NCBI RefSeq assembly: GCF_006442545.2
Contig: NZ_CP083952.1
Span: 2,473,501 to 2,537,500 of the forward strand
DNA length: 64,000 bases
Direction of reading: 5' to 3'
From: Mesorhizobium sp. B2-1-8
GTDB lineage: Bacteria > Pseudomonadota > Alphaproteobacteria > Rhizobiales > Rhizobiaceae
Part shown: one piece after another, positions 1 through 64,000 of the stretch
Position numbering within the stretch: the stretch's first letter is position 1
Layout: each line of letters starts with the position of its first letter
Made by a program: the position numbers and the translations under genes
The notes under the pieces: generated by a model
The model's database searches: none
What the model was told of the DNA's origin: nothing
Seen by the model: the letters and a program-made list of their open reading frames with translations, nothing else

Positions 1-30
1 GCATCTATTAGCGGACGTCACCCCCGAAGC

Positions 31-60
31 AAAAAACCCCGCCGGAGAGGGCCGGCGGGG
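31..60 (-). terminator. Rho-independent terminator after the OmpA-family gene
   Basis: On the minus strand a 9-bp GC-only stem (arms 52-60 and 37-45) with a 6-base loop is followed by six T residues (31-36 on the plus strand are A). It lies about 215 bp beyond the stop codon of the minus-strand OmpA-family gene, so it probably ends that transcript. Confidence 0.8.
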
Positions 61-198
61 CTCAATGCGTCCCGCTGGAGTCGGGACGGGGCAGGGAACG
101 CCCAGACAGGAATCTGGGGTGCGAAGCCTGTCGATTCAATGAGCCGGCCCTTGGGCTGTACGAATCTTATTGGCCCAGGCCGTACTGTCCGTAGTCCA

Positions 199-224
199 TC
201 CCACCCCGGTTGACCGGGATGGGA
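199..224. other. Hairpin-forming inverted repeat
   Basis: Arms 199-209 and 214-224 are 11-base inverted repeats with one mismatch around a TTGA loop. No T-run follows on either strand. It lies in the 3' untranslated stretch of the OmpA-family gene and may be a transcript-stabilising structure; its function is not known. Confidence 0.4.
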
Positions 225-276
225 CCTTGTTGCCGACCTGATTCCAGAAATCACTGTAAGTCGCTGGAAACGCGGG

Positions 277-2532
277 TCAGTCGTTGCTCGCCACCGGCGC
301 CACCAGCGAGGTGATGCGACGGATGGCGACACGCCGGTTCTCGCGGTTGGGCGCCGAGGTGTCGACCTTCAGGTACTCCTCGCCATAGCCCTGTGTCGTC
401 AGGTTCTCCGGAGGGATGCCGAAGGCATTGGTCAGCGCCTCCGCAACCGCTTCGGCACGGCGGTCCGACAAAGCAAGGTTCGCCTCCGGAGTGCCGACGG
501 CGTCTGTATGGCCCTCGATCAGGAAGGTCTCCGCCGGGTTCTTCTTCAACAGCTTCTCCATGGCGTCGGCGACACCCTGGAGCTTCTGCACCTCGGTGTC
601 GGAGATCGAAGAGGAGCCGAATTCGAAGTTCAGCGTGTCGAGGTCGATGCGCCGTGCAATGTCACGCACGCGGGCCGAACGTTTGACCTCGTTGATCGAA
701 TAGAGGCGCTGCACCTTCTCCACCGGCGGCTGTTCGAGGAAGGTATAGTAGTCGTCGGGGCTTTCGACATTCTCGGAATCGAGGATGTAATCACGGCGCG
801 GAATGGTCAGCCGCATCGGCGGCAGGTCATCGCCGGGATCGCGCCAGTCATTTTCGTCCTGGTAGCTGCGCTCGTCGACATAGCTCAGCACATATTCGCG
901 ACCGTCGGGCGCGATGCGCGACCGCTGCAGGATGTCGCCGTAGCGGTTGCGGATGGTGACGATCCGGAAGCCATTGTCGCGCTCGACCGTCTCGCGTGTG
1001 CGGCCCTGCGGCAGGTCCTCGTAGTAGACATCCTTGGCGCCGCGGGTCAGGCGCGGGCGGTCATTGCTCTGGACGAACGTCTGATCGTTGAGCTGGATGA
1101 TGACGCGGTCGCCGATCTCCTTGAGCACGTCGACGCCCTTTGGCCGGCGGCGGTCACGGATATTCTCGTCAGGCGCGCGCTCGAGCCGCTTGCCCTTCTC
1201 CTCCGTCACAGGAACGATCTTTTCGGGCTTGATCGCCTCCTGGGCGGCCCTATCGTCGGTTGGAGGCGGACCCTGATCCACCGGCGCCACTACCGGCTTG
1301 CGGCCCTGGTCACCGCCCTGCTGGGCATTCTGCCCACCATTTTGCTGCCCACCATTCTGCTCTTCACTATTCTGGTTGGCGGGGGTCCGGCCGCCCTGGG
1401 CATTCTCACCGCGACCCTTGCGCCTGGCATCCTTCTGGCTGTCGAGGATGGGTGCGGCGTTCTTGTCGGCGGGTGCTTCGCCCTGAACCGGGTTTTCGCC
1501 CTGGACAGGCGCGGCTTTCCCATTGGTAGCGGGCTGCTGTCCGGTCGCCGGCTGTTCGCCGGTGGCGGGCTGTCTGCCGGTCTGCGGCTGTTCGCCGTTA
1601 GCGGGCTGCTCACCGGTCGTAGGCTGTTCGCCAGCCGGTTTCCTGCCGTGCTTCTTCGTCTTATCCTGCTCGCCCTGGGCGGGAGGCTGCTCGCCGGCCG
1701 GGGCCGGTTCAACCTTCGGCGTCGCTTCGCCGGCAGGAGCCTGCTTCGGCGTCGGGGTGGTCTCCGGCACGGCGGCAGGCGCCTCTTTCTGCTGATCCTG
1801 CTTGGGTTTCCTGCCGGGCTTGCTCGGCTGGTTGTCATTGGCAGGAGCCGCCTCGCCGGCCGGGGCCTGCCCGGTCTGCTGCTGCTGGTCGCGTTTCTTC
1901 TTGCGCGGCTGCTGCTCGCCGGTGGCGGGCGCGGCCTCGGCGGCCGGGGCCTGCTCGGTCTGCTGCTGCTGCTGGTCACGCTTCTTCTTGCGCGGCTGCT
2001 GCTGGTCCGTGGCGGGTGCGGCCTCGGCGGCCGGAGCCTGCTGGGTCTGCTGCTGCTGGTCGCGTTTCTTCCTGCGCGGCTGCTGCTCGTCCGTGGCGGG
2101 CGCGGCCTCGGCGGCCGGAGCCTGCTGGGTCTGCTGCTGCTGGTCGCGCTTCTTCCTGCGAGGCTGTTGTTCCTCGACCGCAGGGGCCGGCTGCTGGGCG
2201 GCCGGGGCGGACTCCGTCTGCTGTTGCTGGTCGCGCTTCTTCTTGCGCGGCTGTTGGTCCTCGGTTGCGGGAGCGGCCTGCGCCGCCGGTGCCTGGTCGG
2301 TCTGCTGCTGCTCACGCTTCTTGCGCTGGGGCTTCTGCTCGCCCTGCTTCTGTGCGCAGGCTTCGGCTGATTCGCCCTCGGCGCAGGCCGCCTGGGCCAG
2401 GATCAAAGGCACAGCGCCGCGTTGCATGGGGCCGAACGCGGCTGTCCCCTGAAGCGGGGACGCGCCTAACGGCGCGGATGCCATCAACAGGCCAAGGGCT
2501 GTGCCTGCCAGAATCCGTGGTTGGCGTTTCAT
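277..2532 (-). CDS. OmpA-family outer-membrane protein with long Gln/Lys/Pro-rich repeat
   Basis: This 751-aa protein has a signal peptide at about residues 1-25. A low-complexity region at about 68-235 holds six or so degenerate 28-residue units of the pattern basic patch KKKRD, poly-Gln, then PAAEAAPAT. A GEQP-type pentapeptide run follows at about 295-340. The C-terminal OmpA peptidoglycan-binding domain (about 634-740) contains IEGHTDAVGTPEANLALSDR and an NRRVAI ending. Proteins of this class are anchored in the outer membrane and bind peptidoglycan through the OmpA domain. The ATG at 2532 is chosen because AAGGAGA lies 7-8 bases upstream, although the frame stays open upstream to 2601. 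The repeats may span the periplasm or be surface exposed; that is inference. Confidence 0.85.
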   Translation of the reverse strand: MKRQPRILAGTALGLLMASAPLGASPLQGTAAFGPMQRGAVPLILAQAACAEGESAEACAQKQGEQKPQRKKREQQQTDQAPAAQAAPATEDQQPRKKKRDQQQQTESAPAAQQPAPAVEEQQPRRKKRDQQQQTQQAPAAEAAPATDEQQPRRKKRDQQQQTQQAPAAEAAPATDQQQPRKKKRDQQQQQTEQAPAAEAAPATGEQQPRKKKRDQQQQTGQAPAGEAAPANDNQPSKPGRKPKQDQQKEAPAAVPETTPTPKQAPAGEATPKVEPAPAGEQPPAQGEQDKTKKHGRKPAGEQPTTGEQPANGEQPQTGRQPATGEQPATGQQPATNGKAAPVQGENPVQGEAPADKNAAPILDSQKDARRKGRGENAQGGRTPANQNSEEQNGGQQNGGQNAQQGGDQGRKPVVAPVDQGPPPTDDRAAQEAIKPEKIVPVTEEKGKRLERAPDENIRDRRRPKGVDVLKEIGDRVIIQLNDQTFVQSNDRPRLTRGAKDVYYEDLPQGRTRETVERDNGFRIVTIRNRYGDILQRSRIAPDGREYVLSYVDERSYQDENDWRDPGDDLPPMRLTIPRRDYILDSENVESPDDYYTFLEQPPVEKVQRLYSINEVKRSARVRDIARRIDLDTLNFEFGSSSISDTEVQKLQGVADAMEKLLKKNPAETFLIEGHTDAVGTPEANLALSDRRAEAVAEALTNAFGIPPENLTTQGYGEEYLKVDTSAPNRENRRVAIRRITSLVAPVASND

Positions 2533-2720
2533 CGAAATTCTCCTTGTGGGGTCCCATCCTTGCCGAAACCGCTTTTTACGAAATTGGTTCCAGCGGCCCA
2601 TCGTTAGGGGCCGTACGGGGCTATTGGCCGGCCTTTTGAAGGCAAATTCGTGTCATTCGGCCGAGTTATCGCGCCATTCTGGCTGTCGCCACGCTTGACC
2701 TTGGCGGCGGCTGGGGCCAC

Positions 2721-3176
2721 ATGCCGGAAATGGAAACGCCGTTCTGGAAAACCAAGACGCTGGAAGCGATGACCCTCACGGAGTGGGAATCGCTCTGCGA
2801 CGGCTGCGGCAAGTGCTGCCTGTCGAAGCTCGAGGACGAGGACACCGGTGAAATCTACTGGACCAGTGTCGGCTGCCGGCTGTTCGACGCCGAGAGCTGC
2901 CGCTGTGCCGACTATGCCAACCGGCTGGCGCGCGTTCCCGATTGCGTCGGCCTGACGCCGCAGAATGTGCGCACGATCAGCTGGCTGCCCAGCACCTGCG
3001 CCTACCGGCTGGTGGCCGAGGGCCGCGACCTTTACTGGTGGCACCGGTTGATCTCGGGCAGCGCGGAGACCGTGCACGAGGCCGGCATCTCGATGCGCGG
3101 CCGGGTCAAGGCGAGCGAGACCGAGCTGGCCGAGCCGGAAGACTATTTTGACTATATGCTCGACGACGAGCCTTGA
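2721..3176 (+). CDS. YcgN/UPF0260-family cysteine-cluster protein
   Basis: This 151-aa protein matches the YcgN (UPF0260) family in length and cysteine pattern: CDGCGKCC near residue 27, then further cysteines at about 52, 60, 62, 75 and 93. It contains the family features [13 protein letters not shown] and LPSTCAYRL. The clustered cysteines suggest metal or Fe-S binding, but the biochemical role of the family is not established. The gene is monocistronic and divergent from the OmpA-family gene. The ribosome-binding site is weak, and an ATG three codons downstream (2730) is also possible. Confidence 0.85.
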
Positions 3177-3237
3177 CCCGCGCGGATGTCGAGAACCCGG
3201 CGAGGGGGCAGGGCGTTTGGCGCGAATATCGTTCAAT

Positions 3238-3287
3238 GCGGCAAGGGATTTGGGCCGGCAAGGGATTTGGGCCGGCAAGGGATTTGC
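3238..3287 (+). repeat. Three tandem copies of a 17-bp unit
   Basis: The unit GCCGGCAAGGGATTTGG is present three times in tandem (3238-3253 lacking one base, 3254-3270, 3271-3287). It lies between the YcgN-type gene and the next small gene. No coding or regulatory function is evident. Confidence 0.75.
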
Positions 3288-3428
3288 AAACGGCCAGCGC
3301 CTCGCCCGCCGGCGCCACATGAACTGCAGATGAACGGCGAGTTCGTAAATAGTTCAGACAGGCCAGTGCATTCTCCCTCCATCGATTTCACGAGGACGGG
3401 CGCAAGCCCGCAACAAGGAGAGAGAACC

Positions 3429-3785
3429 ATGTACACCACCATCAAGACGGCAGCGCTTTCTGCTCTGGTCGGCCTCGGCACGCTGGCGGCCATTCCCGCC
3501 CATGCCGACAGCCTCTATCTTGGTTTCGGCAACAACAACGATCCGCGCTTCGGCGTCTATGCCGGCGACGACGGCTATCGCCACCGCCGGGATGAGCGCC
3601 GCGACGACTGGCGCCGCGGCTGCTCGCCGGACCGCGCCCTCGACAAGGCCGAGCGCATGGGGCTGCACCGTGCCCGCATCGTCGATGCCAATCGCCGCGT
3701 GGTCAAGGTGATGGGCCGTCAGTACGGCGACCGTGTCGTCATCGTGTTCGCCAACGAGCGTGGTTGCCCGATCATCAACCGCTGA
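3429..3785 (+). CDS. Small exported protein of unknown function
   Basis: A 118-aa protein with a clear Sec signal peptide (MYTTIKTAALSALVGLGT..., cleavage after AHA at about residue 23). It continues with a Gly/Asn/Arg/Asp-rich stretch and a conserved-looking C-terminal domain of about 55 residues (RGCSPDRALDKAERMGLHRA ... ERGCPII). The two cysteines in RGCSP and RGCPI could form a disulfide in the periplasm. The start is set by AAGGAG at 3415-3420; the frame is open further upstream but lacks a comparable site. Similar short exported proteins are common in rhizobia and uncharacterised. A strong terminator follows directly. Confidence 0.8.
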   Translation: MYTTIKTAALSALVGLGTLAAIPAHADSLYLGFGNNNDPRFGVYAGDDGYRHRRDERRDDWRRGCSPDRALDKAERMGLHRARIVDANRRVVKVMGRQYGDRVVIVFANERGCPIINR

Positions 3786-3798
3786 ACGGGCGCAGCTC

Positions 3799-3836
3799 GA
3801 AAGAACCCCGCGGGAGCGATCCCGCGGGGTTCTTTC
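3799..3836. terminator. Bidirectional terminator between convergent genes
   Basis: A perfect 17-bp inverted repeat (arms 3799-3815 and 3820-3836) with a GCGA loop. The outer part of each arm gives TTCTTTC in the direction of transcription. It sits between the plus-strand exported protein gene and the minus-strand SIMPL gene, so it can serve both. Confidence 0.85.
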
Positions 3837-3891
3837 ATGGGTGCCAACGGGGGACCCATGGCCGGCGGGGACCGGCCATCGCCTCGACCGA

Positions 3892-4602
3892 TTACTTGAG
3901 TTCGAAGGTAACGGTGACCTGGACATTGTAGGCGTTCTCGCCGGCCTGCACAGGTGCCGCCCCGGCGGCGGCGTCGAAGGCCTTGGCGTTGATCGGCATT
4001 GGCGCCGGCCTGATGTTCTGGTCCGTGATCTCGAGCACCCGGCCGAGGCTGACCCCGGCCGCCTCGGCCAGCGTCCTGGCCTTGGCCATGGCGTCGGCGA
4101 CAGCTTTCTTGCGCGCCTCGCTGACGGTGGCCGCCGGATTGTCATTGGTGAAGGCGATGCCGCCGCCCTGGTTGACGCCGAGCGACACCGCCTTGTCGAG
4201 GATCTCGCCTGTCTTGTCGACATCGCGTACCCGCACCGAGAGCGTGTTGGTCACCTGATAGGCGACGAGTTCGGCGTCCTGACTGCCGTCCGGCTTGTTG
4301 GTGTAGTTGTAGCGAGGGTTGATCTGGATGCCTGCGGTCTGCAGGTCGCGATCCTTGATGCCGGCTGCTTTCATCGCGGCGATCACGGCGGCCATGGCGT
4401 CATTGTTGGCATCGAGTGCGGCGCGCGCCGTCTTGGCTTCACGCATGACGCTGAGCGTCAGGACCGCCAGATCGGGGGCGACGGTTGCTTCGCCCTCGCC
4501 GGACACGATAATGCGAGGCGGCGTCGGCAGATCGGTGGCTCCAGCCATCGCCGGAAAAGCGATTGCAGCGGCGAGCGCGAGGGGCAAAAGATGTCTGGTC
4601 AT
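3892..4602 (-). CDS. SIMPL-domain (DUF541) periplasmic protein
   Basis: A 236-aa protein with a signal peptide (residues 1-22, ending AGA) followed by a SIMPL domain over most of the mature chain. It begins PPRIIVSGEGEATVAPDLAV and has the typical AGIKDRDLQTAGIQINPRYNY and LGRVLEITDQN segments. Family members (YggE/BP26 type) are periplasmic, and some form channel-like oligomers linked to oxidative-stress tolerance; the precise role is unknown. An AAGGAGAT site sits about 7 bases before the ATG. The gene appears monocistronic and shares the bidirectional terminator with the preceding convergent gene. Confidence 0.9.
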   Translation of the reverse strand: MTRHLLPLALAAAIAFPAMAGATDLPTPPRIIVSGEGEATVAPDLAVLTLSVMREAKTARAALDANNDAMAAVIAAMKAAGIKDRDLQTAGIQINPRYNYTNKPDGSQDAELVAYQVTNTLSVRVRDVDKTGEILDKAVSLGVNQGGGIAFTNDNPAATVSEARKKAVADAMAKARTLAEAAGVSLGRVLEITDQNIRPAPMPINAKAFDAAAGAAPVQAGENAYNVQVTVTFELK

Positions 4603-4737
4603 GAAAAATCTCCTTGGTCTGCGACCAGGTCGCAGGGGTCGCGTAGAGCGCGATTATGGGGTGATTTGGGCGATCTGCGAAACCCCGCAGGTAAAGCCTT
4701 GTGCCGCGATGCGAAAAACATTAATCCAGCCCGCGTG

Positions 4738-4813
4738 GGGCCTGTAGCTCAATGGTTAGAGCCGGCGGCTCATAACCGCTTGGTTGGGGGTTCGAGTCCC
4801 TCCGGGCCCACCA
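4738..4813 (+). tRNA. ileX: tRNA-Ile2 with CAT anticodon
   Basis: A full cloverleaf can be drawn. The acceptor GGGCCTG (4738-4744) pairs with CGGGCCC before A-CCA, which is encoded. The anticodon loop is CTCATAA on a GCGGx stem, and the T-loop is TTCGAGT. The anticodon is CAT. The anticodon arm followed by TTGG in the variable loop matches bacterial tRNA-Ile2 (lysidine-modified C34) rather than elongator or initiator Met. The Ile2 versus Met assignment is by resemblance. Confidence 0.9.
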
Positions 4814-4979
4814 ATACTTTAACTTATTGATTTTATTATATTTTATGGCCATGCTAACCTCGGTGTTTTGGACTCGAACCCTCAGATATTCGAGCAACGA
4901 ACGATATGAGAATATTTGGCCGTGGCCGGCTTGAAACAGATGGTGGCCGCTGGACGCCATCTTGCCGGGGCAGCACTCC

Positions 4980-6095
4980 CTAAGTTGGCAACGTGAACTC
5001 ACCGGCGAGGTTAACGGCACGGCCTTCGCGGGCCGATCTCTGAGCGGCGAGGCCCATGACGACGGCCCACCAGCCGTCGTGCAGGCTCACCTCCACATTG
5101 CCTTGTCCGCGCACCGCCGCGAGGAAGCGGGCGTGTTCGAAATAGGTCGAGCCGTTGTGATCGCCGGCCGCAAGCAGCCGCGGGTCGACCGGAAACTCCA
5201 GCAGGCGCGGTCCCGGCGGATTGCGCGGGCTGATGATGAGCTCCGGCACGGGGTTGGCGCCCAGATGCTGTGGCCAGAAGCGCCCGGGTCCCGGCACCCG
5301 ACATTCGATCTTTCCGTTGCCGCCGACGGCGCAGAGCTCCTCCTGGTAGCGGCTGCCCTCGGCGAACATGCAGAGTTCCAGCATGGCGCGCGCGCCGCCG
5401 GCGAAATCGATCAGCACATAGCCGTGGTCGAGAATATCCGGCGTCTCGCCGCTATAGCGTTCGTCGAGATGGTTGACCGCCTGTCCCGCGCTCGCCATCA
5501 CGCGGACGGGATCTGATTTGAGAATCAGCCGCATCAGATCGAAGAAGTGGCAGCACTTCTCGACGAAGGTGCCGCCGGTGTTGCGGTTGAAGCGGTTCCA
5601 GTCGCCGACCTTGGCCAGAAAGGGAAAGCGGTGCTCGCGAATGGTCAGCATGCGGGTGCCCCCTGTGACATCGCCAGCGTGTTCGATGAAATTGGCGACG
5701 GAGGGCATATAGCGGTATTCCATCGCTACCCAGACGAGAGGAAGCCGGGCTGTCAGCGCCGCGATCCGTCTTTCATCGGCGGCGTCGGTGAACAGCGGCT
5801 TTTCCACCAGCACAGGCACTGGCCGCAGCGCTGCGATCTCCTCCAACTGGGCGAGATGACGGTGGTTGGGGCTGGCGATCAGAACACAGTCGACCGTGTC
5901 CATTGCCAGCAATTCGGCGGCCGACGCCGCCGGGCATGCATCCGGCGCCAGGGCGAGCGCGGCCGCCATCATGGCTGGGTCCGGCTCGAAGATCGCGGCG
6001 ACATGCGCGTCAGGCAGCAGCGCGATGTTACGGATATGCTCCTGGCCCATCATGCCGCAGCCGATAATGCCGTAGCCGATCGATGATGTGGTCAC
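4980..6095 (-). CDS. Gfo/Idh/MocA-family NAD(P)-dependent oxidoreductase
   Basis: A 371-aa protein. Its N-terminal Rossmann fold has GYGIIGCGMMGQEHIRN at about residues 7-23 and the family EKP motif (LVEKPLFTDAADE, about 125). The C-terminal half (GTFVEKCCHFFDLMRL) resembles the substrate-binding domain of sugar or inositol dehydrogenases. The likely reaction is oxidation or reduction of a sugar or sugar-acid hydroxyl. The GTG at 6095 is preferred because GGAAGGAAG lies 7 bases upstream; a TTG at 6113 is less likely. It is encoded just downstream of the GntR regulator on the same strand (22-bp gap), so the two are probably one operon. The substrate is unknown. Confidence 0.85.
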   Translation of the reverse strand: MTTSSIGYGIIGCGMMGQEHIRNIALLPDAHVAAIFEPDPAMMAAALALAPDACPAASAAELLAMDTVDCVLIASPNHRHLAQLEEIAALRPVPVLVEKPLFTDAADERRIAALTARLPLVWVAMEYRYMPSVANFIEHAGDVTGGTRMLTIREHRFPFLAKVGDWNRFNRNTGGTFVEKCCHFFDLMRLILKSDPVRVMASAGQAVNHLDERYSGETPDILDHGYVLIDFAGGARAMLELCMFAEGSRYQEELCAVGGNGKIECRVPGPGRFWPQHLGANPVPELIISPRNPPGPRLLEFPVDPRLLAAGDHNGSTYFEHARFLAAVRGQGNVEVSLHDGWWAVVMGLAAQRSAREGRAVNLAGEFTLPT

Positions 6096-6116
6096 GCTGC
6101 GTCTTCCTTCCAATGC

Positions 6117-6854
6117 TTATTTGAAACGGGTCACGTAGCGCGCCACGTCGGGATCGAACCAACTGCGGGAATACTCCACGCTGGCTCCGTCTCCATCCCA
6201 GGCGACACGTTCGATGAAGCCGACGACCGTCCCCGGCGGCGGCCTGAAATCGGCGGGCGCCCAGTCGGGTGCCGGCGCGACGGAGACGAGATCCTCGGCG
6301 CGGACGATCGAAAAACCGAGCGCCAGCCGGTAATGGAGATAGAGCGATTCCGATAGCTCCTCGCGCTTGAGCCGCTCGGCGCGGCCGGCGTCGAGCCAGA
6401 TCTCCTCTGCCGCCGCCGGCTCGCCGTCGAGCCGCCGCAGCCGGCGGATGCGATGGGCTTCCTGTGCGTTGCCGAACTCCGGCAGGCCGGCGGGTTTGGG
6501 CAGCCGTTCGACCGACAGCACCTCGGCGGTCGGCAGCCCGCCACCGCCGATGCGCTCCAGCCGGAAGAAGGCGTAGACCCCGAGCAGGTCGCCGCGCGCC
6601 CGCACGTAGTTACCTGAACCCTGTATGCGATCGAGCAGCCCTTTGTCGGTGAGGTCGGCAAGCGCGCGCCGCAACGTGCCGACTGCTATCCCAAGGCTGG
6701 CGGCCATCTCACGCTCGGGCGGAAGCCGCGCCCCGTCAGCCAGCCGTCCGACCGCGATTTCGCGGATCAGCATCTCGCTGATCTGAAGGTGCACGGGCAA
6801 GGGACCGCGCATCTGGCTCGATCGGTGGCCGGGCTCGGCCCGTGTCAGCGGCAT
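6117..6854 (-). CDS. GntR-family transcriptional regulator with UTRA effector domain
   Basis: A 245-aa protein. The winged-helix domain (about residues 15-85) has LPVHLQISEMLIREIAVGRL, LPPEREMAASLGIAVGTLRR and a KGLLDRIQGSGNYV wing. A UTRA-type ligand domain follows (about 95-240, including SLYLHYRLALGFSIVRAEDL). HutC-subfamily regulators of this type sense small metabolites such as sugars. The ATG at 6854 is chosen because GGAG lies 9 bases upstream; the frame extends to 6935 without a better site. It is divergent from the monooxygenase gene at 6981 and probably controls it together with its own operon. Confidence 0.9.
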   Translation of the reverse strand: MPLTRAEPGHRSSQMRGPLPVHLQISEMLIREIAVGRLADGARLPPEREMAASLGIAVGTLRRALADLTDKGLLDRIQGSGNYVRARGDLLGVYAFFRLERIGGGGLPTAEVLSVERLPKPAGLPEFGNAQEAHRIRRLRRLDGEPAAAEEIWLDAGRAERLKREELSESLYLHYRLALGFSIVRAEDLVSVAPAPDWAPADFRPPPGTVVGFIERVAWDGDGASVEYSRSWFDPDVARYVTRFK

Positions 6855-6905
6855 TTCCGCTTTCTCCAATCCGCCTTCTTGGCTGCATCGAAAATTGATA
6901 CAGTA

Positions 6906-6919
6906 TTGATCTACATCAA
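6906..6919. promoter_or_regulatory. FixK/FNR-type box in a divergent promoter
   Basis: TTGATCTACATCAA is a perfect TTGAT-N4-ATCAA palindrome lying between the divergent GntR and monooxygenase genes. It matches the FNR/FixK consensus exactly. Its centre is about 68 bp from the monooxygenase ATG and 58 bp from the GntR ATG, so a class-II position is possible for either. Binding by the local GntR regulator is an alternative. Confidence 0.55.
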
Positions 6920-6980
6920 AACGGATGCTACGCAAGCCTTATTCCGCCGCCAAGGCCAACGCGCTTCCCGAAGGACCGGC

Positions 6981-8138
6981 ATGACCATCGTCCCCATCAC
7001 CTCGCCGGATCTCGACTCGGCCGAAGTCTCATGGTTCGCCGCGCTGTGCTCGGACGACTACCGCCATCTCGGCGTATCGGACGGCGCGCTGCGCTCGAGT
7101 TGGGCGCATTGTTCCGAAATCGTGAAGACGTCCGAGGAGCTCGGTTTCCGCAACATATTGTGCCCGTCATCCTATCAGGTCGGCCAGGACACGCTGAGCT
7201 TCGTTGCCGGCTGCGCGCCGATCACGTCGAAGATCAATCTGCTGGCGGCAGTGCGCTGCGGCGAGATGCAGCCGATCATGCTGGCGCGCACGATCGCGAC
7301 GCTCGACCACATGCTGGAAGGCAGGCTGACACTGAACATCATCTCGTCGGACTTTCCCGGCGAGACGGCCGACAGCGCCTACCGCTACCAGCGTTCGCGC
7401 GAAGTGGTGCAGATCCTGCGCCAGGCCTGGACCCGCGACAGCATCGATTTCGAGGGCGAGGTCTATCGATTCAAGGGTGTGCCGACGGCTCCGGCGAAAC
7501 CCTATCAGCGGAATGGCGGTCCATTGCTCTATTTCGGCGGCTATTCACCGGACGCCCTCGAGCTTTGCGCCGAACAGTGCGATGTCTACCTGATGTGGCC
7601 GGAAACCAGGGAAGAACTGGCCGGGCGCATGAAGGCCGTCCATGAGCGCGCCGCGCGGCACGGGCGTACGCTCGACTATGGCCTGCGCATCCACATGATC
7701 GTGCGCGACACCGAGGCCGAGGCGAAGGAATACGCGCGAGAGCTGGTTTCGAAGCTCGACGACGAACAGGGCAAAGCGATCCGCGAGCGGGCGCTCGATG
7801 CCCGATCGCTTGGCGTGTCGCACCAAGCCAAAAACCGCGAGATCGCCGATGCGGAAGGCTATGTCGAGCCGCATCTGTGGACGGGCGTCGGTCGCGCCCG
7901 CTCGGGCTGCGGCGCGGCACTCGTCGGATCGGCCGATCAGGTTCTGTCGGAGATCGAGGCCTATATGAAAATGGGCATCCGCGCCTTCATCTTCTCCGGC
8001 TACCCGCATCTCGACGAGGCGCGGCATTTTGGCACCAAGGTGCTTCCGCAGCTCAAGACCTGCTCCTTGCCGCATGCCTATGGCCGGGTGCCGAACCGGA
8101 TGCCGGACACACCGTTGGGAACTGGGGCGCGGCGCTGA
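6981..8138 (+). CDS. FMNH2-dependent LLM-class monooxygenase (SsuD-like)
   Basis: A 385-aa luciferase-like flavin monooxygenase that aligns by eye with alkanesulfonate monooxygenase SsuD. It has LDHMLEGRLTLNIISSDFPG, PLLYFGGYSPDALELCAEQC, LRIHMIVRDT, LWTGVGRARSGCGAALVGS and FIFSGYPHLDEA, all in SsuD order and at SsuD-like total length. Such enzymes use reduced FMN and O2 to cleave C-S bonds of sulfonates or to oxidise other substrates. AAGGA lies 7 bases before the ATG. The partner flavin reductase starts inside its stop codon (ATGA). The true substrate is not known; a sulfonated sugar is conceivable from the context. Confidence 0.88.
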   Translation: MTIVPITSPDLDSAEVSWFAALCSDDYRHLGVSDGALRSSWAHCSEIVKTSEELGFRNILCPSSYQVGQDTLSFVAGCAPITSKINLLAAVRCGEMQPIMLARTIATLDHMLEGRLTLNIISSDFPGETADSAYRYQRSREVVQILRQAWTRDSIDFEGEVYRFKGVPTAPAKPYQRNGGPLLYFGGYSPDALELCAEQCDVYLMWPETREELAGRMKAVHERAARHGRTLDYGLRIHMIVRDTEAEAKEYARELVSKLDDEQGKAIRERALDARSLGVSHQAKNREIADAEGYVEPHLWTGVGRARSGCGAALVGSADQVLSEIEAYMKMGIRAFIFSGYPHLDEARHFGTKVLPQLKTCSLPHAYGRVPNRMPDTPLGTGARR

Positions 8139-8620
8139 TGGAGCATGTCGTGTGCGATCCGCGCAGTCTGCGCAACGCGTTCGGGCGCTTCGCCACCGGC
8201 GTCACGGTGGTCACCACCGGCGGCGCCGACGGCCCGGTCGCGATCACGGCCAACAGCTTTTCGTCGGTGTCGCTCGACCCGCCGCTGGTGCTGTGGTCGA
8301 TCGGCCGCCACTCGCGCCGGTTCGATGCTTTCGCCAACGCCGCCCATTATGCCATCCACGTGCTGGCGCAGGATCAGACCGATTTGTGCTGGCGCTTTTC
8401 GAAATCCGGCTCCGACTTCGCCGGTCTCGACCTCACCTGGAATGCACATGGCGTGCCGCTGCTGCCCAAGGCCTTGGCGCGGTTCGAATGCTGCGTCGCT
8501 GACCGTTTCCCAGCCGGCGATCACATGATACTGCTCGGGCGCGTGCTGGAACTGGAAACGCAGGACGGATCGCCGTTGCTGTTTGCCGGCGGCAAGTCCC
8601 AGGCTCAGGACGCGGTGTGA
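8138..8620 (+). CDS. Flavin reductase (HpaC/SsuE-partner type)
   Basis: A 160-aa flavin reductase-domain protein: RNAFGRFATGVTVVTTGG near the start, ITANSFSSVSLDPPLVLWSI at about 40-60, and FAGLDLTWNAHGVPLL later. It reduces FMN with NAD(P)H and passes it to the adjacent monooxygenase. The ATG overlaps the monooxygenase TGA, which implies translational coupling. Its last 16 bases overlap the 3' end of the convergent LacI gene. Confidence 0.9.
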   Translation: MEHVVCDPRSLRNAFGRFATGVTVVTTGGADGPVAITANSFSSVSLDPPLVLWSIGRHSRRFDAFANAAHYAIHVLAQDQTDLCWRFSKSGSDFAGLDLTWNAHGVPLLPKALARFECCVADRFPAGDHMILLGRVLELETQDGSPLLFAGGKSQAQDAV

Positions 8621-9672
8621 TGAATATTCGCGCCGGCTCGGGCCGGTGCCGTCGATTGGCGCACCACCAGATGGCAGGCGAGTTCGACGCGGCGCGGCGG
8701 CAGGTTCGAATGAGCCATGTCGTCGAGCAGCATGCTGAGCGCGGCCGAGCCGATTTCGCGCATGGGAATGTGCATCGCCGTCAGCGGCGGATTGCAGAAG
8801 GCCGCCAGCGGCAGGTCGTCGATGCCGACGACGGAGACATCGCCGGGCACCGAATACCCGGCCTCCTGGATGCCGGCGATGGCGCCGAAGGCCAGGCTAT
8901 CGCCGGCCGTCAGCACGGCGGTGAAATCGAGGCCACGCGCCGCAATGCGCTCCTTCACCGCCTTGCTGGCGAGCTCCGGCAGCCAGTCCTGCACCTCGAC
9001 CACGAGATCGTCGAAGCCGGCGGCGCCGCTGGCGATCAACGCGTCGCGCCAGCCTTCGTAGCGGCGCTCGATGGTGCGCCGGCCGCGCCGCATCAGGAAC
9101 AGGATGCGGCGGTGGCCGAGGCCGATCAGGTGCTGCGCGGCGAGCATGGCGGCGGAGCGGTTGCAAGGCGTGACGCTGGAATGGCGCATCGACGGATCGT
9201 CGCCGTTGACGAGCACGATCGGCTTGGAGAGGCCGGCCGTCAGCGTCAGGACTTCATTGTCGTCCAGGGTCAGGAAAAGGCAGCCGGCGACGCTGTCGTC
9301 ATGCTCGGATTCGCGCAGCAGTGCGATCTCGTCATTGGGCGTCGAGACCGGCCGCGTCACCACTTCGACACCGAGCAGGCGGGCGCGCTCGTTGAGCCCG
9401 TCGAGCACATGGTAGGTGAACTGGCTGCGGGCACTGTCGACCATGGCCACGCTGCTTGCCGCCAGGATGACCTTGCGGCCGGCGACCGAGGCCGGAATGA
9501 CGTAGTTCATCGACTTCGCCATTTCGATGATCTTGCTGCGAAGCTCATCCCTTACGCCGACCGCGCCGCTAAGGGCACGCGAGGCGGTGCTGACCGACAC
9601 GCCGCAACGCGCCGCGATCTCCTCAAGTCGAACGCGACGGCTGGGTCGGCCTCTCTTTCCGTGGATCGTCAT
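8605..9672 (-). CDS. LacI-family transcriptional regulator
   Basis: A 355-aa LacI/GalR protein. The N-terminal helix-turn-helix is VRLEEIAARCGVSVSTASRA with the hinge helix at about 55-65, and a periplasmic-binding-like sugar-sensing domain follows (AVLTAGDSLAFGAIAGIQEA, VSVVGIDDLPLAAFCNPPLT). It is divergent from the GH105-KduI-transporter operon and probably represses it until an uptake product binds. GGAGAAGG precedes the ATG. The open frame continues far upstream on the antisense of the GH105 gene; that extension is not credible. The 3' end overlaps the flavin reductase 3' end by 16 bp. Confidence 0.92.
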   Translation of the reverse strand: MTIHGKRGRPSRRVRLEEIAARCGVSVSTASRALSGAVGVRDELRSKIIEMAKSMNYVIPASVAGRKVILAASSVAMVDSARSQFTYHVLDGLNERARLLGVEVVTRPVSTPNDEIALLRESEHDDSVAGCLFLTLDDNEVLTLTAGLSKPIVLVNGDDPSMRHSSVTPCNRSAAMLAAQHLIGLGHRRILFLMRRGRRTIERRYEGWRDALIASGAAGFDDLVVEVQDWLPELASKAVKERIAARGLDFTAVLTAGDSLAFGAIAGIQEAGYSVPGDVSVVGIDDLPLAAFCNPPLTAMHIPMREIGSAALSMLLDDMAHSNLPPRRVELACHLVVRQSTAPARAGANIHHTAS

Positions 9673-9690
9673 GCGCCTTCTCCAGCAAAG

Positions 9691-9726
9691 TTGCACAATC
9701 CTGCAAAAAATTTTCAGATTGCGCAA
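9691..9726. promoter_or_regulatory. Probable LacI-type operators between divergent genes
   Basis: Two inverted repeats lie in the 105-bp gap between the LacI gene and the GH105 operon: TTGCA-N6-TGCAA (9691-9706) and TTGCGCAA (9719-9726). Both have the TTGC/GCAA half-sites often seen at LacI-family operators. Their position suits repression of the operon and autoregulation. Confidence 0.55.
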
Positions 9727-9777
9727 GAAAAATGCCTGTGAGACAGTTTCGGCAGGGTGGAGGAAACGGGAGGAATG

Positions 9778-10878
9778 ATGCCGCTGTCGGCCGAACGCCT
9801 GAATTCCGCGCTTGCGAGCCTCGTGGCCGGCATGACCGGCTTGCGCCATGACGGGCGGTTCGATGAACCCAATCTCGACGGGACGCCGGGCGACTATGTC
9901 AGCTTCGAGAGCTGGGAATGGCCGCAGGGCGTCGGGCTCTATGGTCTTGTCCGGCTTTGGGCGCAGACCGGCGACGACAGCCTGCTGCAGACGCTGGAAG
10001 CCTGGTACGACCGGCGCATCGCCGCCGGGCTGCCAGCGATGAACGTCAACACCACGGCACCGCTGCTGGCGTTGAGCGAGCTTTGGCGCCGACAGCGCCA
10101 GCCGCGCTTCGAGCCGGTGTTGCGCGAATGGGCCGAGCGGGTGATCACCGCCATGCCGCGGACGCCCGAGGGCGGCTTCCAGCACAATGTTTCGGACCGG
10201 GTCAACGACGATGAATTGTGGGACGACACGCTGTTCATGGTGGCGCTGTTTCTCGCATCCTACGGCCAGGCCGCCGGCCAGCGCCACTTCGTCGAGGAGG
10301 CGGAACGGCAGTTCCTCGTCCACGCCCGCTATCTCGCCGATCCGGCCTCGGGACTGTGGTTCCACGGCTGGACCTTCGCGGGCCGGCATAATTTCGCCGG
10401 CGCCCTTTGGGGCAGGGGCAATGCCTGGATCACCGTCGGCATCCTCGACGTGATCGAATTTGCCGACATCACGCCTTCGGTGAAGGCCTACCTGCTCGGC
10501 GTGCTCGAGACGCAGATCAAAGCGTTGCTCAAGGTTCAGTCGGGCTCGGGCGCATGGCATACCTTGCTCGACGACCCGACCTCCTACGAGGAGATCTCGG
10601 CCACGGCCGGATTCGGCTATGGGCTGATGAAGGCCGCACGGCTGGGGATCGGCCCGCCGGAATGCCGGGCCGCCGGGCTCCGCGCCCTGGAGGCGGTGGT
10701 GGCGAACATCGACAAGCAGGGTGTGGTGGCCAACGTCTCCTATGGCACACGAATGGGCCATGATTTGCAGTTCTACCGCGACATACCGATCCACCCGACC
10801 GGCTATGGACAGGCGCTGGCCATCCTGTGCCTGACCGAAGGGGCGCGGCACATCAAGGCGGAGGTGGAGGCGGCATGA
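9778..10878 (+). CDS. GH88/GH105-type unsaturated glucuronyl/galacturonyl hydrolase
   Basis: A 366-aa (alpha/alpha)6-barrel hydrolase of the YteR/RhiN (GH105) kind. Recognisable segments are SWEWPQGVGLYGLVRLW at about 45-60, the VNDDELWDDTLFMVALFLAS block with the catalytic-type Asp, LWFHGWTFAGRHNFAGALWG and RGNAWITVG. It removes the 4,5-unsaturated uronic acid that polysaccharide lyases leave on oligosaccharides. There is no signal peptide, so it acts in the cytoplasm after import. ATG at 9778 follows GGAGG (9769-9773); ATG 9775 or GTG 9757 are alternatives. It is the first gene of an operon with KduI, whose start overlaps its stop. Confidence 0.85.
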   Translation: MPLSAERLNSALASLVAGMTGLRHDGRFDEPNLDGTPGDYVSFESWEWPQGVGLYGLVRLWAQTGDDSLLQTLEAWYDRRIAAGLPAMNVNTTAPLLALSELWRRQRQPRFEPVLREWAERVITAMPRTPEGGFQHNVSDRVNDDELWDDTLFMVALFLASYGQAAGQRHFVEEAERQFLVHARYLADPASGLWFHGWTFAGRHNFAGALWGRGNAWITVGILDVIEFADITPSVKAYLLGVLETQIKALLKVQSGSGAWHTLLDDPTSYEEISATAGFGYGLMKAARLGIGPPECRAAGLRALEAVVANIDKQGVVANVSYGTRMGHDLQFYRDIPIHPTGYGQALAILCLTEGARHIKAEVEAA

Positions 10879-11708
10879 TGCGGACGCTGTTTGGCGCATC
10901 GCCGGCGGACATTGCCGGCATGGATACGGAGCGGCTGAGGGCCGAATTCCTGGTCGACGGCCTGTTCCGGCCGGGTGCGATCGAATTCGCCTACACCCAC
11001 ATCGACCGCATGATCGTCGGCGGCGCGGTGCCGCTGGCCAATCCGCTGCTGTTCGGCAACGGCGCGGATGTCGGCACCGAGTTGTTCTTCACCGCGCGCG
11101 AGATGGGCATCGCCAATCTCGGCGGCAACGGCACCGTCACTGTCGATGGCGCCCGCTTTGCCTTGGCCAACCGCGATGTCGTCTATGTCGGGCGCGGCGC
11201 CCGCGAGGTGATGCTGGAGAGCGACGATGCGGCAAGGCCGGCACATTTCTACATGAATTCGGTGCCGGCCGGCGCCGACATCCCGCATCGCCTGATCGCC
11301 AAGGGCGAAGCCAAGCCATTGGTGCTGGGCGAGGAGGCGCGCGCCAACAAGCGCACGCTGCACATGTATATCCACCCCGAGGTCGCCCCATCCTGTCTCC
11401 TGCTCATGGGCATCACCGACCTGGCGCCGGGCAGCATCTGGAATACCATGCCGCCGCATCTGCACGAACGGCGCATGGAGGCCTATTGCTATTTCGATCT
11501 CGCCGCGGCCGACCGGGTCGTTCATCTGATGGGCCGGCCCGACAAGACACGCCATTTGATGGTCGCCGACGGCGACGTCGTCCTGTCGCCGGCCTGGTCG
11601 ATCCATATGGGTGCCGGCACCGGCCCCTACGCTTTCGTCTGGGGAATGACCGGCGAGAACCAGGCCTACACCGATGTCGACCCGGTTGCTGTGAAGGATT
11701 TGCGATGA
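10875..11708 (+). CDS. kduI: 5-keto-4-deoxyuronate isomerase (4-deoxy-L-threo-5-hexosulose-uronate ketol-isomerase)
   Basis: A 277-aa KduI homologue, the usual length for the family. It has the metal-binding cupin signature MPPHLHERRMEAYCYF preceded by LHMYIHPE, and the GTGPYAFVWGMTGENQ ending. KduI isomerises the 4-deoxy-5-keto-uronate released by unsaturated uronyl hydrolases to the 2,5-diketo compound, feeding the KDG pathway. The ATG overlaps the preceding TGA; the next ATG (10878) is better spaced from GGTGGAGG and is an equally possible start. KduD and KDG kinase/aldolase are not in the window. Confidence 0.93.
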   Translation: MMRTLFGASPADIAGMDTERLRAEFLVDGLFRPGAIEFAYTHIDRMIVGGAVPLANPLLFGNGADVGTELFFTAREMGIANLGGNGTVTVDGARFALANRDVVYVGRGAREVMLESDDAARPAHFYMNSVPAGADIPHRLIAKGEAKPLVLGEEARANKRTLHMYIHPEVAPSCLLLMGITDLAPGSIWNTMPPHLHERRMEAYCYFDLAAADRVVHLMGRPDKTRHLMVADGDVVLSPAWSIHMGAGTGPYAFVWGMTGENQAYTDVDPVAVKDLR

Positions 11709-14224
11709 GCGTGGCGGCAAAGACCGTTCAGACCGATTTTACGCTGCGCCGGCCGCTCGCGGCGGGACAGCCGGTCGTTCATTGGCGGCTCGGGCCTATC
11801 GCCGAGCAGCGCTACGATGTGGCCGACCAACCGATGAAGGGGGAGATGGATCCCTTCTTCTTCCTGACCAAGCACAAGAATTTCATTCCGCATGAATATC
11901 CGTGCCGCACGCAGTTCGCAGCCGAACGCCGCGGCAAGCGGCCTCAGGTCGGCGCCGAATTCAGCGCCGGGCGCATCTGGCTGCCTTTCGCTTCGCCGCG
12001 TGTCGACCTGTCCGGCTTCTGGTTCCGGCCGACGGTGCTTGGAACCTGGGCCGAGACGATCATCGACGCTGCCTCGGCCGGCGAGGCGCTGCTGCGGCTG
12101 CGCACATGCGGCGGCGCCGTACTCTTCGTCAACGGTGGGGAAGCCGGCTGGATGGCGCCCTACGGCCGCAACCTGGAAAGCGCCGAGGACTTCCGGGTCG
12201 CGCTCAGCGCCGGCCGCAACGATATCCGCATCTGGTTCGACGATCTCGCCGAGCGTGACGCCCGCTACTATTTCCAGCTCGACTATCTGTCGGGCCCGGC
12301 CGCTGCGGTCGCCTTGCCGATCGAGGTCGAGGGCGCGGTCGCCGATGCGATGGAGGCGGCGCTCGACGACATGCGTTTCGAGCGTCCTGCCTATGATGGC
12401 GGCGAGGTGGCGCTGGTCACCGGCGTGGCGCTGCCGCGCGATGCCCAGGTCGCGGTCGAGATCGAGGGCGATTTCATGTCGATCGAGGCGCCGGTGCGCT
12501 TTGCCTTCGAATTGTCCGCCGGCCAAACGCGGCTGCCGATCGCCGACACCGAGCAACTGCCCGCCGATTTTCGTCATTTCAAGGTGACGCTGACGATTGG
12601 TGGCCATGCCGCATCGCGCGTCTTCGGCGTCGAGATCTGCCACGCGCGGCGACAGGGCGGCGCGCCGGAAACGCTTGCCGCGCGCATCGACGAGGCGCTG
12701 AGCGAAGTCGCCGGTCATGCCGAGGCCGACACGGTGCGCGCGCTGGCGCGGCTGGCGAAAGGGCAGGAGGGTACCGAGACCGACGCCATGATCTCCGGCG
12801 TGCTGCCGGCGATCGAGGACTGTCACGACTGCGCCGACTTCATCCTGGTGCCGCTGCTGTGGTGCCGCAGGGCCTATGGCGATCGGCTGGACGCCGGCCT
12901 GCGCGGGCGCGTCGACAAGGCGATCCTCGGCTATCGCTACTGGATGGACGAGCCCGGCAACGACGTGCAGTGGTACTTTTCCGAGAACCACGCGCTGCTC
13001 TTCCACACCGCGGCCTATCTCGCCGGCGGGCTGTTGCCGCAAGCGCGCTTCGCGCGCTCGGGCCGCTCTGGCCGCGAGCAGTCGGCGGTGGGCGCGGCCC
13101 GGGTGCGGGCCTGGCTCGACCATTTCGAGGCGTGGGAAATGGCCGAGTTCAATTCGGCGCCCTACTTTCCAATCGACCTCAAGGGCCTGTGTGCGCTTTA
13201 CGCGCTGGCGCCGGACAAGGACATCGCCGATCGTGCCGGAAAAGCTGTCATCCGCCTACTGGAGATCGTCGCCCGCTCGGCCCATCACGGCATGCTGACC
13301 GGTGCTCAGGGCCGCTCCTACGAGCACACGCTGCGCGCCGCGCGCTCGCTGGAGTTGTCGGGCATCTGCCGCATGGTCTGGGGCAAGGGCAATTACGGCA
13401 TGCGCTTCCATGCGCTGCCGCAGCTTGCGTTGTGCCTGCGCGACCACGGCCTGAGCATTCCCGCCGAGCTTGCACCCATTGCCTCGGTCGCTGACGATAC
13501 GGCGTGGGAGTGGAGTTTCGCGCAAGGACAGGACCGCTTCGCGCGGCTCTATCACCACAAGACGCGCGGCCATGCCATGGGCAGCGCCTCCGGCTATCGC
13601 TGGAACCAGTGGGGATACCAAGAAACGGTCCTTCACGCCCGGCTGGGCGGGAACGCGGATGCGCAAATCTGGATCAACCATCCGGGCGAAGTCTTGCAGT
13701 CCGGCTATGGCAGGCCGTCCTACTGGGGCGGCTCCGGCACCTTGCCCAGGGTCCACCAATACCGCGACCTCGCCGTCGTCAGCTTCTCCTGTTCGGACGA
13801 ACAGCCTGATTTCACGCATGCCTGGTTTCCGGCCGGTGTCTTCGACACGGTCCGCATCGACGGTCAGTCGGCGCTGGCGCAGGCCGGCGACGCTTTCGCG
13901 ATGCTCATGACGGATGTGCCGCTGTCCCAGGTTACCAGCGGCCCGACCGCCGGCAATGAATTGCGTGCGGCCGGGCGCAAGGCGACGTGGATCGTCCGTC
14001 TCGGCGACCGGAACACCAATCTCCCGACGCTCGAAAGCTGGAGCGATGCCTTCGCCGGCCTGTCGTTGCATTCGAGTGCCGATGGCCAACTCACCGTCGA
14101 GGATCCGGAATATGGCACTGTGCGTTTCCTCGCCGACGCAACGATAGTGGCCGAGGGACGGACACTCGATCCGGCCAGTTGGACCGTGCGCGGCGAGGCG
14201 ACACGCATGAAACGCAGGGAATAG
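11705..14224 (+). CDS. Large cytoplasmic protein of unknown function, probable (alpha/alpha)6 carbohydrate-active enzyme
   Basis: An 839-aa protein without a signal peptide whose ATG overlaps the kduI stop. The N-terminal third (about 1-330) looks beta-rich and carbohydrate-binding-like (WLPFASPRVDLSGFWFRPT, RYYFQLDYLSG). The central part (about 375-620) is helical with the conserved-looking blocks YRYWMDEPGNDVQWYFSENH, EFNSAPYFPIDLKGL, GRSYEHTLRAARS and WNQWGYQETVLHARL, which suggest a six-hairpin barrel. The C-terminal 200 residues are beta-rich. Operon position with GH105 and KduI suggests a cytoplasmic glycosidase releasing uronic acids. GH154-type glucuronidases come to mind, but I cannot confirm the family. 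Confidence 0.6.
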   Translation: MSVAAKTVQTDFTLRRPLAAGQPVVHWRLGPIAEQRYDVADQPMKGEMDPFFFLTKHKNFIPHEYPCRTQFAAERRGKRPQVGAEFSAGRIWLPFASPRVDLSGFWFRPTVLGTWAETIIDAASAGEALLRLRTCGGAVLFVNGGEAGWMAPYGRNLESAEDFRVALSAGRNDIRIWFDDLAERDARYYFQLDYLSGPAAAVALPIEVEGAVADAMEAALDDMRFERPAYDGGEVALVTGVALPRDAQVAVEIEGDFMSIEAPVRFAFELSAGQTRLPIADTEQLPADFRHFKVTLTIGGHAASRVFGVEICHARRQGGAPETLAARIDEALSEVAGHAEADTVRALARLAKGQEGTETDAMISGVLPAIEDCHDCADFILVPLLWCRRAYGDRLDAGLRGRVDKAILGYRYWMDEPGNDVQWYFSENHALLFHTAAYLAGGLLPQARFARSGRSGREQSAVGAARVRAWLDHFEAWEMAEFNSAPYFPIDLKGLCALYALAPDKDIADRAGKAVIRLLEIVARSAHHGMLTGAQGRSYEHTLRAARSLELSGICRMVWGKGNYGMRFHALPQLALCLRDHGLSIPAELAPIASVADDTAWEWSFAQGQDRFARLYHHKTRGHAMGSASGYRWNQWGYQETVLHARLGGNADAQIWINHPGEVLQSGYGRPSYWGGSGTLPRVHQYRDLAVVSFSCSDEQPDFTHAWFPAGVFDTVRIDGQSALAQAGDAFAMLMTDVPLSQVTSGPTAGNELRAAGRKATWIVRLGDRNTNLPTLESWSDAFAGLSLHSSADGQLTVEDPEYGTVRFLADATIVAEGRTLDPASWTVRGEATRMKRRE

Positions 14225-14239
14225 GGAGGATCAGGCCGT

Positions 14240-14258
14240 GCCCTCATGAGGAGAGGGC
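14240..14258 (+). other. Small intergenic hairpin before the binding-protein gene
   Basis: GCCCTC and GAGGGC form a 6-bp stem around a 7-base loop in the 86-bp gap between the 839-aa gene and the solute-binding protein gene. No T-run follows. Such hairpins often stabilise or set the higher level of the binding-protein mRNA. Confidence 0.35.
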
Positions 14259-14310
14259 GGGGCGGCTTGAATTGATAGGGGCTGAACCCCGACAAAGGAG
14301 GAGACGTAGC

Positions 14311-15579
14311 ATGATCAAGACCCGCACCTTGCTGGCCGCGATATCGGTCAGCCTGCTCGCATCGACCAGCGCGTTTGCCGGCGATGTGCGCATCATGTGG
14401 TATTCGGACGGCGTCGAAGGCGACGTCATCCAGGACCTTCTGAACCGCTTCATGAAGGACAATCCCGACATTCACGTCACGCTGGACAATGTCGCCTACA
14501 AGGTGATCCAGGAGCAGCTGCCGATCCAGCTCGAAGCCGGCCAGGGCCCGGACATCGCCCGCGTCACCAACATCAAGGAGCTTGCCCAGCACTGGCTCGA
14601 TCTCAGGCCGCTGGTTGCCGACCCGAAATACTGGGACGATAATTTCGGCGATACGCTGGACTGGATGCGCCCCGACGGCTCGAAGGCCATCACCGGCTTC
14701 ATGACGCAGCTCACCTTGACCGGCGGCTTCGCCAACAAGACGCTGTTCGAACAGGCCGGCGTGGCGCTGCCCGGCGACAAGGCGACGTGGGACGACTGGA
14801 TCAATGCCGCCGCCGAGGTGGCGAAGAGCCAGCAGCTACCGGCGGCGTTTGCGATCGACCGCTCCGGCCATCGCATTTCGGGCGCCAATGTCTCCTACGG
14901 CGCCAATTATATCGGAGCCGACGGCAAGCCGGCGAAAGTGGACGACGGCACCAAGGCGTTCATCACCAAGCTCGTCGACTGGACCGCCAAGGGCCTGATG
15001 CTGAAGGATACCTGGGTGTCGGCGGCGGGATCGACCTACCGCGCGGCGACCGACGATTTCATCAACGCGCAGATCCCGTTCTATTATTCGGGCAGCTGGC
15101 AGGTCGCCAATCTGTCGACCAAGATCGGCGACAGTTTCGACTGGGTGGCAACCGGTTCGCCCTGCGGCACGGTCGGCTGCTCGGGCGTGAAAGGCGGCGC
15201 GGCACTTGTCGCCATCAAATATACCAAGAACCCCAAGGATGTCGCCAAGGTCATGGACTACCTGGCCAGCGAAGCCATCGTGAAGGAGTTCAGCGAACGC
15301 ACGCTGTTCCTGCCGGCGCACAAGGGCGTGGTCGCGAAAGGCGGGCTCAAGTGGGGTTCGGCAGACAAGAATGTCGGCCCGGCGCTCGATAGGTTCGTAA
15401 AGGCGGCGGGTGAGACCTTGCCTGCGGCCGACGCGCTGCCGGCGTGGAAATGGGCCAACGCCTACTATGCCGCTCTGGTGACCCGCGTCAGCCAGGTGAT
15501 GGCCGGCGAACTCACCCTCGACGAGGCCTGGGGCAAGATCGACCAGGACATCGCCGACAAGGTCGCCGAGGGCAAATGA
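14311..15579 (+). CDS. Sugar ABC transporter, periplasmic solute-binding protein (family 1)
   Basis: A 422-aa extracellular binding protein with a signal peptide (residues 1-23, ending AFA). Its body is UgpB/MalE-like: VRIMWYSDGVEGDVIQDLLN, AGQGPDIARVTNIKELAQ, TLFLPAHKGVVAKGG. It captures a carbohydrate in the periplasm for the two permeases and ATPase that follow. AAAGGAGGAG lies 8 bases before the ATG, the strongest ribosome-binding site in the operon, fitting the usual excess of binding protein. From the neighbours the ligand is probably an unsaturated uronide oligosaccharide; that is inference. Confidence 0.92.
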   Translation: MIKTRTLLAAISVSLLASTSAFAGDVRIMWYSDGVEGDVIQDLLNRFMKDNPDIHVTLDNVAYKVIQEQLPIQLEAGQGPDIARVTNIKELAQHWLDLRPLVADPKYWDDNFGDTLDWMRPDGSKAITGFMTQLTLTGGFANKTLFEQAGVALPGDKATWDDWINAAAEVAKSQQLPAAFAIDRSGHRISGANVSYGANYIGADGKPAKVDDGTKAFITKLVDWTAKGLMLKDTWVSAAGSTYRAATDDFINAQIPFYYSGSWQVANLSTKIGDSFDWVATGSPCGTVGCSGVKGGAALVAIKYTKNPKDVAKVMDYLASEAIVKEFSERTLFLPAHKGVVAKGGLKWGSADKNVGPALDRFVKAAGETLPAADALPAWKWANAYYAALVTRVSQVMAGELTLDEAWGKIDQDIADKVAEGK

Positions 15580-16598
15580 GCGCCTCCGCGACCCTCAAGG
15601 CATGGGCTGGCGCCGCGCTTGCGGCGCCGGTCGTCTGGCTTGCATCTGCCGTCAACGTGCCGCTCAAATCTTGGCAGCGCGCGACGGGTACCGGCGGCAT
15701 GGCCGCCTTCTTCCTTGCCCCGAACATGGCGATCTTCGGCATCTTCGTGCTGGTGCCGCTGGTCATCAACTTCTTCTATTCGGCCACGTCAGGCACTGCC
15801 TACTTCCTGCAGGACCGCAGCTATGTCGGACTTGAGCAATATCAGCGCCTGCTCGATTGCAGCAATTATCTGGATACCGCCACGTGCCGCGAGGATCTAT
15901 TCTGGAAAGCCGTGCACAATACCGGCCTGTTCGTCGTCGTGCAGGTGGCACTGATGACGGTCGTGTCTGTTGTCACGGCGCTGATCCTCAACCGCGAGAT
16001 CGCGGGGCGCTCGTTCTGGCGCGCGGTGTTCTTCTTTCCGGTGCTGCTGTCGCCGGTCGTCACAGGCCTGATCTGGCGCTGGATCCTGCAACGCCAGGGA
16101 CTGCTCAACTTGATCGTCCATGACTTCGGAGGCGAGCCCTACAACTGGCTGACCGACCGTTTCTGGGCCTTCACCGCAGCCGTCAGCGTTTCGGTCTGGG
16201 CCCATATGGGCTTCTACACGCTGATCCTGCTTGCCGGGCTGCAGGCGATCCCGCGCGATCTTTACGAGGCGGCCGAGATGGACGGCACCAAGCCGGCGCG
16301 GGTGTTCTGGCGCATCACGCTGCCGCTCTTGATGCCGAACCTGCTCGTCGTCATCGTGCTGGCGCTGATCCGCGCCGTGCAGATCTTCGACGAAGTCTAT
16401 GTGCTGACGGGAGGCGGACCAGGAACCTCCACCCTCTATCTCACGCAGTACATCTATGAGATCGGCTTCGCCTCGCTGCTGCGCAATCCGGGACTGGCCT
16501 CGGCGGCGTCCATGCTGATGGGGCTGGTGCTGGTCGTGTTGACCCTGCTTCAGCTGCAGGTCGGACGCCGGGGCGAACGCAAAGGGGTGCGCCAATGA
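15576..16598 (+). CDS. Sugar ABC transporter permease (MalF/UgpA type)
   Basis: A 340-aa inner-membrane permease with about six membrane segments. The cytoplasmic EAA loop that docks on the ATPase reads YEAAEMDGTKPARVFWRITL. The start overlaps the stop of the binding-protein gene (ATGA). It forms the channel together with the next permease. An unusual N-terminal extension (about 40 residues with a possible hydrophobic stretch, LKAWAGAALAAPVVWLAS) precedes the normal first helix. Confidence 0.92.
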   Translation: MSASATLKAWAGAALAAPVVWLASAVNVPLKSWQRATGTGGMAAFFLAPNMAIFGIFVLVPLVINFFYSATSGTAYFLQDRSYVGLEQYQRLLDCSNYLDTATCREDLFWKAVHNTGLFVVVQVALMTVVSVVTALILNREIAGRSFWRAVFFFPVLLSPVVTGLIWRWILQRQGLLNLIVHDFGGEPYNWLTDRFWAFTAAVSVSVWAHMGFYTLILLAGLQAIPRDLYEAAEMDGTKPARVFWRITLPLLMPNLLVVIVLALIRAVQIFDEVYVLTGGGPGTSTLYLTQYIYEIGFASLLRNPGLASAASMLMGLVLVVLTLLQLQVGRRGERKGVRQ

Positions 16599-17647
16599 GC
16601 GGCGTCATGACATTCCTGACCCGCCGGCGCGGCGGCCGTGGCTGGCATTGGACGGATGTCGTGAGCTGGCTGTGGCTCACCGGCGGTCTCGTCATCATGT
16701 TCGGCCCGGCCATCTGGCTGGTCGGCTCGTCGTTCAAGACGCCGGCGCAGCTTGCCGAGTTCCCGCTGACCATCCTGCCCTATGTCAGCCAGCAGGTCAG
16801 CGTCGAAGGTTACGACAAGCCGCTCACGCTCTACAAAGTGAAGCTGCCGGACCGTTCGACCAAGGTGCTGGCCGAGATACGCCGCCTCGGCATCGTGGCG
16901 CAGATGGTGGATCCGCAGGCGCCGAAGGACATCATCAAGGTCAACATCGCCAACCGGGAACCTGTGCGCGAAATCGGCTTCGCGACAGAAAACTACACCG
17001 AGCCCTTCGTCCATTTCGATTTCCTCCGTTATTTGCGCAATTCGGTTTTCGTCACCGCGATGGCGACGCTGATCACGTTGCTCACCAATTCGATGGCGGC
17101 GTTTGCCCTGTCGAAATACAGGTTCCGCGGCCGAGATCTCACCATGCTGGTGATCGTCGGCACGCTGATGGTGCCGCTGTCGGTCATCCTTGTGCCGCTC
17201 TATTCGGTGGTCAGCGCCGTCGGCCTGCTCGATTCGCTGTGGGGCGTGATCCTGCCGACCGTGGCGACGCCGACCGGCGTGTTCCTGCTTCGCCAATACA
17301 TGCTGACCATCCCGGACGAGTTGCTCGACGCGGCGCGTATGGACAATGCGTCCGAATGGCAGATCTACTGGCGTATCGTGCTGCCGCTTGCCGCACCGGC
17401 GCTCGCGGTGCTCGCGATCTTCTCTGTCGTCTGGCGCTGGAACGACTTCCTTTGGCCGCTGGTGGTGCTGTCGCGCAAGGAGCTCTACACGCTCCAGGTC
17501 GGGCTCAATACCTATGCCGGCCAGCTCAACGTGCAGTGGCACTTTATACTGGCGATGACAGTGGTGACGATGATCCCTGTGGTTCTCGTCTTCGTCTTCC
17601 TGCAGCGTTACATCACCTCCGGCATTGCCGGCACCGGGCTGAAATGA
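16595..17647 (+). CDS. Sugar ABC transporter permease (MalG/UgpE type) with enlarged first periplasmic loop
   Basis: A 350-aa inner-membrane permease. Helix 1 is at about 25-47, then about 95 largely soluble residues (48-140) precede helix 2, where MalG-type proteins usually have about 40. Later helices and the EAA loop (LDAARMDNASEWQIYWRIVL) are normal. The periplasmic insert contains charged, strand-like sequence (YDKPLTLYKVKLPDRSTKVL) and may contact the binding protein. ATGA overlap with the upstream permease indicates coupling. Confidence 0.9.
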   Translation: MSGVMTFLTRRRGGRGWHWTDVVSWLWLTGGLVIMFGPAIWLVGSSFKTPAQLAEFPLTILPYVSQQVSVEGYDKPLTLYKVKLPDRSTKVLAEIRRLGIVAQMVDPQAPKDIIKVNIANREPVREIGFATENYTEPFVHFDFLRYLRNSVFVTAMATLITLLTNSMAAFALSKYRFRGRDLTMLVIVGTLMVPLSVILVPLYSVVSAVGLLDSLWGVILPTVATPTGVFLLRQYMLTIPDELLDAARMDNASEWQIYWRIVLPLAAPALAVLAIFSVVWRWNDFLWPLVVLSRKELYTLQVGLNTYAGQLNVQWHFILAMTVVTMIPVVLVFVFLQRYITSGIAGTGLK

Positions 17648-17654
17648 GGGCGCC

Positions 17655-18743
17655 ATGGGACGGATAACGCTTACCAGCATCGATCGCGCTTACGGCAAGA
17701 TGAAGATCCTGCACGACATCAATCTCGACGTCGCCGACGGCGAGATGCTGGTGCTTGTCGGCCCGTCGGGCTGCGGCAAGTCCACGCTGTTGCGGCTGAT
17801 CGCCGGGCTCGATCGTCCGACCGGCGGCAGGATCGAGATCGACGGCGTCGATGCCACCGACGTTTCGGCCGCGCAGCGCGGTCTGGCCATGGTGTTCCAG
17901 TCTTACGCGCTCTACCCGCATATGAGCGTGCGCCAGAATCTCGCCTTCGGGCTCGAAAACATCCGCATGGCGAAGGCCGAGATCGATGCGCGCATCGCGG
18001 AAGCGGCGCGCATGCTGGAGATTGCGCCCTATCTCGACCGCCGGCCCGGGCAGCTTTCCGGCGGGCAGAAGCAGCGTGTGGCGATCGGCCGTGCGGTGGT
18101 TCGCAATCCGACCGCCTTCCTGCTCGATGAACCGCTGTCCAATCTCGACGCCGAACTGCGCATCTCGACACGCGCTGAGCTGGCCGCCCTGCACAAGCGA
18201 CTGGCAACCACGATGATCTATGTCACCCATGACCAGGTCGAGGCGATGACGCTGGCCGACCGCATCGTGGTGATGCGCTCGGGGCGGATCGAGCAGATCG
18301 GCCGGCCGCTCGATCTCTACAATGCGCCGGCAAACCTGTTCGTCGCCGGCTTCATCGGCGCGCCGCGTATGAACCTCTTGCCCGTGAAGGTGCTTTCCGT
18401 CGCCGTGAATGAAGTCGCGGTGCAAGGCCCGGGCGGACTGAGCGCCGTGATCGCTGCCAATGGCGCCGCCCTGAAGCCGGGAGACGAAGCTACGCTCGGT
18501 ATCCGCCCGCACGACGTCGATCTTTCGGCAGGCGGTCCCGGCAGCGTCGAGGCGCGTGTCACGCTGGTCGAGGCTCTAGGTCCCGAGACGGTCGTTCACG
18601 CCACCATCGCCGGCGATGAGAAGATGGTCGCGGTGCTTAACCAGCAGGGCATCGGCGCCGGCGGCAAGCAGATCAGCCTGCGGCTCAATCCAGAGCGGAT
18701 GCATCTGTTCGATACGGCAGGCCTGCGCGTGCCCACAATCTAA
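17655..18743 (+). CDS. Sugar ABC transporter ATP-binding protein (UgpC/MalK type)
   Basis: A 362-aa ATPase. Walker A GPSGCGKST is at about residue 36, Q-loop VFQSYALYPHM at about 80, signature LSGGQKQRVAIGRA at about 133, Walker B AFLLDEPLSNLDAELR and H-loop YVTHDQVEAM. A C-terminal TOBE regulatory region (about 240-362) includes LGIRPHDVDLS. It powers the preceding permease pair and ends the operon. An 8-bp gap separates it from the upstream permease. The TOBE region is where MalK-type subunits bind regulators. Confidence 0.93.
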   Translation: MGRITLTSIDRAYGKMKILHDINLDVADGEMLVLVGPSGCGKSTLLRLIAGLDRPTGGRIEIDGVDATDVSAAQRGLAMVFQSYALYPHMSVRQNLAFGLENIRMAKAEIDARIAEAARMLEIAPYLDRRPGQLSGGQKQRVAIGRAVVRNPTAFLLDEPLSNLDAELRISTRAELAALHKRLATTMIYVTHDQVEAMTLADRIVVMRSGRIEQIGRPLDLYNAPANLFVAGFIGAPRMNLLPVKVLSVAVNEVAVQGPGGLSAVIAANGAALKPGDEATLGIRPHDVDLSAGGPGSVEARVTLVEALGPETVVHATIAGDEKMVAVLNQQGIGAGGKQISLRLNPERMHLFDTAGLRVPTI

Positions 18744-19340
18744 CCCGGCAACAGGTAAGGTTGAAAAAACGAGTGACGGCGGCGCGCATGGCTGGCGTGT
18801 CGACATGGCGATCACCGTCAATCTGTTCTGCGACGCCGGGCTGGTTCACCTGTTTTCGCTGTCAAAGACCCAACTGCTCCTGGCAATCGAACCCTTCAGG
18901 AAGAAATTGGCCTTTGGTCGCGGCCCTCGCGCCAGCCGGTCGCGGGATGATACGGAACAATGCGGGAATCCTGAAGACTCGAACCCACGAAAAAATCAAT
19001 AAAATCAATGTTCCAGACACGTCCTCCGGGCCAAAATCTTTCAATACCAATTAGTTATGGCCAACTTCGTTCTGAAGTGGGCCAATTCAGTTTGTTCTGC
19101 GCAGGACTCAGTTCGATTATTCCGGCATGAACATGATCCATGCGCGGGGACAATCTACGCCTGTCTCTATCTTTTACCCTTGCTCCTGTTCGTCAATCGG
19201 GTTGCGCACAGCCATTCATAGCCCAGTTGTTTCAAGGCTGAAAAGACCACTGGACGATAGGGGCGGCAAAAGGCGGTAACGGCCTGCGATCGGGATGGTT
19301 TGGCCCGCCACATCGATAGGTTGCGGATGCAAATAAGCTA
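18744..19340. other. Intergenic stretch without a supported gene
   Basis: About 600 bp between the uronide transporter operon and the IS630 element, with lower GC around 18980-19070. No convincing ORF, ribosome-binding site or terminator is seen. Short blocks resembling the tRNA-Ile2 3' end and its downstream flank occur in the same order: GTCCTCCGGGCC at 19021-19032, CAATAC at 19042 and TTATGGCCA at 19055. Confidence 0.5.
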
Positions 19341-20384
19341 GAGCGGGATGAGATTAGTTTCGGTCATATCCGGAGTTTTCGAAGTAGTGTGAGCATTCTG
19401 TCGGTGTGATGCGGTTGAGAATTTGGCCGATCGCGTCGCAAACGGTTTGGACGGTGCGGCTTGCTGCCTTTCTCAGCCAGTGCTTGAGTTTTGAAAAGAG
19501 CTGTTCGATCGGATTAAGATCGGGCGAGTATTTCGGCAGGAAGAAGAGCCTGGCGCCGGCGGCGCGTATGGCGCGGCGCACCGCCTTGCCTTTGTGCGAG
19601 CCGAGATTGTCCATGATGACGATGTCGCCCGGCTGGAGGGTCGGAGCGAGAACCTTCTCGACATAGAGAAGAAATCTCTCGCCGTTGATAGGTCCGTCGA
19701 TCAGCCAGGGCGCCTCGACGCGATCGTGGCGCAGCGCGGCCAGGAAGGTCATGGTCTTCCAGTGGCCATGCGGCACTTTGGCCTTGATGCGCTGTCCAAC
19801 CGGCGCCCAGCCCCTTAGCGGCGACATGTTGGTCTTGGTCCAGGTCTCGTCGATGAAGACCAGTCGCGTCGGATCAATCCGGTCCCGATACTTCGTCCAC
19901 TGCATGCGCCGTCGCGCGATATCGGGACGATCCTGTTCGACGGCGATCAGCGTCTTTTTTTGTGACTGAGCTTCTCGGCATGCACGAACTCCCACACCGA
20001 ACGGTAGTCGACCCTCAGGCCACGCTCGCCAAGTTCGGCCACAAGCCCGCGCAAGGTGAAGTCCCTGTCGTGACAGCGTTCGATCAGCCAGTCGCGCCAC
20101 GCTCCCGAGAGCTTCTTCGGTTTGTAGCCGCCGACCTGGCGAGGCGCAGCACTGCCAGTCTCTTCGACGCGCTTAAGCCACGCGATGGCCGCGCTGTAGC
20201 TGACGCCAAATCGAGCCGCCGCCGCGCGTCGCGAGAGCCCTTCCGTCTTGACCGCGGCTACAACCCGCTCGCGAAGGTCCATCGAATAGGCTGCCATCCA
20301 TGCTGGCCTCCTCCCAGCATGCATGTTGAATCAGAACTGCGATGATTTGGGAATCTCACGACTCTTATAAATCTCATCCCGCTC
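19341..20384 (-). mobile_element. IS630-family insertion sequence, complete
   Basis: A 1044-bp element. Its 15-bp terminal inverted repeats, starting GAGCGGGATGAGATT, are perfect (left 19341-19355, right 20370-20384). It is flanked by TA on both sides (19339-19340, 20385-20386), the target duplication typical of IS630/Tc1-mariner elements; counting the surrounding CTAG the symmetry is 18 bp. It carries one transposase in two overlapping frames. Both ends and all catalytic motifs are present, so it may be active. Confidence 0.93.
19354..20297 (-). CDS. IS630-family transposase made by -1 frameshift
   Basis: Frame A (20297 down to 19947) encodes an N-terminal helix-turn-helix region (MAAYSMDLRERVVAAVKTEG, RFGVSYSAAIAWLKRV). 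Frame B, ending at 19354, encodes the DDE domain with VFIDETWTKTNMS, IVIMDNLGSHKG and the PDLNPIEQLFSKLK glutamate. The frames are offset by -1 and overlap at an A7 run in the coding strand (T7 at 19955-19961 on the plus strand), the usual slippage site for IS630 elements. GGAGG lies 9 bases before the ATG at 20297. Fusion gives a protein of normal IS630 transposase size, so this is probably programmed rather than decayed. Confidence 0.88.
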
Positions 20385-20387
20385 TAG

Positions 20388-20848
20388 TGCGAAAACAGCA
20401 ACCGTGTCGCAATGGTCATTGCAGCTGCGTTATCCTGACTTGGAAGGGGGCTTTCGCCGAACTGTTATTTATTTATGGCCGTCGTTCTCGCTGCGCCTGT
20501 TGAACGACGGCTTCGCGCCTATCCTCGACGTAGAGGCCAGTTTTGCTGCTGCTCGGAAGCAGACATTTCCCGCGACCGCGGTTGCGGTAATGGCGTGCGC
20601 ATCCGATGAGGTCCGCAGCGTTGCGTATCCGGCGGCCATGAGCACCTTGGTTGGGCGCTATCAGACGCAGGTAGAGACGCGGGGAGCTCTTTGGATTTTT
20701 CGCTCCCATGGTCTTCATCATACGGTCGCTCGCAGCCGGGTGGCGAAGTTCCGTGGCTATGATTGTGGGGAAAACTCCACCGCGTCAATCGAGAGGCAAT
20801 CGGTGACGATTCACGGAACTGAGATACTTCGAATACATGGCGGCGGTT
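20388..20848. other. Intergenic stretch, no supported gene
   Basis: About 460 bp between the IS630 element and a minus-strand LacI gene. Short open frames exist on both strands (a 168-codon plus-strand frame from 20404, and minus-strand frames at 20473-20721 and 20519-20788). They lack ribosome-binding sites and recognisable domains and have atypical composition. It may be decayed coding DNA; nothing can be named. Confidence 0.4.
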
Positions 20849-21880
20849 TCAATCAACGGCCAAATTGTTCGTGCATCCCGCCTGTTCACCAGGGTCGAAT
20901 TCACCTTTGAACAAGATTGTCTCCACCGGTCCCGCCGGATTAGTGATCCGCCTCTCCAGCACTTCGACAAGTGTCCGCCCAACCGCGGCCATGTCGACTG
21001 AATGAACGCCGATCTTCGCCGGCAGGAAGCGCGCCAGACGTGTGTTGTCGCGGGCGACGATGTGGACGTCGCGGCCCGGCTCAAGGCCCCGCCGGCCGAG
21101 TGCGTGCAACGCTCCAAGAAGGCCCAGTTCATTGGCGCATGCCAGGCCAGTCGGCGGATCTGACGACGCCAGCAGGCGATCGAACCAGGCTGCGCTCGAT
21201 TCTATCGTGAATGTGCCGTGGCCGATCAGCGATTGGTCGACCGCAATGCCGGCCTCGGCAATCGCTCTTTGATAGCCTGCCAGACGCGTGGCGCTCGCCT
21301 GGTCTTTCGGCACGAGAAGTTGCAGCGCAATACGTCGGCAGCCCTTGGCCATCAGCCGTCGGGTCGCCTCGTAGGCGATCTGCTCATTGTCGATATCGAC
21401 ATAGGGATAGGCGATGTCCAGATCGGTTCTGCCGAAGGTGACGAACGGCATGCCCCGGTCGAGCAGCAGCTTGACGCGCGGATCGCCCGAGACCATGCGC
21501 GTGATGACCAGTCCGTCCGCGCTGTGCGCCTGGAGCAGGCGCCGCATGCTTTCGACCGGATCGTCGTCTGGTGTGGTGGAATATATGGACAGGCTATAGC
21601 CCGTTTGCCGCGCCGCCAGCGTCATGCCCTCGATCAGGGGAAGCTTGGCCAGATCGGACAAGTAATCGCTCGTCTCCATCGGCAGCACTGCCGTCAGTGT
21701 CATGGTCCGTCCGGTTTTGAGCGCGCGACCGTGATGATCCGGCACGTAGCCGACGCGCTTGGCCACCTCCTTGACCCGCGCCACGGTCAAGGGATGCACT
21801 TCCGGCCCGTCCTTCAGAGCGCGCGATACGGTGGTTACCGAAAGAGAAAGTTCCGCCGCTATCTGTTTTAGATTGGCCAT
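20849..21880 (-). CDS. LacI-family transcriptional regulator
   Basis: A 343-aa LacI/GalR regulator. The helix-turn-helix at the extreme N-terminus is MANLKQIAAELSLSVTTVSR, with hinge HHGRALKTGRT, followed by the two-lobed effector domain. It is divergent from the PotD-like transporter operon 214 bp away, with two matching palindromes between them. It probably represses transporter and phosphorylase expression. The ligand is unknown; the cargo suggests a nucleoside- or amine-like compound rather than a simple sugar. Confidence 0.92.
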   Translation of the reverse strand: MANLKQIAAELSLSVTTVSRALKDGPEVHPLTVARVKEVAKRVGYVPDHHGRALKTGRTMTLTAVLPMETSDYLSDLAKLPLIEGMTLAARQTGYSLSIYSTTPDDDPVESMRRLLQAHSADGLVITRMVSGDPRVKLLLDRGMPFVTFGRTDLDIAYPYVDIDNEQIAYEATRRLMAKGCRRIALQLLVPKDQASATRLAGYQRAIAEAGIAVDQSLIGHGTFTIESSAAWFDRLLASSDPPTGLACANELGLLGALHALGRRGLEPGRDVHIVARDNTRLARFLPAKIGVHSVDMAAVGRTLVEVLERRITNPAGPVETILFKGEFDPGEQAGCTNNLAVD

Positions 21881-21928
21881 GTCGCCCGACTTGATTTGCG
21901 GAAGCGTCGGCTGATTTTGCCGAGCTTC

Positions 21929-21938
21929 GTAACGTTAC
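21929..21938. promoter_or_regulatory. LacI-type half-conserved operator
   Basis: GTAACGTTAC is a perfect 10-bp palindrome identical to the core of the 18-bp palindrome at 22024. It lies 49 bp upstream of the LacI gene start, which suits autoregulation. Confidence 0.6.
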
Positions 21939-22023
21939 CGGATTCGACCTGACGGTCAAATCCAACGCCACCACAACCGAATGGTCCATTTGAAAGCCGC
22001 TTGACTCCATTGCATTTCACTGC

Positions 22024-22041
22024 AATCGTAACGTTACGATT
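22024..22041. promoter_or_regulatory. LacI-type operator upstream of the transporter operon
   Basis: AATCGTAACGTTACGATT is a perfect 18-bp palindrome with a central CG, as in LacI/PurR-family operators. It lies about 55 bp before the binding-protein start, where it would overlap the promoter. The spacing to the second copy (about 95 bp) would allow looping. Confidence 0.75.
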
Positions 22042-22094
22042 AATAAAAACCCCACCTAAGCGACATTTTGATGAATCCTGGAGGAGGAGAACCC

Positions 22095-23138
22095 ATGTCC
22101 TGGCTACCACGCATTTCCCTTGCCTTGATCGCAGTCTCGGCTGCCTTGCCCGCCTATGCTCAAACGGTCACCATCACCACCGCCGGCGGCGACTACGGCA
22201 AGGCCATGAAGGAAGCCATGTGGGAACCCGCCGCCAAAGAGCTTAGCTATGATGTCCGCGAGGAGACGCAGAGCGACGGCCTTGCCGCGTTGAAGATGCA
22301 GGTCACCTCGGGTGCGGTCACCACCGACATCATCCATCTCGGTTCACCGGAAGGCGCGCAGGCGGCTGCACAGTCGCTGCTGGAGCCGCTTGACTACAAG
22401 ATCATCGATCCCAAGTCCGTGCCGGCCGGCGCAAAGTCGGACTATTGCTATCCGTTCGACTCCTACGGCACCGTCATGTCTTGGAATACCAAGACCTTTG
22501 GCGAGAACCCGCCGAAGACCTGGGCGGAGTTCTGGGATGTCGCCAAGTTCCCGAACCGTCGCGCTCTGCGCGCCAATGCGCAGGACTTGATCGAGATCGC
22601 ACTGCTCTCCGACGGCGTGGCGCCGGCGGACGTCTATCCTGTGCTCAGCACGCCGGAAGGCCTGCAGCGCGCCATCAAGCGGCTTGAGGCGATCAAGCCA
22701 AGCGTCTCGGTATGGTGGACCTCGGGAGCTCAGTCGGCGCAGTTGCTGAAAGACGGCGAAGCGGATCTGGTCGTTACCTGGAATGGACGGGCCCAGACGG
22801 TCAAGGCAGATGGCGGCGCCGTCGACTACACGTTCAAGGGTTCCGTAATCGGCACGGACTGCCTTGGTGTGCCGAAGGGAGCCCAGAACAAGGATGCGGC
22901 CATGAAGCTCATTGCAGCGATGACGCAGCCCGCGCGCGTGGCAAAGCTCACCGACTTCATCGCCTATGGTCCGGTCAACCCTGCCGCATATGAAGGGGGC
23001 CTTATCCCAAAGGACCGCTTGAGGACCCTGGCGACGGCGCCCGAAAATGCCGGCACTTCAGTGTTCTCGAACGCCGACTGGTGGGTCAAGAACGGCGAAG
23101 CCGCACAAAAGGCCTTCGATGAAATGATCAGCCGCTGA
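22095..23138 (+). CDS. ABC transporter periplasmic binding protein (PotD/spermidine-putrescine type)
   Basis: A 347-aa family-6/PotD-like binding protein. The signal peptide (residues 1-22, ending AYA) is followed by VTITTAGGDYGKAMKEAMWE, YCYPFDSYGTVMSWNTKTFG and DLVVTWNGRAQTVKADGG. Proteins of this family bind polyamines, related amines or other small cations; the specificity here is unclear. GAGGAGGAG sits 6-7 bases before the ATG at 22095; an in-frame upstream start is less good. It is the first gene of a five-gene operon. Confidence 0.9.
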   Translation: MSWLPRISLALIAVSAALPAYAQTVTITTAGGDYGKAMKEAMWEPAAKELSYDVREETQSDGLAALKMQVTSGAVTTDIIHLGSPEGAQAAAQSLLEPLDYKIIDPKSVPAGAKSDYCYPFDSYGTVMSWNTKTFGENPPKTWAEFWDVAKFPNRRALRANAQDLIEIALLSDGVAPADVYPVLSTPEGLQRAIKRLEAIKPSVSVWWTSGAQSAQLLKDGEADLVVTWNGRAQTVKADGGAVDYTFKGSVIGTDCLGVPKGAQNKDAAMKLIAAMTQPARVAKLTDFIAYGPVNPAAYEGGLIPKDRLRTLATAPENAGTSVFSNADWWVKNGEAAQKAFDEMISR

Positions 23139-23171
23139 CGCTCCAATGCATCAACTGCAGGGCCGGAGCGC

Positions 23172-24212
23172 ATGATGAAATCGCTTCCGATCACCATCGA
23201 CAGCGTGCGTAAGGCCTATGGGTCTTACGTCGCGCTGGACGATGTTTCGCTCGATATTAGGGCCGGCGAGTTCCTCACGCTGCTGGGCCCGTCCGGATCG
23301 GGCAAGACCACGTTGCTCATGGCTCTGGCCGGTTTTGTCCGGCCCGATGCCGGAAAGCTCCTGTTGGGTGATCGCAACATCACCCGCCTGGCCCCCAACA
23401 AGCGGGAGATCGGCATAGTATTCCAGAACTACGCCCTGTTTCCCCACATGAACGTCCTCGCCAACGTCGAGTATCCGCTGGCGCTGCGCAGGATACCGAA
23501 GGCGGAGGCGCGTCAGCGGGCGCTTGACACCTTGGCTCGCGTGAAACTGGAAGGTCTGTCGGAGCGCAGCGTCGCCGCCCTGTCCGGCGGCCAGCGGCAG
23601 CGGGTGGCATTGGCGCGGGCGATCGTCTTCGAACCTCGCGTGATGCTGATGGATGAGCCGTTGTCGGCGCTCGACAAGAATCTGCGCGAGACCATGCAAT
23701 ACGAGATCCGGCGCCTGCACGACGATCTGGGGATCACCACCATCTATGTGACCCATGACCAGCGCGAGGCATTGACCATGTCCGACCGGATCGCGGTGAT
23801 GAATTCCGGCCGCATCCAGCAGATCGATGCGCCGCAGCGAATCTATGATTGTCCATCGACCCGCTTCGTCGCGGAGTTCATGGGCGAGGCCAACATCGTG
23901 GCGCCGGGCCTGGCGCGCAGGATCGACGGTGCCGAAGCGCAGCGCGAGACCCTGATGATCCGTGCGGAAAGCCTGCATCTCGATGCGAGTCTGGTCGGCC
24001 GGGACGGAGTGGCGCTCGAGGGGACGCTGCGCGCCAAGGCATTTCGCGGCGACAACTGGCTATTGACGCTCGCGCTTGGCGGTGGGCAGGAAATCCTTGT
24101 GTGTATTCCTGCGGCACTGGCTGGCGGCTGCGCCGAGCTTGCGGCCGGTCAGCGGGTGACCGCCTATGCGCCAGCGGAGAAAGTTCACGCGCTTCCGGGA
24201 GCGATTGCGTGA
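23172..24212 (+). CDS. ABC transporter ATP-binding protein (PotA type)
   Basis: A 346-aa ATPase. Walker A GPSGSGKTT is at about residue 38, Q-loop VFQNYALFPHMNV at about 82, signature LSGGQRQRVALARA at about 137, Walker B VMLMDEPLSALDKNLR and H-loop YVTHDQREALTM, followed by a TOBE domain at about 265-346. It energises the two PotB/PotC-like permeases. The next gene starts with GTG inside its stop (GTGA). Confidence 0.93.
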   Translation: MMKSLPITIDSVRKAYGSYVALDDVSLDIRAGEFLTLLGPSGSGKTTLLMALAGFVRPDAGKLLLGDRNITRLAPNKREIGIVFQNYALFPHMNVLANVEYPLALRRIPKAEARQRALDTLARVKLEGLSERSVAALSGGQRQRVALARAIVFEPRVMLMDEPLSALDKNLRETMQYEIRRLHDDLGITTIYVTHDQREALTMSDRIAVMNSGRIQQIDAPQRIYDCPSTRFVAEFMGEANIVAPGLARRIDGAEAQRETLMIRAESLHLDASLVGRDGVALEGTLRAKAFRGDNWLLTLALGGGQEILVCIPAALAGGCAELAAGQRVTAYAPAEKVHALPGAIA

Positions 24213-25096
24213 CCATCGCCGCCGATCCCGTTCTTGCCGCGGACGGCCGACGCGAGCGGCGGTTCTTCCTTTCGCTGTCGCTTCCGGCGCTTTTCATCGT
24301 TGGACTGGCGGCGATACTGCCGCTCCTTTGGATCATCCGGCAATCCTTCCTGACTACGGCTGGGGAATACACCGTCGGCAACTACGAGAAGGTCCTGTCG
24401 AGTGGGCTGACGTGGGCGGCGCTTGTCACAACCCTTGAACTGTCGCTGGGCACGCTGGCGGCCTGCATCCTTCTCGGCACTCCCCTGGCGCTCGCGCTGG
24501 CCAGCGCCAGGCCAAGGGTGGCCAACGTGCTGATGGCCTTCGTCATGCTGCCTTTGTGGACCTCTATTCTTGTGCGCACCTATGGCTGGCTCGTGCTGTT
24601 GCGGCGCGATGGCTTGATCAACGCGGCTTTGACGGGGTCAGGGCTGACCGCGGAGCCACTGCCGCTGGTCTACAATTTCACCGGCACGCTCATCGGCATG
24701 GTTCACTACATGCTGCCGCTGTTTCTGCTGCCCGTTTACGCCGCGATGCGCGATATCGACACAAACCTCATTCGCGCCGCTGCCAGCATGGGCGCTACGC
24801 TCGGGCAAGTGATCCGCACGGTCATTCTGCCGCTTTCGGCCGGCGGCATCTTCTCGGGTTCGATCATTGTTTTCATCTACACGATCGGTTTCTTCATCAC
24901 GCCAGCGGTGCTTGGCGGAGGCAAGGTGAATCCGCTCTCCATCCGGATCGAGCGCACGCTGTCGACCTTCCAGGATTGGGGCTCGGCGAGCGTCCTGGGC
25001 ATTCTGCTCCTCGTGCTCATGGCGCTGATCGCTGTGATGCTCCTGGCGGCAAGACGGCTGATGGCACACAACAAGATGGGCGCGGCCCATGCTTGA
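24209..25096 (+). CDS. ABC transporter permease (PotB type)
   Basis: A 295-aa membrane protein with about six helices and the EAA-type loop IRAAASMGATLGQVIRTVIL. The GTG at 24209 overlaps the ATPase TGA and is chosen over an implausible long upstream extension that would run through the ATPase gene. It has PotB-like length. It pairs with the following permease, whose start lies 8 bp inside its 3' end. Confidence 0.9.
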   Translation: MTIAADPVLAADGRRERRFFLSLSLPALFIVGLAAILPLLWIIRQSFLTTAGEYTVGNYEKVLSSGLTWAALVTTLELSLGTLAACILLGTPLALALASARPRVANVLMAFVMLPLWTSILVRTYGWLVLLRRDGLINAALTGSGLTAEPLPLVYNFTGTLIGMVHYMLPLFLLPVYAAMRDIDTNLIRAAASMGATLGQVIRTVILPLSAGGIFSGSIIVFIYTIGFFITPAVLGGGKVNPLSIRIERTLSTFQDWGSASVLGILLLVLMALIAVMLLAARRLMAHNKMGAAHA

Positions 25097-25880
25097 GGCC
25101 TATCTGGACAACAGGCTCGCTCGCGTCCTTCTATGGGGTTTTTCCGCGCTTGTCATGGCGTTCTTGATACTGCCGACGCTTGTCGTCGTGCCGCTCTCCT
25201 TTTCGGCGTCCGACCTTCTCGAGTTTCCGCCGCGCGCCTATTCGTTGCGCTGGTATGAGAACTTCTTCGGCTCAGCCACATGGATGGCCGCGCTGAGGAC
25301 GAGCCTGATTCTTGGGACCTTGACGGCGGCGGTTGCGGTGCCGCTGGCGCTACTGGCCTGCATCTCGATGAACAGGCTCGGCGGCAGGGCCGCCGCGACC
25401 ATTCAAGGCGTGCTGCTCACCCCCTCCATCGTGCCCGGAATCCTGCTTGCGATCGGCCTCTTCTTCGTGCTGGCGGCGCAAGGCCTGGTCGGAACGCTGT
25501 TCGGCGTGCTGGTCGGGCATGTGGTGCTGGCCATCCCGGTCGCCTGCATTGTGTTGGCGCCCGCTCTTGCCCGCTTCGACTGGAACCAGGTTCAGGCGGC
25601 GCGCAGCCTGGGCGCCGACTGGACCAGATCCATTGGCGGCATCATCGTTCCGCAACTTCAAATCAGCCTGTTGTCGGCGACATTGATGGCCTTCCTGACC
25701 TCGCTCGATGAGTCTGTCATCTCGATCTTCGTCGCGAGTGGTCGAAACAGCACGCTGCCGAAACTCATGTTCCTGTCGCTGCGCGACCAGATCGATCCGA
25801 CCATCGCGGCGATCTCGACATTGTGGACCGCCATTGTCGTGGCCGTCATCCTGATCGTTACCCTTCGCCAAAAATCCTGA
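25089..25880 (+). CDS. ABC transporter permease (PotC type)
   Basis: A 263-aa permease with about six helices and the loop VQAARSLGADWTRSIGGIIV. It overlaps the PotB-type gene by 8 bp. Length and order match potC-like genes. It completes the importer with the upstream binding protein and ATPase. Confidence 0.9.
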   Translation: MLEAYLDNRLARVLLWGFSALVMAFLILPTLVVVPLSFSASDLLEFPPRAYSLRWYENFFGSATWMAALRTSLILGTLTAAVAVPLALLACISMNRLGGRAAATIQGVLLTPSIVPGILLAIGLFFVLAAQGLVGTLFGVLVGHVVLAIPVACIVLAPALARFDWNQVQAARSLGADWTRSIGGIIVPQLQISLLSATLMAFLTSLDESVISIFVASGRNSTLPKLMFLSLRDQIDPTIAAISTLWTAIVVAVILIVTLRQKS

Positions 25881-25894
25881 CTGAGACCGAAAAC

Positions 25895-26803
25895 ATGCCA
25901 ATCAATCCTATCGCAGCCGATCATTCGACAGACATACCCAAGGTGGGGCTGGCGATCATCACCGGCTCGGCAAACTGGGGACTGGCCTTTCCGGAGGATG
26001 TCGAAGTCGACGGCGTGCGCACCTTACAGCGCGATATGAGCTTTGAGACACCCTTTGGCCGCACCGACCACTGGAAGCTCATCGAGTTCGATGCCTCGAT
26101 TACCGCCGAAGGCAAAACGAAACAGGCGCTATGTATGTATTCGCACGGCAACCCTCGCGACCATATCGACCATTCCTGCCATCGCCGCGCGTTCTGGGTG
26201 TTGATGAGCGCGGGTGTAAGGCAAATCCTGGCCTGCTCGACCATTGGCGCCGTCAACAAGGCGATCAAGCCCGGCGACATGGTGGTGCCCGCCGACATCA
26301 TCGAACTGACGCAGACGCCGTTTTCACTGCTCCCTGGCCGCCAGAGCTTCGACTGCTCGGGCAAGCAGATCGTATGCCCAATATGCGCGGCCGCTCTGGT
26401 CGAAACCGCCCGCCGTCATTGGCCGTCCCAATGCCGCGTTCATGGCATCGAGCAGCAGCTGGTCGCTGCCCACTGTTACGGGCCGCGGCTAACAACTCCG
26501 GCCGAAGCCCTGGCGTTTCGAAGCATGGGAGCCGACGTGCTCAACCATTCGATCGCCCCCGAAGCGACCTTGTCGCGCGAGATCGGCGCCTGTTTCGTGC
26601 CTTGTGCGTTCGTGACGGCGGGCTTCAACGATTATATGGACCGCAATCGCCAGGAATTGCTTCAGGACGACGTGTTGCCAAGCCTCTCTATGACAGCATC
26701 GCGAGTTGCGCTGGAAACTGCCGCAAGATTACCGGCTGATCCGGAGTGCTCATGCCAGGGTTTGAAGTCGCCACAACCCGCAGAGCGCCTTACCCGGTTC
26801 TGA
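25895..26803 (+). CDS. Nucleoside phosphorylase, MTA/purine nucleoside phosphorylase family
   Basis: A 302-aa protein with the MTAP/PNP fold signature: an N-terminal loop VGLAIITGSANWG, SHGNPRDHIDHSCHRRAFWV at about residue 90, and ACSTIGAVNKAIKPGDMVVP at about 118. Family enzymes cleave purine nucleosides or 5'-methylthioadenosine with phosphate, giving the base and a sugar 1-phosphate. Two extra features are a Cys pair (VCPICAA) at about 163 and a C-terminal tail rich in Pro/Ser. It starts 14 bp after the permease stop, so it is the last gene of the operon. It suggests that the imported solute is nucleoside-like, which is inference. Confidence 0.8.
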   Translation: MPINPIAADHSTDIPKVGLAIITGSANWGLAFPEDVEVDGVRTLQRDMSFETPFGRTDHWKLIEFDASITAEGKTKQALCMYSHGNPRDHIDHSCHRRAFWVLMSAGVRQILACSTIGAVNKAIKPGDMVVPADIIELTQTPFSLLPGRQSFDCSGKQIVCPICAAALVETARRHWPSQCRVHGIEQQLVAAHCYGPRLTTPAEALAFRSMGADVLNHSIAPEATLSREIGACFVPCAFVTAGFNDYMDRNRQELLQDDVLPSLSMTASRVALETAARLPADPECSCQGLKSPQPAERLTRF

Positions 26804-26919
26804 GGCAGCGAGGGAGTTTGACTGGTCACTCACGAGGAGCGCCTATATCGTCAAAGCAGTTGCGTCTGCGGGCGACCGCACCAAAATTGAGAGCGCCCCA
26901 AACGGCTTTCCGCGATCGG

Positions 26920-27045
26920 GACGTGTTACCGACCTCTCAATGATAGCCTCGCGGGTAGCGCTTGAGACTGCGGCGCGGCTTCCTGCAAATCCTGAATCTT
27001 GCCAGGGCCTGAAGTCGCCTCAACCAGCAGAGCGTTCCAGCCGTT
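26920..27045 (+). pseudogene. Decayed second copy of the phosphorylase 3' end
   Basis: This stretch repeats the last about 40 codons of the preceding phosphorylase: DVLP...MIASRVALETAARLP, then PESCQGLKSPQPAERSSRF, against the same words in the intact gene at about 26670-26800. Differences are mostly at third codon positions, and there is a 1-base deletion near 26933, so it was once coding. The rest of that second gene is missing upstream. The stretches 26804-26919 and 27046-27235 show nothing recognisable. Confidence 0.75.
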
Positions 27046-27235
27046 TCCGAAGCCAAGGTCCGGTTCGAGCTACAGCGCGCCGGTCTATAGCTGTTGGGTC
27101 AGGAGCCAATGTCGACTTTCAGTTGGAACATCGTTGTTCGTCGTCGCGCGAGCGTCCGAACACCAATAGGCGACTTCGCGGCGGTCAGAACGCCTCCTTC
27201 GCACGGAACAGATGCCTACCGGCACCTACCTGGCG

Positions 27236-28228
27236 TCACGCGGATCCGCGCACGACCAGTCGTCCGGGAATGATCACCGTCTTCTTGGGCTCGCGGCCCA
27301 AGATCATGGCAACGGTTGCCTTCACCATTGCCTCGACGGGTTGTTCGTATGTCGTTAGATCATAGGCCGGCGCGGCAGCGAACAGCGTGTTATCGAAGCC
27401 CGCCACGGCGATGTCTGCCGGCACCTTCAAGCCGAACTCGCCGCGGATGACGTCCATCGCCCCGAAGGCCAGGACATCGTTTTCGCACAGCAGGACGTCG
27501 ACGCGATCAGCGGGCGATACCTCGTTCAGATAGCGCCGCACAGCCTCCGCGCCCGAGGCCGCGCTATAATGGTGCGCCACCAGTTCCGGCATCTCGGCGA
27601 TGCCGTGAGCCTTCCAGAATGCCTTGAAGCCCCGATGCCGGCCAAGCGCGGTCGACAAAGTCTTTGGTCCGGCCATGAAGCCCGGGCGTCGGTATCCTTT
27701 TCCATACAGATGCCTGCACAGGTCCTTGATGGCCAGGGTGGTGTCGCAGTTGATCGCAGGCACGCCGGGGATCTGGCTGTCGCGTGCCAGAACGAACATC
27801 GGGGCCGCTCCGTCCAGCCTGATATCCTGCAGCATTTCGGTTCTGAAAGCGGTGCCGCACATGATCACGGCATCCAGCTGGCGCTGATCGGCGTTGAGAA
27901 GCGCATGCACGTGGTCGAAATGCTCGTTGATGTTGATCAGGACGGCAACGAGACCTTCCGATTGAAGTTCGAGAGTTAGCCGCTCGAGGAACGACAGCTT
28001 GTAGGGATTTTCGAAGTCGTCGACGAGAACGGCCACTTGATGCGTAAGATTGGTCGCAAGGCTTCGGGCGAGCAGGTTGGGCCGGTAGTTCAGCCTTTCC
28101 GCGACAACCATGACCTTGGCACGGCTGCTCTCGGTGATCGACGCCCCCGGCGTGAAGGCGCGAATGACCGTCCATTTGGAGACGCCCGCCTGTTCCGCGA
28201 CGTCTCTTGCAGTCGCCCTCTTAGCCAT
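27236..28228 (-). CDS. LacI-family transcriptional regulator
   Basis: A 330-aa LacI-type regulator. Its helix-turn-helix is ATARDVAEQAGVSKWTVIRA, with hinge YRPNLLARSLAT, followed by a sugar-binding domain (LCENDVLAFGAMDVIRGEFG, IAVAGFDNTLFAAAPAYDLT). It is divergent from the Rbs/Frc-type transporter operon, with two palindromes in the gap. ATG at 28228 is preceded by GGAAGAG; an ATG eight codons upstream (28252) is also possible. Confidence 0.92.
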   Translation of the reverse strand: MAKRATARDVAEQAGVSKWTVIRAFTPGASITESSRAKVMVVAERLNYRPNLLARSLATNLTHQVAVLVDDFENPYKLSFLERLTLELQSEGLVAVLININEHFDHVHALLNADQRQLDAVIMCGTAFRTEMLQDIRLDGAAPMFVLARDSQIPGVPAINCDTTLAIKDLCRHLYGKGYRRPGFMAGPKTLSTALGRHRGFKAFWKAHGIAEMPELVAHHYSAASGAEAVRRYLNEVSPADRVDVLLCENDVLAFGAMDVIRGEFGLKVPADIAVAGFDNTLFAAAPAYDLTTYEQPVEAMVKATVAMILGREPKKTVIIPGRLVVRGSA

Positions 28229-28263
28229 CACTCTTCCCGCCCGCGTCGTCATATGGAATGCCT

Positions 28264-28288
28264 ATTTCATTTTACGGCAAAATGAAAT
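28264..28288. promoter_or_regulatory. AT-rich perfect inverted repeat in divergent promoter
   Basis: ATTTCATTTT, ACGGC, AAAATGAAAT: ten-base arms, no mismatch, 5-base spacer. It overlaps the 5' region of the LacI gene. The TTTCAT...ATGAAA half-sites differ from the second palindrome, so another regulator may bind here. Confidence 0.55.
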
Positions 28289-28330
28289 GGACGTTGACAT
28301 TCCTTCGCCCGCCGCTATGAATATGCACGT

Positions 28331-28346
28331 TTGCTACCGGTAGCAA
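28331..28346. promoter_or_regulatory. LacI-type operator
   Basis: TTGCTACCGGTAGCAA is a perfect 16-bp palindrome with central CG, the classic LacI/GalR operator layout. It lies 93 bp upstream of the binding-protein ATG. Confidence 0.75.
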
Positions 28347-28438
28347 AGAGGTAGCCAGACGGGAGCATCGGCGCGTGTGAATGCGCCGAAAGATGGAGGA
28401 GGGGCGCCGCCAAGCCGCGCCCATTTGGAGGAATCGAA

Positions 28439-29386
28439 ATGAAATCGATAGTGAGGAAGCTTGCCTTCGGCGCAGCCGTGCTCGGCTGCCTTGTGACTGG
28501 TGCCCAGATCGCTTCGGCAAAGGACGTCAAGATCATCGTCGTCAGCCATGGCCAGGCCAACGACCCGTTCTGGTCGGTCGTAAAGAACGGCGTGACGGCG
28601 GGCGCCAAGGATGTCGGCGTCAAGGTCGACTATCGCGCGCCCGAGACGTTCGACATGGTGGCGATGAGCCAGCTGATCGATGCGGCGGTCAATCAGAAGC
28701 CGAATGGGCTGATCGTCTCGATTCCGGACGCTTCCGCGCTCGGGCCCTCGATCAAGAAGGCGGTCGCCGCCGGAATCCCGGTCATCTCGATAAATTCCGG
28801 CTCCGATGTTTCGCAGTCGCTCGGCGCACTCCTGCATGTCGGCCAGGACGAGTATAGCGCCGGCAAGGCGGCGGGAATGAAGCTGAAGGAGATGGGCGGC
28901 AAGACAGCCATCTGCGTCAACCAGGAAGTCGGCAATGTCGCGCTCGACCAGCGCTGCAAGGGCTTCGGCGACGGCTTTGCAGGCAATGTGAAGGTTCTGC
29001 CGGTTTCCAATGATCCCGCCGACGTCCGCGCCAAGGTGAAGGCGGCGTTGAGCGCGAACGGCGACATCGACACCATCATGGCGCTCGGCGCCAGCACCGC
29101 CGGCGAACCATCGCTGGCCGCCGTCAAGGATGTCGGCAAGCTGGGCAAGATCAATGTCGCCACCTTCGACCTTTCGGCGGACTTCCTGAAGGCGGTCGCG
29201 GCCGGCGACGCCGCCTTTGCCATCGACCAGCAGCAGTTCCTGCAGGGATATCTGCCGGTCGTCTTCCTGGCGAATTATGCGAAATACGGCCTGATCCCGG
29301 GCGGCAACGTGCCTTCCGGCCCGAACCTGATCACCAAGGACAAGGCGGCGCAGGTCGTCGAATTGTCGGCCAAGGGCATTCGCTGA
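28439..29386 (+). CDS. Sugar ABC transporter binding protein (RbsB/FrcB type)
   Basis: A 315-aa type-I periplasmic binding protein with a signal peptide (1-27, ending ASA). The fold signatures are KIIVVSHGQANDPFWSVVKN, LIDAAVNQKPNGLIVSIPDA and KINVATFDLSADFLKAVAAG. Family members bind ribose, fructose, inositol or similar pentoses and hexoses. GGAGG lies 7 bases before the ATG. The downstream isomerase and dehydrogenase suggest a sugar or cyclitol ligand. Confidence 0.9.
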   Translation: MKSIVRKLAFGAAVLGCLVTGAQIASAKDVKIIVVSHGQANDPFWSVVKNGVTAGAKDVGVKVDYRAPETFDMVAMSQLIDAAVNQKPNGLIVSIPDASALGPSIKKAVAAGIPVISINSGSDVSQSLGALLHVGQDEYSAGKAAGMKLKEMGGKTAICVNQEVGNVALDQRCKGFGDGFAGNVKVLPVSNDPADVRAKVKAALSANGDIDTIMALGASTAGEPSLAAVKDVGKLGKINVATFDLSADFLKAVAAGDAAFAIDQQQFLQGYLPVVFLANYAKYGLIPGGNVPSGPNLITKDKAAQVVELSAKGIR

Positions 29387-29419
29387 ATCAAGCATTGCCC
29401 AATGCCGATTGTCGACGGT

Positions 29420-29441
29420 CCCTCCCCGGTTTCGGGGAGGG
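29420..29441 (+). other. Intercistronic hairpin after the binding-protein gene
   Basis: CCCTCCCCG and CGGGGAGGG form a 9-bp stem with a 4-base loop and no T-run. It sits between the binding protein and permease genes, the usual place for an mRNA-stabilising or partial-termination hairpin that keeps binding protein in excess. Confidence 0.6.
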
Positions 29442-29522
29442 CGCTCGACCGCCAGCCGCAAGTTCCGCAACACCGTCCGGACACGAGCACCTCGGCAACT
29501 TCGCACGCTATGGGGAGGAATC

Positions 29523-30644
29523 ATGGCTCAGATCGAACAACAGAGCGCCGCTGCCGCGAAACCCGATGAGCGGATCAGGCAAGTCGGTTTTCTCACACAT
29601 ATGATGCGCCGGCCCGAGCTCGGCGCCGTCGCCGGGCTGGTCCTGGTGGTGGTGTTCTTCTTCTTCACCGCCGACCCCTCGATGTTTTCGCTTTCCGGCC
29701 TGATGACCATCCTGGCGCCGGCGTCGCAACTGGGGATCCTGGCCGTCGCCGCCTCGCTCTTGATGATCGGCGGCGAGTTCGATCTTTCGATCGGCTCGAT
29801 GGTGGCCTTCACCGGCCTGATCTTCGGCGCGCTGTTGACCAATTTCGGTCAGTCGCTTTGGATCTCCATCGTCTTCACGCTGCTGCTTGCGGCCGTCATG
29901 GGCGCGGTCAACGGGCAGATCGTCATCAGGACGCGGCTGCCCTCGTTCATCGTTACGCTTGCCTTCCTGTTCATCCTGCGTGGCCTGACCCTGGTCGGCC
30001 TCAAATGGGCGACTGGCGGCTCGACCCAACTGCGCGGGATAGAGGATGTCGTCGGCGACGGATTGCTGAAGCAGGTGTTTTCGGGCGTCGCCTTCCAACC
30101 CTTGTTCAACTGGCTGGCCGAGCATGATCTCATCGAGAAATTCGACAATGGCGTGCCCAAGGTGACGGGTGTGCCGGTCTCGGTTCTCTGGTTCGTCGGG
30201 ATCACGGGGGTCGCCACCTGGATGCTGCTGCGCACGCGCGTCGGCAACTGGATCTTCGCGGCAGGCGGCGATCCGGTCGCGGCGAGAAATTCCGGCGTGC
30301 CTGTCGACCGCGTGAAGACGGGGCTCTTCGCCCTGACGGCGTGCGCGGCGGCGCTCGTTGCCATCATCACTGTGCTGGATGCAGGCTCGACGGACGCGCG
30401 CCGCGGCTTTCAGAAGGAATTCGAGGCCATCATTGCGGCCGTCATCGGCGGCAGTCTGCTGACTGGCGGCTATGGCTCGGCGATCGGCGCCTTCTTCGGT
30501 GCCATCATCTTCGGCCTCGTCTCCATCGGCCTGACATACACCCAGTTCGACTCCGACTGGTTCCAGGTGTTCCTGGGCTCGATGCTGCTTCTGGCCGTCC
30601 TCTTCAACAACTTCATCCGCCGCAAGGTGACAGGGGAGCGCTGA
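29523..30644 (+). CDS. Sugar ABC transporter permease (RbsC/FrcC type)
   Basis: A 373-aa membrane protein with about nine or ten helices. RbsC-type signatures are [20 protein letters not shown] and [21 protein letters not shown] cytoplasmic or periplasmic insert at about 165-215 ([20 protein letters not shown]) matches the FrcC-type arrangement. GGGGAGG precedes the ATG at 29523; the frame is open upstream without a credible site. Confidence 0.9.
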
Positions 30645-30646
30645 TC

Positions 30647-31447
30647 ATGGCTGATGGCAAGACAGTGACCTCGCCGCCCGTCATCGAGGTCAACAACATC
30701 GTCAAGCACTATGGTTCCGTCATCGCGCTGTCGGGCGTTTCGATGAAGGTGTCGCAAGGCGAGGTGCTGTGCCTGCTGGGCGACAATGGCGCCGGCAAGT
30801 CGACGCTCATCAAGACGCTTTCCGGTGTTGTTCGTCCGACCAGCGGCGACTTCCTCGTCGAGGGCAAAAGTGTCAACTTCAACAGCCCTCGCGACGCGCT
30901 CGATGCCGGCATTGCCACGGTCTATCAGGATTTGGCGATGATCCCGCTGATGTCGATCACCCGCAATTTTTTCATGGGCCGCGAGCCGCTCAAGGGCATC
31001 CCGCCGTTCCGTCACATCGACTTCAAGCACTGCAATGCCGTGACGCATGAGGAGATGCGCAAGATTGGCATCGACATCCGCGACCCCAACCAGGCGGTCG
31101 GCACGCTCTCGGGCGGCGAGCGGCAATGCGTGGCCATCGCGCGCGCCGTCTACTTCGGGGCCAAGGTCCTGATTCTCGATGAACCGACTTCGGCGCTGGG
31201 CGTCGCCCAGACATCGATGGTGCTGAAATACATCCATCAGGTTCAGCAGAAGGGCCTAGGCGTGATCTTCATCACCCACAATGTCCGTCATGCCTATGCT
31301 GTCGGCAGCCGGTTCACCGTGCTCAACCGGGGCAAGACGCTTGGCACCTGCGCCAAAGGCGAGATCGGCATCGATGAACTGCAAAACATGATGGCCGGCG
31401 GCAAGGAACTGCAGACCCTGTCCGACGAGCTCGGCGGAACGATCTAA
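30647..31447 (+). CDS. Sugar ABC transporter ATP-binding protein, single domain (FrcA type)
   Basis: A 266-aa ATPase with one nucleotide-binding domain: Walker [13 protein letters not shown] at about 45, signature [14 protein letters not shown], Walker [14 protein letters not shown]. RbsA proteins usually have two such domains in about 500 aa. This half-size form matches the FrcA subunit of the rhizobial fructose transporter, so it should work as a homodimer. The ATG lies 2 bases after the permease stop, with GGGGAG upstream. Confidence 0.9.
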
Positions 31448-31464
31448 CCTCGAACGGGATATTG

Positions 31465-32268
31465 ATGATGACAACGGCCCTTGAGACCGCGGGACCCTTC
31501 ACCTTGGCGGTTTGCGCGGAGATGGTGTTCCGCTCGCTACCTGTGCTCGATCGCCTCGCGCGGATCACCGAACTTGGCTTCGCCGCCGAGATCTGGGACT
31601 GGACGAAGCACGACATCGCCGCGCTTGCCAGGTCTGGAGCCTCGTTTTCCTCGATGACCGGCTATGTGACAGGCACGCTCGCCGATGACGCGGGCGCGGA
31701 CGAGCTGATCAGGACGGCGAAACTCTCCATACCGGTCGCCAAGGAGCTGAATTGCCCGCGGCTCAACCTTCATGGCACGGGGCTCGACGGGCAGGGGCTG
31801 CCGGTCGTCAAGTCCGAAGACGTGACCGGCCAAATGTGGCTCAAGGCCCGCGATACGCTCAATCGCATCGCCGACCTTGGCGAGCAGGAAGGCGTGACCT
31901 TCGTGCTCGAGAACCTCAACGAGGCTGTCGACCACCCGAAAACACCGTTTGCCAAGGCGGCCGACACGATCGCGCTCGTCGCGTCGGTCAACCGGCCGTC
32001 GCTCAAGCTCAACCTCGACCTCTACCATGCGCAGATCGGCGAAGGGAATCTGATCGAGCTCTGCCGCCTTGCGCTTCCCCACATCGGGGAGATCCAAGTG
32101 GCCGATGTTCCCGGCCGCAACGAACCGGGTACCGGAGAAATCAACTACCCCGCCATCGCCCGCGCCCTCTACCAGATGGGCTACCGCGGCGTCATCGGCA
32201 TGGAGGCCTGGCCGTCGGGCGACGACGAGCTCGCGCTCAGTCACTTCCGCCAGGCTTTCACCTGCTAG
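31465..32268 (+). CDS. TIM-barrel sugar isomerase, hydroxypyruvate isomerase-like
   Basis: A 267-aa xylose-isomerase-like TIM-barrel protein. It has the metal ligands expected for Hyi-type enzymes in LENLNEAVD, LNLDLYHAQIGEGNL, IGEIQVADVPGRNEPGTGEI and GMEAWPSGDD. Hyi interconverts hydroxypyruvate and tartronate semialdehyde; related enzymes act on inosose or sugar epimers. Two ATGs are adjacent (31465, 31468). Next to a dehydrogenase of the inositol family, an inosose or keto-sugar substrate is also possible. Confidence 0.8.
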   Translation: MMTTALETAGPFTLAVCAEMVFRSLPVLDRLARITELGFAAEIWDWTKHDIAALARSGASFSSMTGYVTGTLADDAGADELIRTAKLSIPVAKELNCPRLNLHGTGLDGQGLPVVKSEDVTGQMWLKARDTLNRIADLGEQEGVTFVLENLNEAVDHPKTPFAKAADTIALVASVNRPSLKLNLDLYHAQIGEGNLIELCRLALPHIGEIQVADVPGRNEPGTGEINYPAIARALYQMGYRGVIGMEAWPSGDDELALSHFRQAFTC

Positions 32269-32306
32269 GCCACCCTTTTCTCGTCAATTGAATTTCGGAG
32301 TATCAA

Positions 32307-33329
32307 ATGCCTGCCCAACGCCCCGTGAACATCGCCCTGATCGGAGCTGGCCGCATCGGTTCCTTCCACGCTGAAACCGTTGTGCGTCGGCTTGTCGACG
32401 CAAATCTGGTCGCGATCGCCGATCCGGCCGAGGGCGCGGCGCAGGCACTCGCCAGAAATCTGGACGTGCCAACCGCCGCGACCGACGTCTCGGCGGTGCT
32501 CGCCGACCCGGCGGTCGAAGCCGTCATCATTGCATCGCCGGCACGCTTCCACACCAGCCTCGCCGTTCAGGCGGCCGTGGCCGGCAAGGCCGTCTTCTGC
32601 GAAAAGCCTATGGCACTGACCCTCGAAGAGGCCGATCGCGCCATCGCCGCCGCGTCCAGCGCTCGCGTGCCGCTCCAGGTAGGCTTCAATCGCCGCTGGG
32701 ATCAGGCTTTCGCCGAAGGACGCGCCGCGATCGATGCGGGCAAGGTGGGTACGCCGCAATTGATCCGGTCGCTGACGCGCGATCCCGGCCCTTATGGCGG
32801 CAATCCGGAAAAGACGCCACGGTGGACGATCTTCTACGAGACGTTGATGCACGACTTCGACACGCTTGTCTGGCTCAACCCCGCAGCTCGGCCGGTCTAG
32901 GTCACGGCAATCGCCGATGCGCTCGTGCGCCCCGATGCCAAGGACAAAGGCTTCCACGACACGGCCGTCGTCACAATCCGCTTCGACAACGGGTCGATCG
33001 CCGTAGCCGAAGCCAATTTTTCCGCCCTGTACGGCTACGATATTCGCGGCGAAGTCTTCGGTTCGGGCGGCATGATCACCATGGGCGACGTGCGCCGCTC
33101 GAGCATGACCCTCTTCGACAAAAACGGCGTCTCCAGCGATACGTGGCGGCGCGACACCGATCATTTCGTGCACGGCTACACCGCGCAGCTTGCCTCCTTC
33201 GTAGGCGCGGTTCGCAGCGGCGTGGTCAAAGGGCCGACCGGTCAGGACGCGCGCACCGCGCTTGCGATCGCTCTGGCATGCATCAAGTCGGTGGAAGAGC
33301 GGCGCACCGTGTCGATGAGCGAGATCTGA
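32307..33329 (+). pseudogene. Inositol 2-dehydrogenase-like Gfo/Idh gene interrupted by an in-frame TAG
   Basis: The N-terminal part (197 codons) has the Rossmann motif NIALIGAGRIGSFHAETV, FCEKPMALTLEEADRAI and LMHDFDTLVWL. It then hits TAG at 32898-32900 after ARPV, and the same frame continues through VTAIADALVRPDAKD to YDIRGEVFGSGGMITMG and a normal C-terminus, 340 codons in all. A single base change (GAG to TAG would fit an ARPVEV sequence) explains it. The product would be a truncated Rossmann domain without the substrate-binding part. GGAG lies 7 bases before the ATG. A sequencing error is the main alternative. Confidence 0.85.
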
Positions 33330-33353
33330 AGGATTGCGCGAAGGTGGTGGGAC

Positions 33354-33659
33354 ATGTCGGTTTCAGATCACGGCACCAATCGGTCGGCGACCTTTGCGGA
33401 TCTGAAAGGAGGGATTGCTTGTCGCGAGCTCGTTTTCCCGCCGCAAGTCGAAAAACTCGCCGCCGTCGCCTTTGCGCGTCCTGAACTTCTGGCTTTCGAC
33501 AGTGCGCTCGAGATTGCTGCCAGCGCCGGCGTCTCGAAGACGACCGTCGCCAGGTTCGCCAGGCTTCTCGGCAAGCGCAGCCTGAAGGAGGCAAGAAGCG
33601 TTTTCCGCGAGGAACTCCGACGGCGTCACGAAGCGGACGCTAGGCGGGCAGGTCAGTAG
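33354..33659 (+). pseudogene. Truncated RpiR-family regulator (N-terminal DNA-binding part only)
   Basis: This 101-aa ORF matches the RpiR helix-turn-helix domain: LAFDSALEIAASAGVSKTTV followed by ARFARLLGKRSLKEARSVFR. It stops before any SIS sugar-phosphate domain; full RpiR proteins are about 280-300 aa. It follows the broken inositol-dehydrogenase-like gene by 24 bp and may be the remnant of its regulator. Whether the short protein still binds DNA is unknown. In 33660-33930 I see only scraps and no gene. Confidence 0.65.
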
Positions 33660-33930
33660 CTGCCATAGCGACAGGTCGATCACTTCCTTTCAGCAATATC
33701 AGGCTTCGGTGATCACGCAGTCACCGCCCGGTTGGGTGACGATTTCGTCGTGCGTCAGTCTGCCGCCGGCTGCCATGAATCGATGATGATTTGAATCGGA
33801 AAGGTGCACAGAGTGTCAGCGCGCAACCGCGTCGACATTCTCGTCGTTCCGGCTGACGAGGAACAGCCCGTGGCGCGCGCGCTGAACACAGTCTGAGTGG
33901 TCCGCAAGCTGCTGGGGCCGCTGCCGCACC

Positions 33931-34446
33931 TTACTTCGGCAACTTGGCGCCCCGCTTGCGCTGGACCAGCACGAGTGTTGCGTCATCCGGGTCAGTCGTG
34001 ACTGTGAAGCCCATCTCGCGCTCGAGCTCGATTGCTGCGTGGTTTTCCCGGTTTTCGATCGACTCGATCATGTCGAGACCCTGCTCATCCGCGTGGCGGG
34101 CAATGTGGGCGAGCAACTCCCAACTGACACCCAGGTGCTTGCGGTCGTCGCGAATGCAGATTGCGACCTCGCCACGCCGGTCGGCCGGATCGCTGGCGAG
34201 CGTCGCTACCGCGATCAACATTCCGTCTGGTGCAAATGCAAGGAAGTTATGGATATGAGCATCATCCGAGCGCGTCATGGCAACCAGCCGTTCGTGCGAA
34301 ACTTCCCGCACGGCGCCGAGAAAGCGGAAGCGCAGATCTTCAGGCGTCACATGGGTGAAAAACTCAGCCAATGCCGGCTCGTCCTCGGGGCGCGCGCCGC
34401 GCACTTGGAAACGGAATCCCGTGTGGGTGGTGAGCGTCTTGTTCAT
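33931..34446 (-). CDS. GNAT-family N-acetyltransferase
   Basis: A 171-aa protein forming one GNAT domain (about residues 12-160). It has PEDLRFRFLGAVREVSHERL, the acetyl-CoA-binding region VAICIRDDRKHLGVSWELLA and IESIENRENHAAIELEREMG. It resembles the GNAT domain at the C-terminus of the acyl-CoA synthetase fusion at 54.9-57.5 kb, so the two are probably paralogous protein or metabolite acetyltransferases. It lies 51 bp downstream of the FixK-like gene on the opposite side of its stop, on the same strand, and could be co-transcribed. Confidence 0.85.
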   Translation of the reverse strand: MNKTLTTHTGFRFQVRGARPEDEPALAEFFTHVTPEDLRFRFLGAVREVSHERLVAMTRSDDAHIHNFLAFAPDGMLIAVATLASDPADRRGEVAICIRDDRKHLGVSWELLAHIARHADEQGLDMIESIENRENHAAIELEREMGFTVTTDPDDATLVLVQRKRGAKLPK

Positions 34447-34497
34447 TGCATCTGATCCTTGGTCTGTGGTCAGGCTTCATCGCAGCGGCGAGGGCGG

Positions 34498-35136
34498 TTA
34501 TTCGCCCATGTCCAAAAGCACGTCCTGCTTGAGGATTTCGATGCTGCGCAGGCCGAGCAGGCGAATGACGCCTTTGTCCTTCAGGCGGGTGAAGACCCGC
34601 GACACGGTCTCGATGGTGAGGCCGAGATAGTCGCCAATATCCAGGCGCGACATCGGCAATTCGACCTGGCGCAAGCCGCCCTGGCGTTCCGTCATGTCGA
34701 CCAGGAATGCGGCGACCCGTTCGATGGCGTTCTGGCGGCCGAGGACCAGAAGATGCTCCTGGGCTCTGATCAAACCCTTGAGCGCCAGCGGCAGCAACTG
34801 GCGGGACATGTCCGTGGCCGCGGCGATCCGGACAACGCGGATACCGGTCGCGTTGATTGCCTCTGCGAAGAAATGATGCGTGGCGTCGGCCTCGAAGCCA
34901 AAAGTCTCTCCGGCCATATGAAAGGCGCTGATCTGCCTGCGGCCGTCAGCCAGCAGCCGGTACACACGCACGGCGCCGAACTCGACCTGGTAAAGAGGCC
35001 CGGCCTTTTCGCCCTGGGCGTAGATCTCCGTGCCGGCCGGGAAGAAGCTGACTGGTTGCGCCGTAGCCCCGTCGAGGAGAGCGAAAGGGCTCGGCTGTGT
35101 CGGCAGTTCAATCTTGGCGATCTGTCGAGCGTACAT
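34498..35136 (-). CDS. fixK: Crp/Fnr-family regulator, FixK type
   Basis: A 212-aa regulator. The cyclic-nucleotide-binding-like domain (about 20-130) includes FFPAGTEIYAQGEKAGPLYQ and FHMAGETFGFE. The winged helix contains the FNR/FixK recognition sequence DIGDYLGLTIETVSRVFTRL. The E..SR residues predict a TTGA half-site, matching the boxes found nearby. There is no N-terminal cysteine cluster, so unlike FNR or FnrN it should not bind a 4Fe-4S centre. FixK activity is usually set by FixLJ or another input. ATG at 35136 follows GGGGAG. Confidence 0.88.
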   Translation of the reverse strand: MYARQIAKIELPTQPSPFALLDGATAQPVSFFPAGTEIYAQGEKAGPLYQVEFGAVRVYRLLADGRRQISAFHMAGETFGFEADATHHFFAEAINATGIRVVRIAAATDMSRQLLPLALKGLIRAQEHLLVLGRQNAIERVAAFLVDMTERQGGLRQVELPMSRLDIGDYLGLTIETVSRVFTRLKDKGVIRLLGLRSIEILKQDVLLDMGE

Positions 35137-35421
35137 GGCTGTCTCCCCGGTTGGTCCGTGACACAGCAATCGCGCGAATCCGCAGATCGCGAAATTCGGT
35201 TATGTCCCTAAGGGATACTACCTAGTCAGTTCAGCCCGATTCGATGCACTGGCGACTGCATGGCCTTCCAGGGCCGCCCAATTTTGCAGAACTTGACGCA
35301 CACACCTTGTCGAGCGTCTTCGACCATGGCTAGTTCCGCGATGCCATGCAGCCGGCCGATTGAGGAAATCGGCGTAAGGCAGGGCAGGCTCCGACCCTCG
35401 CGCCAGCCGTGCTGGCGGACG

Positions 35422-35757
35422 TCACCCACGCTTGGCTTTGGCCGTTTTCGTCTCGGGGTCGCAGTAGATGCCGTAGAGCGTCTGGAGTATGCGTTCCACC
35501 TCCTCCGAAGCCAGGCGGTAGTAGACCTGCTGGGCGTCGCGGCGGGTGTCGACCAGCTTCAATGCCCTGAGCTTCGACAGTTGCTGCGACAGCGCCGACT
35601 GGTTCATCGCGACAAGGTCCGCCAGTTCGTTGACGGATGTCTCGCCGTCCAGCAGGTGGCACAGGATCATCAGCCGTTTTTCATTGGCCATTGCCGCGAG
35701 CAGTTCGGATGCCTCGCGCGCCCTCTTGTCCAATTCGGCGACTTTCTTATTGCGCAT
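35422..35757 (-). CDS. ArsR-family repressor, SqrR/BigR (persulfide-sensing) type
   Basis: A 111-aa ArsR regulator with a winged helix-turn-helix (SVNELADLVAMNQSALSQQL). It lacks metal-binding CxC motifs but has two lone cysteines at residues 33 (MILCHLL) and 99 (GIYCDPE), 66 residues apart. That is the spacing of the redox pair in SqrR and BigR, which sense reactive sulfur by forming a tetrasulfide or disulfide link. It is divergent from a sulfide:quinone oxidoreductase gene and near an AT-rich palindrome at 37394. It probably represses the SQR, DUF2892 and efflux genes. The 285 bp between it and the FixK-like gene hold nothing I can name. Confidence 0.85.
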   Translation of the reverse strand: MRNKKVAELDKRAREASELLAAMANEKRLMILCHLLDGETSVNELADLVAMNQSALSQQLSKLRALKLVDTRRDAQQVYYRLASEEVERILQTLYGIYCDPETKTAKAKRG

Positions 35758-35865
35758 ATGAACACATTAGCATATTAACAGTTGCGCATAATATTAGCCC
35801 GATGCTGTCGCCTGTCAAGCCGACGGATCGATGACCCTGCGGGAAATCCACACTGGCAGGATCGT

Positions 35866-35879
35866 TTGACCCGCATCAA
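35866..35879. promoter_or_regulatory. FixK/FNR-type box upstream of the SQR gene
   Basis: TTGACCCGCATCAA fits TTGA-N6-TCAA with one mismatch to the perfect palindrome. It is centred 111 bp before the SQR ATG. Confidence 0.6.
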
Positions 35880-35983
35880 GTCGCAACCGGTCGCAAGGGC
35901 GCAAGATGAGCCAATGTCGCTGTCTGCGGCAGCGGCAAACATCGGCTCTGCACGCAAGCACCGCCGCAATGGGAGGATAGAGC

Positions 35984-37291
35984 ATGGCGCATGTTGTGGT
36001 CCTGGGTGCCGGGCTGGGTGGTACCATCATGGCCTACGAGCTTCGCGACGAACTGGCGAGCGAACATCAGGTTTCCGTGGTCAACAATGGCAGCCACTAT
36101 TCATTCGTGCCGTCCAACCCCTGGGTCGCCGTTGGCTGGCGCGACCGGCAAGCGATCGAAATCGACCTTGTTCCGGTGCTGGCGCGGCGCAACATCGGCT
36201 TTCATCCGCAAGGTGCCAGGCGCGTTCACCCGGTCGAGCGCACTGTGGAACTCAATGACGGCTCATCCGTCACCTACGACTATCTGGTGATCGCCACCGG
36301 CCCCGAACTGGCATTCGACGAGATCGAAGGCTTCGGGCCTGAGCACAATACCCAGTCGGTCTGCCACATCGATCACGCACTCAAGGCCAAGACGGCCTTC
36401 GATGCGCTCGTCGCCAAGCCCGGTCCGGTCGTCATCGGCGCGGTCCAGGGCGCGTCCTGCTTCGGGCCCGCCTATGAGTTCACCTTCATTCTCGACAAGG
36501 CGTTGCGCGACGCCAAGGTGCGCGATCGCGTCCCAATGACCTTCGTCACCTCGGAACCCTATATCGGCCATCTCGGCCTCGACGGCGTTGGCGACACCAA
36601 GGGCCTGCTCGAGAGCGAGATGCGCCAGCATCACATCAAGTGGATCTGCAACGCCAAGATCGACAGGGTCGAGCCGGGCAAGATGTTCGTCCAGGAAATC
36701 GCCGACGATGGGTCGGTCAGACAGGCGCATGAATTGCCGCATGCCTTCGCCATGATGCTGCCGGCGTTCCGTGGCGTGGCGGCGGTGCGCGGCATCGAAG
36801 GCCTCACCAATCCGCGCGGCTTCATCCTCGTCGACAAGCACCAGCGCAACCCAGCCTTCCCCGACATATTCGCGGTCGGCGTCTGCGTTGCCATCCCGCC
36901 GATCGGCAAGACGCCGGTTCCGGTAGGCGTGCCCAAGACCGGCTTCATGATCGAATCCATGGTCATCGCGACGGCCCGCAACATCGGCCGGCTGGTCAAA
37001 GGCATCGCGCCCGATGCCCAGGGCACATGGAATGCGGTTTGTCTCGCCGATTTCGGCGATTCCGGCGTGGCCTTCGTGGCGCAGCCGCAGATCCCGCCGC
37101 GCAACGTCAACTGGTCGTCTTCCGGCAAATGGGTGCACACCGCCAAGGTCGGCTTCGAGAAGTATTTCCTGCACAAGATCAGGACCGGCAAGGCCGAGCC
37201 CTTCTACGAACGCCTGGTGCTGCAGGTGCTGGGCATCGACAAGCTCAAGCAGATCAAAGTCGAGGCATCCGTGGATGTCCCGGCTGACTGA
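35984..37291 (+). CDS. sqr: Sulfide:quinone oxidoreductase
   Basis: A 435-aa FAD enzyme. The dinucleotide-binding motif VVVLGAGLGGTIMAYEL is at residues 4-20, ATGPELAFDEIEGFG at about 104, and a second FAD region at AFPDIFAVGVCVAIPP. Cysteines at 127, 159 and 353 coincide with the three cysteines described as essential in Rhodobacter capsulatus SQR. It oxidises sulfide to sulfane sulfur and passes electrons to quinone at the membrane. GGGAGGA precedes the ATG. The SqrR/BigR-type repressor is divergent, and a FixK-type box lies in the gap. Confidence 0.88.
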   Translation: MAHVVVLGAGLGGTIMAYELRDELASEHQVSVVNNGSHYSFVPSNPWVAVGWRDRQAIEIDLVPVLARRNIGFHPQGARRVHPVERTVELNDGSSVTYDYLVIATGPELAFDEIEGFGPEHNTQSVCHIDHALKAKTAFDALVAKPGPVVIGAVQGASCFGPAYEFTFILDKALRDAKVRDRVPMTFVTSEPYIGHLGLDGVGDTKGLLESEMRQHHIKWICNAKIDRVEPGKMFVQEIADDGSVRQAHELPHAFAMMLPAFRGVAAVRGIEGLTNPRGFILVDKHQRNPAFPDIFAVGVCVAIPPIGKTPVPVGVPKTGFMIESMVIATARNIGRLVKGIAPDAQGTWNAVCLADFGDSGVAFVAQPQIPPRNVNWSSSGKWVHTAKVGFEKYFLHKIRTGKAEPFYERLVLQVLGIDKLKQIKVEASVDVPAD

Positions 37292-37393
37292 CCAAGGTAA
37301 GCCGGCGATGGGGCCGGTTGGCGGGCAAGCGACAACCAGCGGTCGCCTGCGGCAAATTCAACACGAGCCCTTGCAGTCAATGATAAGTATTCG

Positions 37394-37407
37394 TATATTA
37401 AAATATA
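37394..37407. promoter_or_regulatory. AT-rich palindrome, probable SqrR/BigR operator
   Basis: TATATTAAAATATA is a perfect 14-bp palindrome in an unusually AT-rich island of this GC-rich region, 24 bp upstream of the DUF2892 gene. BigR-type repressors bind AT-rich palindromes of this kind. The gap upstream of the repressor itself (35760-35800, with CATATTAA and ATAATATTAG) is similarly AT-rich. Confidence 0.6.
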
Positions 37408-37430
37408 ATCATATGCAAATGGAGATGACA

Positions 37431-37631
37431 ATGTCCATCGACCGTTCCGTTCTGGCCTTCGCGGGCACCATGGTGCTTTTGTCCGTCGCGCTTACCGCTT
37501 TTGTCTCGCCGCTGTTCGTCTGGCTGACGGTCTTTGTCGGCCTCAACATGCTGCAATCGGCGTTCACCGGCTTCTGTCCGGCGGCGATGATCTTCCGCAA
37601 GCTCGGCGTCAAGCCTGGATGCGCGTTCTGA
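37431..37631 (+). CDS. DUF2892 small membrane protein
   Basis: A 66-aa protein with two hydrophobic helices. It ends with the DUF2892 signature GLNMLQSAFTGFCPAAMIFR and a GVKPGCAF tail carrying two cysteines. The domain occurs as the membrane part of YgaP-type rhodaneses and beside sulfide-detoxification genes. GGAG lies 6 bases upstream of the ATG. The next gene starts 11 bp downstream, so it heads the adaptor/RND operon. Confidence 0.85.
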   Translation: MSIDRSVLAFAGTMVLLSVALTAFVSPLFVWLTVFVGLNMLQSAFTGFCPAAMIFRKLGVKPGCAF

Positions 37632-37642
37632 GGAAGGTCAAG

Positions 37643-38605
37643 ATGCGCTCGTCTGTTCTGTTCGCCGCGTTGCTGGCTACCTCTCCGGCGCTTGCCGGCA
37701 CGCTGACGCTGGCGCCGACCACGGTGACCGAATGGAAGGCGGTCTATGGCCGTGTCGAGGCGCGCGACACCGTTCCGGCGCGCGCCCGCATCGGCGGCGT
37801 TGTCGTGGAGCTGGCGATCACCGAGGGCGACATGGTCAAGGCGGGGCAGAAGATCGCCACCGTCCAGGACGACAAGATCGCCTTTCAGGTCGCTGCGCTC
37901 GATGCCGAGCTGCGCGCTCTGCGGGCACAGCTGGATACGGCTCAATCCGAACTCGAACGCGGCCAGACCCTGGTCGACAAGGGCGTTATTACCGCGCAGC
38001 GTCTCGATCAGCTGCGCACCGAGGTCGACGTCGCGCGCAACCAGCTTGCCGCGACCGAGGCGCAGCGTTCGGTGATCGTGCAGCAGGGCGCCGAGGGCGA
38101 TGTCCTTGCTCCCGGCGATGGCCGCTTGCTGAACGTGCCGGTGACGCGCGGCGCCGTCATCATGGCCGGTGAAGTGGTGGCCACCATCGGTGGCGGTGGC
38201 GTGTTCCTGCGGCTGGCTGTTCCGGAGCGCTACGCGGGGTCGCTGAAGCAGGGAGCCGTCATCCGCATCAATGCCGGCGGCAAGGAGTCCGCCGGCCGGC
38301 TCGCCAAGATCTATCCGCAGATGGACAATGGCCGTGTTATCGCCGATGTCGAGGTCGACAATCTCGATACCAATTTCATCGATGCCCGGGTCCTGGTCGA
38401 GCTGCCGGTCGCCGAGCGCTCCGCGCTGCTGGTGCCGGCATCGGCGATCGAGACCCGTTCGGGGATCGATTTCGTGCGCGTCGCCGCCGGCGGCGGCGAT
38501 GCCGAACGTGCGGTGGTCGCCGGCGAGCGGACCAAGCGCGCCGGCGGCGACTATGTCGAGATCCTGACAGGCCTCGCGGCCGGCGATGTCGTGATCACGC
38601 CATGA
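37643..38605 (+). CDS. RND efflux periplasmic adaptor (membrane-fusion) subunit
   Basis: A 320-aa adaptor: signal peptide (1-19, ending ALA), a lipoyl-like half motif RIGGVVVELAITEGDMVKAG, a helical hairpin at about 85-150 (DAELRALRAQLDTAQSELER), the second lipoyl half, and a beta-barrel. It links the RND pump that follows to an outer-membrane channel, which is not encoded here. AGGAAGG precedes the ATG. The stop overlaps the start of the pump gene. Confidence 0.9.
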   Translation: MRSSVLFAALLATSPALAGTLTLAPTTVTEWKAVYGRVEARDTVPARARIGGVVVELAITEGDMVKAGQKIATVQDDKIAFQVAALDAELRALRAQLDTAQSELERGQTLVDKGVITAQRLDQLRTEVDVARNQLAATEAQRSVIVQQGAEGDVLAPGDGRLLNVPVTRGAVIMAGEVVATIGGGGVFLRLAVPERYAGSLKQGAVIRINAGGKESAGRLAKIYPQMDNGRVIADVEVDNLDTNFIDARVLVELPVAERSALLVPASAIETRSGIDFVRVAAGGGDAERAVVAGERTKRAGGDYVEILTGLAAGDVVITP

Positions 38606-41600
38606 AAGATCCAGCATCGTTCGGTATTGCCGGCGCGCTGACGCGGGCCTTCATCGGCTCGCCGCTGACGCCACTGTTCCTGGTCGCGGCTTTCGCCTTC
38701 GGGCTGGTGGCGCTGCTGACGCTGCCGCGCGAGGAGGAGCCGCAGATTTCGGTGCCGATGGTCGACATCTTCGTGCGCGCGGACGGGCTGAAGGCCGACG
38801 ATGCCGTCAAGCTGATCACCGAGCCGCTGGAGACGATCGTCAAGGGTATCGACGGCGTGGAGCATGTCTATTCCCAGACCCGCGACGATCAGGTGATGGT
38901 CACCGCCCGGTTCGTCGTCGGCACATCGTCGGACGCCGCGGTGCTGCGCGTCCACGACAAGGTGCGCGCCAACATGGATCGCATTCCCATCGGTGTGCCC
39001 GAGCCGCTGATCGTCGGCCGCGGCATCGACGACGTCGCCATCGTCACGCTGACGCTGTCGCCGAAGCCGGAGGCGGCCGCGCGCATGACTGCCAACGACC
39101 TCACCCGCATCGCGCGCGAACTGCGCACCGAGATTGCCAAGATCGACAATGTCGGCCTTACCTATCTGGTCGGCGACACCGGCGAGATCATCCGCGTCGG
39201 CCCGAACCCGGAGAAGCTCGCTCTTTACGGCGTCACCCTGCAGCAGCTCGCGGCCAAGGTTTCCGGCGCCAACAAGGCTTTTCCGACTGGGCGCGTGCGC
39301 AATCAGGGCGAGCAGATCGATATCGTCGCCGGCGAGACGCTGGCTTCGCCCGACCAGATCGGCAACCTGCTCTTGACCTCGCGCGACAACCGGCCCGTCT
39401 ATGTCCGCGACGTCGCCGACGTCGCCTTCGCCACCGACACCGGTGAAGCGCTGGTATCCACGGTCACCAGGGCCGGCGCCGGCGTGGAGCGCGTGCCGTC
39501 GGTCACGCTCGCCATTGCCAAGCGCGCCGGATCGAACGCGGTCGCCGTCGCTGATGCTATCCTGCATCGGGTCGCCCTGCTCCAGGGCGGACTGATCCCC
39601 GGCGATATCTCGATCGACGTGACGCGCAACTACGGTGAAACCGCCAACGACAAGGCCAACGAGCTCCTCTACCACCTCGGCCTGGCCACGATCTCGATCA
39701 TCGTGCTGGTCTGGGTCGCCATCGGCCGCCGCGAAGCCATGGTCGTGGCCGTCGTCATTCCAGTGACCATCCTGCTCACGCTGTTTGCCTCGCGCGTCAT
39801 GGGCTACACGCTGAACCGCGTCTCGCTGTTCGCGCTGATCTTTTCCATCGGCATCCTCGTCGACGACGCCATCGTGGTGATCGAGAACATTTCGCGCCAC
39901 TGGGCCATGGGCGGCGGGCGCGATCGTCGGCAAGCGGCGATCGAGGCGGTGGCCGAAGTCGGCAACCCGACCATCGTCGCCACCTTGACCGTGGTCGCAG
40001 CCCTGCTGCCGATGCTGTTCGTCTCGGGAATGATGGGCCCCTATATGAGCCCGATCCCGGCCAATGCGTCGGCGGCGATGATCTTCTCCTTCTTCGTCGC
40101 GGTGATGGTGACGCCGTGGCTGATGCTCAAACTCGCCGAACGGGCGCCGGTGCACGCCCATCAAGACCATGGCAATGGCGGTCCGCTCGGCCGCGCCTAC
40201 ACAGCCGTCGCCCGGCCGATCCTGGCCTCGAAGAAGGCGAGCTGGGCTTTCCTCCTTGCCGTCGGCGTGCTGACGCTTGGCTCGCTTGCGCTGTTCTACA
40301 CCGAGCATGTCACCGTCAAGCTCCTGCCCTTCGACAACAAGTCCGAACTGTCGGTCACCATCGACCTGCCGGAAGGGTCTTCCGTCGAGGCGACCGATGC
40401 GGTGGCGCAGGCCGTCGCCGCCAAGGTTCTCGAGCTGGAGGAGGTCCGAACGGTCCAGACACATGCCGGAACGGCGGCGCCCTTCAATTTCAACGGCCTC
40501 GTCCGCCATGCCGTCCTGCGCACCGAGCCGCAGCAGGGCGACGTTGCGCTCAACCTGCTGCCGAAAGCGAACCGTACCCGCTCCAGCCATGAGATCGCGC
40601 TCGATGTGCGCCAGCGCATCGCAACGATCCCGGTGCCGGAAGGTACCAGCCTGAAGGTCGTCGAGCCGCCGCCCGGCCCGCCGGTGATGGCGACCCTGCT
40701 GGCCGAGATCTACGGACCTGACGGCGAGACGCGCCGCAAGGTCGCCGCCAGGATCGAGACGGCGTTTCGCTCCGTGCCTTTCATCGTCGACGTCGACAAT
40801 TCCTGGGGCCAGCCTGCGCGCCGACTGCGCGCCACGATTTCGACCGACGATGCGGAGTTCTTCCATGTCGAGGAAAGCGACGTCTTCGACACGCTCGCCA
40901 TCCTCAATGGCGGGAGGACCGTCGGCTATTCGCATCGCGGCGGCGGCCGCCAGCCGATCCCGATCCGCATCGAGCGGCCGAAGGGCGAAAAGACGCTCGA
41001 CGAGCGCTTCCTGACCACGCCAATTCCGTCGAATGTCCTGCCCGGCGACCGCGGCGTGGTCGAACTCGGCGATGTCGTGCGAGTGACGCCGGAGCGCGCT
41101 TCGTTCCCGGTGTTCAGGCACAATGGCCGCGCCGCCGAAATGGTGACGGCCGAGCTTGCCGGTTCCTTCGAGGCGCCGCTTTACGGCATGCAGGCTGTCG
41201 GCAAGGCCATCGACGCTCAGGACTGGATCGGCTTGCAGAAGCCCACGATCGCGCTGCATGGCCAGCCGGAGGATGAAAGCCGACCGACGCTGTTGTGGGA
41301 TGGTGAGTGGGAAGTCACCTGGGTGACCTTCCGCGACATGGGGGCTGCCTTCGGGGTCGCGCTGCTCGGTATCTACATCCTGGTCGTCGCGCAGTTCGGG
41401 TCGTTCAAGGTGCCGCTGGTGATCCTCACTCCGATCCCATTGACCTTTATCGGCATCCTCGGCGGGCACTGGTTGTTCGGCGCGCCGTTCACGGCCACTT
41501 CGATGATCGGGTTCATCGCGCTGGCCGGCATCATCGTGCGCAACTCGATCCTGCTGGTCGACTTCATCCGCCACGCGGCGTCGCCTGAAAGGCCGCTAAG

Positions 41601-41799
41601 CGAGGTGCTGATCAAGGCTGGAGCCATCCGGTTCAAGCCGATCCTGCTGACGGCACTCGCCGCCATGATCGGCGCGGCAGTGATCCTGACCGACCCGATC
41701 TTCCAGGGGCTGGCGATCTCCCTGCTGTTCGGCCTGGCGTCCTCGACGCTGCTGACGGTGCTGGTCATCCCCGCGATCTACCGGGTGCTGCGCACGTGA
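38602..41799 (+). CDS. RND-family efflux transporter permease
   Basis: A 1065-aa AcrB-class pump of normal length. A first helix at about 18-40 is followed by a large periplasmic porter domain, six helices at about 345-550 (IFSIGILVDDAIVVIENISR carries the proton-relay aspartates), a second porter domain, and six terminal helices. It exports toxic compounds by proton antiport. Starting inside the adaptor stop (ATGA), it belongs to the DUF2892-adaptor-pump operon. The neighbouring sulfide genes suggest a link to sulfur or redox stress, but the substrate cannot be read from sequence. Confidence 0.92.
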   Translation: MKDPASFGIAGALTRAFIGSPLTPLFLVAAFAFGLVALLTLPREEEPQISVPMVDIFVRADGLKADDAVKLITEPLETIVKGIDGVEHVYSQTRDDQVMVTARFVVGTSSDAAVLRVHDKVRANMDRIPIGVPEPLIVGRGIDDVAIVTLTLSPKPEAAARMTANDLTRIARELRTEIAKIDNVGLTYLVGDTGEIIRVGPNPEKLALYGVTLQQLAAKVSGANKAFPTGRVRNQGEQIDIVAGETLASPDQIGNLLLTSRDNRPVYVRDVADVAFATDTGEALVSTVTRAGAGVERVPSVTLAIAKRAGSNAVAVADAILHRVALLQGGLIPGDISIDVTRNYGETANDKANELLYHLGLATISIIVLVWVAIGRREAMVVAVVIPVTILLTLFASRVMGYTLNRVSLFALIFSIGILVDDAIVVIENISRHWAMGGGRDRRQAAIEAVAEVGNPTIVATLTVVAALLPMLFVSGMMGPYMSPIPANASAAMIFSFFVAVMVTPWLMLKLAERAPVHAHQDHGNGGPLGRAYTAVARPILASKKASWAFLLAVGVLTLGSLALFYTEHVTVKLLPFDNKSELSVTIDLPEGSSVEATDAVAQAVAAKVLELEEVRTVQTHAGTAAPFNFNGLVRHAVLRTEPQQGDVALNLLPKANRTRSSHEIALDVRQRIATIPVPEGTSLKVVEPPPGPPVMATLLAEIYGPDGETRRKVAARIETAFRSVPFIVDVDNSWGQPARRLRATISTDDAEFFHVEESDVFDTLAILNGGRTVGYSHRGGGRQPIPIRIERPKGEKTLDERFLTTPIPSNVLPGDRGVVELGDVVRVTPERASFPVFRHNGRAAEMVTAELAGSFEAPLYGMQAVGKAIDAQDWIGLQKPTIALHGQPEDESRPTLLWDGEWEVTWVTFRDMGAAFGVALLGIYILVVAQFGSFKVPLVILTPIPLTFIGILGGHWLFGAPFTATSMIGFIALAGIIVRNSILLVDFIRHAASPERPLSEVLIKAGAIRFKPILLTALAAMIGAAVILTDPIFQGLAISLLFGLASSTLLTVLVIPAIYRVLRT

Positions 41800-42159
41800 A
41801 CGGGAACAGAGCGGCCTGTCGAATGCTTTCCTGTTGTCGGATCGATTTCAAGTGGCGCCGGAATGCAACGTCGTCGATTCGCGTCAGATCAAATAGACGC
41901 GCAGCGATTGTCGTTACGGTGAGGTGGATGGAGCTTCGCTCGCTGCCGTCCTTCACCAGCGACGAGTCTCTCGCAAATCTGGTAGCCTACAATTGAGGCG
42001 TCTGGCCGGCACAATTGGTGGCATCTACCATTGGGGTCCTTGCAGTAGTCATCCTTGTCTGGCCAACGATGGCGGATCGTGATCGCTCAAGGAGGGGTTA
42101 GATATGTCGACGTCCTTCCAGCCGATGCAGGCCAATTTTCGCGTGCAGGAGCTCTCGCA
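41800..42159. other. Intergenic stretch, no supported gene
   Basis: 360 bp between the RND pump gene and the alpha/beta hydrolase gene. Short frames on both strands lack ribosome-binding sites and domain features. No terminator or clear operator is visible. Confidence 0.4.
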
Positions 42160-43134
42160 ATGAGACGAATCGGCACTTTCCTGCTGGTCATGCCCATCAC
42201 CATAGCGGTTATGGCCGGTGTGGCTTTCTTGAACTACAAGAACGAGCTTGGCCGTCAGCGGGACGCGGTCAGCCGAGGCAGTCTAATCGCCTACCTCGAC
42301 ATCGGCCCGATCGAATACGCCGACAGCGGTGCGGGCATTCCGCTGCTGTCGATCCACGGTGCCGGCGGCGGCTTTGACCAGGGTCTTGCCCTTGCCGCCG
42401 ATCTTGTTGGGGGCGGCTTTCGGGTCATCGCGCCGTCGCGCTTCGGCTATCTTCGCACGCCCGTTCCCAGGGATCCCTCTCCAGTCGCGCAGGGCGACGC
42501 CCACGCGGCCTTGCTTTCTAGACTGAAGATTCCAAAAGCGGTGGTTGTCGGTGTTTCGGCGGGCGCCCGTTCAGCGGTCCAGCTGACACTGCGGCATCCG
42601 GACAGGGTCGCCGGTCTCATTCTGATAGTCCCAGCCCTCTATTCACCCAGCAGTCCGGTTGCCATCCACGTGGGTCGCGGCAGCAAGTTTGCATTCTGGG
42701 CCGTCAGTGCAGGAGGCGATTTCGCTTGGTGGGCCGCCGAGAATATCGCACCGTCGGCACTTATTCGGTTTGTCGGCGTTCGACCGGCACTATTGGCGGC
42801 TGCGCCGCAAGCGGAGAGGGTCCGCGTCATGAGCTTCGTCAGGAGCGTTGAACCGCTGTCGCTGCGCTTCGCCGGTATCAACATCGACAGCGCGCCCGAG
42901 CTGCATGAGTTGCCGTTGGAAAAAATCACTGCACCCACGATAATCATCTCCGCGCGCGACGATCTGTTCAATACGCTGCCCGCTGCCGAATTGACCGCCG
43001 ATAGGATCCCCGATGCACGGCTGGTCGTCTACGACACCGGCGGACATCTCTTGGTCGGACGGTTGCAGCAGGTTCGCTTAGCAGTCCGCACCTTTCTAGT
43101 TGCCGCTGGCGTGATCCCCCCATCAGATCTGTGA
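42160..43134 (+). CDS. Membrane-anchored alpha/beta hydrolase
   Basis: A 324-aa alpha/beta hydrolase with an N-terminal signal anchor (residues 4-25). It has an oxyanion-region ..LLSIHGAGGGFDQGLALA, nucleophile elbow VVGVSAGARS (Ser within GVSAG), acid candidate in SARDDLF and catalytic His in DTGGHLLVG. It could be an esterase, lipase or lactonase; the substrate is unknown. AGGAG lies 8 bases before the ATG at 42160; the frame is open 35 codons further upstream without a site. It appears to be transcribed alone. Confidence 0.82.
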   Translation: MRRIGTFLLVMPITIAVMAGVAFLNYKNELGRQRDAVSRGSLIAYLDIGPIEYADSGAGIPLLSIHGAGGGFDQGLALAADLVGGGFRVIAPSRFGYLRTPVPRDPSPVAQGDAHAALLSRLKIPKAVVVGVSAGARSAVQLTLRHPDRVAGLILIVPALYSPSSPVAIHVGRGSKFAFWAVSAGGDFAWWAAENIAPSALIRFVGVRPALLAAAPQAERVRVMSFVRSVEPLSLRFAGINIDSAPELHELPLEKITAPTIIISARDDLFNTLPAAELTADRIPDARLVVYDTGGHLLVGRLQQVRLAVRTFLVAAGVIPPSDL

Positions 43135-43461
43135 CCGATGTCGCCTTGGCGCCGGTTGGGTGCTGTCGCCCATCGAAAGCAACGGTTGGGCCGAGGGTAG
43201 AGCGTCATGCCGGCGCTCGCTTTCATAGCGACTGCCGAGCTGAGATTGCCGAAGCTAATGCAATGCATGTCGCCCGGAAGTGTCCTCGGATCCGGGATAA
43301 CGACATGCATAAAATCAGAAGCTTACAGCAGGTCGGGCGAATCCTATTCGCCGCGACATGCTGTAGGGACGTACTCAAATCCGAGTCGGAGCGATTGGCC
43401 AGGACCGGGCTTGCTGCGAGGAAATGTTGATATGCTCTCAGTCTCCATGCGTCACAGCAGT
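43135..43461. other. Intergenic stretch, no supported gene
   Basis: 327 bp between the convergent hydrolase and carbamate kinase genes. No ORF with a plausible start, no tRNA and no clear terminator hairpin were found. Confidence 0.4.
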
Positions 43462-44406
43462 TCAGCATTTTGCAAGAAGCAGCGGGCAGGCCGAAGCGCT
43501 GCCTTCGAACCATGTACCGCGCTCGCCTTTAACAATTTGCACGGCGTCATCGAGTTGGCCGATCGCGGCTGGCTTGCCCGTCGCGTCAACGAATTCGATC
43601 GCGGCGGCGACCTTCGGCCCCATCGAGCCGGCGGCAAAATCTCGTCCGGATATCTCCGTCGTGGCTAGCCGGCGGAGGGCACGGGCTGTGGCGGTGCCAT
43701 AGTCGGCATAAACGGCATCGACGTCGGTCAGCAGCAGAAGCATGTCGGCCTTCAATTGGCGGGCAAGAAGGGAACTCGCCAGATCCTTGTCAATGACGGC
43801 TTCCACGCCGCAGAGGCTGCCGTCATCCATGGCCATCACCGGAACTCCACCGCCGCCCGTGCAGATGACGATGACGCCGCGCTCGACAAGGAACGAAATC
43901 ACGGAGGCTTCCAGAATCTCAAGCGGCCTCGGCGAGGGGACGACGCGGCGCCATTTGTCGCCATCGGGCGCGATCGGCCATCCGCGTTCCGCGGCAAGCC
44001 GAAGCGCCGTCGCCTTCTCGTACACTGGGCCTATCGGCTTGGTTGGTCGAGCGAAAGCCGGGTCGCGAGGATCCACCCGCACTTGCGTCAGCAGGGTGGC
44101 GAACAGCCGCTCCTTGAGGAGATTGCCGAGCTCCTGTTCAATGACGTAGCCGATCATCCCCGCGCTTTCGGCGCCAAGTACGTCGAGTGGAAAGGCTCCG
44201 CCGTCAGGATGGGCTGCCGCTGCTTGCAGCGCGAGCAAGCCCACCTGTGGGCCATTGCCATGCGTGATTACGATCGAGTGCCCTTCGCCGATCAGCGCCG
44301 CCAACACGGATGCGGCACGCTTGATGTTGGCGCGCTGGTTGTCGGCGGTCATCGGCTCGCCGCGCCGCAGCAACGCGTTCCCGCCAAGCGCGGCCACGAT
44401 AAGCAT
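43462..44406 (-). CDS. arcC: Carbamate kinase
   Basis: A 314-aa amino-acid-kinase-fold enzyme: [20 protein letters not shown] at the start, [15 protein letters not shown] at about 48, [10 protein letters not shown] at about 205, [20 protein letters not shown] and [14 protein letters not shown]. It makes ATP and CO2/ammonia from carbamoyl phosphate and ADP, the energy-yielding last step of the arginine deiminase pathway. The ATG lies one base after the arcB stop; a TTG overlapping arcB is less likely. Last gene of arcDABC. Confidence 0.93.
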
Positions 44407-44407
44407 T

Positions 44408-45409
44408 TCAGTTGCCAATCGTCGCGACTAGCAGGGCCTTGATCGTATGCATGCGATTTTCCGCCTGATCGAATACGATCGACGCGTCCGACTCGAATAC
44501 CTCGTCGCTGACCTCCATGCAGTCGATGCCGTATTCGCGCGCAATGAATGCACCGATCTCGGTATCGGTATCGTGGAAAGCCGGCAGGCAATGCATGAAT
44601 TTCGCGCGCGGATTGCCGGTGGCCGCCATTACGTCGCTCGTCACCCGGTAAGGTGTCAAAAGGCGAATGCGCTCGGCCCAACCGGATTTGTCCTCGCCCA
44701 TCGACATCCAGACATCGGTGTAGACGAAGTCGGCATCCTGGACGCAGTCCTTTACGTCTTCGCCCAATCTGAAGCGCCCCCGGCTGTTTTGCGTCAGGTC
44801 CCTGATGTGAGCGCTGAACGCCTCGTCGGGCCAGAGTTCGCTGGGCGAAGCAATGCGCATGTCGATACCGACTTTGGCCGCGCCCAGCGCTAGTGACATC
44901 GCGACGTTGTCGCGCCCCTCGCCGACGAAAGCGACAGTCATGTCCGAGAGGTGCTTATGGGTGAACTCGCGCATGGTCATGAAATCGGCAAGAATCTGCG
45001 TCGGATGCGCTTCGTCCGTCAGGCCATTGTAGACCGGCACCCCGGCATAGGTGGCCAGCACTTCCGCCTGTTGCTGGGCAAAACCGCGATACTCGATGGC
45101 GTCATACATCCGGCCAAGCACACGTGCGGTATCCTTCATGGATTCCTTATGGCCGATATGGCTTCCGCTCGGACCGAAATACGTGACATGAGCGCCCTGA
45201 TCGTAAGCCGCCACCTCGAACCCTGTGCGCGTGCGCGTCGAATCCTTTTCGAAGATCAGTGCGATATTTTTTCGGGAAAGGCGCGGCACTTCGTGTCCAG
45301 CGTGCTTGGCTGCCTTGAGATCCGCTGCAAGCCTCAACAGAAATCGAATCTCGTCACCTGTCAGATCGTCCAGCGTGAGGACGGACCGGCCGTGCAGGTT
45401 GATCGACAT
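44408..45409 (-). CDS. arcB: Ornithine carbamoyltransferase, catabolic
   Basis: A 333-aa transcarbamylase with carbamoyl-phosphate site [20 protein letters not shown], the [18 protein letters not shown] loop and ornithine/active-site motif HCLPAFHD. In this operon it runs backward, splitting citrulline into ornithine and carbamoyl phosphate. Catabolic use is inferred from the arcA and arcC neighbours. A 13-bp gap separates it from arcA. Confidence 0.94.
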
Positions 45410-45422
45410 TGTGAAGTTCCTT

Positions 45423-46637
45423 TCAGATTGGGTCGCGCGCCAAGGGACAGGTCATGCAGTGCCCGCCGCCGCGCCCACGGCTGAGTTCGGCGCCCTCCAC
45501 GGTAATTACTTCTATTCCAGCCCTGCGCAGAAGGGTGTTGGTGTAGACGTTTCGGTCGTAACCGATGACCACTCCCGGCTCGATCGCGACGACGTTATTG
45601 CCGTCGTCCCATTGTTCCCGCTCTGCTTCATAGCGGTCGCCTCCCGTGGCGATGATCCGCAGCGACTTCAATCCGAGCCCGTCGGCGACAACAGACGTGA
45701 ATGGCTCTCTTTCCTCCGTTACCTCGACTGTCGCGTCTCCGTCACCGGGTCGCAGCGAAAAGGAACGCAGGCGTTCGACAACGGGCGGATACATGGTGAC
45801 CAGGTCGCGATCACAGAAAGTGAAAACGGTGTCGAGATGCATGAAACCGCGATCTCTCGGCATCAGGGCTGCAATCACACGGGTCGCTTCGCCGCACGCG
45901 AACAATTTTCGTGCAAGGTCGCCCACCGCTTGCGGCGTCGTGCGTTCTCCCATGCCGACGAGCACCGTTCCACCACCGATCGGCATGACATCCCCACCCT
46001 CCAGGCTATTACTGGTTCCCAGGTCAGGCGACACGAAGGGAATGCTACTGTCTCGAAAGCGAGGATGAAACCGATACACCGCTTCGACATTGGCGGCTTC
46101 CGGGCGGCGCGCGGCCCAGTACATGGGATTGACCGAGACCGAGCCATGGATCCAGCAGGAACTGTCGCGCGTGAAAAGCTGGTTCGGCAACGGTGGCAGC
46201 ACGAACTCCTGAGGGGCGAACGTCCTGCCGGTCAGTCCCGCGGGCTCGAAGGGTAGCTCGGCACGAGCGATGCCGCCGACAAGCACGGTCGCGAGGTGAT
46301 CCGATGGCATTTCATCGAGCCAACCCCGCATTTCGCCGACCATGTCGAGGCCGACGACACCGGCGTGAATCCTGCGGTCGAGGAGCCAATCGCGGGCTTT
46401 GGCCAGGCTCATCGTCTCTGCCAGGAGTTCTCCGAAGGAATGCACCAGCACACCGCGTTCACGCAAGGCATCGACGAAGACATCGTGCTCCTGGCGGGCC
46501 CGCTTGACCCACAGCACGTCGTCGAAAAGCAGCGCCTTGCAGTTTTCCGGTGTCAGCCTGCGCAGGCTGAGATCGGGTCGATGGACCATCACCTCGCGCA
46601 GACGGCCGACTTCGGAGTGGACACCCAGCTTCGTCAT
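45423..46637 (-). CDS. arcA: Arginine deiminase
   Basis: A 404-aa protein matching ADI throughout: [20 protein letters not shown] at the start, [20 protein letters not shown], the catalytic block [14 protein letters not shown] and the nucleophile region [13 protein letters not shown] with Cys394. It converts arginine to citrulline and ammonia in the cytoplasm. It sits 12 bp after the antiporter gene. The pathway gives one ATP per arginine and raises pH, useful without oxygen. Confidence 0.95.
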
Positions 46638-46649
46638 CGAGCGCTCTCT

Positions 46650-48116
46650 TCAAAGCGGGCTGATGGCGCCGGTCCACATTTCGTAGACAGCGAGAATGGC
46701 GACTGCGACGAGGGCTACGGCGAGTGCCGCTTCGGCAGGACGGAATAGACGCTGACTGGTTTCGCGGCGCGCCCAGATGTAGAAGATGATGCCGGGAGCA
46801 TAGAGGATCGCGCACATGAACAGGTAGGCAGGTCCAGCCGCGTAGACGAGCCAGAGCCCGTAGACCGTTGCTAGTAGTCCAGCGAAGAGAGGACCTGTTC
46901 GCTGCTCGCCAGTCGTATAGCTCTCTCCAGTCAATGCCAGCTTGGCCGCGTAGGCGCCGGAGAAGATGTAAGGCACAAGAATGGCCGCCGACGCGATGTA
47001 GAACAGGGCCTGATAGGTGCTCTGGGCGAAGAGCGTTATCACCAGGAAAGCCTGGACCAGCAGGTTGGTGATCAGAAGCGAGATCGACGGCACGCCGCGT
47101 TCGCTTTCCTGGCCGAAGAATTTCGGCATCGTCCCATCCTTGGCGGCGACATGCGGAATTTCGGCCGCCAGCAGCGTCCAACTGAGGAAGGCGCCGACCA
47201 CCGACACGACAAGCGCGATGTTGATGAGGATTGCACCCCAGGGCCCGACAACCGCCTCCAGAACGCCGGCCATGCTCGGGTTTTTCAGCGCGGCAAGTTC
47301 CGGCTGGTTCAGGATGCCGAGCGACAGCAGCGACACCAGGGCGTAGAGCGCGAGGCAGGTGAAGAAGCCGAGAATCGTCGCCGTGGCGATGTCCTTGCGG
47401 CGCTCGGCACGGCCGGAGAATACGCTGGCACCCTCGATGCCGATGAAGACCCACAGCGTCACCAGCATCGTGCTTTTCACCTGTGCGGTGATCGAGCCGA
47501 GGCTGGCGTTGCCGAGACCGGTGAAGTCGAGAGACCAGACCTGAAGCTTGAAGGCAACGGCAACAACCCCAACGAACAGGACGATCGGAGCGATCTTTGC
47601 CGCCGTGACGATGAGGTTCACGACCGCCGCCTGCCGGATGCCGGCAAGGATCAGGAGGTGGATCAGCCACAGCAAAACCGATGCGCCAAGCACCGCCTGC
47701 CAGGTATTGCCATCGCCGAACGCCGGAAAGAAATAGGATAGGGCGCTGAACACGATCACCGCGTAGGAGACGTTGCCGACCCAGGCGCTGATCCAGTAGC
47801 CCCAGGCGCTGTTGAAGCCGATGAAAGGGCCGAAGCCGGCCTTGGCGTAAGCATACGGGCCGGCGTCGAGTTCGGGCTTGCGGGTCGCTAGCGACTGATA
47901 GACGAAGACCAGCGCCAGCATGCCGACTGCGGTGATCGCCCAGCCGATCAGGACGGCGAGGGGACCGGCACCAGCCGCCATGTTCTGCGGCAGGCTGAAC
48001 ACGCCGGAGCCGACCATTGAACCGATCACGAGTGCAGTCAAGGAACCCAGTCGAAGTCTCGCTGGCGCCGCGGTCTCGACTTTCATAACAGCAATATCGA
48101 TATCAGCCGTAGTCAT
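46650..48116 (-). CDS. arcD: Arginine/ornithine antiporter, APC family
   Basis: A 488-aa APC-superfamily transporter with about 12-13 helices. The N-terminal signature is LTALVIGSMVGSGVFSLPQN, then YAKAGFGPFIGFNSAWGYWI and FIGIEGASVFSGRAERRKDI. In the arc operon it should exchange arginine for ornithine across the inner membrane. ATG at 48116 is chosen because an upstream extension would run across the FixK box at 48181. First gene of the arcDABC operon. Confidence 0.9.
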   Translation of the reverse strand: MTTADIDIAVMKVETAAPARLRLGSLTALVIGSMVGSGVFSLPQNMAAGAGPLAVLIGWAITAVGMLALVFVYQSLATRKPELDAGPYAYAKAGFGPFIGFNSAWGYWISAWVGNVSYAVIVFSALSYFFPAFGDGNTWQAVLGASVLLWLIHLLILAGIRQAAVVNLIVTAAKIAPIVLFVGVVAVAFKLQVWSLDFTGLGNASLGSITAQVKSTMLVTLWVFIGIEGASVFSGRAERRKDIATATILGFFTCLALYALVSLLSLGILNQPELAALKNPSMAGVLEAVVGPWGAILINIALVVSVVGAFLSWTLLAAEIPHVAAKDGTMPKFFGQESERGVPSISLLITNLLVQAFLVITLFAQSTYQALFYIASAAILVPYIFSGAYAAKLALTGESYTTGEQRTGPLFAGLLATVYGLWLVYAAGPAYLFMCAILYAPGIIFYIWARRETSQRLFRPAEAALAVALVAVAILAVYEMWTGAISPL

Positions 48117-48180
48117 GATGCGCTCCCGAATTTGAAGGCTCTGATGGGAGGCAATGAATAGGAAGACGAGGCTTCCAGCT

Positions 48181-48194
48181 TTGATGCCGGTCAA
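48181..48194. promoter_or_regulatory. FixK/FNR-type box upstream of arcDABC
   Basis: TTGATGCCGGTCAA fits TTGA-N6-TCAA. It is centred about 71 bp before the arcD ATG, so activation from about -41 would start the transcript some 30 bases upstream of arcD. Confidence 0.7.
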
Positions 48195-48258
48195 ATTGAA
48201 ACTTGATTTCCAAAGGTGTGAGTTGAGGGGTCACTCATCTCGCTCGACCAGAGATCGT

Positions 48259-48272
48259 TTGATCCTCATCAA
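48259..48272. promoter_or_regulatory. FixK/FNR-type box upstream of the BON protein gene
   Basis: TTGATCCTCATCAA is a perfect TTGAT-N4-ATCAA palindrome centred about 86 bp before the ATG at 48352. With the box at 48181 it makes a double-box divergent promoter between arcD and the BON gene. Confidence 0.75.
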
Positions 48273-48351
48273 CGTCAAGACGAAATCGCCTCTGCATATT
48301 CAGGCCGTTCAATAAACCGAGCGCGGCCCGCTCCCATGCAGAGGTGCAATC

Positions 48352-48999
48352 ATGAACAACAATATTCTGAGGCAGGACATCATCGATGAGCTGGAGTTTC
48401 AGCCGAGTATCGACGCGGCCAATATCGGCGTCGCCGTCGACAACGGCGTGGTCACCCTGACCGGCCATGTGTCGACCTATGCGCAGAAGGCAACCACGGA
48501 AGAGGCGGTACGCCGCGTCAAAGGTGTAAAGGGTATCGCGCAGGAGATCGAAGTGCGGCCTGTCGGCGGCAACCTGACGGCCGACGACGAGATCGCCAAG
48601 CGCGCCCTGCACTCTATCAGCTGGAATACCGTCGTCCCCGACGGAGCGGTACAGGTCAGGGTCCAGAATGGCTGGGTGACACTCACCGGCAAGGTGGAGT
48701 GGCAGTATCAGAGATCCGCGGCGTTCGCCGCGATCCGATATCTGGCTGGCGTTCTCGGCGTGCATAACAGCATCGAGGTGCTGCCACAGGCCACGGCGTC
48801 CAATGTGAAAAAGTGCATCGAAGACGCCTTGAAGCGCAGTGCGGAAGTCGAGTCGAAAGCGATAGAAGTCAACGTGTCCGACGGCAAGGTTACACTGAAA
48901 GGCAAGGTCAACAGCTGGGCCGAACGTCGCACGACAGAGCGCGCGGCCTGGGCCGTGCCCGGGGTGCGCATGGTCGAAGACCACCTTACAATCGCTTAA
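48352..48999 (+). CDS. Protein with three BON domains
   Basis: A 215-aa protein without a signal peptide. It is built from three successive BON domains (about 5-70, 77-143, 148-214), each with the pattern DNGVVTLTGHV / NGWVTLTGKV / DGKVTLKGKV and an ending such as GVKGIAQEI or VPGVRMVEDHL. BON domains bind phospholipid or envelope structures; proteins of this form are often induced by osmotic or stationary-phase stress. It is transcribed away from arcD with a perfect FixK-type box upstream. Confidence 0.9.
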   Translation: MNNNILRQDIIDELEFQPSIDAANIGVAVDNGVVTLTGHVSTYAQKATTEEAVRRVKGVKGIAQEIEVRPVGGNLTADDEIAKRALHSISWNTVVPDGAVQVRVQNGWVTLTGKVEWQYQRSAAFAAIRYLAGVLGVHNSIEVLPQATASNVKKCIEDALKRSAEVESKAIEVNVSDGKVTLKGKVNSWAERRTTERAAWAVPGVRMVEDHLTIA

Positions 49000-49058
49000 A
49001 GCGTCGGAACGTCAAAGGGAAGCGAGCATGGCACGCCGGCGCCCATGCATATGCGGGT

Positions 49059-49090
49059 CCCTTCGCCCGCGTCGCATCGCGGGCGAAGGG
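49059..49090. terminator. Hairpin between convergent genes
   Basis: Arms 49059-49071 and 49078-49090 are a perfect 13-bp inverted repeat with a 6-base loop. No T-run follows, so termination may be partial. It lies between the convergent BON and cytochrome b561 genes. Confidence 0.5.
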
Positions 49091-49166
49091 GTCGATGTCG
49101 AACAAAGCCCGACCCACGCACGTCTCCGCAGTCGGCCAGGATCGGGCTTGGTGCACTGACAGATCG

Positions 49167-49763
49167 TCAGGCGATGTCGGCCGGTTCGGCCTTGCGTTTT
49201 CGCCCGGTGATCATGGCCCGGACCAGGTTTTCACGGTGCCGTAGGCTTGCCAACGCGACACCGCCAATGTGCAGCAAGACAAGCAGCAGCAGGCCGTGCG
49301 CGGCCAGGCTGTGCGCCAATTCGACCCACGACACGCCGAAATAGGCGTCGGTAGTCATCAGCCAGCCGGTCAGCGCGGTTGAGCCCATAGCCGCCATCAG
49401 CACGATCACCATCACACCGCCGGCCGGATTATGGCCGATGTAGCGGGCTTCGCGGCCGCTCAGTATTGCCGCGAGATAGCGCAGCACCGTCGCCGGATCG
49501 CGCACGAATTGAGTGAACCGCGCGTAGTGCGTGCCCAGGACACCCCATAGGAGCCGCATTGCGACCAGCGCGGCAGCAGCGTAACCCGCCAAATGGTGAA
49601 GGACCTCCGAAGAATGGGAGGTGAGCCAGGCGGTGATGAAGCTGAGCGCCAGCGCCCAGTGGAAGCCCCGCACGACCCGGTCCCAGACGCGCACCATCTC
49701 CGACGATGGCTGCGCGTCCGTGATCGCTGAAGTACTCAGATCAATTTTCGCCGGCTTCGGCAT
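49167..49763 (-). CDS. Cytochrome b561-type membrane protein
   Basis: A 198-aa four-helix di-heme cytochrome b. VWDRVVRGFHWALALSFITA gives the first axial His, further histidines lie in VLHHLAGYAAAALVAMRLLW, and the last helices contain LAHSLAAHGLLLLVLLHIGG. Such proteins pass electrons from quinol to periplasmic acceptors. The start at 49763 overlaps the end of the PepSY gene by 23 bp; ATG 49697 is an alternative. Pairing with a PepSY protein and facing cupredoxins suggests a small electron-transfer module. Confidence 0.88.
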   Translation of the reverse strand: MPKPAKIDLSTSAITDAQPSSEMVRVWDRVVRGFHWALALSFITAWLTSHSSEVLHHLAGYAAAALVAMRLLWGVLGTHYARFTQFVRDPATVLRYLAAILSGREARYIGHNPAGGVMVIVLMAAMGSTALTGWLMTTDAYFGVSWVELAHSLAAHGLLLLVLLHIGGVALASLRHRENLVRAMITGRKRKAEPADIA

Positions 49764-50019
49764 TGTCGAGCTTTTCAAGGGTCTCGGCATTGTAAGCCCA
49801 GTTCACTTTCTTGCCGGCCTTGTCGACCGCGTAGACTTCGTAACAGCCCTTCTCGACCTTGATCTGGCGGACCGTGAGGCCTTCGCCGGTCAACTGGGCC
49901 TCGAGCGTTGCCTTGGGCTTGAACTGCGATTTCGGAGCGGTGCTGCAGCTGCCGCCGGCGGCGAGGGCTGGCGCGGCAATTAAGCCCGCCAGGGCGGCCA
50001 AGGTGAGTGTACGGTACAT
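49741..50019 (-). CDS. Small exported PepSY-domain protein
   Basis: A 92-aa protein with a signal peptide (residues 1-20, ending ALA). Its single PepSY-like domain includes LEAQLTGEGLTVRQIKVEKG, CYEVYAVDKAGKKVNWAYNA and two cysteines likely to be disulfide-bonded. Similar proteins commonly sit next to cytochrome b561 genes. GGAG lies 6 bases before the ATG. Its 3' end overlaps the b561 start, implying co-expression. Confidence 0.85.
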   Translation of the reverse strand: MYRTLTLAALAGLIAAPALAAGGSCSTAPKSQFKPKATLEAQLTGEGLTVRQIKVEKGCYEVYAVDKAGKKVNWAYNAETLEKLDNAEAGEN

Positions 50020-50192
50020 GATGGCTCCATTCTGAAGGCGCGGATGTTGCGCCCGTGGGTGGGATTCGGATCGGCTTTGTTGGACGGCGATGTGACCGTC
50101 ATGGTGCGACATAGCCAATTCAAGCTGACAAACAGCTGACGGTTGCACGGGCAGCGACATCGACGCTGAAGATCGGGCTCGCGCCGGGTGGA

Positions 50193-50206
50193 TTGATCTG
50201 GCGCAA
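50193..50206. promoter_or_regulatory. FixK/FNR-type box between PepSY/b561 and cupredoxin genes
   Basis: TTGATCTGGCGCAA fits TTGA-N6-GCAA, the form accepted by FixK2-type proteins. It is centred about 85 bp before the cupredoxin ATG at 50285. Confidence 0.65.
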
Positions 50207-50284
50207 GGCCGGCGTCTCACAGCGCGAGCAGCATGCCGGTCCGGACTGAGAGCGCTTTTGCCGTCGTCCTGAAGGAGGATTGTC

Positions 50285-50782
50285 ATGAAAACGATATCGA
50301 GGAGTGCAGGGCTCGGGCTCGCTGCCGCAATGTTCATGGCCGGTGCTGCCGGCGCCGTCCAGGCCGCCGCGCTTGTTCAAGTCTCGCTGTGGGACAAGGG
50401 CGCAAGCATGGAAATGCCGATGGGCCTTGCCTATGCAATGCCAGGCCTTGATCCGGCCAGGGCGACCATGGGCATCAAGGCTTTGCCTGGAGCTGTGAAG
50501 GCCGGGGAGGTTACGTTCAATGTGAAAAATGACTCCAAGGACACCGTTCACGAGATGATCGTGATGTACCTTGCCGATCCCAGCAAGCCGCTTCCCTACG
50601 TTGAAGCCGAAAACAGCGTCGACGAAGACAGGGCCGGCGACAAGGGCGAGGTTTCGGAGCTTGGCCCCGGCAAATCAGGTGCGTTGACAGTCGACCTGAA
50701 GGCTGGAAAATACCTGCTTATCTGCAACGTGCCAGGCCACTACGGGGCCGGCATGTGGGCTGAGTTCACCGTCGATCCATAA
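50285..50782 (+). CDS. Periplasmic cupredoxin-like protein
   Basis: A 165-aa protein: signal peptide (1-27), then a plastocyanin/azurin-like domain. Type-1 copper ligands are visible: His in KDTVHEMIV and Cys, His and Met in LICNVPGHYGAGMWAEF. It should carry electrons in the periplasm. The insert with MEMPMGLAYAMPGL is Met-rich, which may aid copper loading. It is a paralogue of the next gene. Confidence 0.85.
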   Translation: MKTISRSAGLGLAAAMFMAGAAGAVQAAALVQVSLWDKGASMEMPMGLAYAMPGLDPARATMGIKALPGAVKAGEVTFNVKNDSKDTVHEMIVMYLADPSKPLPYVEAENSVDEDRAGDKGEVSELGPGKSGALTVDLKAGKYLLICNVPGHYGAGMWAEFTVDP

Positions 50783-51039
50783 AGCGGACAGCGGTTCGCG
50801 CTGCAGCGGTGGTTGTCCCGGTTCCGACGGTTGCCGGGATCGCCGGTTTTCAGGAATGGTGGCAAGCTGCGGGATCGGAAATGTGGCGATACTGATGGTG
50901 CGCCTCATCCCTGGTCGCCTGTCACCATTGTAAGCCCATTGTCAGCTTGGCTGTTCTAGCCGGGCTTTGCGACCGAGGAATGATTCCCCAAAAACAATCG
51001 CCTGCGGGGTCGCCGCATGCGATCAGGAGCTATTTGAAC

Positions 51040-51516
51040 ATGCAGCTTTTCAAGTCTGGGCTGGTCTTGGTCCTTTTGACGGCGTCGGCGCCCGCCTTCG
51101 CCAACGCGACGGTAAACGTCAAGCTATGGGACAAGGACGGCGTCGTGAACACCGACGCCAAGATGGGAATGGGCATGCCGGCGAACATGAGCATGGCAAC
51201 CATGAGGGTCAAGCTGGACCAGACCGTCGTGCCGGCAGGCAAAGTCACCTTCCAGGTGAGCAACACCTCCAAGGACACGGTCCACGAGATGATCGTCGTC
51301 CCGGTCGCGGATGCCAAGAAAGCCGCGTTGCCATATGCGCCGAATGAAAATCGGGTCAACGAGGATGCGGCAGGCCATCTCGGCGAGGTCTCGGAGCTTG
51401 ATCCGGGCAAGACCGGATCGCTGACGCTCGACCTCAAGCCCGGCAACTACGCAGTCTTTTGCAATATTCCCGGCCACTTCATGAACGGAATGTGGGCGAC
51501 AATCCTGGTCAAATAG
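51040..51516 (+). CDS. Periplasmic cupredoxin-like protein, second copy
   Basis: A 158-aa paralogue of the preceding protein. It has a signal peptide (1-21, ending AFA), VNVKLWDKDG, a Met-rich GMGMPANMSMATM segment, and copper ligands in KDTVHEMIV and VFCNIPGHFMNGMWATI. AGGAG is 10 bases before the ATG. It is separated from the first copy by 257 bp with no clear gene, so it may have its own promoter. A terminator follows. Confidence 0.85.
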   Translation: MQLFKSGLVLVLLTASAPAFANATVNVKLWDKDGVVNTDAKMGMGMPANMSMATMRVKLDQTVVPAGKVTFQVSNTSKDTVHEMIVVPVADAKKAALPYAPNENRVNEDAAGHLGEVSELDPGKTGSLTLDLKPGNYAVFCNIPGHFMNGMWATILVK

Positions 51517-51534
51517 GCCGTGGTCGATGAAGGG

Positions 51535-51563
51535 CCCGCCGCGCCAAAGCTGCGGCGGGTTTT
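51535..51563 (+). terminator. Rho-independent terminator after the second cupredoxin gene
   Basis: CCCGCCGC (51535-51542) pairs with GCGGCGGG (51552-51559) and is followed by TTTT, 19 bp after the stop codon. Confidence 0.8.
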
Positions 51564-51643
51564 CGATTGGTTCGCGCCGCCGACCCGTCAGCTTTCCGAC
51601 GCGATCCAAAGGCGAAATCGCGTCATCGGCCTAGGCTGAGCCA

Positions 51644-52030
51644 TCACGGCCGTTCTACACGGGCAACCTGATAGGTATGCATGGCACCGTTGCGCTCGAC
51701 CGACACATATTCGCCAGTCACGAACAGTTCGTCGCCGAGATGGAAACCGATCTCGTCGTCGCGATCGCCATCGGCATAGTCGAAAAACCACTGGCCGCCT
51801 GGCTTGCGCCTCAGCCGGCCGATGAGATCTTCCTCGCCGGTACGAAACCGGCGAACACGGCAAGAGCCCCTGTGCGATCTCCACTCCTGCACGTCGATCC
51901 GACCTTCGCCGGTCAATGGGGCCAGTAGATCATAGCCTTCCTGACGGTCACCTTCCGGATGACCTTTGTCGCGGGCAAGCAACAACCGTATGTGGCGGAA
52001 TTTCGACGAGAGATCCTTTGAAGTGGTCAT
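51644..52030 (-). CDS. Conserved-looking soluble protein of unknown function
   Basis: A 128-aa acidic/basic soluble protein with no signal peptide or membrane helix: RHIRLLLARDKGHPEGDRQE near the start, WFFDYADGDRDDEIGFHLGD in the middle and a beta-strand-rich end (EYVSVERNGAMHTYQVARVE). I do not recognise a named family. A perfect FixK-type box lies 50 bp upstream, so it is probably induced at low oxygen with the surrounding stress genes. Confidence 0.7.
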   Translation of the reverse strand: MTTSKDLSSKFRHIRLLLARDKGHPEGDRQEGYDLLAPLTGEGRIDVQEWRSHRGSCRVRRFRTGEEDLIGRLRRKPGGQWFFDYADGDRDDEIGFHLGDELFVTGEYVSVERNGAMHTYQVARVERP

Positions 52031-52079
52031 GGCGAACTCCTTTCACGGAGTTCTATATCGCGGCAACAGGATGTGGCTC

Positions 52080-52093
52080 TTGATCCGCATCAA
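52080..52093. promoter_or_regulatory. FixK/FNR-type box upstream of the 128-aa protein gene
   Basis: TTGATCCGCATCAA is a perfect TTGAT-N4-ATCAA palindrome centred 56 bp before the minus-strand ATG at 52030. Confidence 0.75.
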
Positions 52094-52413
52094 GGAAGCC
52101 TCGAAACCTGCGCTTCTTCAGGGGCTCATCCACACCATTGCGCCGCTGGCCAAGGCCATCGCGATCAGGGTGGCGAGGGCCAATGGCGGCCAGAACCTGG
52201 CCGGGCCGGCGGAGACAGCAAGTAGCAGGCGGCCAAGCGCATTTGCGGCGAGCGCGGCGAGCACGCCGCCAAAGCAGCCCCGATATGCCGAATGTCGGAA
52301 TGCCGGCCGTGCGGCTGCGGTCAGGTGCGTCCCGTTCCTGCCAGCCACGCTCCCGACCGACGAGCAGACCTATTGCCAAGGCGAGCCCAAGCTGGGCAAT
52401 GAGCGGATCCCAT
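52094..52413 (-). pseudogene. Remnant of an MgtC/DUF4010-type membrane protein gene
   Basis: On the minus strand DPLIAQLGLALAIGLLVGRE followed by RGWQERDAPD and AGIPTFGISGL is the N-terminus of an MgtC/DUF4010-type protein. The frame shifts there and continues as CFGGVLAALAANALGRLLLA, then ends at a stop near 52118. An ATG at 52413 would need one base removed (ATGGG to ATGG) to reach the right frame. So the gene has at least two frameshifts and lacks most of its length. It sits 14 bp after the thioredoxin stop. Confidence 0.65.
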
Positions 52414-52427
52414 CTACGCGGCGATTT

Positions 52428-52883
52428 TCAGGCGGCGACAGTCGGCAGGCGGTCGCGAACCCACCTGACGATCTGGCCCGCCGTCATTGCACCGGATGTG
52501 CGCGAAAGTTCGCGCCCGCCATGGAACAGGATCATGGTCGGGATGCCGCGAATGCCGAGTCTGGCCGCGACAGCCTGCTCGTTGTCGGAGTTGAGTTTGA
52601 TCAGGCGAACATGCGGCTCAAGCTCGTTGGCCGCGGACTCATATGCCGGAGCCATCATCTTGCAGGGTCCGCACCAGGGCGCCCAGACGTCGACGACAAC
52701 CGGCAGGCTGCTGCGCGCGATCTGACAATCGAAAACGCGGGTGTCGACGTCTTCCGGGTGACCCGAAAACAACCTGTTCCTGCACTTTCCGCATTTCGCC
52801 TCCATGGCGTTGCGGGCCGGCGGCAGACGGTTGACCCCGCCGCATTTGCTGCAAACCACCAGATTTTGCTGTGCCATGGCCAT
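52428..52883 (-). CDS. trxC: Thioredoxin 2 (TrxC) with N-terminal zinc motif
   Basis: A 151-aa protein. The N-terminal ribbon has two CxxC pairs (VVCSKCGGVN and AKCGKCRNRL) that bind zinc, followed by a thioredoxin fold with active site VWAPWCGPCKMMAPAYES and cis-Pro IRGIPTMILF. It reduces disulfides in the cytoplasm, especially under oxidative stress. It lies 23 bp downstream of the P-type ATPase gene on the same strand. An ATG two codons in (52877) is also possible. Confidence 0.92.
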   Translation of the reverse strand: MAMAQQNLVVCSKCGGVNRLPPARNAMEAKCGKCRNRLFSGHPEDVDTRVFDCQIARSSLPVVVDVWAPWCGPCKMMAPAYESAANELEPHVRLIKLNSDNEQAVAARLGIRGIPTMILFHGGRELSRTSGAMTAGQIVRWVRDRLPTVAA

Positions 52884-52906
52884 TCACCGAACTTGTTCTC
52901 GACCCA

Positions 52907-54760
52907 CTATGCGCGCCACGGCTGTCCATCGCCAAGGGCGCGTAACGCGTTCAGGATAACCGCAACGTCAATACCCTCCTGAATCAGCGCACCGGCAACG
53001 GGCGTGATCTGCCCCATGGCCGCGGCCGCCATGGCCAGTCCCGACAGCGCCAGCCCTGCAATGATGCTTTGCAAGGCGATCGCCCGCGTTCGCCTTGCAA
53101 TGCGCACCGCATCGGCTACCGGCTGCAGCCGGTCGGTCAGAACGATGACGTCGGCTGCCTCGGAGGAGGCGGTCGCGCCACGTGCTCCCATGGCTACACC
53201 GACCGTTGCGGCCGCCAGGGCAGGGGCATCGTTGATACCGTCGCCGGCCATCATCGTCGGCGCCAGGGCCTTCTCGGCTTCGACAGTCGCGATTTTGTCG
53301 GCAGGGGTCGCGTCGGCCACAATGGCGTCGAGGTCGAGCAAAGCAGAAATGCGCTTCGCCGCCACGACATCGTCGCCTGTGAGCATGATCATGCGTGCAA
53401 TGCCGGCGGAGCGCAGCTTGCCGAGTGCACTCCGCGCATCGACACGCAGGGCGTCACCGAACGTGAATATACCGGCAAGCCGTCCGCCGAGTGCTACAAA
53501 AACCCTGAGCACCGGTTCGTCCCGGTATCTTTCTTCACCGCTCTTCGCCCAACACGGCAATGGCTTGTTGGCCAGCACGAGAGCCCGGGATCCCGCCGCG
53601 ATAGCCATGTTCTCGACCCGGCCGTTCATTCCCGCACCGCGATGCTCTCGCACATCATGCGGATGCGAAAGCATCAGATGTCTGCCGCGCGCTGCCCGGA
53701 TGATCGAGTCGGCGAGAACATGGTGCGAGGCCTGCTCCAGGGACGCCAACAGTTGCAGCAGATGGTCGGCATCGCGGCCGGGTTCAGCTTCAATCTCGAT
53801 GAGTTCGGCGCCACCGATGGTCAAGGTCCCCGTCTTGTCAAAGATCGCCGTCCTAACTTGGGCGAGGGCCTCCAGAGCCGCCGAGCCTTTCATCAGGATG
53901 CCGGCGCGCGCGGCGCGCGATACGCCGCCGATGAAGGCAACGGGCGCCGCGAGGATGAGCGGGCAAGGCGTCGCGACGACCAGCACGGCGAGCGCCCGGA
54001 TTGGATCGCCGGAGATGTACCAGGCGGCACCGGAAACCAGCAAAGTGGCTGGCAGCAGGAAGAGAGCAAAGCGGTCGGCCATGCGAATAAAGGGCGCTTT
54101 GACGGTCTGCGCTGCCGCTACCATGCGCACGATCGCGGCATAGGTGCTCTGGTCCGCGCGTGCGGAGGCCCGCATGCTGAAGGTTTCGCCCGCATTGATG
54201 GTTCCGCTGCGTAGCATGTCGCCCGCGTTTCGCCGCTCCGGCAGCGGCTCTCCGGTCACCGCCGACTCGTCCAGCGATGCCGACGGGTCGAGCAAGATGC
54301 CGTCCACCGGTAGCAGCTCGCCGGCGCGCACCAGGAGAGTGTCACCGACAGCGACCTCTTCAATCGGGATCATTTCTGTTCCATTTGCCGACTTGCGATG
54401 CGCGACACGCGGCGAGCGATCGGTAAGTGCTTTGAGACTCCGCTCGGCGCGGCCGCGGGCAAAGTCCTCGAGCACTGTGCCGCCGGCATACATGATCGCG
54501 ACCACCACCGCCGCCAGCGGCTGGCCGAGCAGCAGCGCAGCCGACATCGACACGAGCGCAATCGCGTCCACGCCGAAGCGGCCGATCCAGAAATCACGCA
54601 GAATGGAGATGGCGAGAGCCCCGACCACAGGCAAGGTCGCGATCGTCCAGATCGTGTCGGCCTCAAGCGGGCCGACCCTGGTTTGCCGAACGCCGAAGCC
54701 AATGGCGAGGCCCAGAATGGCGATAGCCAGCAATGCGCGGCGAAGGGTGGACTCGTTCAT
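52907..54760 (-). CDS. P-type ATPase, heavy-metal (P1B)-like
   Basis: A 617-aa ATPase. It has the actuator motif SAVTGEPLPERR, ion-channel motif VVATPCPLILAAPVAF, phosphorylation site IFDKTGTLTIGG and hinge MMAGDGINDAPALAAATVGV. Six to eight helices are expected. There is no N-terminal metal-binding domain, the usual CPC/SPC is TPC, and the HP motif of P1B pumps reads SHHVLADSI. Ion specificity is therefore uncertain (Zn/Co/Fe-type or other). ATG at 54760 follows a GGAAGA site. It is the first gene of an operon with trxC. Confidence 0.85.
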   Translation of the reverse strand: MNESTLRRALLAIAILGLAIGFGVRQTRVGPLEADTIWTIATLPVVGALAISILRDFWIGRFGVDAIALVSMSAALLLGQPLAAVVVAIMYAGGTVLEDFARGRAERSLKALTDRSPRVAHRKSANGTEMIPIEEVAVGDTLLVRAGELLPVDGILLDPSASLDESAVTGEPLPERRNAGDMLRSGTINAGETFSMRASARADQSTYAAIVRMVAAAQTVKAPFIRMADRFALFLLPATLLVSGAAWYISGDPIRALAVLVVATPCPLILAAPVAFIGGVSRAARAGILMKGSAALEALAQVRTAIFDKTGTLTIGGAELIEIEAEPGRDADHLLQLLASLEQASHHVLADSIIRAARGRHLMLSHPHDVREHRGAGMNGRVENMAIAAGSRALVLANKPLPCWAKSGEERYRDEPVLRVFVALGGRLAGIFTFGDALRVDARSALGKLRSAGIARMIMLTGDDVVAAKRISALLDLDAIVADATPADKIATVEAEKALAPTMMAGDGINDAPALAAATVGVAMGARGATASSEAADVIVLTDRLQPVADAVRIARRTRAIALQSIIAGLALSGLAMAAAAMGQITPVAGALIQEGIDVAVILNALRALGDGQPWRA

Positions 54761-54860
54761 GCGATGTCTTCCGATTTGGTCGATGCTCGCCAATTTTCGT
54801 CAGCGCTGACGGGCGCGTCGAACTCGGGCAACAGCTAACCGCAAGAACTGGAGAACGCTT

Positions 54861-54874
54861 TGATCCAACGCAAC
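54861..54874. promoter_or_regulatory. FixK/FNR-type box between the ATPase and acyl-CoA synthetase genes
   Basis: TTGATCCAACGCAA fits TTGA-N6-GCAA. It is centred 57 bp before the GTG at 54925 and 107 bp before the ATPase ATG. It shares an extended TTGATyCArCGCAAyGAACG with the box at 61273. Confidence 0.65.
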
Positions 54875-54924
54875 GAACGGGCAGGATCGACCAGCGATGA
54901 TCGCCACGAACAGGAGAAATAAGG

Positions 54925-57558
54925 GTGACGATCCGAAATCTCGAACATGCGTTCGCGCCAAAGTCGGTTGCTGTCTTCGGCGCGTCGGCGCGTGACGGTT
55001 CCGTTGGCCGGGTTGTCTTCGACAACGTCGTCAGCGGCGGATTCGAGGGCGAGATCTGGCCGGTCAACCCGAAATACCTGCAAGTGGAGGGTCGGCAATG
55101 CTATCGCAACGCGGCCGATCTTCCGGGTGTCCCGGACCTTGGTGTCATCGTCACGCCGCCCGAGACAATTCCAGGCATCGTGCGCGACCTTGCTGAAAAG
55201 GGCACGCGGGCGGCGGTCGTCATCACCGCCGGCCTTACGCGCGAAAACGGCCTGCGCCAGGCGATGCTCGATGCGGCCAAGCCCACGCTCTTTCGCATCA
55301 TCGGACCGAATACAGTCGGGCTGATGATCCCGCCCGTCAAACTTAACGCCGGATTTGCGCATATGGCCGCCAGGCCCGGCAACATCGCGCTGCTGTCGCA
55401 ATCCGGCGCCATCGCCACATCGCTGATCGACTGGGCGGCGGACAACAATGTCGGCTTCTCGCAGATCGTCTCCCTGGGCGACATGGCGGATGTCGACGTA
55501 GGAGATTGTCTCGACATGCTGGCGGGGGATGCTCGAACACGCGCCATCGTGATGTATCTCGAAACGATTCCCAATCCGCGCAAGTTCATCTCGGCCGCGC
55601 GTGCGGCGGCGAGGATCAAGCCGGTGATCGCAATAAAATCGGGCCGGCACGAGCAATCGGCCAAAGCGGCCGCGACCCATACCGGCGCGCTATCGGGCGC
55701 CGACCGCGTCGTCGATGCGGCCCTGCTGCGCGCTGGCATACTGCGCGTCAAGGGCCTCACGGAGTTGTTCGATGCGGTTGAAACGACCGCTCGTTTCGTC
55801 CCGCTCGAACGAGCCCGCGTCGGCATCGTCACCAATGGCGGCGGCGCCGGCGTGCTTGCTGTCGATCAACTCATCGAAGGCAACGGGGAATTAGCCGAAC
55901 TTTCGCCAGGAACGATCGCCGGCCTGGATGCCGTCCTGCCGAGCACATGGTCCCACGCCAATCCTGTCGACATTATCGGTGACGCCCCGCCAGAGCGCTA
56001 TCGAGGCGCGATCGAGGCCGTCGCGGCCGATGCCGGGACCGACGTCATCCTGGTCATGAACTGCCCGACTGGGCTCGGCTCGCCGCTCGCTGCGGCAAGC
56101 GCGGTGGCGGCGCTCGTGCAAGACGGCAAGATTGGCGGCAAACCTGTCCTGACCTGCTGGCTTGGCGGATACACGGCGCGTGAAGGGCGACGTGTTCTTC
56201 AGGATGCCGGTATTGCCAGCTTCGAGACGCCAGCGGATGCCGCGATGGCCGTCTCCAACCTCAGCGAATGGTCACGAGCCCAGCGGGCCCTGCTGCGCAC
56301 GCCGTCGAGCCAGGGCGAGGCCGCCACGAGCGGCCGAGAAGCGGTGCTTGCCGTATTCCGGCAGGTTGCCAAGGAAGGTCGGCGAATGCTGACCGAAACC
56401 GAAGCCAAGGCGGCGATTTCGGCCTACGGCATCCCGGTACCCGAAACGATCATCGCGAGATCTCCTGCCGAAGTGGGGAAGGCGGCCGGAGGGCTTCTCA
56501 GGACATCCGAGCAGGTCGTCGTCAAGCTGCTGTCAAAGGCGATCTCGCACAAGTCGGACATTGGCGGAGTGGTGCTTGGCATCGCCACCGCTGCTGCCGC
56601 CGGCGAGGCCGCATACTTGATCGAGGCGCGTGTGCACGAGCACGCACCGCAAGCAGACATTGAAGGTTATGCCGTTCAGCCAATGGTGGTGCGGAAACAG
56701 GCCCAGGAACTCATTCTCGGCATGAACCAGGATCCGATCTTCGGCCCGGCCATTCTGTTTGGAGCCGGCGGCGTCGCCGTCGAGGTAATGGATGATACGG
56801 CGATCGCGTTGCCGCCGCTCGATGACATTCTTTCCCGTGACCTGATCGGGCAAACGCGGATTGGCCGCCTGCTGGCCGGATTCCGCGACCGCAAGCCGGC
56901 CGATCGGCAGGCGATCATCGCAGCGCTCAACGGCCTGTCGCAGATGATCGTCGACTTTCCGTGCCTCGTCTCGATCGATATCAATCCGTTGCTCGCCGAT
57001 ACCGCCGGCGTGATCGCAGTCGACGCTCGCATCGAGATCGACCCGGAACAGGTGGACGAGCCGGGTCCGAATCCGGCGCTTACCATCAGGCCTTATCCGT
57101 CGGGTTGGGGAAAAGAGTTTTCGGCCGACGGCATGTGTTACCATATCCGGCCGATCAAGCCGGCCGACGTCGCGCTCTATCCCGAATTCCTTGCCAGGAT
57201 TTCGCCTGATGATCTGCGCCTGCGTTTTCTGTCGCCACGCAAAAGCTTCTCCGACCAGATGTTGAAGCGGCTCACCCAGCTCGACTACGATCGTGACATG
57301 GCTTTCGTCGCGCTGGAGACGAGCTCCGGCGCGCTGGCGGGTATCAGCCGGATATCTTGCGATCCAGACCACGCCGTCGCCGAATACGCCTTGCTGGTGC
57401 GTACGGATATACAGGGTCATGGCCTGGGCTGGGAATTGCTCAGGCAGCTCGTCGATTATGCGAAAGCCGATGGGATCGGACGGATCGAAGGGACAATACT
57501 TGGCGAGAATACGAAGTCGTCGGTGAACTATCCGCAAGGCTTTGATCTGGTTTCCTAA
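54925..57558 (+). pseudogene. ADP-forming acyl-CoA synthetase/GNAT fusion, 3' end cut by an IS element
   Basis: The ORF encodes 877 aa. A CoA-binding domain (about 5-130, FAPKSVAVFGASARDGSVG) is followed by ligase domains (about 150-450), an ATP-grasp domain (about 485-705, LTETEAKAAISAYGIPVPET) and a GNAT domain from about 735. Such Pat/AcuA-like fusions acetylate proteins such as acetyl-CoA synthetase, or make acyl-CoA. After codon 864 (ENTK) the frame enters the IS and ends with 13 foreign residues. The missing 29 codons (MLAMCREFGFS...) lie beyond the element at 59074-59163. GTG start with AGGAGA upstream. The truncated GNAT part is probably inactive; the ligase part may survive. Confidence 0.88.
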
Positions 57559-59066
57559 TCGGCGAGGAATGCGGGAATAGCGTTGCAACATTTGCGGTGT
57601 CTGGTTGCCGTTTTCTTGCAATTCGATTTGACGATTCCCTTGTGCGCCGATGCGTGATTCACTCGTTTTGGCGGGCGAATCGAGGGGACGGCGAATGTCC
57701 AGGCCACGCGAGAAGCGCGAGACGGGAGAGCAGGACCTGTTCCGCTCCAGGCTCGATCAGATCATCAACATGAAGCACGAGTTGGTGCGGCTGGCGCAGG
57801 CGATCGACTGGCCGGTGCTGGAGGAGCGTTTCGGCGCGGTCTATTCGGACGGTCCTGGCATGCCGCCCTTGCCGACGCGACTGATGGCGGGCCTTGCGAT
57901 CCTGAAGCACACTTTCGACTTGTCGGACGAGGAGCTGTGCGCCCGCTGGGTGGAGAACCCCTACTTCCAGTATCTGTGCGGTGAAGAGTTTCTTCCGCCA
58001 CGAGCTCTCCTTCGAGCGCTCATCGATGACGCGCTGGCGCCAGCGCATGGGCGAGGAGCCGATCACGGCGCTCCTGCAAGAAAGCCTGGCGGTGGCGGTC
58101 AAGAGCGGAGCGATGAAGCCGGCCGATACGCGCCGGGTGATCGTCGACACGACCGTGCAGCCGAAGAACGTGATGTTCCCCACCGACGCCAAGCTCGTCA
58201 ATCGGGCGCGCGAGCGGCTGGTGCGGCTGGCCAAGAAGGCGGGGCTCGATTTGCGCCAGACCTACGTGCGGGTCGGCAAGCTGGCGCTGATCAAGCACCA
58301 GCGCTACGCGCACGCCAAGCAGTTCAAGCGGGCCAACAAGGCGCTGCGCAAGCTCAAGACCTATCTCGGCCGCACCATTCGCGACATCTCCCGCCGGATC
58401 ACCGGCCAAACGGACCTCGAGGCGAGCTTCAAGTGGCCGCTCTACCAGGCCTCGGCGGTTCTGGAGCAACGTCAGCGCCAGCGCGGCCGCAAAATCTACA
58501 GCCTGCACGCCCATGAGGTCGAGTGCATCGGCAAGGGCAAGGCGCATGCCCCTTACGAGTTCGGCGTCAAGGTCTCGATCGCCACGACGCTCGAACGCTC
58601 GAAGGGCGGCCAGTTCGCCCTGCACGCTCAGGCACTGCCCGGCAATCCCTATGACGGCCATACGCTCGCGACCGTTATCCCCGACATGGAAAAGACCATC
58701 GGCAACGAAATCGGCCGCATCCTCGCCGACGCCGGATATCGCGGCCACAACGCACCTGAAAGCCACAAGCTCAGGGTCTTCACCGCCGGCCAGAAGCGCC
58801 GCGTCACACCTGCCATCAAGCGTCAGATGCGCAGGCGATCGGCAGTCGAACCCGTCATCGGCCACATCAAGGCCGAGCACCGCATGGGCCGCAACTACCT
58901 CGCCGGCGAACAGGGCGACGCCATCAACGCCATCCTCGCCGCCGCCGGCTACAACTTCTCGCTCCTGATCAAATGGTTCAGGCTGCTTTTGTGGCTTCTC
59001 ATCACAGCACTCCAAAGCCGCCCCAGATCCAGCGCAGCCTGACCCACTTCATTGTTCACGGACGAC
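57516..59066 (+). mobile_element. IS5-like insertion sequence inserted in the synthetase/GNAT gene
   Basis: About 1551 bp with terminal repeats GTCGTCGGTGAAC (left) and GTCGTCCGTGAAC (right, complement), 12 of 13 identical. A direct repeat TACGAA (57510-57515 and 59067-59072; the next G also matches) flanks it as target duplication. Removing the element and one repeat restores the host frame exactly. The family is judged from the transposase; the ends are as drawn here. Confidence 0.88.
57695..59042 (+). pseudogene. IS5-type transposase with frameshift
   Basis: The first frame (MSRPREKRETGEQDLFRSRL ... FQYLCGEEF) and the second (FFRHELSFERSSMTRWRQRM ... to 59042) join at one extra T in TTT at 57989-57991; without it the text reads CGEEFFRHEL. 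The second part holds the catalytic-type VIVDTTVQPKNVMFPTDAKL, ILADAGYRGHNAPES and RRRSAVEPVIGHIKAEHRMG. The intact protein would be about 448 aa. Ribosomal frameshifting cannot be excluded, but the position and the clean single-base fix favour inactivation. Confidence 0.8.
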
Positions 59067-59163
59067 TACGAAGATGCTGGCCATGTGCCGCGAGTTCGGC
59101 TTCTCGATAAGGCGCCATCCGAAGGAACCCGGTCTTGTCGAGGCAACTCTCGAACTCTGTTGA
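59067..59163 (+). pseudogene. Displaced 3' end of the synthetase/GNAT gene
   Basis: After the target repeat the frame reads TKMLAMCREFGFSIRRHP and then KEPGLVEATLELC stop (TGA 59161-59163). This is the final helix and strand of a GNAT domain and completes the host protein at 893 aa. It has no start signal of its own. Confidence 0.88.
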
Positions 59164-59186
59164 TGCCAATCGCCCTGCTGCAGCAA

Positions 59187-60740
59187 TCAGGAGGCTGTGC
59201 GCAGGGTTTCGGACGCATCGCTCTCGGAGTGCCTTCTCAATTCCAAGACGATGTCAGCGAGCTTTCGATCGACGTTGATTCTTCGCCAGCCAGACTGGAC
59301 GGTATTTCGCAGCAATTGCCGCGAGAGGATATCTATCGTGGCGTCGGAAGGCCCCCCCTTGCGCTCGTCGACCCGCTGCCAAAGAACGAGCGGGTCCGCT
59401 TCCAGCCAAAATCCGTGGAAGTCGACAGCCCGGCTGCGCGCCGCTTTCTCGATCCGCTCATGATCGGCTGGTCTGTCGAAAACGGCATCGGCCACGACCG
59501 AACCGCCCTGCGAAAGGATCAAGCCCGCCCGCCATGCCATTTCGCGGTAGACGCGATCGGAGACTTCCGGCCGATAGGCTTTGTCCGGCAGCTTAGTCTC
59601 GGCCGGCACTCCGTGCATGGCCTTGCGGATACGGTCGCTTTCGACAATGCGCGCGCCGGGCGGCGCACCGACATGGGCGGCGAGCGCCTCGGCAATAGTC
59701 GTCTTGCCGGAGCCACTGAGGCCACCGATGGCAACGAGCCGCGGAGGCTTTTCCTGGAGCAATGCTTGCGCAAGGTCGAAATAGGATCTGGCTTCGGCAC
59801 TCAATTTGTCAGTATCGGCACTGCCTTCCTCGACCTGGGTGGCAGTAATGTGCGCGCGCACTGCAGCCCGCACCGCCATGAAAAAAGGCAGCAGGATGAA
59901 CCCGTCCTCGTCGTCGGCTTCGTCGAGATAGCGGTTCATCACAAGATTGGCGAGCTGCGGAAAGCCGCGGTGCCACAGGTCCATCAACAGGAAGGCAAGG
60001 TCGTACAGGACATCGATGCTGGCGATCTGGTCGTTGAATTCGATGCAATCGAAGAGGCGGGGCTCGCCGTCGAAAAGGCAGATGTTGCGCAGATGCAGGT
60101 CGCCATGACACCGGCGGATCTTGCCCGCGGCTTCGCGGCGGTTGAGCAATTCGGAATGGCGGGCGAGTTCTGAGCAGAAGGCCCCGGCAAAGGTCTCGAT
60201 CTCTGCTTTTTTGAAGACATGACTGGTGGCGAAGCTGGCCTCGTTGATATCAAGCACACCCGCCAGGTTGAACGAGCCGCTGCCATCATGAACCGTCGGC
60301 GCGGCACGGTGGTATCCGACGATCATGCGTGCAACAGCGGTCATCAGTGCCGGCGTCAATTCTCCCGCGGTGGCCATACGATCGAGAAGCTTGGACTGAT
60401 CAAAGCGGACCATCTCGATCGCTGCGTCGACCACTTGCCCCGCGCCATCAAAAGCCAATTTGCCGTCGGCTTCGCGTGTGATGTGACGCACCCCGAGGTA
60501 AAGGCCGGGTGCGGTCTTCGAGTTGAGTTCCACCTCTTTCTCGCAAGCGGCCAGCCTGAGGGCTGACGTCGAGAAATCGACGTAGGGCAGCTTGACCGCC
60601 CGCTTCATCTTGTAGGCGCTTTGGCCAACGAGGAAGATGCGTGAAATGTGGGTCTCGATGGCCTCGACCGGCCCCGTGGCGCCATAGGAGGCCGGATCAA
60701 AAAGGAACTCGGCTGCGGCTTGCTGGTCGTCGACGATCAT
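59187..60740 (-). CDS. Aminoglycoside-phosphotransferase-like/AAA kinase fusion protein
   Basis: A 517-aa two-domain protein. The first part (about 1-300) is APH/choline-kinase-like, with catalytic CHGDLHLRNICLFDGEPRLF and DCIEFNDQIASIDVLYDLAF. The second (about 335-500) is a P-loop kinase with Walker A IGGLSGSGKTTIAEALAAHV and ESDRIRKAMHGVP. Both suggest phosphoryl transfer to a small molecule; the substrate is unknown. The ATG at 60740 has GGGAAGG 6 bases upstream; two earlier starts in the frame are less good. It lies 49 bp after the cytochrome c gene, probably the same operon under the box at 61241. Confidence 0.85.
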   Translation of the reverse strand: MIVDDQQAAAEFLFDPASYGATGPVEAIETHISRIFLVGQSAYKMKRAVKLPYVDFSTSALRLAACEKEVELNSKTAPGLYLGVRHITREADGKLAFDGAGQVVDAAIEMVRFDQSKLLDRMATAGELTPALMTAVARMIVGYHRAAPTVHDGSGSFNLAGVLDINEASFATSHVFKKAEIETFAGAFCSELARHSELLNRREAAGKIRRCHGDLHLRNICLFDGEPRLFDCIEFNDQIASIDVLYDLAFLLMDLWHRGFPQLANLVMNRYLDEADDEDGFILLPFFMAVRAAVRAHITATQVEEGSADTDKLSAEARSYFDLAQALLQEKPPRLVAIGGLSGSGKTTIAEALAAHVGAPPGARIVESDRIRKAMHGVPAETKLPDKAYRPEVSDRVYREMAWRAGLILSQGGSVVADAVFDRPADHERIEKAARSRAVDFHGFWLEADPLVLWQRVDERKGGPSDATIDILSRQLLRNTVQSGWRRINVDRKLADIVLELRRHSESDASETLRTAS

Positions 60741-60789
60741 GGCCGGCCTTCCCATTGTATCCTGCGAAATTCGTTTCCTCGATCCGCGC

Positions 60790-61188
60790 TCATTGCTGCA
60801 ATGTCTGGACATAACCTGCCAATTCATGAATGCGTTCCCTGGTGACGATTTCGCCTGCGTTCGGGCCGTATCTCTTCACGTCGGCAGGCAGGAACTGGCT
60901 GCCCCATACTGGCATGTCGCGCTCGCCATGCGCCGGCACCATCGCGCGGCCGTCGATCACGGCATAGACACGCCAATAAGGGAATTCGCCACCATTGCGC
61001 CTGGAGATGCGCGTCAGGTCGCTCGGCCGCTTCAACAGTTCGTCGCCCAGCGGTCCATCGCCCTTGCCGTCCGGGCCATGGCAGACGGCGCACGAGTTCA
61101 TGTATTCGGCCTTGCCGCCGCCGAGGTCCTGAGCACTGGCCGTATGGAAGGTCATGCCTGCGAGAACCGCCGCGACCAGAAGTTTCAT
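60790..61188 (-). CDS. Periplasmic class-I cytochrome c
   Basis: A 132-aa protein with a signal peptide (1-19, ending ASA), one heme site CAVCH (Cys33, Cys36, His37) and a distal Met in RDMPVWGSQF. It also has ELLKRPSDLTRISRRNGGEF, common in small rhizobial c-type cytochromes beside oxidases. It shuttles electrons in the periplasm. A perfect FixK-type box is centred 59 bp upstream of the ATG. Confidence 0.92.
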   Translation of the reverse strand: MKLLVAAVLAGMTFHTASAQDLGGGKAEYMNSCAVCHGPDGKGDGPLGDELLKRPSDLTRISRRNGGEFPYWRVYAVIDGRAMVPAHGERDMPVWGSQFLPADVKRYGPNAGEIVTRERIHELAGYVQTLQQ

Positions 61189-61240
61189 TGGCGTTGTCCC
61201 GATTGATCAGTTGAACCTACAGCTCTGATGTGCCGTGACG

Positions 61241-61254
61241 TTGATGCGGATCAA
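61241..61254. promoter_or_regulatory. FixK/FNR-type box upstream of the cytochrome c gene
   Basis: TTGATGCGGATCAA is a perfect TTGAT-N4-ATCAA palindrome, 53 bp upstream of the cytochrome c ATG on the minus strand. Confidence 0.78.
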
Positions 61255-61272
61255 ACGCCGCGCACAAAGTGT

Positions 61273-61286
61273 TTGATTCAGCGCAA
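61273..61286. promoter_or_regulatory. FixK/FNR-type box upstream of the UspA gene
   Basis: TTGATTCAGCGCAA fits TTGA-N6-GCAA and is centred 82 bp before the ATG at 61362. Confidence 0.65.
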
Positions 61287-61361
61287 TGAACGCGGTGGCC
61301 GCATCGGCTATGGCTTCGACACCGAGTGAACCTTCACCCGAAGTGAGGAGGAGTTGCCATC

Positions 61362-62198
61362 ATGGCGTTCAAGACACTGCTTACGGTTACCGGACCGAAC
61401 CAGGGCGAGGGCGATCTGAAGCTCGCCGCCAATCTTTGCGAACAGGTCGGCGCCCATCTCTCCGTGCTCGTCCTCGAACTGGCAGCACCGCCCTCGGGCG
61501 GCGAGTATGCTGCTGTCGTCTCGCCTGCCTGGCTCGAGGAACGGCAGGCCGAGTTGAAAAGGCTCGAGAAAAGAATTTCTGACGTCGCCGGCTTTCTCTC
61601 TCAGAGCGCCATATCGGCTGATCTGAGCGACGACTATCCAGACACGGGATGGGCGGACGATGTCATCGGAAGGCGTGCCCGTTACGCTGATCTGACCATT
61701 CTGGGACCGGATCTGCTGGCAAGCCATGCGCTGAAGGATAAAGTCATCGAGGGCACTCTGTTCTCATCGGGGAAGCCCATTCTGATCGTTCCCGAGGGCT
61801 CGCCCCCGACGCTGAAGCCGAAACGCATCCTCGTTGCATGGGACGCCCGCCTCGAGTCGTCGCGCGCCGTCCGCGAGTCTCTCGATATGCTGAAAGGCGC
61901 CGAAGATGTTCGCCTTGTCATCGTCGATCCCATTGAAGATGAGTTCCATCATGGCGAGGAGCCGGGTGCAGATGCCGCGGCCTATCTTGCACGGCACGGC
62001 GTGAAGGTTACGGTCGAGCGGCTGCCGAGCGCGAAGCATTCGGTTGCCGACGTGCTTCGCCAGCATGCCGGCGACGTTGCGGCCGAGTTGATGGTCATGG
62101 GCGCGTATGGTCATTCCCGATTGCGCGAGCGGATTTTCGGCGGGGTCACCAAGTCGATGCTCGCGGGTCAATCGCTGCCGGTCTTGATGGCGCGATAG
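61362..62198 (+). CDS. Universal stress protein with two UspA domains
   Basis: A 278-aa protein with two tandem UspA-like domains. The second is the better conserved: KPKRILVAWDARLESSRAVR at about 150 and the nucleotide-binding G-2x-G-9x-G(S/T) region MVMGAYGHSRLRERIFGGVT near the end. Such proteins accumulate in hypoxia, starvation and oxidative stress. AGTGAGGAGG lies upstream of the ATG. It is divergent from cytochrome c across two FixK-type boxes and is followed by a strong terminator. Confidence 0.92.
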   Translation: MAFKTLLTVTGPNQGEGDLKLAANLCEQVGAHLSVLVLELAAPPSGGEYAAVVSPAWLEERQAELKRLEKRISDVAGFLSQSAISADLSDDYPDTGWADDVIGRRARYADLTILGPDLLASHALKDKVIEGTLFSSGKPILIVPEGSPPTLKPKRILVAWDARLESSRAVRESLDMLKGAEDVRLVIVDPIEDEFHHGEEPGADAAAYLARHGVKVTVERLPSAKHSVADVLRQHAGDVAAELMVMGAYGHSRLRERIFGGVTKSMLAGQSLPVLMAR

Positions 62199-62213
62199 CA
62201 ATTCAACGGTAGG

Positions 62214-62248
62214 AAAAAGGGCCGGTGCAGATTGCACCGGCCCTTTTT
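62214..62248. terminator. Terminator between the UspA and flavin-oxidase-like genes
   Basis: GGGCCGGTGCA (62219-62229) and its complement (62233-62243) form an 11-bp stem with a 3-base loop, with A5 before and T5 after. It can terminate both converging transcripts. Confidence 0.88.
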
Positions 62249-62275
62249 CATTTCTCGCAAGACTTGATGGTGCGA

Positions 62276-62722
62276 CTACTCGCTTGCTTCCCGTCCGGAT
62301 AGCTGTTCGATCAGGATCCGAAAAAAAACGTGCGGTGCACTGTCGGCTGTGGGAGGAACGACGGGCTTGAGCGCGCCAGGTTCCCACCAGTCGGCGTGCT
62401 TGCTCAAAACGGACCAGGCATGATCCCGCTGAAGCTTGTGGCCGATCCGGTCAGGCAGTTCTTCGTATCGGCCGTCGACAATGACACTTTTCCATCCTCG
62501 CCCCTGGCCATGTTCATCGACCTGAACGGACACCAGCGGATTGGCCCGCATCCATTCGATCTTTTTGCCCGGCATGGAAAACGCGTAAAGATGAGCATCC
62601 GAATGGGCGTAGTAGAAGGGCACGACGTAGGGCTGCCCATCCTTTGCGCATGCCAGGCGACCCACGCGATTGGCCGTCAGCAATCTGGTACATTCCAAAG
62701 CAGAAAGCGTGCGGATCTGCAT
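62276..62722 (-). CDS. Pyridoxamine 5'-phosphate oxidase-family flavin protein
   Basis: A 148-aa split-barrel protein. It has MQIRTLSALECTRLLTANRV and GRLACAKDGQPYVVPFYYAH, LYAFSMPGKKIEWMRANPLV, and GWKSVIVDGRYEELPD, typical of small FMN- or F420-like binding proteins. The function is probably flavin binding or reduction; the substrate is unknown. AGGAGAT lies 8 bases before the ATG at 62722; the frame is open upstream through the phosphoribosyltransferase gene but not credible. Third gene of the DUF2267 operon. Confidence 0.85.
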   Translation of the reverse strand: MQIRTLSALECTRLLTANRVGRLACAKDGQPYVVPFYYAHSDAHLYAFSMPGKKIEWMRANPLVSVQVDEHGQGRGWKSVIVDGRYEELPDRIGHKLQRDHAWSVLSKHADWWEPGALKPVVPPTADSAPHVFFRILIEQLSGREASE

Positions 62723-62741
62723 TAGTGCGATCTCCTGTTCT

Positions 62742-63428
62742 TCACGGCTTTTGAACTGGGCCGGAAACGTGCCGCTGGCCAGTTTTGTACGGTTGCGCAG
62801 CCTCGTCCATAGCGGAGACAACGTCGTTGTCGGAGAGCTGCGGGAACCGCAGATAGTGGTGGCCCAAGGCCCCGAACTGTCCTGGCTGGCTAAGGCAGAC
62901 CACATGGTCCGCTTCCTGTTCCAGCGCGGCGACCGTTTCGGGCGGCGAAACAGGAACAGCCACGACGATCTCCCTCGGTGACCGGCGCTTGAGGGCGCGG
63001 ATCGCGATTTTCATGGTCGTACCGGTCGCGGCCCCGTCATCGACGATGATCGCCGTCTTTCCCGCTATCGACATCGGTCTAATCTTACCACGATAGGCAA
63101 CGCGCCGGCGTTCGAGTTCCGGACGCTCATTTGTAATCAAGACACGCAAGGCGTCGTCGTCGAGGCCATAGGTCTCGACAATTCCACGGTTCAACACGAC
63201 CTCCCCAGGATCGCCATCGACGATTGCGGCGACAGCCAGCTCGGGATTGCCGGGGGCGCCCACCTTGCGGACGATCAGCAAGTCGAGAGGAGCGTTGAGG
63301 GCTTTGGCCACTTCCACTGCGACGGGCACGCCGCCACGCGGCAATGCCAGTACGATGGGCCGATGCAGTTGAAGCCTGCTCAGTTCCAGGCCAAGCTTCA
63401 CTCCAGCATCTTCCCGGTCACGGAACAT
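62742..63428 (-). CDS. Phosphoribosyltransferase-domain protein
   Basis: A 228-aa PRT-fold protein with an N-terminal HRPIVLALPRGGVPVAVEVA, LLIVRKVGAPGNPELAVAAI at about 50 and the PRPP-binding loop AIIVDDGAATGTTMKIAIRA at about 125. Proteins of this kind often lie beside universal stress genes; their substrate is unknown. The start is 3 bp from the DUF2267 stop, so the two are co-transcribed. Confidence 0.88.
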   Translation of the reverse strand: MFRDREDAGVKLGLELSRLQLHRPIVLALPRGGVPVAVEVAKALNAPLDLLIVRKVGAPGNPELAVAAIVDGDPGEVVLNRGIVETYGLDDDALRVLITNERPELERRRVAYRGKIRPMSIAGKTAIIVDDGAATGTTMKIAIRALKRRSPREIVVAVPVSPPETVAALEQEADHVVCLSQPGQFGALGHHYLRFPQLSDNDVVSAMDEAAQPYKTGQRHVSGPVQKP

Positions 63429-63431
63429 CGG

Positions 63432-63866
63432 TCAATCCACCGGCCACAGTTTTCGCAGCGACTTCTTCATCGAGTTTCTGACCTGCACGATCTCACCATG
63501 CGAAAGGTGACGGTCGAGAAGCTTGAACACGGCACTGATCGCGACATCGAAATCGATCTCGTCATCGTAGCCGAAACTGTTTCTGACGCTGACAATGAAG
63601 TCGCGCTTGGTGCGCTCATGCGTTGACGCCGAGGGGTTCCAGCCTTCGAAGTAGAGGCCACGGACCAAAACAGGCAGTTGCGCCGAGAGATCGGCCATTT
63701 CAGCCGGCGACAGCCAGTCCCGCACCGTGTGCAGGACAGACCTCAGCAGACGACACGCGCTCGACTCGCTCCAGCAGAGGTCCTTGGCGAGCTCCTTGAC
63801 CCATTGTTGCGCCTGCTGGCCAGCGTGCGTGAAGTCAGCAAAGGATGTGTGGGAGATATGACCCAT
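63432..63866 (-). CDS. DUF2267-domain protein
   Basis: A 144-aa helical protein matching DUF2267: TFADFTHAGQQAQQWVKEL-type start, LLRSVLHTVRDWLSPAEMAD, LPVLVRGLYFEGWNPSA and VFKLLDRHLSHGEIVQVRNS. The function of the family is unknown; it is frequent in rhizobial stress clusters. GAGGAG lies about 8 bases before the ATG at 63866. First gene of a three-gene operon with a FixK-type box upstream. Confidence 0.9.
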   Translation of the reverse strand: MGHISHTSFADFTHAGQQAQQWVKELAKDLCWSESSACRLLRSVLHTVRDWLSPAEMADLSAQLPVLVRGLYFEGWNPSASTHERTKRDFIVSVRNSFGYDDEIDFDVAISAVFKLLDRHLSHGEIVQVRNSMKKSLRKLWPVD

Positions 63867-63922
63867 GGCGATGCTCCTCGAAGATTTGAACTCCATTCTC
63901 AGGCATCGAAAGGCCTTGAGCA

Positions 63923-63936
63923 TTGAGCAGGATCAA
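63923..63936. promoter_or_regulatory. FixK/FNR-type box upstream of the DUF2267 operon
   Basis: TTGAGCAGGATCAA fits TTGA-N6-TCAA and is centred 63 bp before the ATG at 63866. The remaining bases to the window end show no gene. Confidence 0.65.
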
Positions 63937-64000
63937 ATCGTTCAAAAGTGCATCGCCCCGATTGTTTTTCCACCGCCGCCTCGACCAGCTCGAAGAGGCC

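Follow-up and report, generated by a model that had tools for sequence, protein, structure and literature searches.

The FixLJ-FixK/FnrN anaerobox regulons of rhizobia are an established kind of system (PMC4999443 and PMC7888657, both in part). Outside the rhizobia, the lxa (low-oxygen-activated) locus of Burkholderia cenocepacia is reported as needed for anoxic persistence (PMC9104464, in part); a FixK-like CRP regulator is present at lxa and FixLJ in the genus (PMC5234846), and the comparison of lxa with dormancy and DosR is already in print (PMC6127331, in part).

Here we analysed a stretch of 64,000 nucleotides (the window) from the chromosome of Mesorhizobium sp. B2-1-8, a soil-living relative of root-nodule bacteria. 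The best reading of its sequence is a low-oxygen regulon island of roughly 66 kb (about 34.5-101.2 kb in window coordinates), very probably a FixLJ-FixK/FnrN anaerobox regulon gathered in one block. Boxes fitting TTGAY-N4-RTCAA are called strict, those fitting TTGA-N6-(T/G)CAA relaxed, and TTGAT-N4-ATCAA is the perfect palindrome. The features within the window are as follows; arcDABC gene names are those used on a collinear plasmid.

34498..35136, minus strand: FixK-type CRP/FNR regulator, 212 aa, without cysteine, ETVSR recognition helix (Pfam, PDB comparison, sequence)
35212..35221, minus strand: FixJ-type site GTAGTATCCC, 76-85 nt upstream of the FixK start (sequence match)
35866..35879: strict box TTGACCCGCATCAA between ArsR-type and SQR-like genes
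35984..37291, plus strand: SQR-like flavoprotein, scoring under its family cut-off
43462..48116, minus strand: arcDABC (arginine/ornithine antiporter, arginine deiminase, ornithine carbamoyltransferase, carbamate kinase)
48181..48194: strict box ahead of arcD
48259..48272: strict, perfect box ahead of the BON gene
48352..48999, plus strand: triple BON-domain protein (domain scan)
49167..50019, minus strand: PepSY protein and cytochrome b561
50193..50206, plus strand: relaxed box with GCAA end, ahead of the cupredoxin and PepSY genes
50330..51516, plus strand: two cupredoxin-like proteins
51644..52030, minus strand: 128-aa protein, for which no family was found in Pfam or NCBIfam
52080..52093: strict, perfect box ahead of the 128-aa gene
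52428..54760, minus strand: thioredoxin and metal P-type ATPase
54860..54873, plus strand: relaxed box with GCAA end, between the ATPase and synthetase genes
54925..57558, plus strand: acyl-CoA synthetase (NDP-forming type) fused to GNAT
59187..61188, minus strand: cytochrome c, then APH/AAA fusion gene
61241..61254: strict, perfect box ahead of cytochrome c
61273..61286, plus strand: relaxed box with GCAA end, ahead of Usp
61362..62198, plus strand: universal stress protein (Usp)
62276..63866, minus strand: DUF2267, phosphoribosyltransferase and PNPOx-like genes
63923..63936: box TTGAGCAGGATCAA ahead of DUF2267; the core fits, the fifth base is off-consensus

Like the rhizobial anaerobox regulons, the island combines the same box with FixK and FnrN types of activator, a FixL heme PAS domain, FixJ, fixNOQP/fixGHIS and heme-synthesis targets. 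Unlike them, it is one packed block that also takes in arginine deiminase and stress operons, and nifH was not found in the genome (best match genome-wide 29.4 bits, cut-off 394.35); a symbiotic nitrogen-fixation island was rejected on that ground. Pfam places FixN, FixO, FixP, FixG, FixH and a P-type ATPase in the island, and seven further proteins (79.2-84.2 kb and 85.1 kb) take their names from the annotated collinear plasmid rather than from a Pfam scan. Operons with a box ahead of them include those for arginine deiminase, cbb3 oxidase, heme synthesis and cupredoxin, the stress operons (Usp, BON and DUF2267) and the one with APH/AAA. Nitrite-reductase, NnrS and pseudoazurin genes are located in the block too. 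Neither a strict nor a relaxed box occurs within 300 nt of the nirK, nnrS, nnrR and pseudoazurin genes, so nitrite reductase was dropped from the direct targets and NnrR was rejected as regulator of the set.

The pRL9 cluster of Rhizobium johnstonii 3841 also keeps fixN/O, FixK9a, hFixL9, hemN, FixK9b and FxkR9 close together, with Usp, APH/AAA and BON genes in the same cluster and anaeroboxes present, but hFixL-FxkR stands in place of FixLJ, gene order and most of the content differ, and there is no arcDABC in the 41.5 kb shown. The lxa locus (BCAM0275-BCAM0323) resembles the island in the kinds of genes it has: both are unbroken low-oxygen blocks that encode several Usp together with BON and cytochrome c proteins, and both have a FixK-like CRP regulator. 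The island fits this lxa-type description with two Usp genes (six in lxa), BON and two cytochromes c; in contrast to lxa, it holds the sensor, relay, activators and cbb3 oxidase genes inside the block. The DosR/OsdR regulons of Actinobacteria are likewise Usp-rich hypoxia clusters with PNPOx and hemerythrin (PMC5069765 and PMC5309233, both in part), and on Streptomyces and Rhodococcus plasmids Usp-rich clusters include an APH/AAA relative. Their operator is a different one, whereas the island has FNR-type activators and FixL as its identified sensor, with no DosR-type circuit among its identified parts. The original prediction's likening of the locus to dormancy regulons is reasonable as an analogy but not new, lxa and DosR being established parallels.

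The island could instead be just an ordinary rhizobial micro-oxic respiration regulon with attached stress genes, and play no particular part in dormancy or prolonged survival. Its cbb3 oxidase, heme and FixK/FnrN targets belong to the textbook content of such regulons (PMC4999443, in part) and the same kind of cluster occurs on pRL9; against this, arginine deiminase, Usp, BON, DUF2267 and the APH/AAA operon all bear boxes, nifH was not found, and similar gene sets form the lxa locus, with its reported part in anoxic persistence (PMC9104464, in part). We regard the ordinary regulon as a realistic possibility, somewhat short of an even chance. The original prediction is partly borne out: its clustered boxes are supported, but part of the set is the familiar micro-oxic respiration regulon of rhizobia.

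The regulon had been predicted to surround a FixK-like gene whose product has an E..SR recognition helix. The ETVSR helix is present and the nearest solved structure is FixK2 (E 1.5e-41; FNR, E 2.6e-24), but the gene lies at the left edge of the island and has no box within 300 nt. FixL and FixJ are encoded beyond the window end, as is a cysteine-bearing FnrN whose gene has a box too; because of this FnrN, FixK is a candidate regulator though not the sole one. FixJ passes its NCBIfam cut-off (304.8 against 255). For FixL the NCBIfam model is the best match at 565 bits, under the equivalog cut-off of 850, as are FixK (186 of 300 bits) and FnrN (228 of 300). The FixL heme PAS domain matches 1dp6 (E 5e-49) with the His and Arg of the heme pocket aligned. 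FnrN has the cysteine pattern CX2CX7C and a further, central Cys, and its gene is preceded by a strict box at 97.5 nt. By sequence the island encodes a cysteine-free FixK and a cysteine-bearing FnrN, both with the E..SR helix, a class assignment that draws on a helix and cysteine scan of CRP/FNR paralogues used for these two only.

A conserved FixJ-type site upstream of the FixK gene strengthens the FixK-type reading. The published consensus is GTAGTTTCCC (PMC4999443, in part). The site GTANTNTCCC is present in 25 of 30 FixK loci, GTAGTWTCCC with the dyad arm in 22, and the right arm with downstream bases in all 30; this genome has one mismatch, and in another set of loci the exact site is missing from 3 of the 11 that bear FixK.

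FnrN rather than FixK could nevertheless be the working activator of the boxes, with the edge FixK gene serving other genes or only tuning the response. The FnrN gene is part of the block and has a strict box of its own, FixK here has none within 300 nt, and a small heat-shock gene is FnrN-dependent in R. leguminosarum UPM791 (PMC11784457, in part). Of 146 genus genomes only 93 have a FixK relative (E<=1e-40, some of them partial), while strict boxes were present in 25 of 25 genus genomes checked, so the boxes do not need FixK: they persist in genomes with no FixK relative among the matches listed. Set against these points, the FixJ-type site ahead of FixK is strongly kept, 8 of 11 FixK orthologues in other loci have an upstream strict box, and the published motif (PMC4999443, in part) does not tell FixK from FnrN. 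Strict boxes per Mb also have a higher median in genomes with a FixK relative (4.6, n=17) than in those without (3.0, n=7; P 0.003), absence in five of the seven being inferred from non-appearance among the matches listed. We consider an FnrN-only activation somewhat unlikely.

The compact island predicted within 30 kb is clustered as described but larger, as the window end cuts it: the 65-kb box core extends 37 kb past that end, and the island reaches about 101 kb. A collinear copy is carried on plasmid pB2-1-1 with conjugation genes (78-90% identity). The part shared between plasmid and chromosome spans 33.8-86.2 kb, with no match on the plasmid to the SQR/RND segment (35.3-43.4 kb, including box 35866) or to the BON segment. 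The 144 kb examined contain one tRNA, tRNA-Met at 4738, far to the left. The two flanking genes tested are both accessory, one occurring in 2 and the other in 3 of 25 genomes with this genome counted, and the island could therefore not be given an empty site. The local density of boxes might then reflect mere descent from a plasmid with FixK-controlled genes, the neighbourhood having no functional meaning. Both the collinearity with pB2-1-1 and the accessory flanking genes agree with this, but it does not account for the continued linkage of sensor, relay, activators and targets on the two replicons, and we judge it unlikely.

All nine predicted TTGA-N6-(T/G)CAA sites were found in the sequence, one shifted from 54861 to 54860, and those at 48259, 52080 and 61241 are indeed perfect palindromes. 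Two window matches had been missed: 6906, a perfect palindrome, and 55856, a weak minus-strand match within the gene at 54925-57558. The window has 18 strand matches (2.78 expected; at least 18 in 0 of 100 shuffles), and the nine boxes lie in promoter gaps, with 56-131 nt between the box centre and the nearest start codon that faces it in the named operon. In the genome-wide density comparison set beforehand as the test, the 28.07-kb span was 12.8-fold enriched in relaxed boxes, with 9 against 0.70 expected (Poisson P 6e-8; 1.5e-5 after multiplication by 244 spans), given 172 forward-strand boxes in the 6.87-Mb genome and 77 in the reversed control. Strict palindromes number 30 genome-wide (reversed control 6), and 14 of them fall in 94.3 kb, or 1.4% of the genome (34-fold, binomial 1e-18); the 65.3-kb core, leaving out 6906, holds 13. 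The spans were picked after the sites were seen, and all these P values are corrected only roughly. All 14 strict sites are intergenic by our own gene caller (score >20) in a region that is only 14.4% intergenic, although in a looser gene listing two small ORFs judged spurious (g085 and g090) overlap boxes 65819 and 68202. Box 68202 has no clear target gene.

Box conservation in relatives is strong for the strict sites. With none in the reversed controls, a strict box was found in promoters of 25 of 25 orthologues of the 128-aa gene, 22 of 22 of cytochrome c, 10 of 10 of the second Usp and 5 of 5 of arcD, and strict boxes are also conserved in orthologous fixL promoters. For BON the count is 5 of 10, and for the first Usp 31 of 41 (relaxed 37), the strict one being the 61241 box. 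Conservation is weak for the GCAA-type sites, which make up three of the nine boxes and rarely have the strict form among orthologues. The cupredoxin/PepSY promoter (50193) has a relaxed box in 11 of 11 and a strict one in 1, the synthetase (54860) 26 and 3 of 32, and DUF2267 with its off-consensus box (63923) 11 and 2 of 13. Across 80 loci around the APH/AAA gene there are 252 strict sites (1 reversed, 3-9 wrong-spacer matches), with at least one in 63 loci. In 303 core sites an unforced outer preference, C at -2 and G at +15 (0.60), fits the published motif TTGANCNNGATCAANG (PMC4999443, in part). Chance matching in G+C-rich DNA is refuted for strict sites by the reversed and wrong-spacer controls on excess and conservation and by intergenic placement, and is extremely improbable overall, even with the substantial background of the relaxed pattern (172 against 77 reversed), of which single boxes could be a part, and with at least three of the six perfect palindromes outside the island lying inside long ORFs. 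The data support a set of FixK/FNR boxes that is non-random, sits in promoters and is conserved.

Outside the genus, APH/AAA has a match in 126 of 397 phylum genomes. In 40 stretches (749 kb) from genomes chosen among the 126 for family spread, we counted 38 strict sites (reversed control 0; spacer controls 5, 0, 1 and 1), with one within 500 nt upstream of APH/AAA in only 7 of 40. At least one strict site occurs in 12 of the 20 stretches from the same class and in 4 of the 20 from other classes, so the box-APH/AAA link is mainly alphaproteobacterial. OsdR-like sites number 2, 2 and 0 in three actinobacterial APH/AAA stretches (reversed 0), where a hand estimate from composition expects about one per stretch. 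The phmmer neighbour search misses annotated Usp genes in two of these stretches, and little weight can be put on genes it does not report.

The boxes are genuine and kept in relatives, and such systems are already known from other bacteria. From the clustering, intergenic placement and conservation of the boxes, the conserved FixJ site, the FixL heme-pocket alignment and the FnrN cysteines, all directly seen, we infer binding, the direction of regulation, the order of two sensors and a survival role. Falling oxygen would leave heme-bound FixL, which would phosphorylate FixJ; FixJ~P would bind upstream of the FixK gene (34498-35136), and FixK would bind the TTGAT-N4-ATCAA boxes ahead of target operons. 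Nearer anoxia, the Fe-S FnrN at the right end would bind the same boxes and its own promoter, an order of sensors borrowed from R. leguminosarum, which uses hFixL-FxkR, not FixLJ. The circuit thus conceived probably switches on the block's operons for respiration, fermentation and stress protection at low oxygen, and these may feed and protect the slowed cell through arginine deiminase, cbb3 oxidase and its assembly genes and 5-aminolevulinate synthase, and further through cupredoxin/cytochromes, ATPases, Usp, BON and DUF2267.

More tentatively, the island may be a portable, self-wired hypoxia-persistence block (about 66 kb with FixL, FixJ, FixK, FnrN and many targets), much of it passed as a unit between plasmid and Mesorhizobium chromosome, with at least one of the genomes concerned showing no nifH. 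Its stress core (APH/AAA, Usp, P-type ATPase, acyl-CoA synthetase/GNAT) would be a cross-phylum set, FixK/FNR-wired in Alphaproteobacteria and under other hypoxia circuits in Actinobacteria, and symbiosis would have borrowed its oxygen circuit from free-living persistence. If the low-oxygen regulon reading is right, rhizobial FixLJ-FixK would run a low-oxygen survival programme in a genome in which no nitrogenase gene was found. The block would be compact enough to delete or move as a unit. It would offer a tractable system in a non-pathogen to set beside the lxa regulon of Burkholderia and the DosR regulon of mycobacteria, and its uncharacterised members (the 128-aa family, the APH/AAA fusion and DUF2267) would come under a named, testable control site.

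All nine FixK/FNR sites of the original prediction were recovered by a pattern scan of the window (relaxed pattern TTGA-N6-(T/G)CAA, 35866 to 63923), and they are dense by the standard of the whole genome: nine relaxed sites in 28 kb compared with 0.70 expected from the 172 forward-strand relaxed matches in 6.87 Mb. The strict palindrome TTGAY-N4-RTCAA is cleaner than the relaxed pattern, with 30 sites genome-wide versus 6 for the reversed pattern. Fourteen of the 30 are at window coordinates 6906-101182 and 13 at 35866-101182; the genome minus these 94 kb has 2.4 strict sites per Mb. The 94-kb region also holds 6 of the 12 perfect TTGAT-N4-ATCAA palindromes of the genome (control, 1). The boxes first described are present, but they mark the left half only of the island, with eight further strict sites past the window end (65556, 65819, 68202, 72445, 77069, 96198, 99764 and 101169). 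A perfect palindrome at 6906-6919 (TTGATCTACATCAA) lies 29 kb from the island, with a GntR-type regulator gene on one side and a luciferase-like monooxygenase gene on the other. It is isolated, is left out of the island count, and may serve GntR as an operator instead of being a FixK site.

Scans with Pfam and NCBIfam profiles identified these genes:

Window, left part of the island: FixK-type regulator (34498-35136, minus strand); ArsR-type, SQR-like and RND genes; arcDABC; BON
Window, middle part: PepSY and cytochrome b561; two cupredoxins; 128-aa protein without family; thioredoxin and metal ATPase
Window, right part: acyl-CoA synthetase-GNAT; APH/AAA fusion (within 59187-61188, minus strand); cytochrome c; Usp; PNPOx, PRTase and DUF2267
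Past the window: 5-aminolevulinate synthase (over cut-off); cytochrome c; FixJ and FixL; Usp and cation ATPase
Past the window: DUF6455; CBS-BON; DUF2231; VIT1
Past the window: NnrR-like regulator (name inferred); pseudoazurin-like protein; NnrS
Past the window: SUMF1-type protein (NirV-like, inferred); copper nitrite reductase (over cut-off)
Past the window: FixI-type ATPase; FixH; FixG; FixP; FixO; FixN-type oxidase subunit
Past the window: hemerythrin; FnrN; radical SAM protein (HemN-like, inferred); aldehyde dehydrogenase

The 128-aa protein (51644-52030) has 544 relatives at E<=1e-3 and matches no Pfam or NCBIfam model. Transposase genes or remnants occur in the island at 58026-59042 of the window and at 2140-3309 and 4833-5693 of locus L014. 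Because of an in-frame stop, the Gfo/Idh/MocA-type oxidoreductase gene at 32307-33329 is probably a pseudogene.

The nearest genes facing the outer strict sites encode 5-aminolevulinate synthase (233 nt), a small protein at 65942 (116 nt), Usp-ATPase (72 nt) and FixL (121 nt), DUF6455 (62 nt), FixG (70 nt), FixN (92 nt) and hemerythrin (166 nt), and FnrN (97 nt). The 68202 box has no clear target. Nitrite reductase, whose gene nirK has neither a strict nor a relaxed box closer than 300 nt, is not counted as a direct box target.

Conservation was evaluated in 80 named APH/AAA loci, those ranking best among at least 461 confirmed relatives (mostly Rhizobiales, a few Rhodobacterales-type, one Alcaligenaceae bin). 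These 1.52 Mb contain 252 strict sites versus 1 reversed and 3-9 wrong-spacer matches, and 63 of the loci have at least one strict site. A strict box lies within 300 nt upstream of every orthologue of the 128-aa gene (25/25), cytochrome c (22/22), the second Usp (10/10), the small gene at 65942 (7/7), arcD (5/5) and fixL (4/4), and of part of the orthologues of the first Usp (31/41) and BON (5/10); the reversed control is 0 for all these promoters. The loci are mostly Mesorhizobium, some of them near-duplicates, and also include Aquibium, Aminobacter, Pseudaminobacter, Aquamicrobium, Ensifer, Rhizobium, Sinorhizobium and Phyllobacterium. Strict boxes are seldom upstream of cupredoxin (1/11), synthetase (3/32) and DUF2267 (2/13) orthologues; the relaxed box is found in 11/11, 26/32 and 11/13, where the reversed control covers the strict form. 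The 303 core sites favour C at position -2 and G at position +15, a preference unforced by the search that fits the published anaerobox motif (PMC4999443).

Boxes also occur elsewhere. On the smaller contig (G000:C2:89582-90939; L012, L029) three strict boxes in 1.4 kb adjoin a CRP/FNR-type gene as a second mini-cluster. A genus relative (G010) has 90 strict boxes along with five FixK matches; of these matches, four lie at contig ends. In locus L011 a perfect box (1501-1514) precedes, by ~40 nt, an ORF of 394 aa resembling CcmI. Published FnrN/FixK targets include ccmIEFH (PMC4999443).

Much of the block is also found on a plasmid. The 33.8-86.2 kb region, which in B2-1-8 sits in a 6.38-Mb contig, is collinear with 146-193 kb of pB2-1-1 (Mesorhizobium sp. 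B2-1-1) at 78-90% nucleotide identity; segments found only in the window are 35.3-43.4 kb (SQR, RND genes), the BON segment and the transposase segments. Beyond about 89 kb, the segment with fixNOP, fnrN and nirK has no match in the pB2-1-1 stretch compared. Eleven strict boxes lie in pB2-1-1 at 100-229.9 kb, 10 of them past 139 kb. On the plasmid tra/trb genes adjoin the block, and close by are genes for phosphoketolase and acetate kinase, nosZ and another oxidase; PLSDB types the plasmid as non-mobilizable, MPF_T, and its transfer therefore remains putative. pRL9 carries a diverged cluster. A whole-genome search found no nifH.

The original prediction likened the island to dormancy regulons, an analogy already in print for the Burkholderia lxa locus and hence not new. 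That locus comprises some 50 genes with higher expression when oxygen is low, among them genes for six Usp, one BON protein and cytochrome c (PMC6127331, PMC9104464), and has been likened to DosR (PMC6127331); a FixK-like regulator under FixLJ is also known in Burkholderia (PMC5234846). What is added here is the APH/AAA gene as a candidate marker. One relative, on a Streptomyces plasmid, lies amid genes for Usp, P-type ATPase, nitroreductase, Hsp20 and nicotinate PRTase; another, on a Rhodococcus plasmid, is surrounded by Usp, CBS, acsA and PfkB genes. The Azospirillum neighbourhood has a Usp and hemerythrin; the Tistrella neighbourhood has no gene of the set, and those of Cupriavidus and Embleya are unannotated. 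On the megaplasmid of the betaproteobacterium Cupriavidus metallidurans CH34, TTGATGCGAATCAA occurs shortly upstream of the APH/AAA match (L154:9914). Of 20 neighbourhoods of the same class outside the genus, 9 contain Usp and 6 the synthetase-GNAT fusion; FixK, FnrN or a strong FixL/FixJ match is likewise present in 6. Twenty neighbourhoods outside the class gave 0 Usp or synthetase matches with a method that misses Usp genes; they have only weak two-component matches and, in a few, BON, CBS-BON, PRTase, thioredoxin, SQR, cytochrome or ATPase relatives. The cross-phylum link of the set is suggestive, not general.

The regulators themselves are encoded in the island. FixJ scores above its NCBIfam equivalog cut-off, and FixL, FixK and FnrN below theirs. 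The FixK-type protein is nearest to FixK2 and has no cysteines. Upstream of its gene lies GTAGTATCCC, a single-letter mismatch to the FixJ consensus (PMC4999443). Among the 30 best genus FixK loci, our own included (81-100% identical), this site is kept at about -85: GTANTNTCCC occurs in 25, GTAGTWTCCC plus the dyad arm in 22, and the right arm plus downstream bases in all 30. In 169 other, partly overlapping loci (2.73 Mb) GTAGTWTCCC occurs in 9, of which 8 have a FixK orthologue and one (L060) has no FixK match; of the 11 loci there that carry FixK, 3 lack the exact motif. In its alignment with heme domains of solved structure, FixL matches at the pocket His and also at the Arg that is altered in entry 1y28. 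FnrN has CX2CX7C, a central cysteine and its own box. Given FixJ, a heme-type FixL, FixK with a FixJ-type site and the FnrN cysteines, the island appears to encode, together with their predicted targets, both a relay from FixL through FixJ to FixK and a further sensor that acts directly. Sequence does not separate FixK from FnrN as the dominant activator, and the literature says the same of the motif (PMC4999443); in R. leguminosarum oxygen at about 1% induces FixK via hFixL-FxkR, and FnrN acts nearer anoxia (PMC7888657).

No description of the island, as a Mesorhizobium island or as an FNR/FixK-tied dormancy-type regulon, was found among the literature matches listed (open-licence papers). 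The box set is as originally observed, and its interpretation is borne out in part and extended past the window end: the island is, with good confidence, a FixLJ-FixK/FnrN low-oxygen regulon with predicted binding, predicted induction and a putative role in survival.
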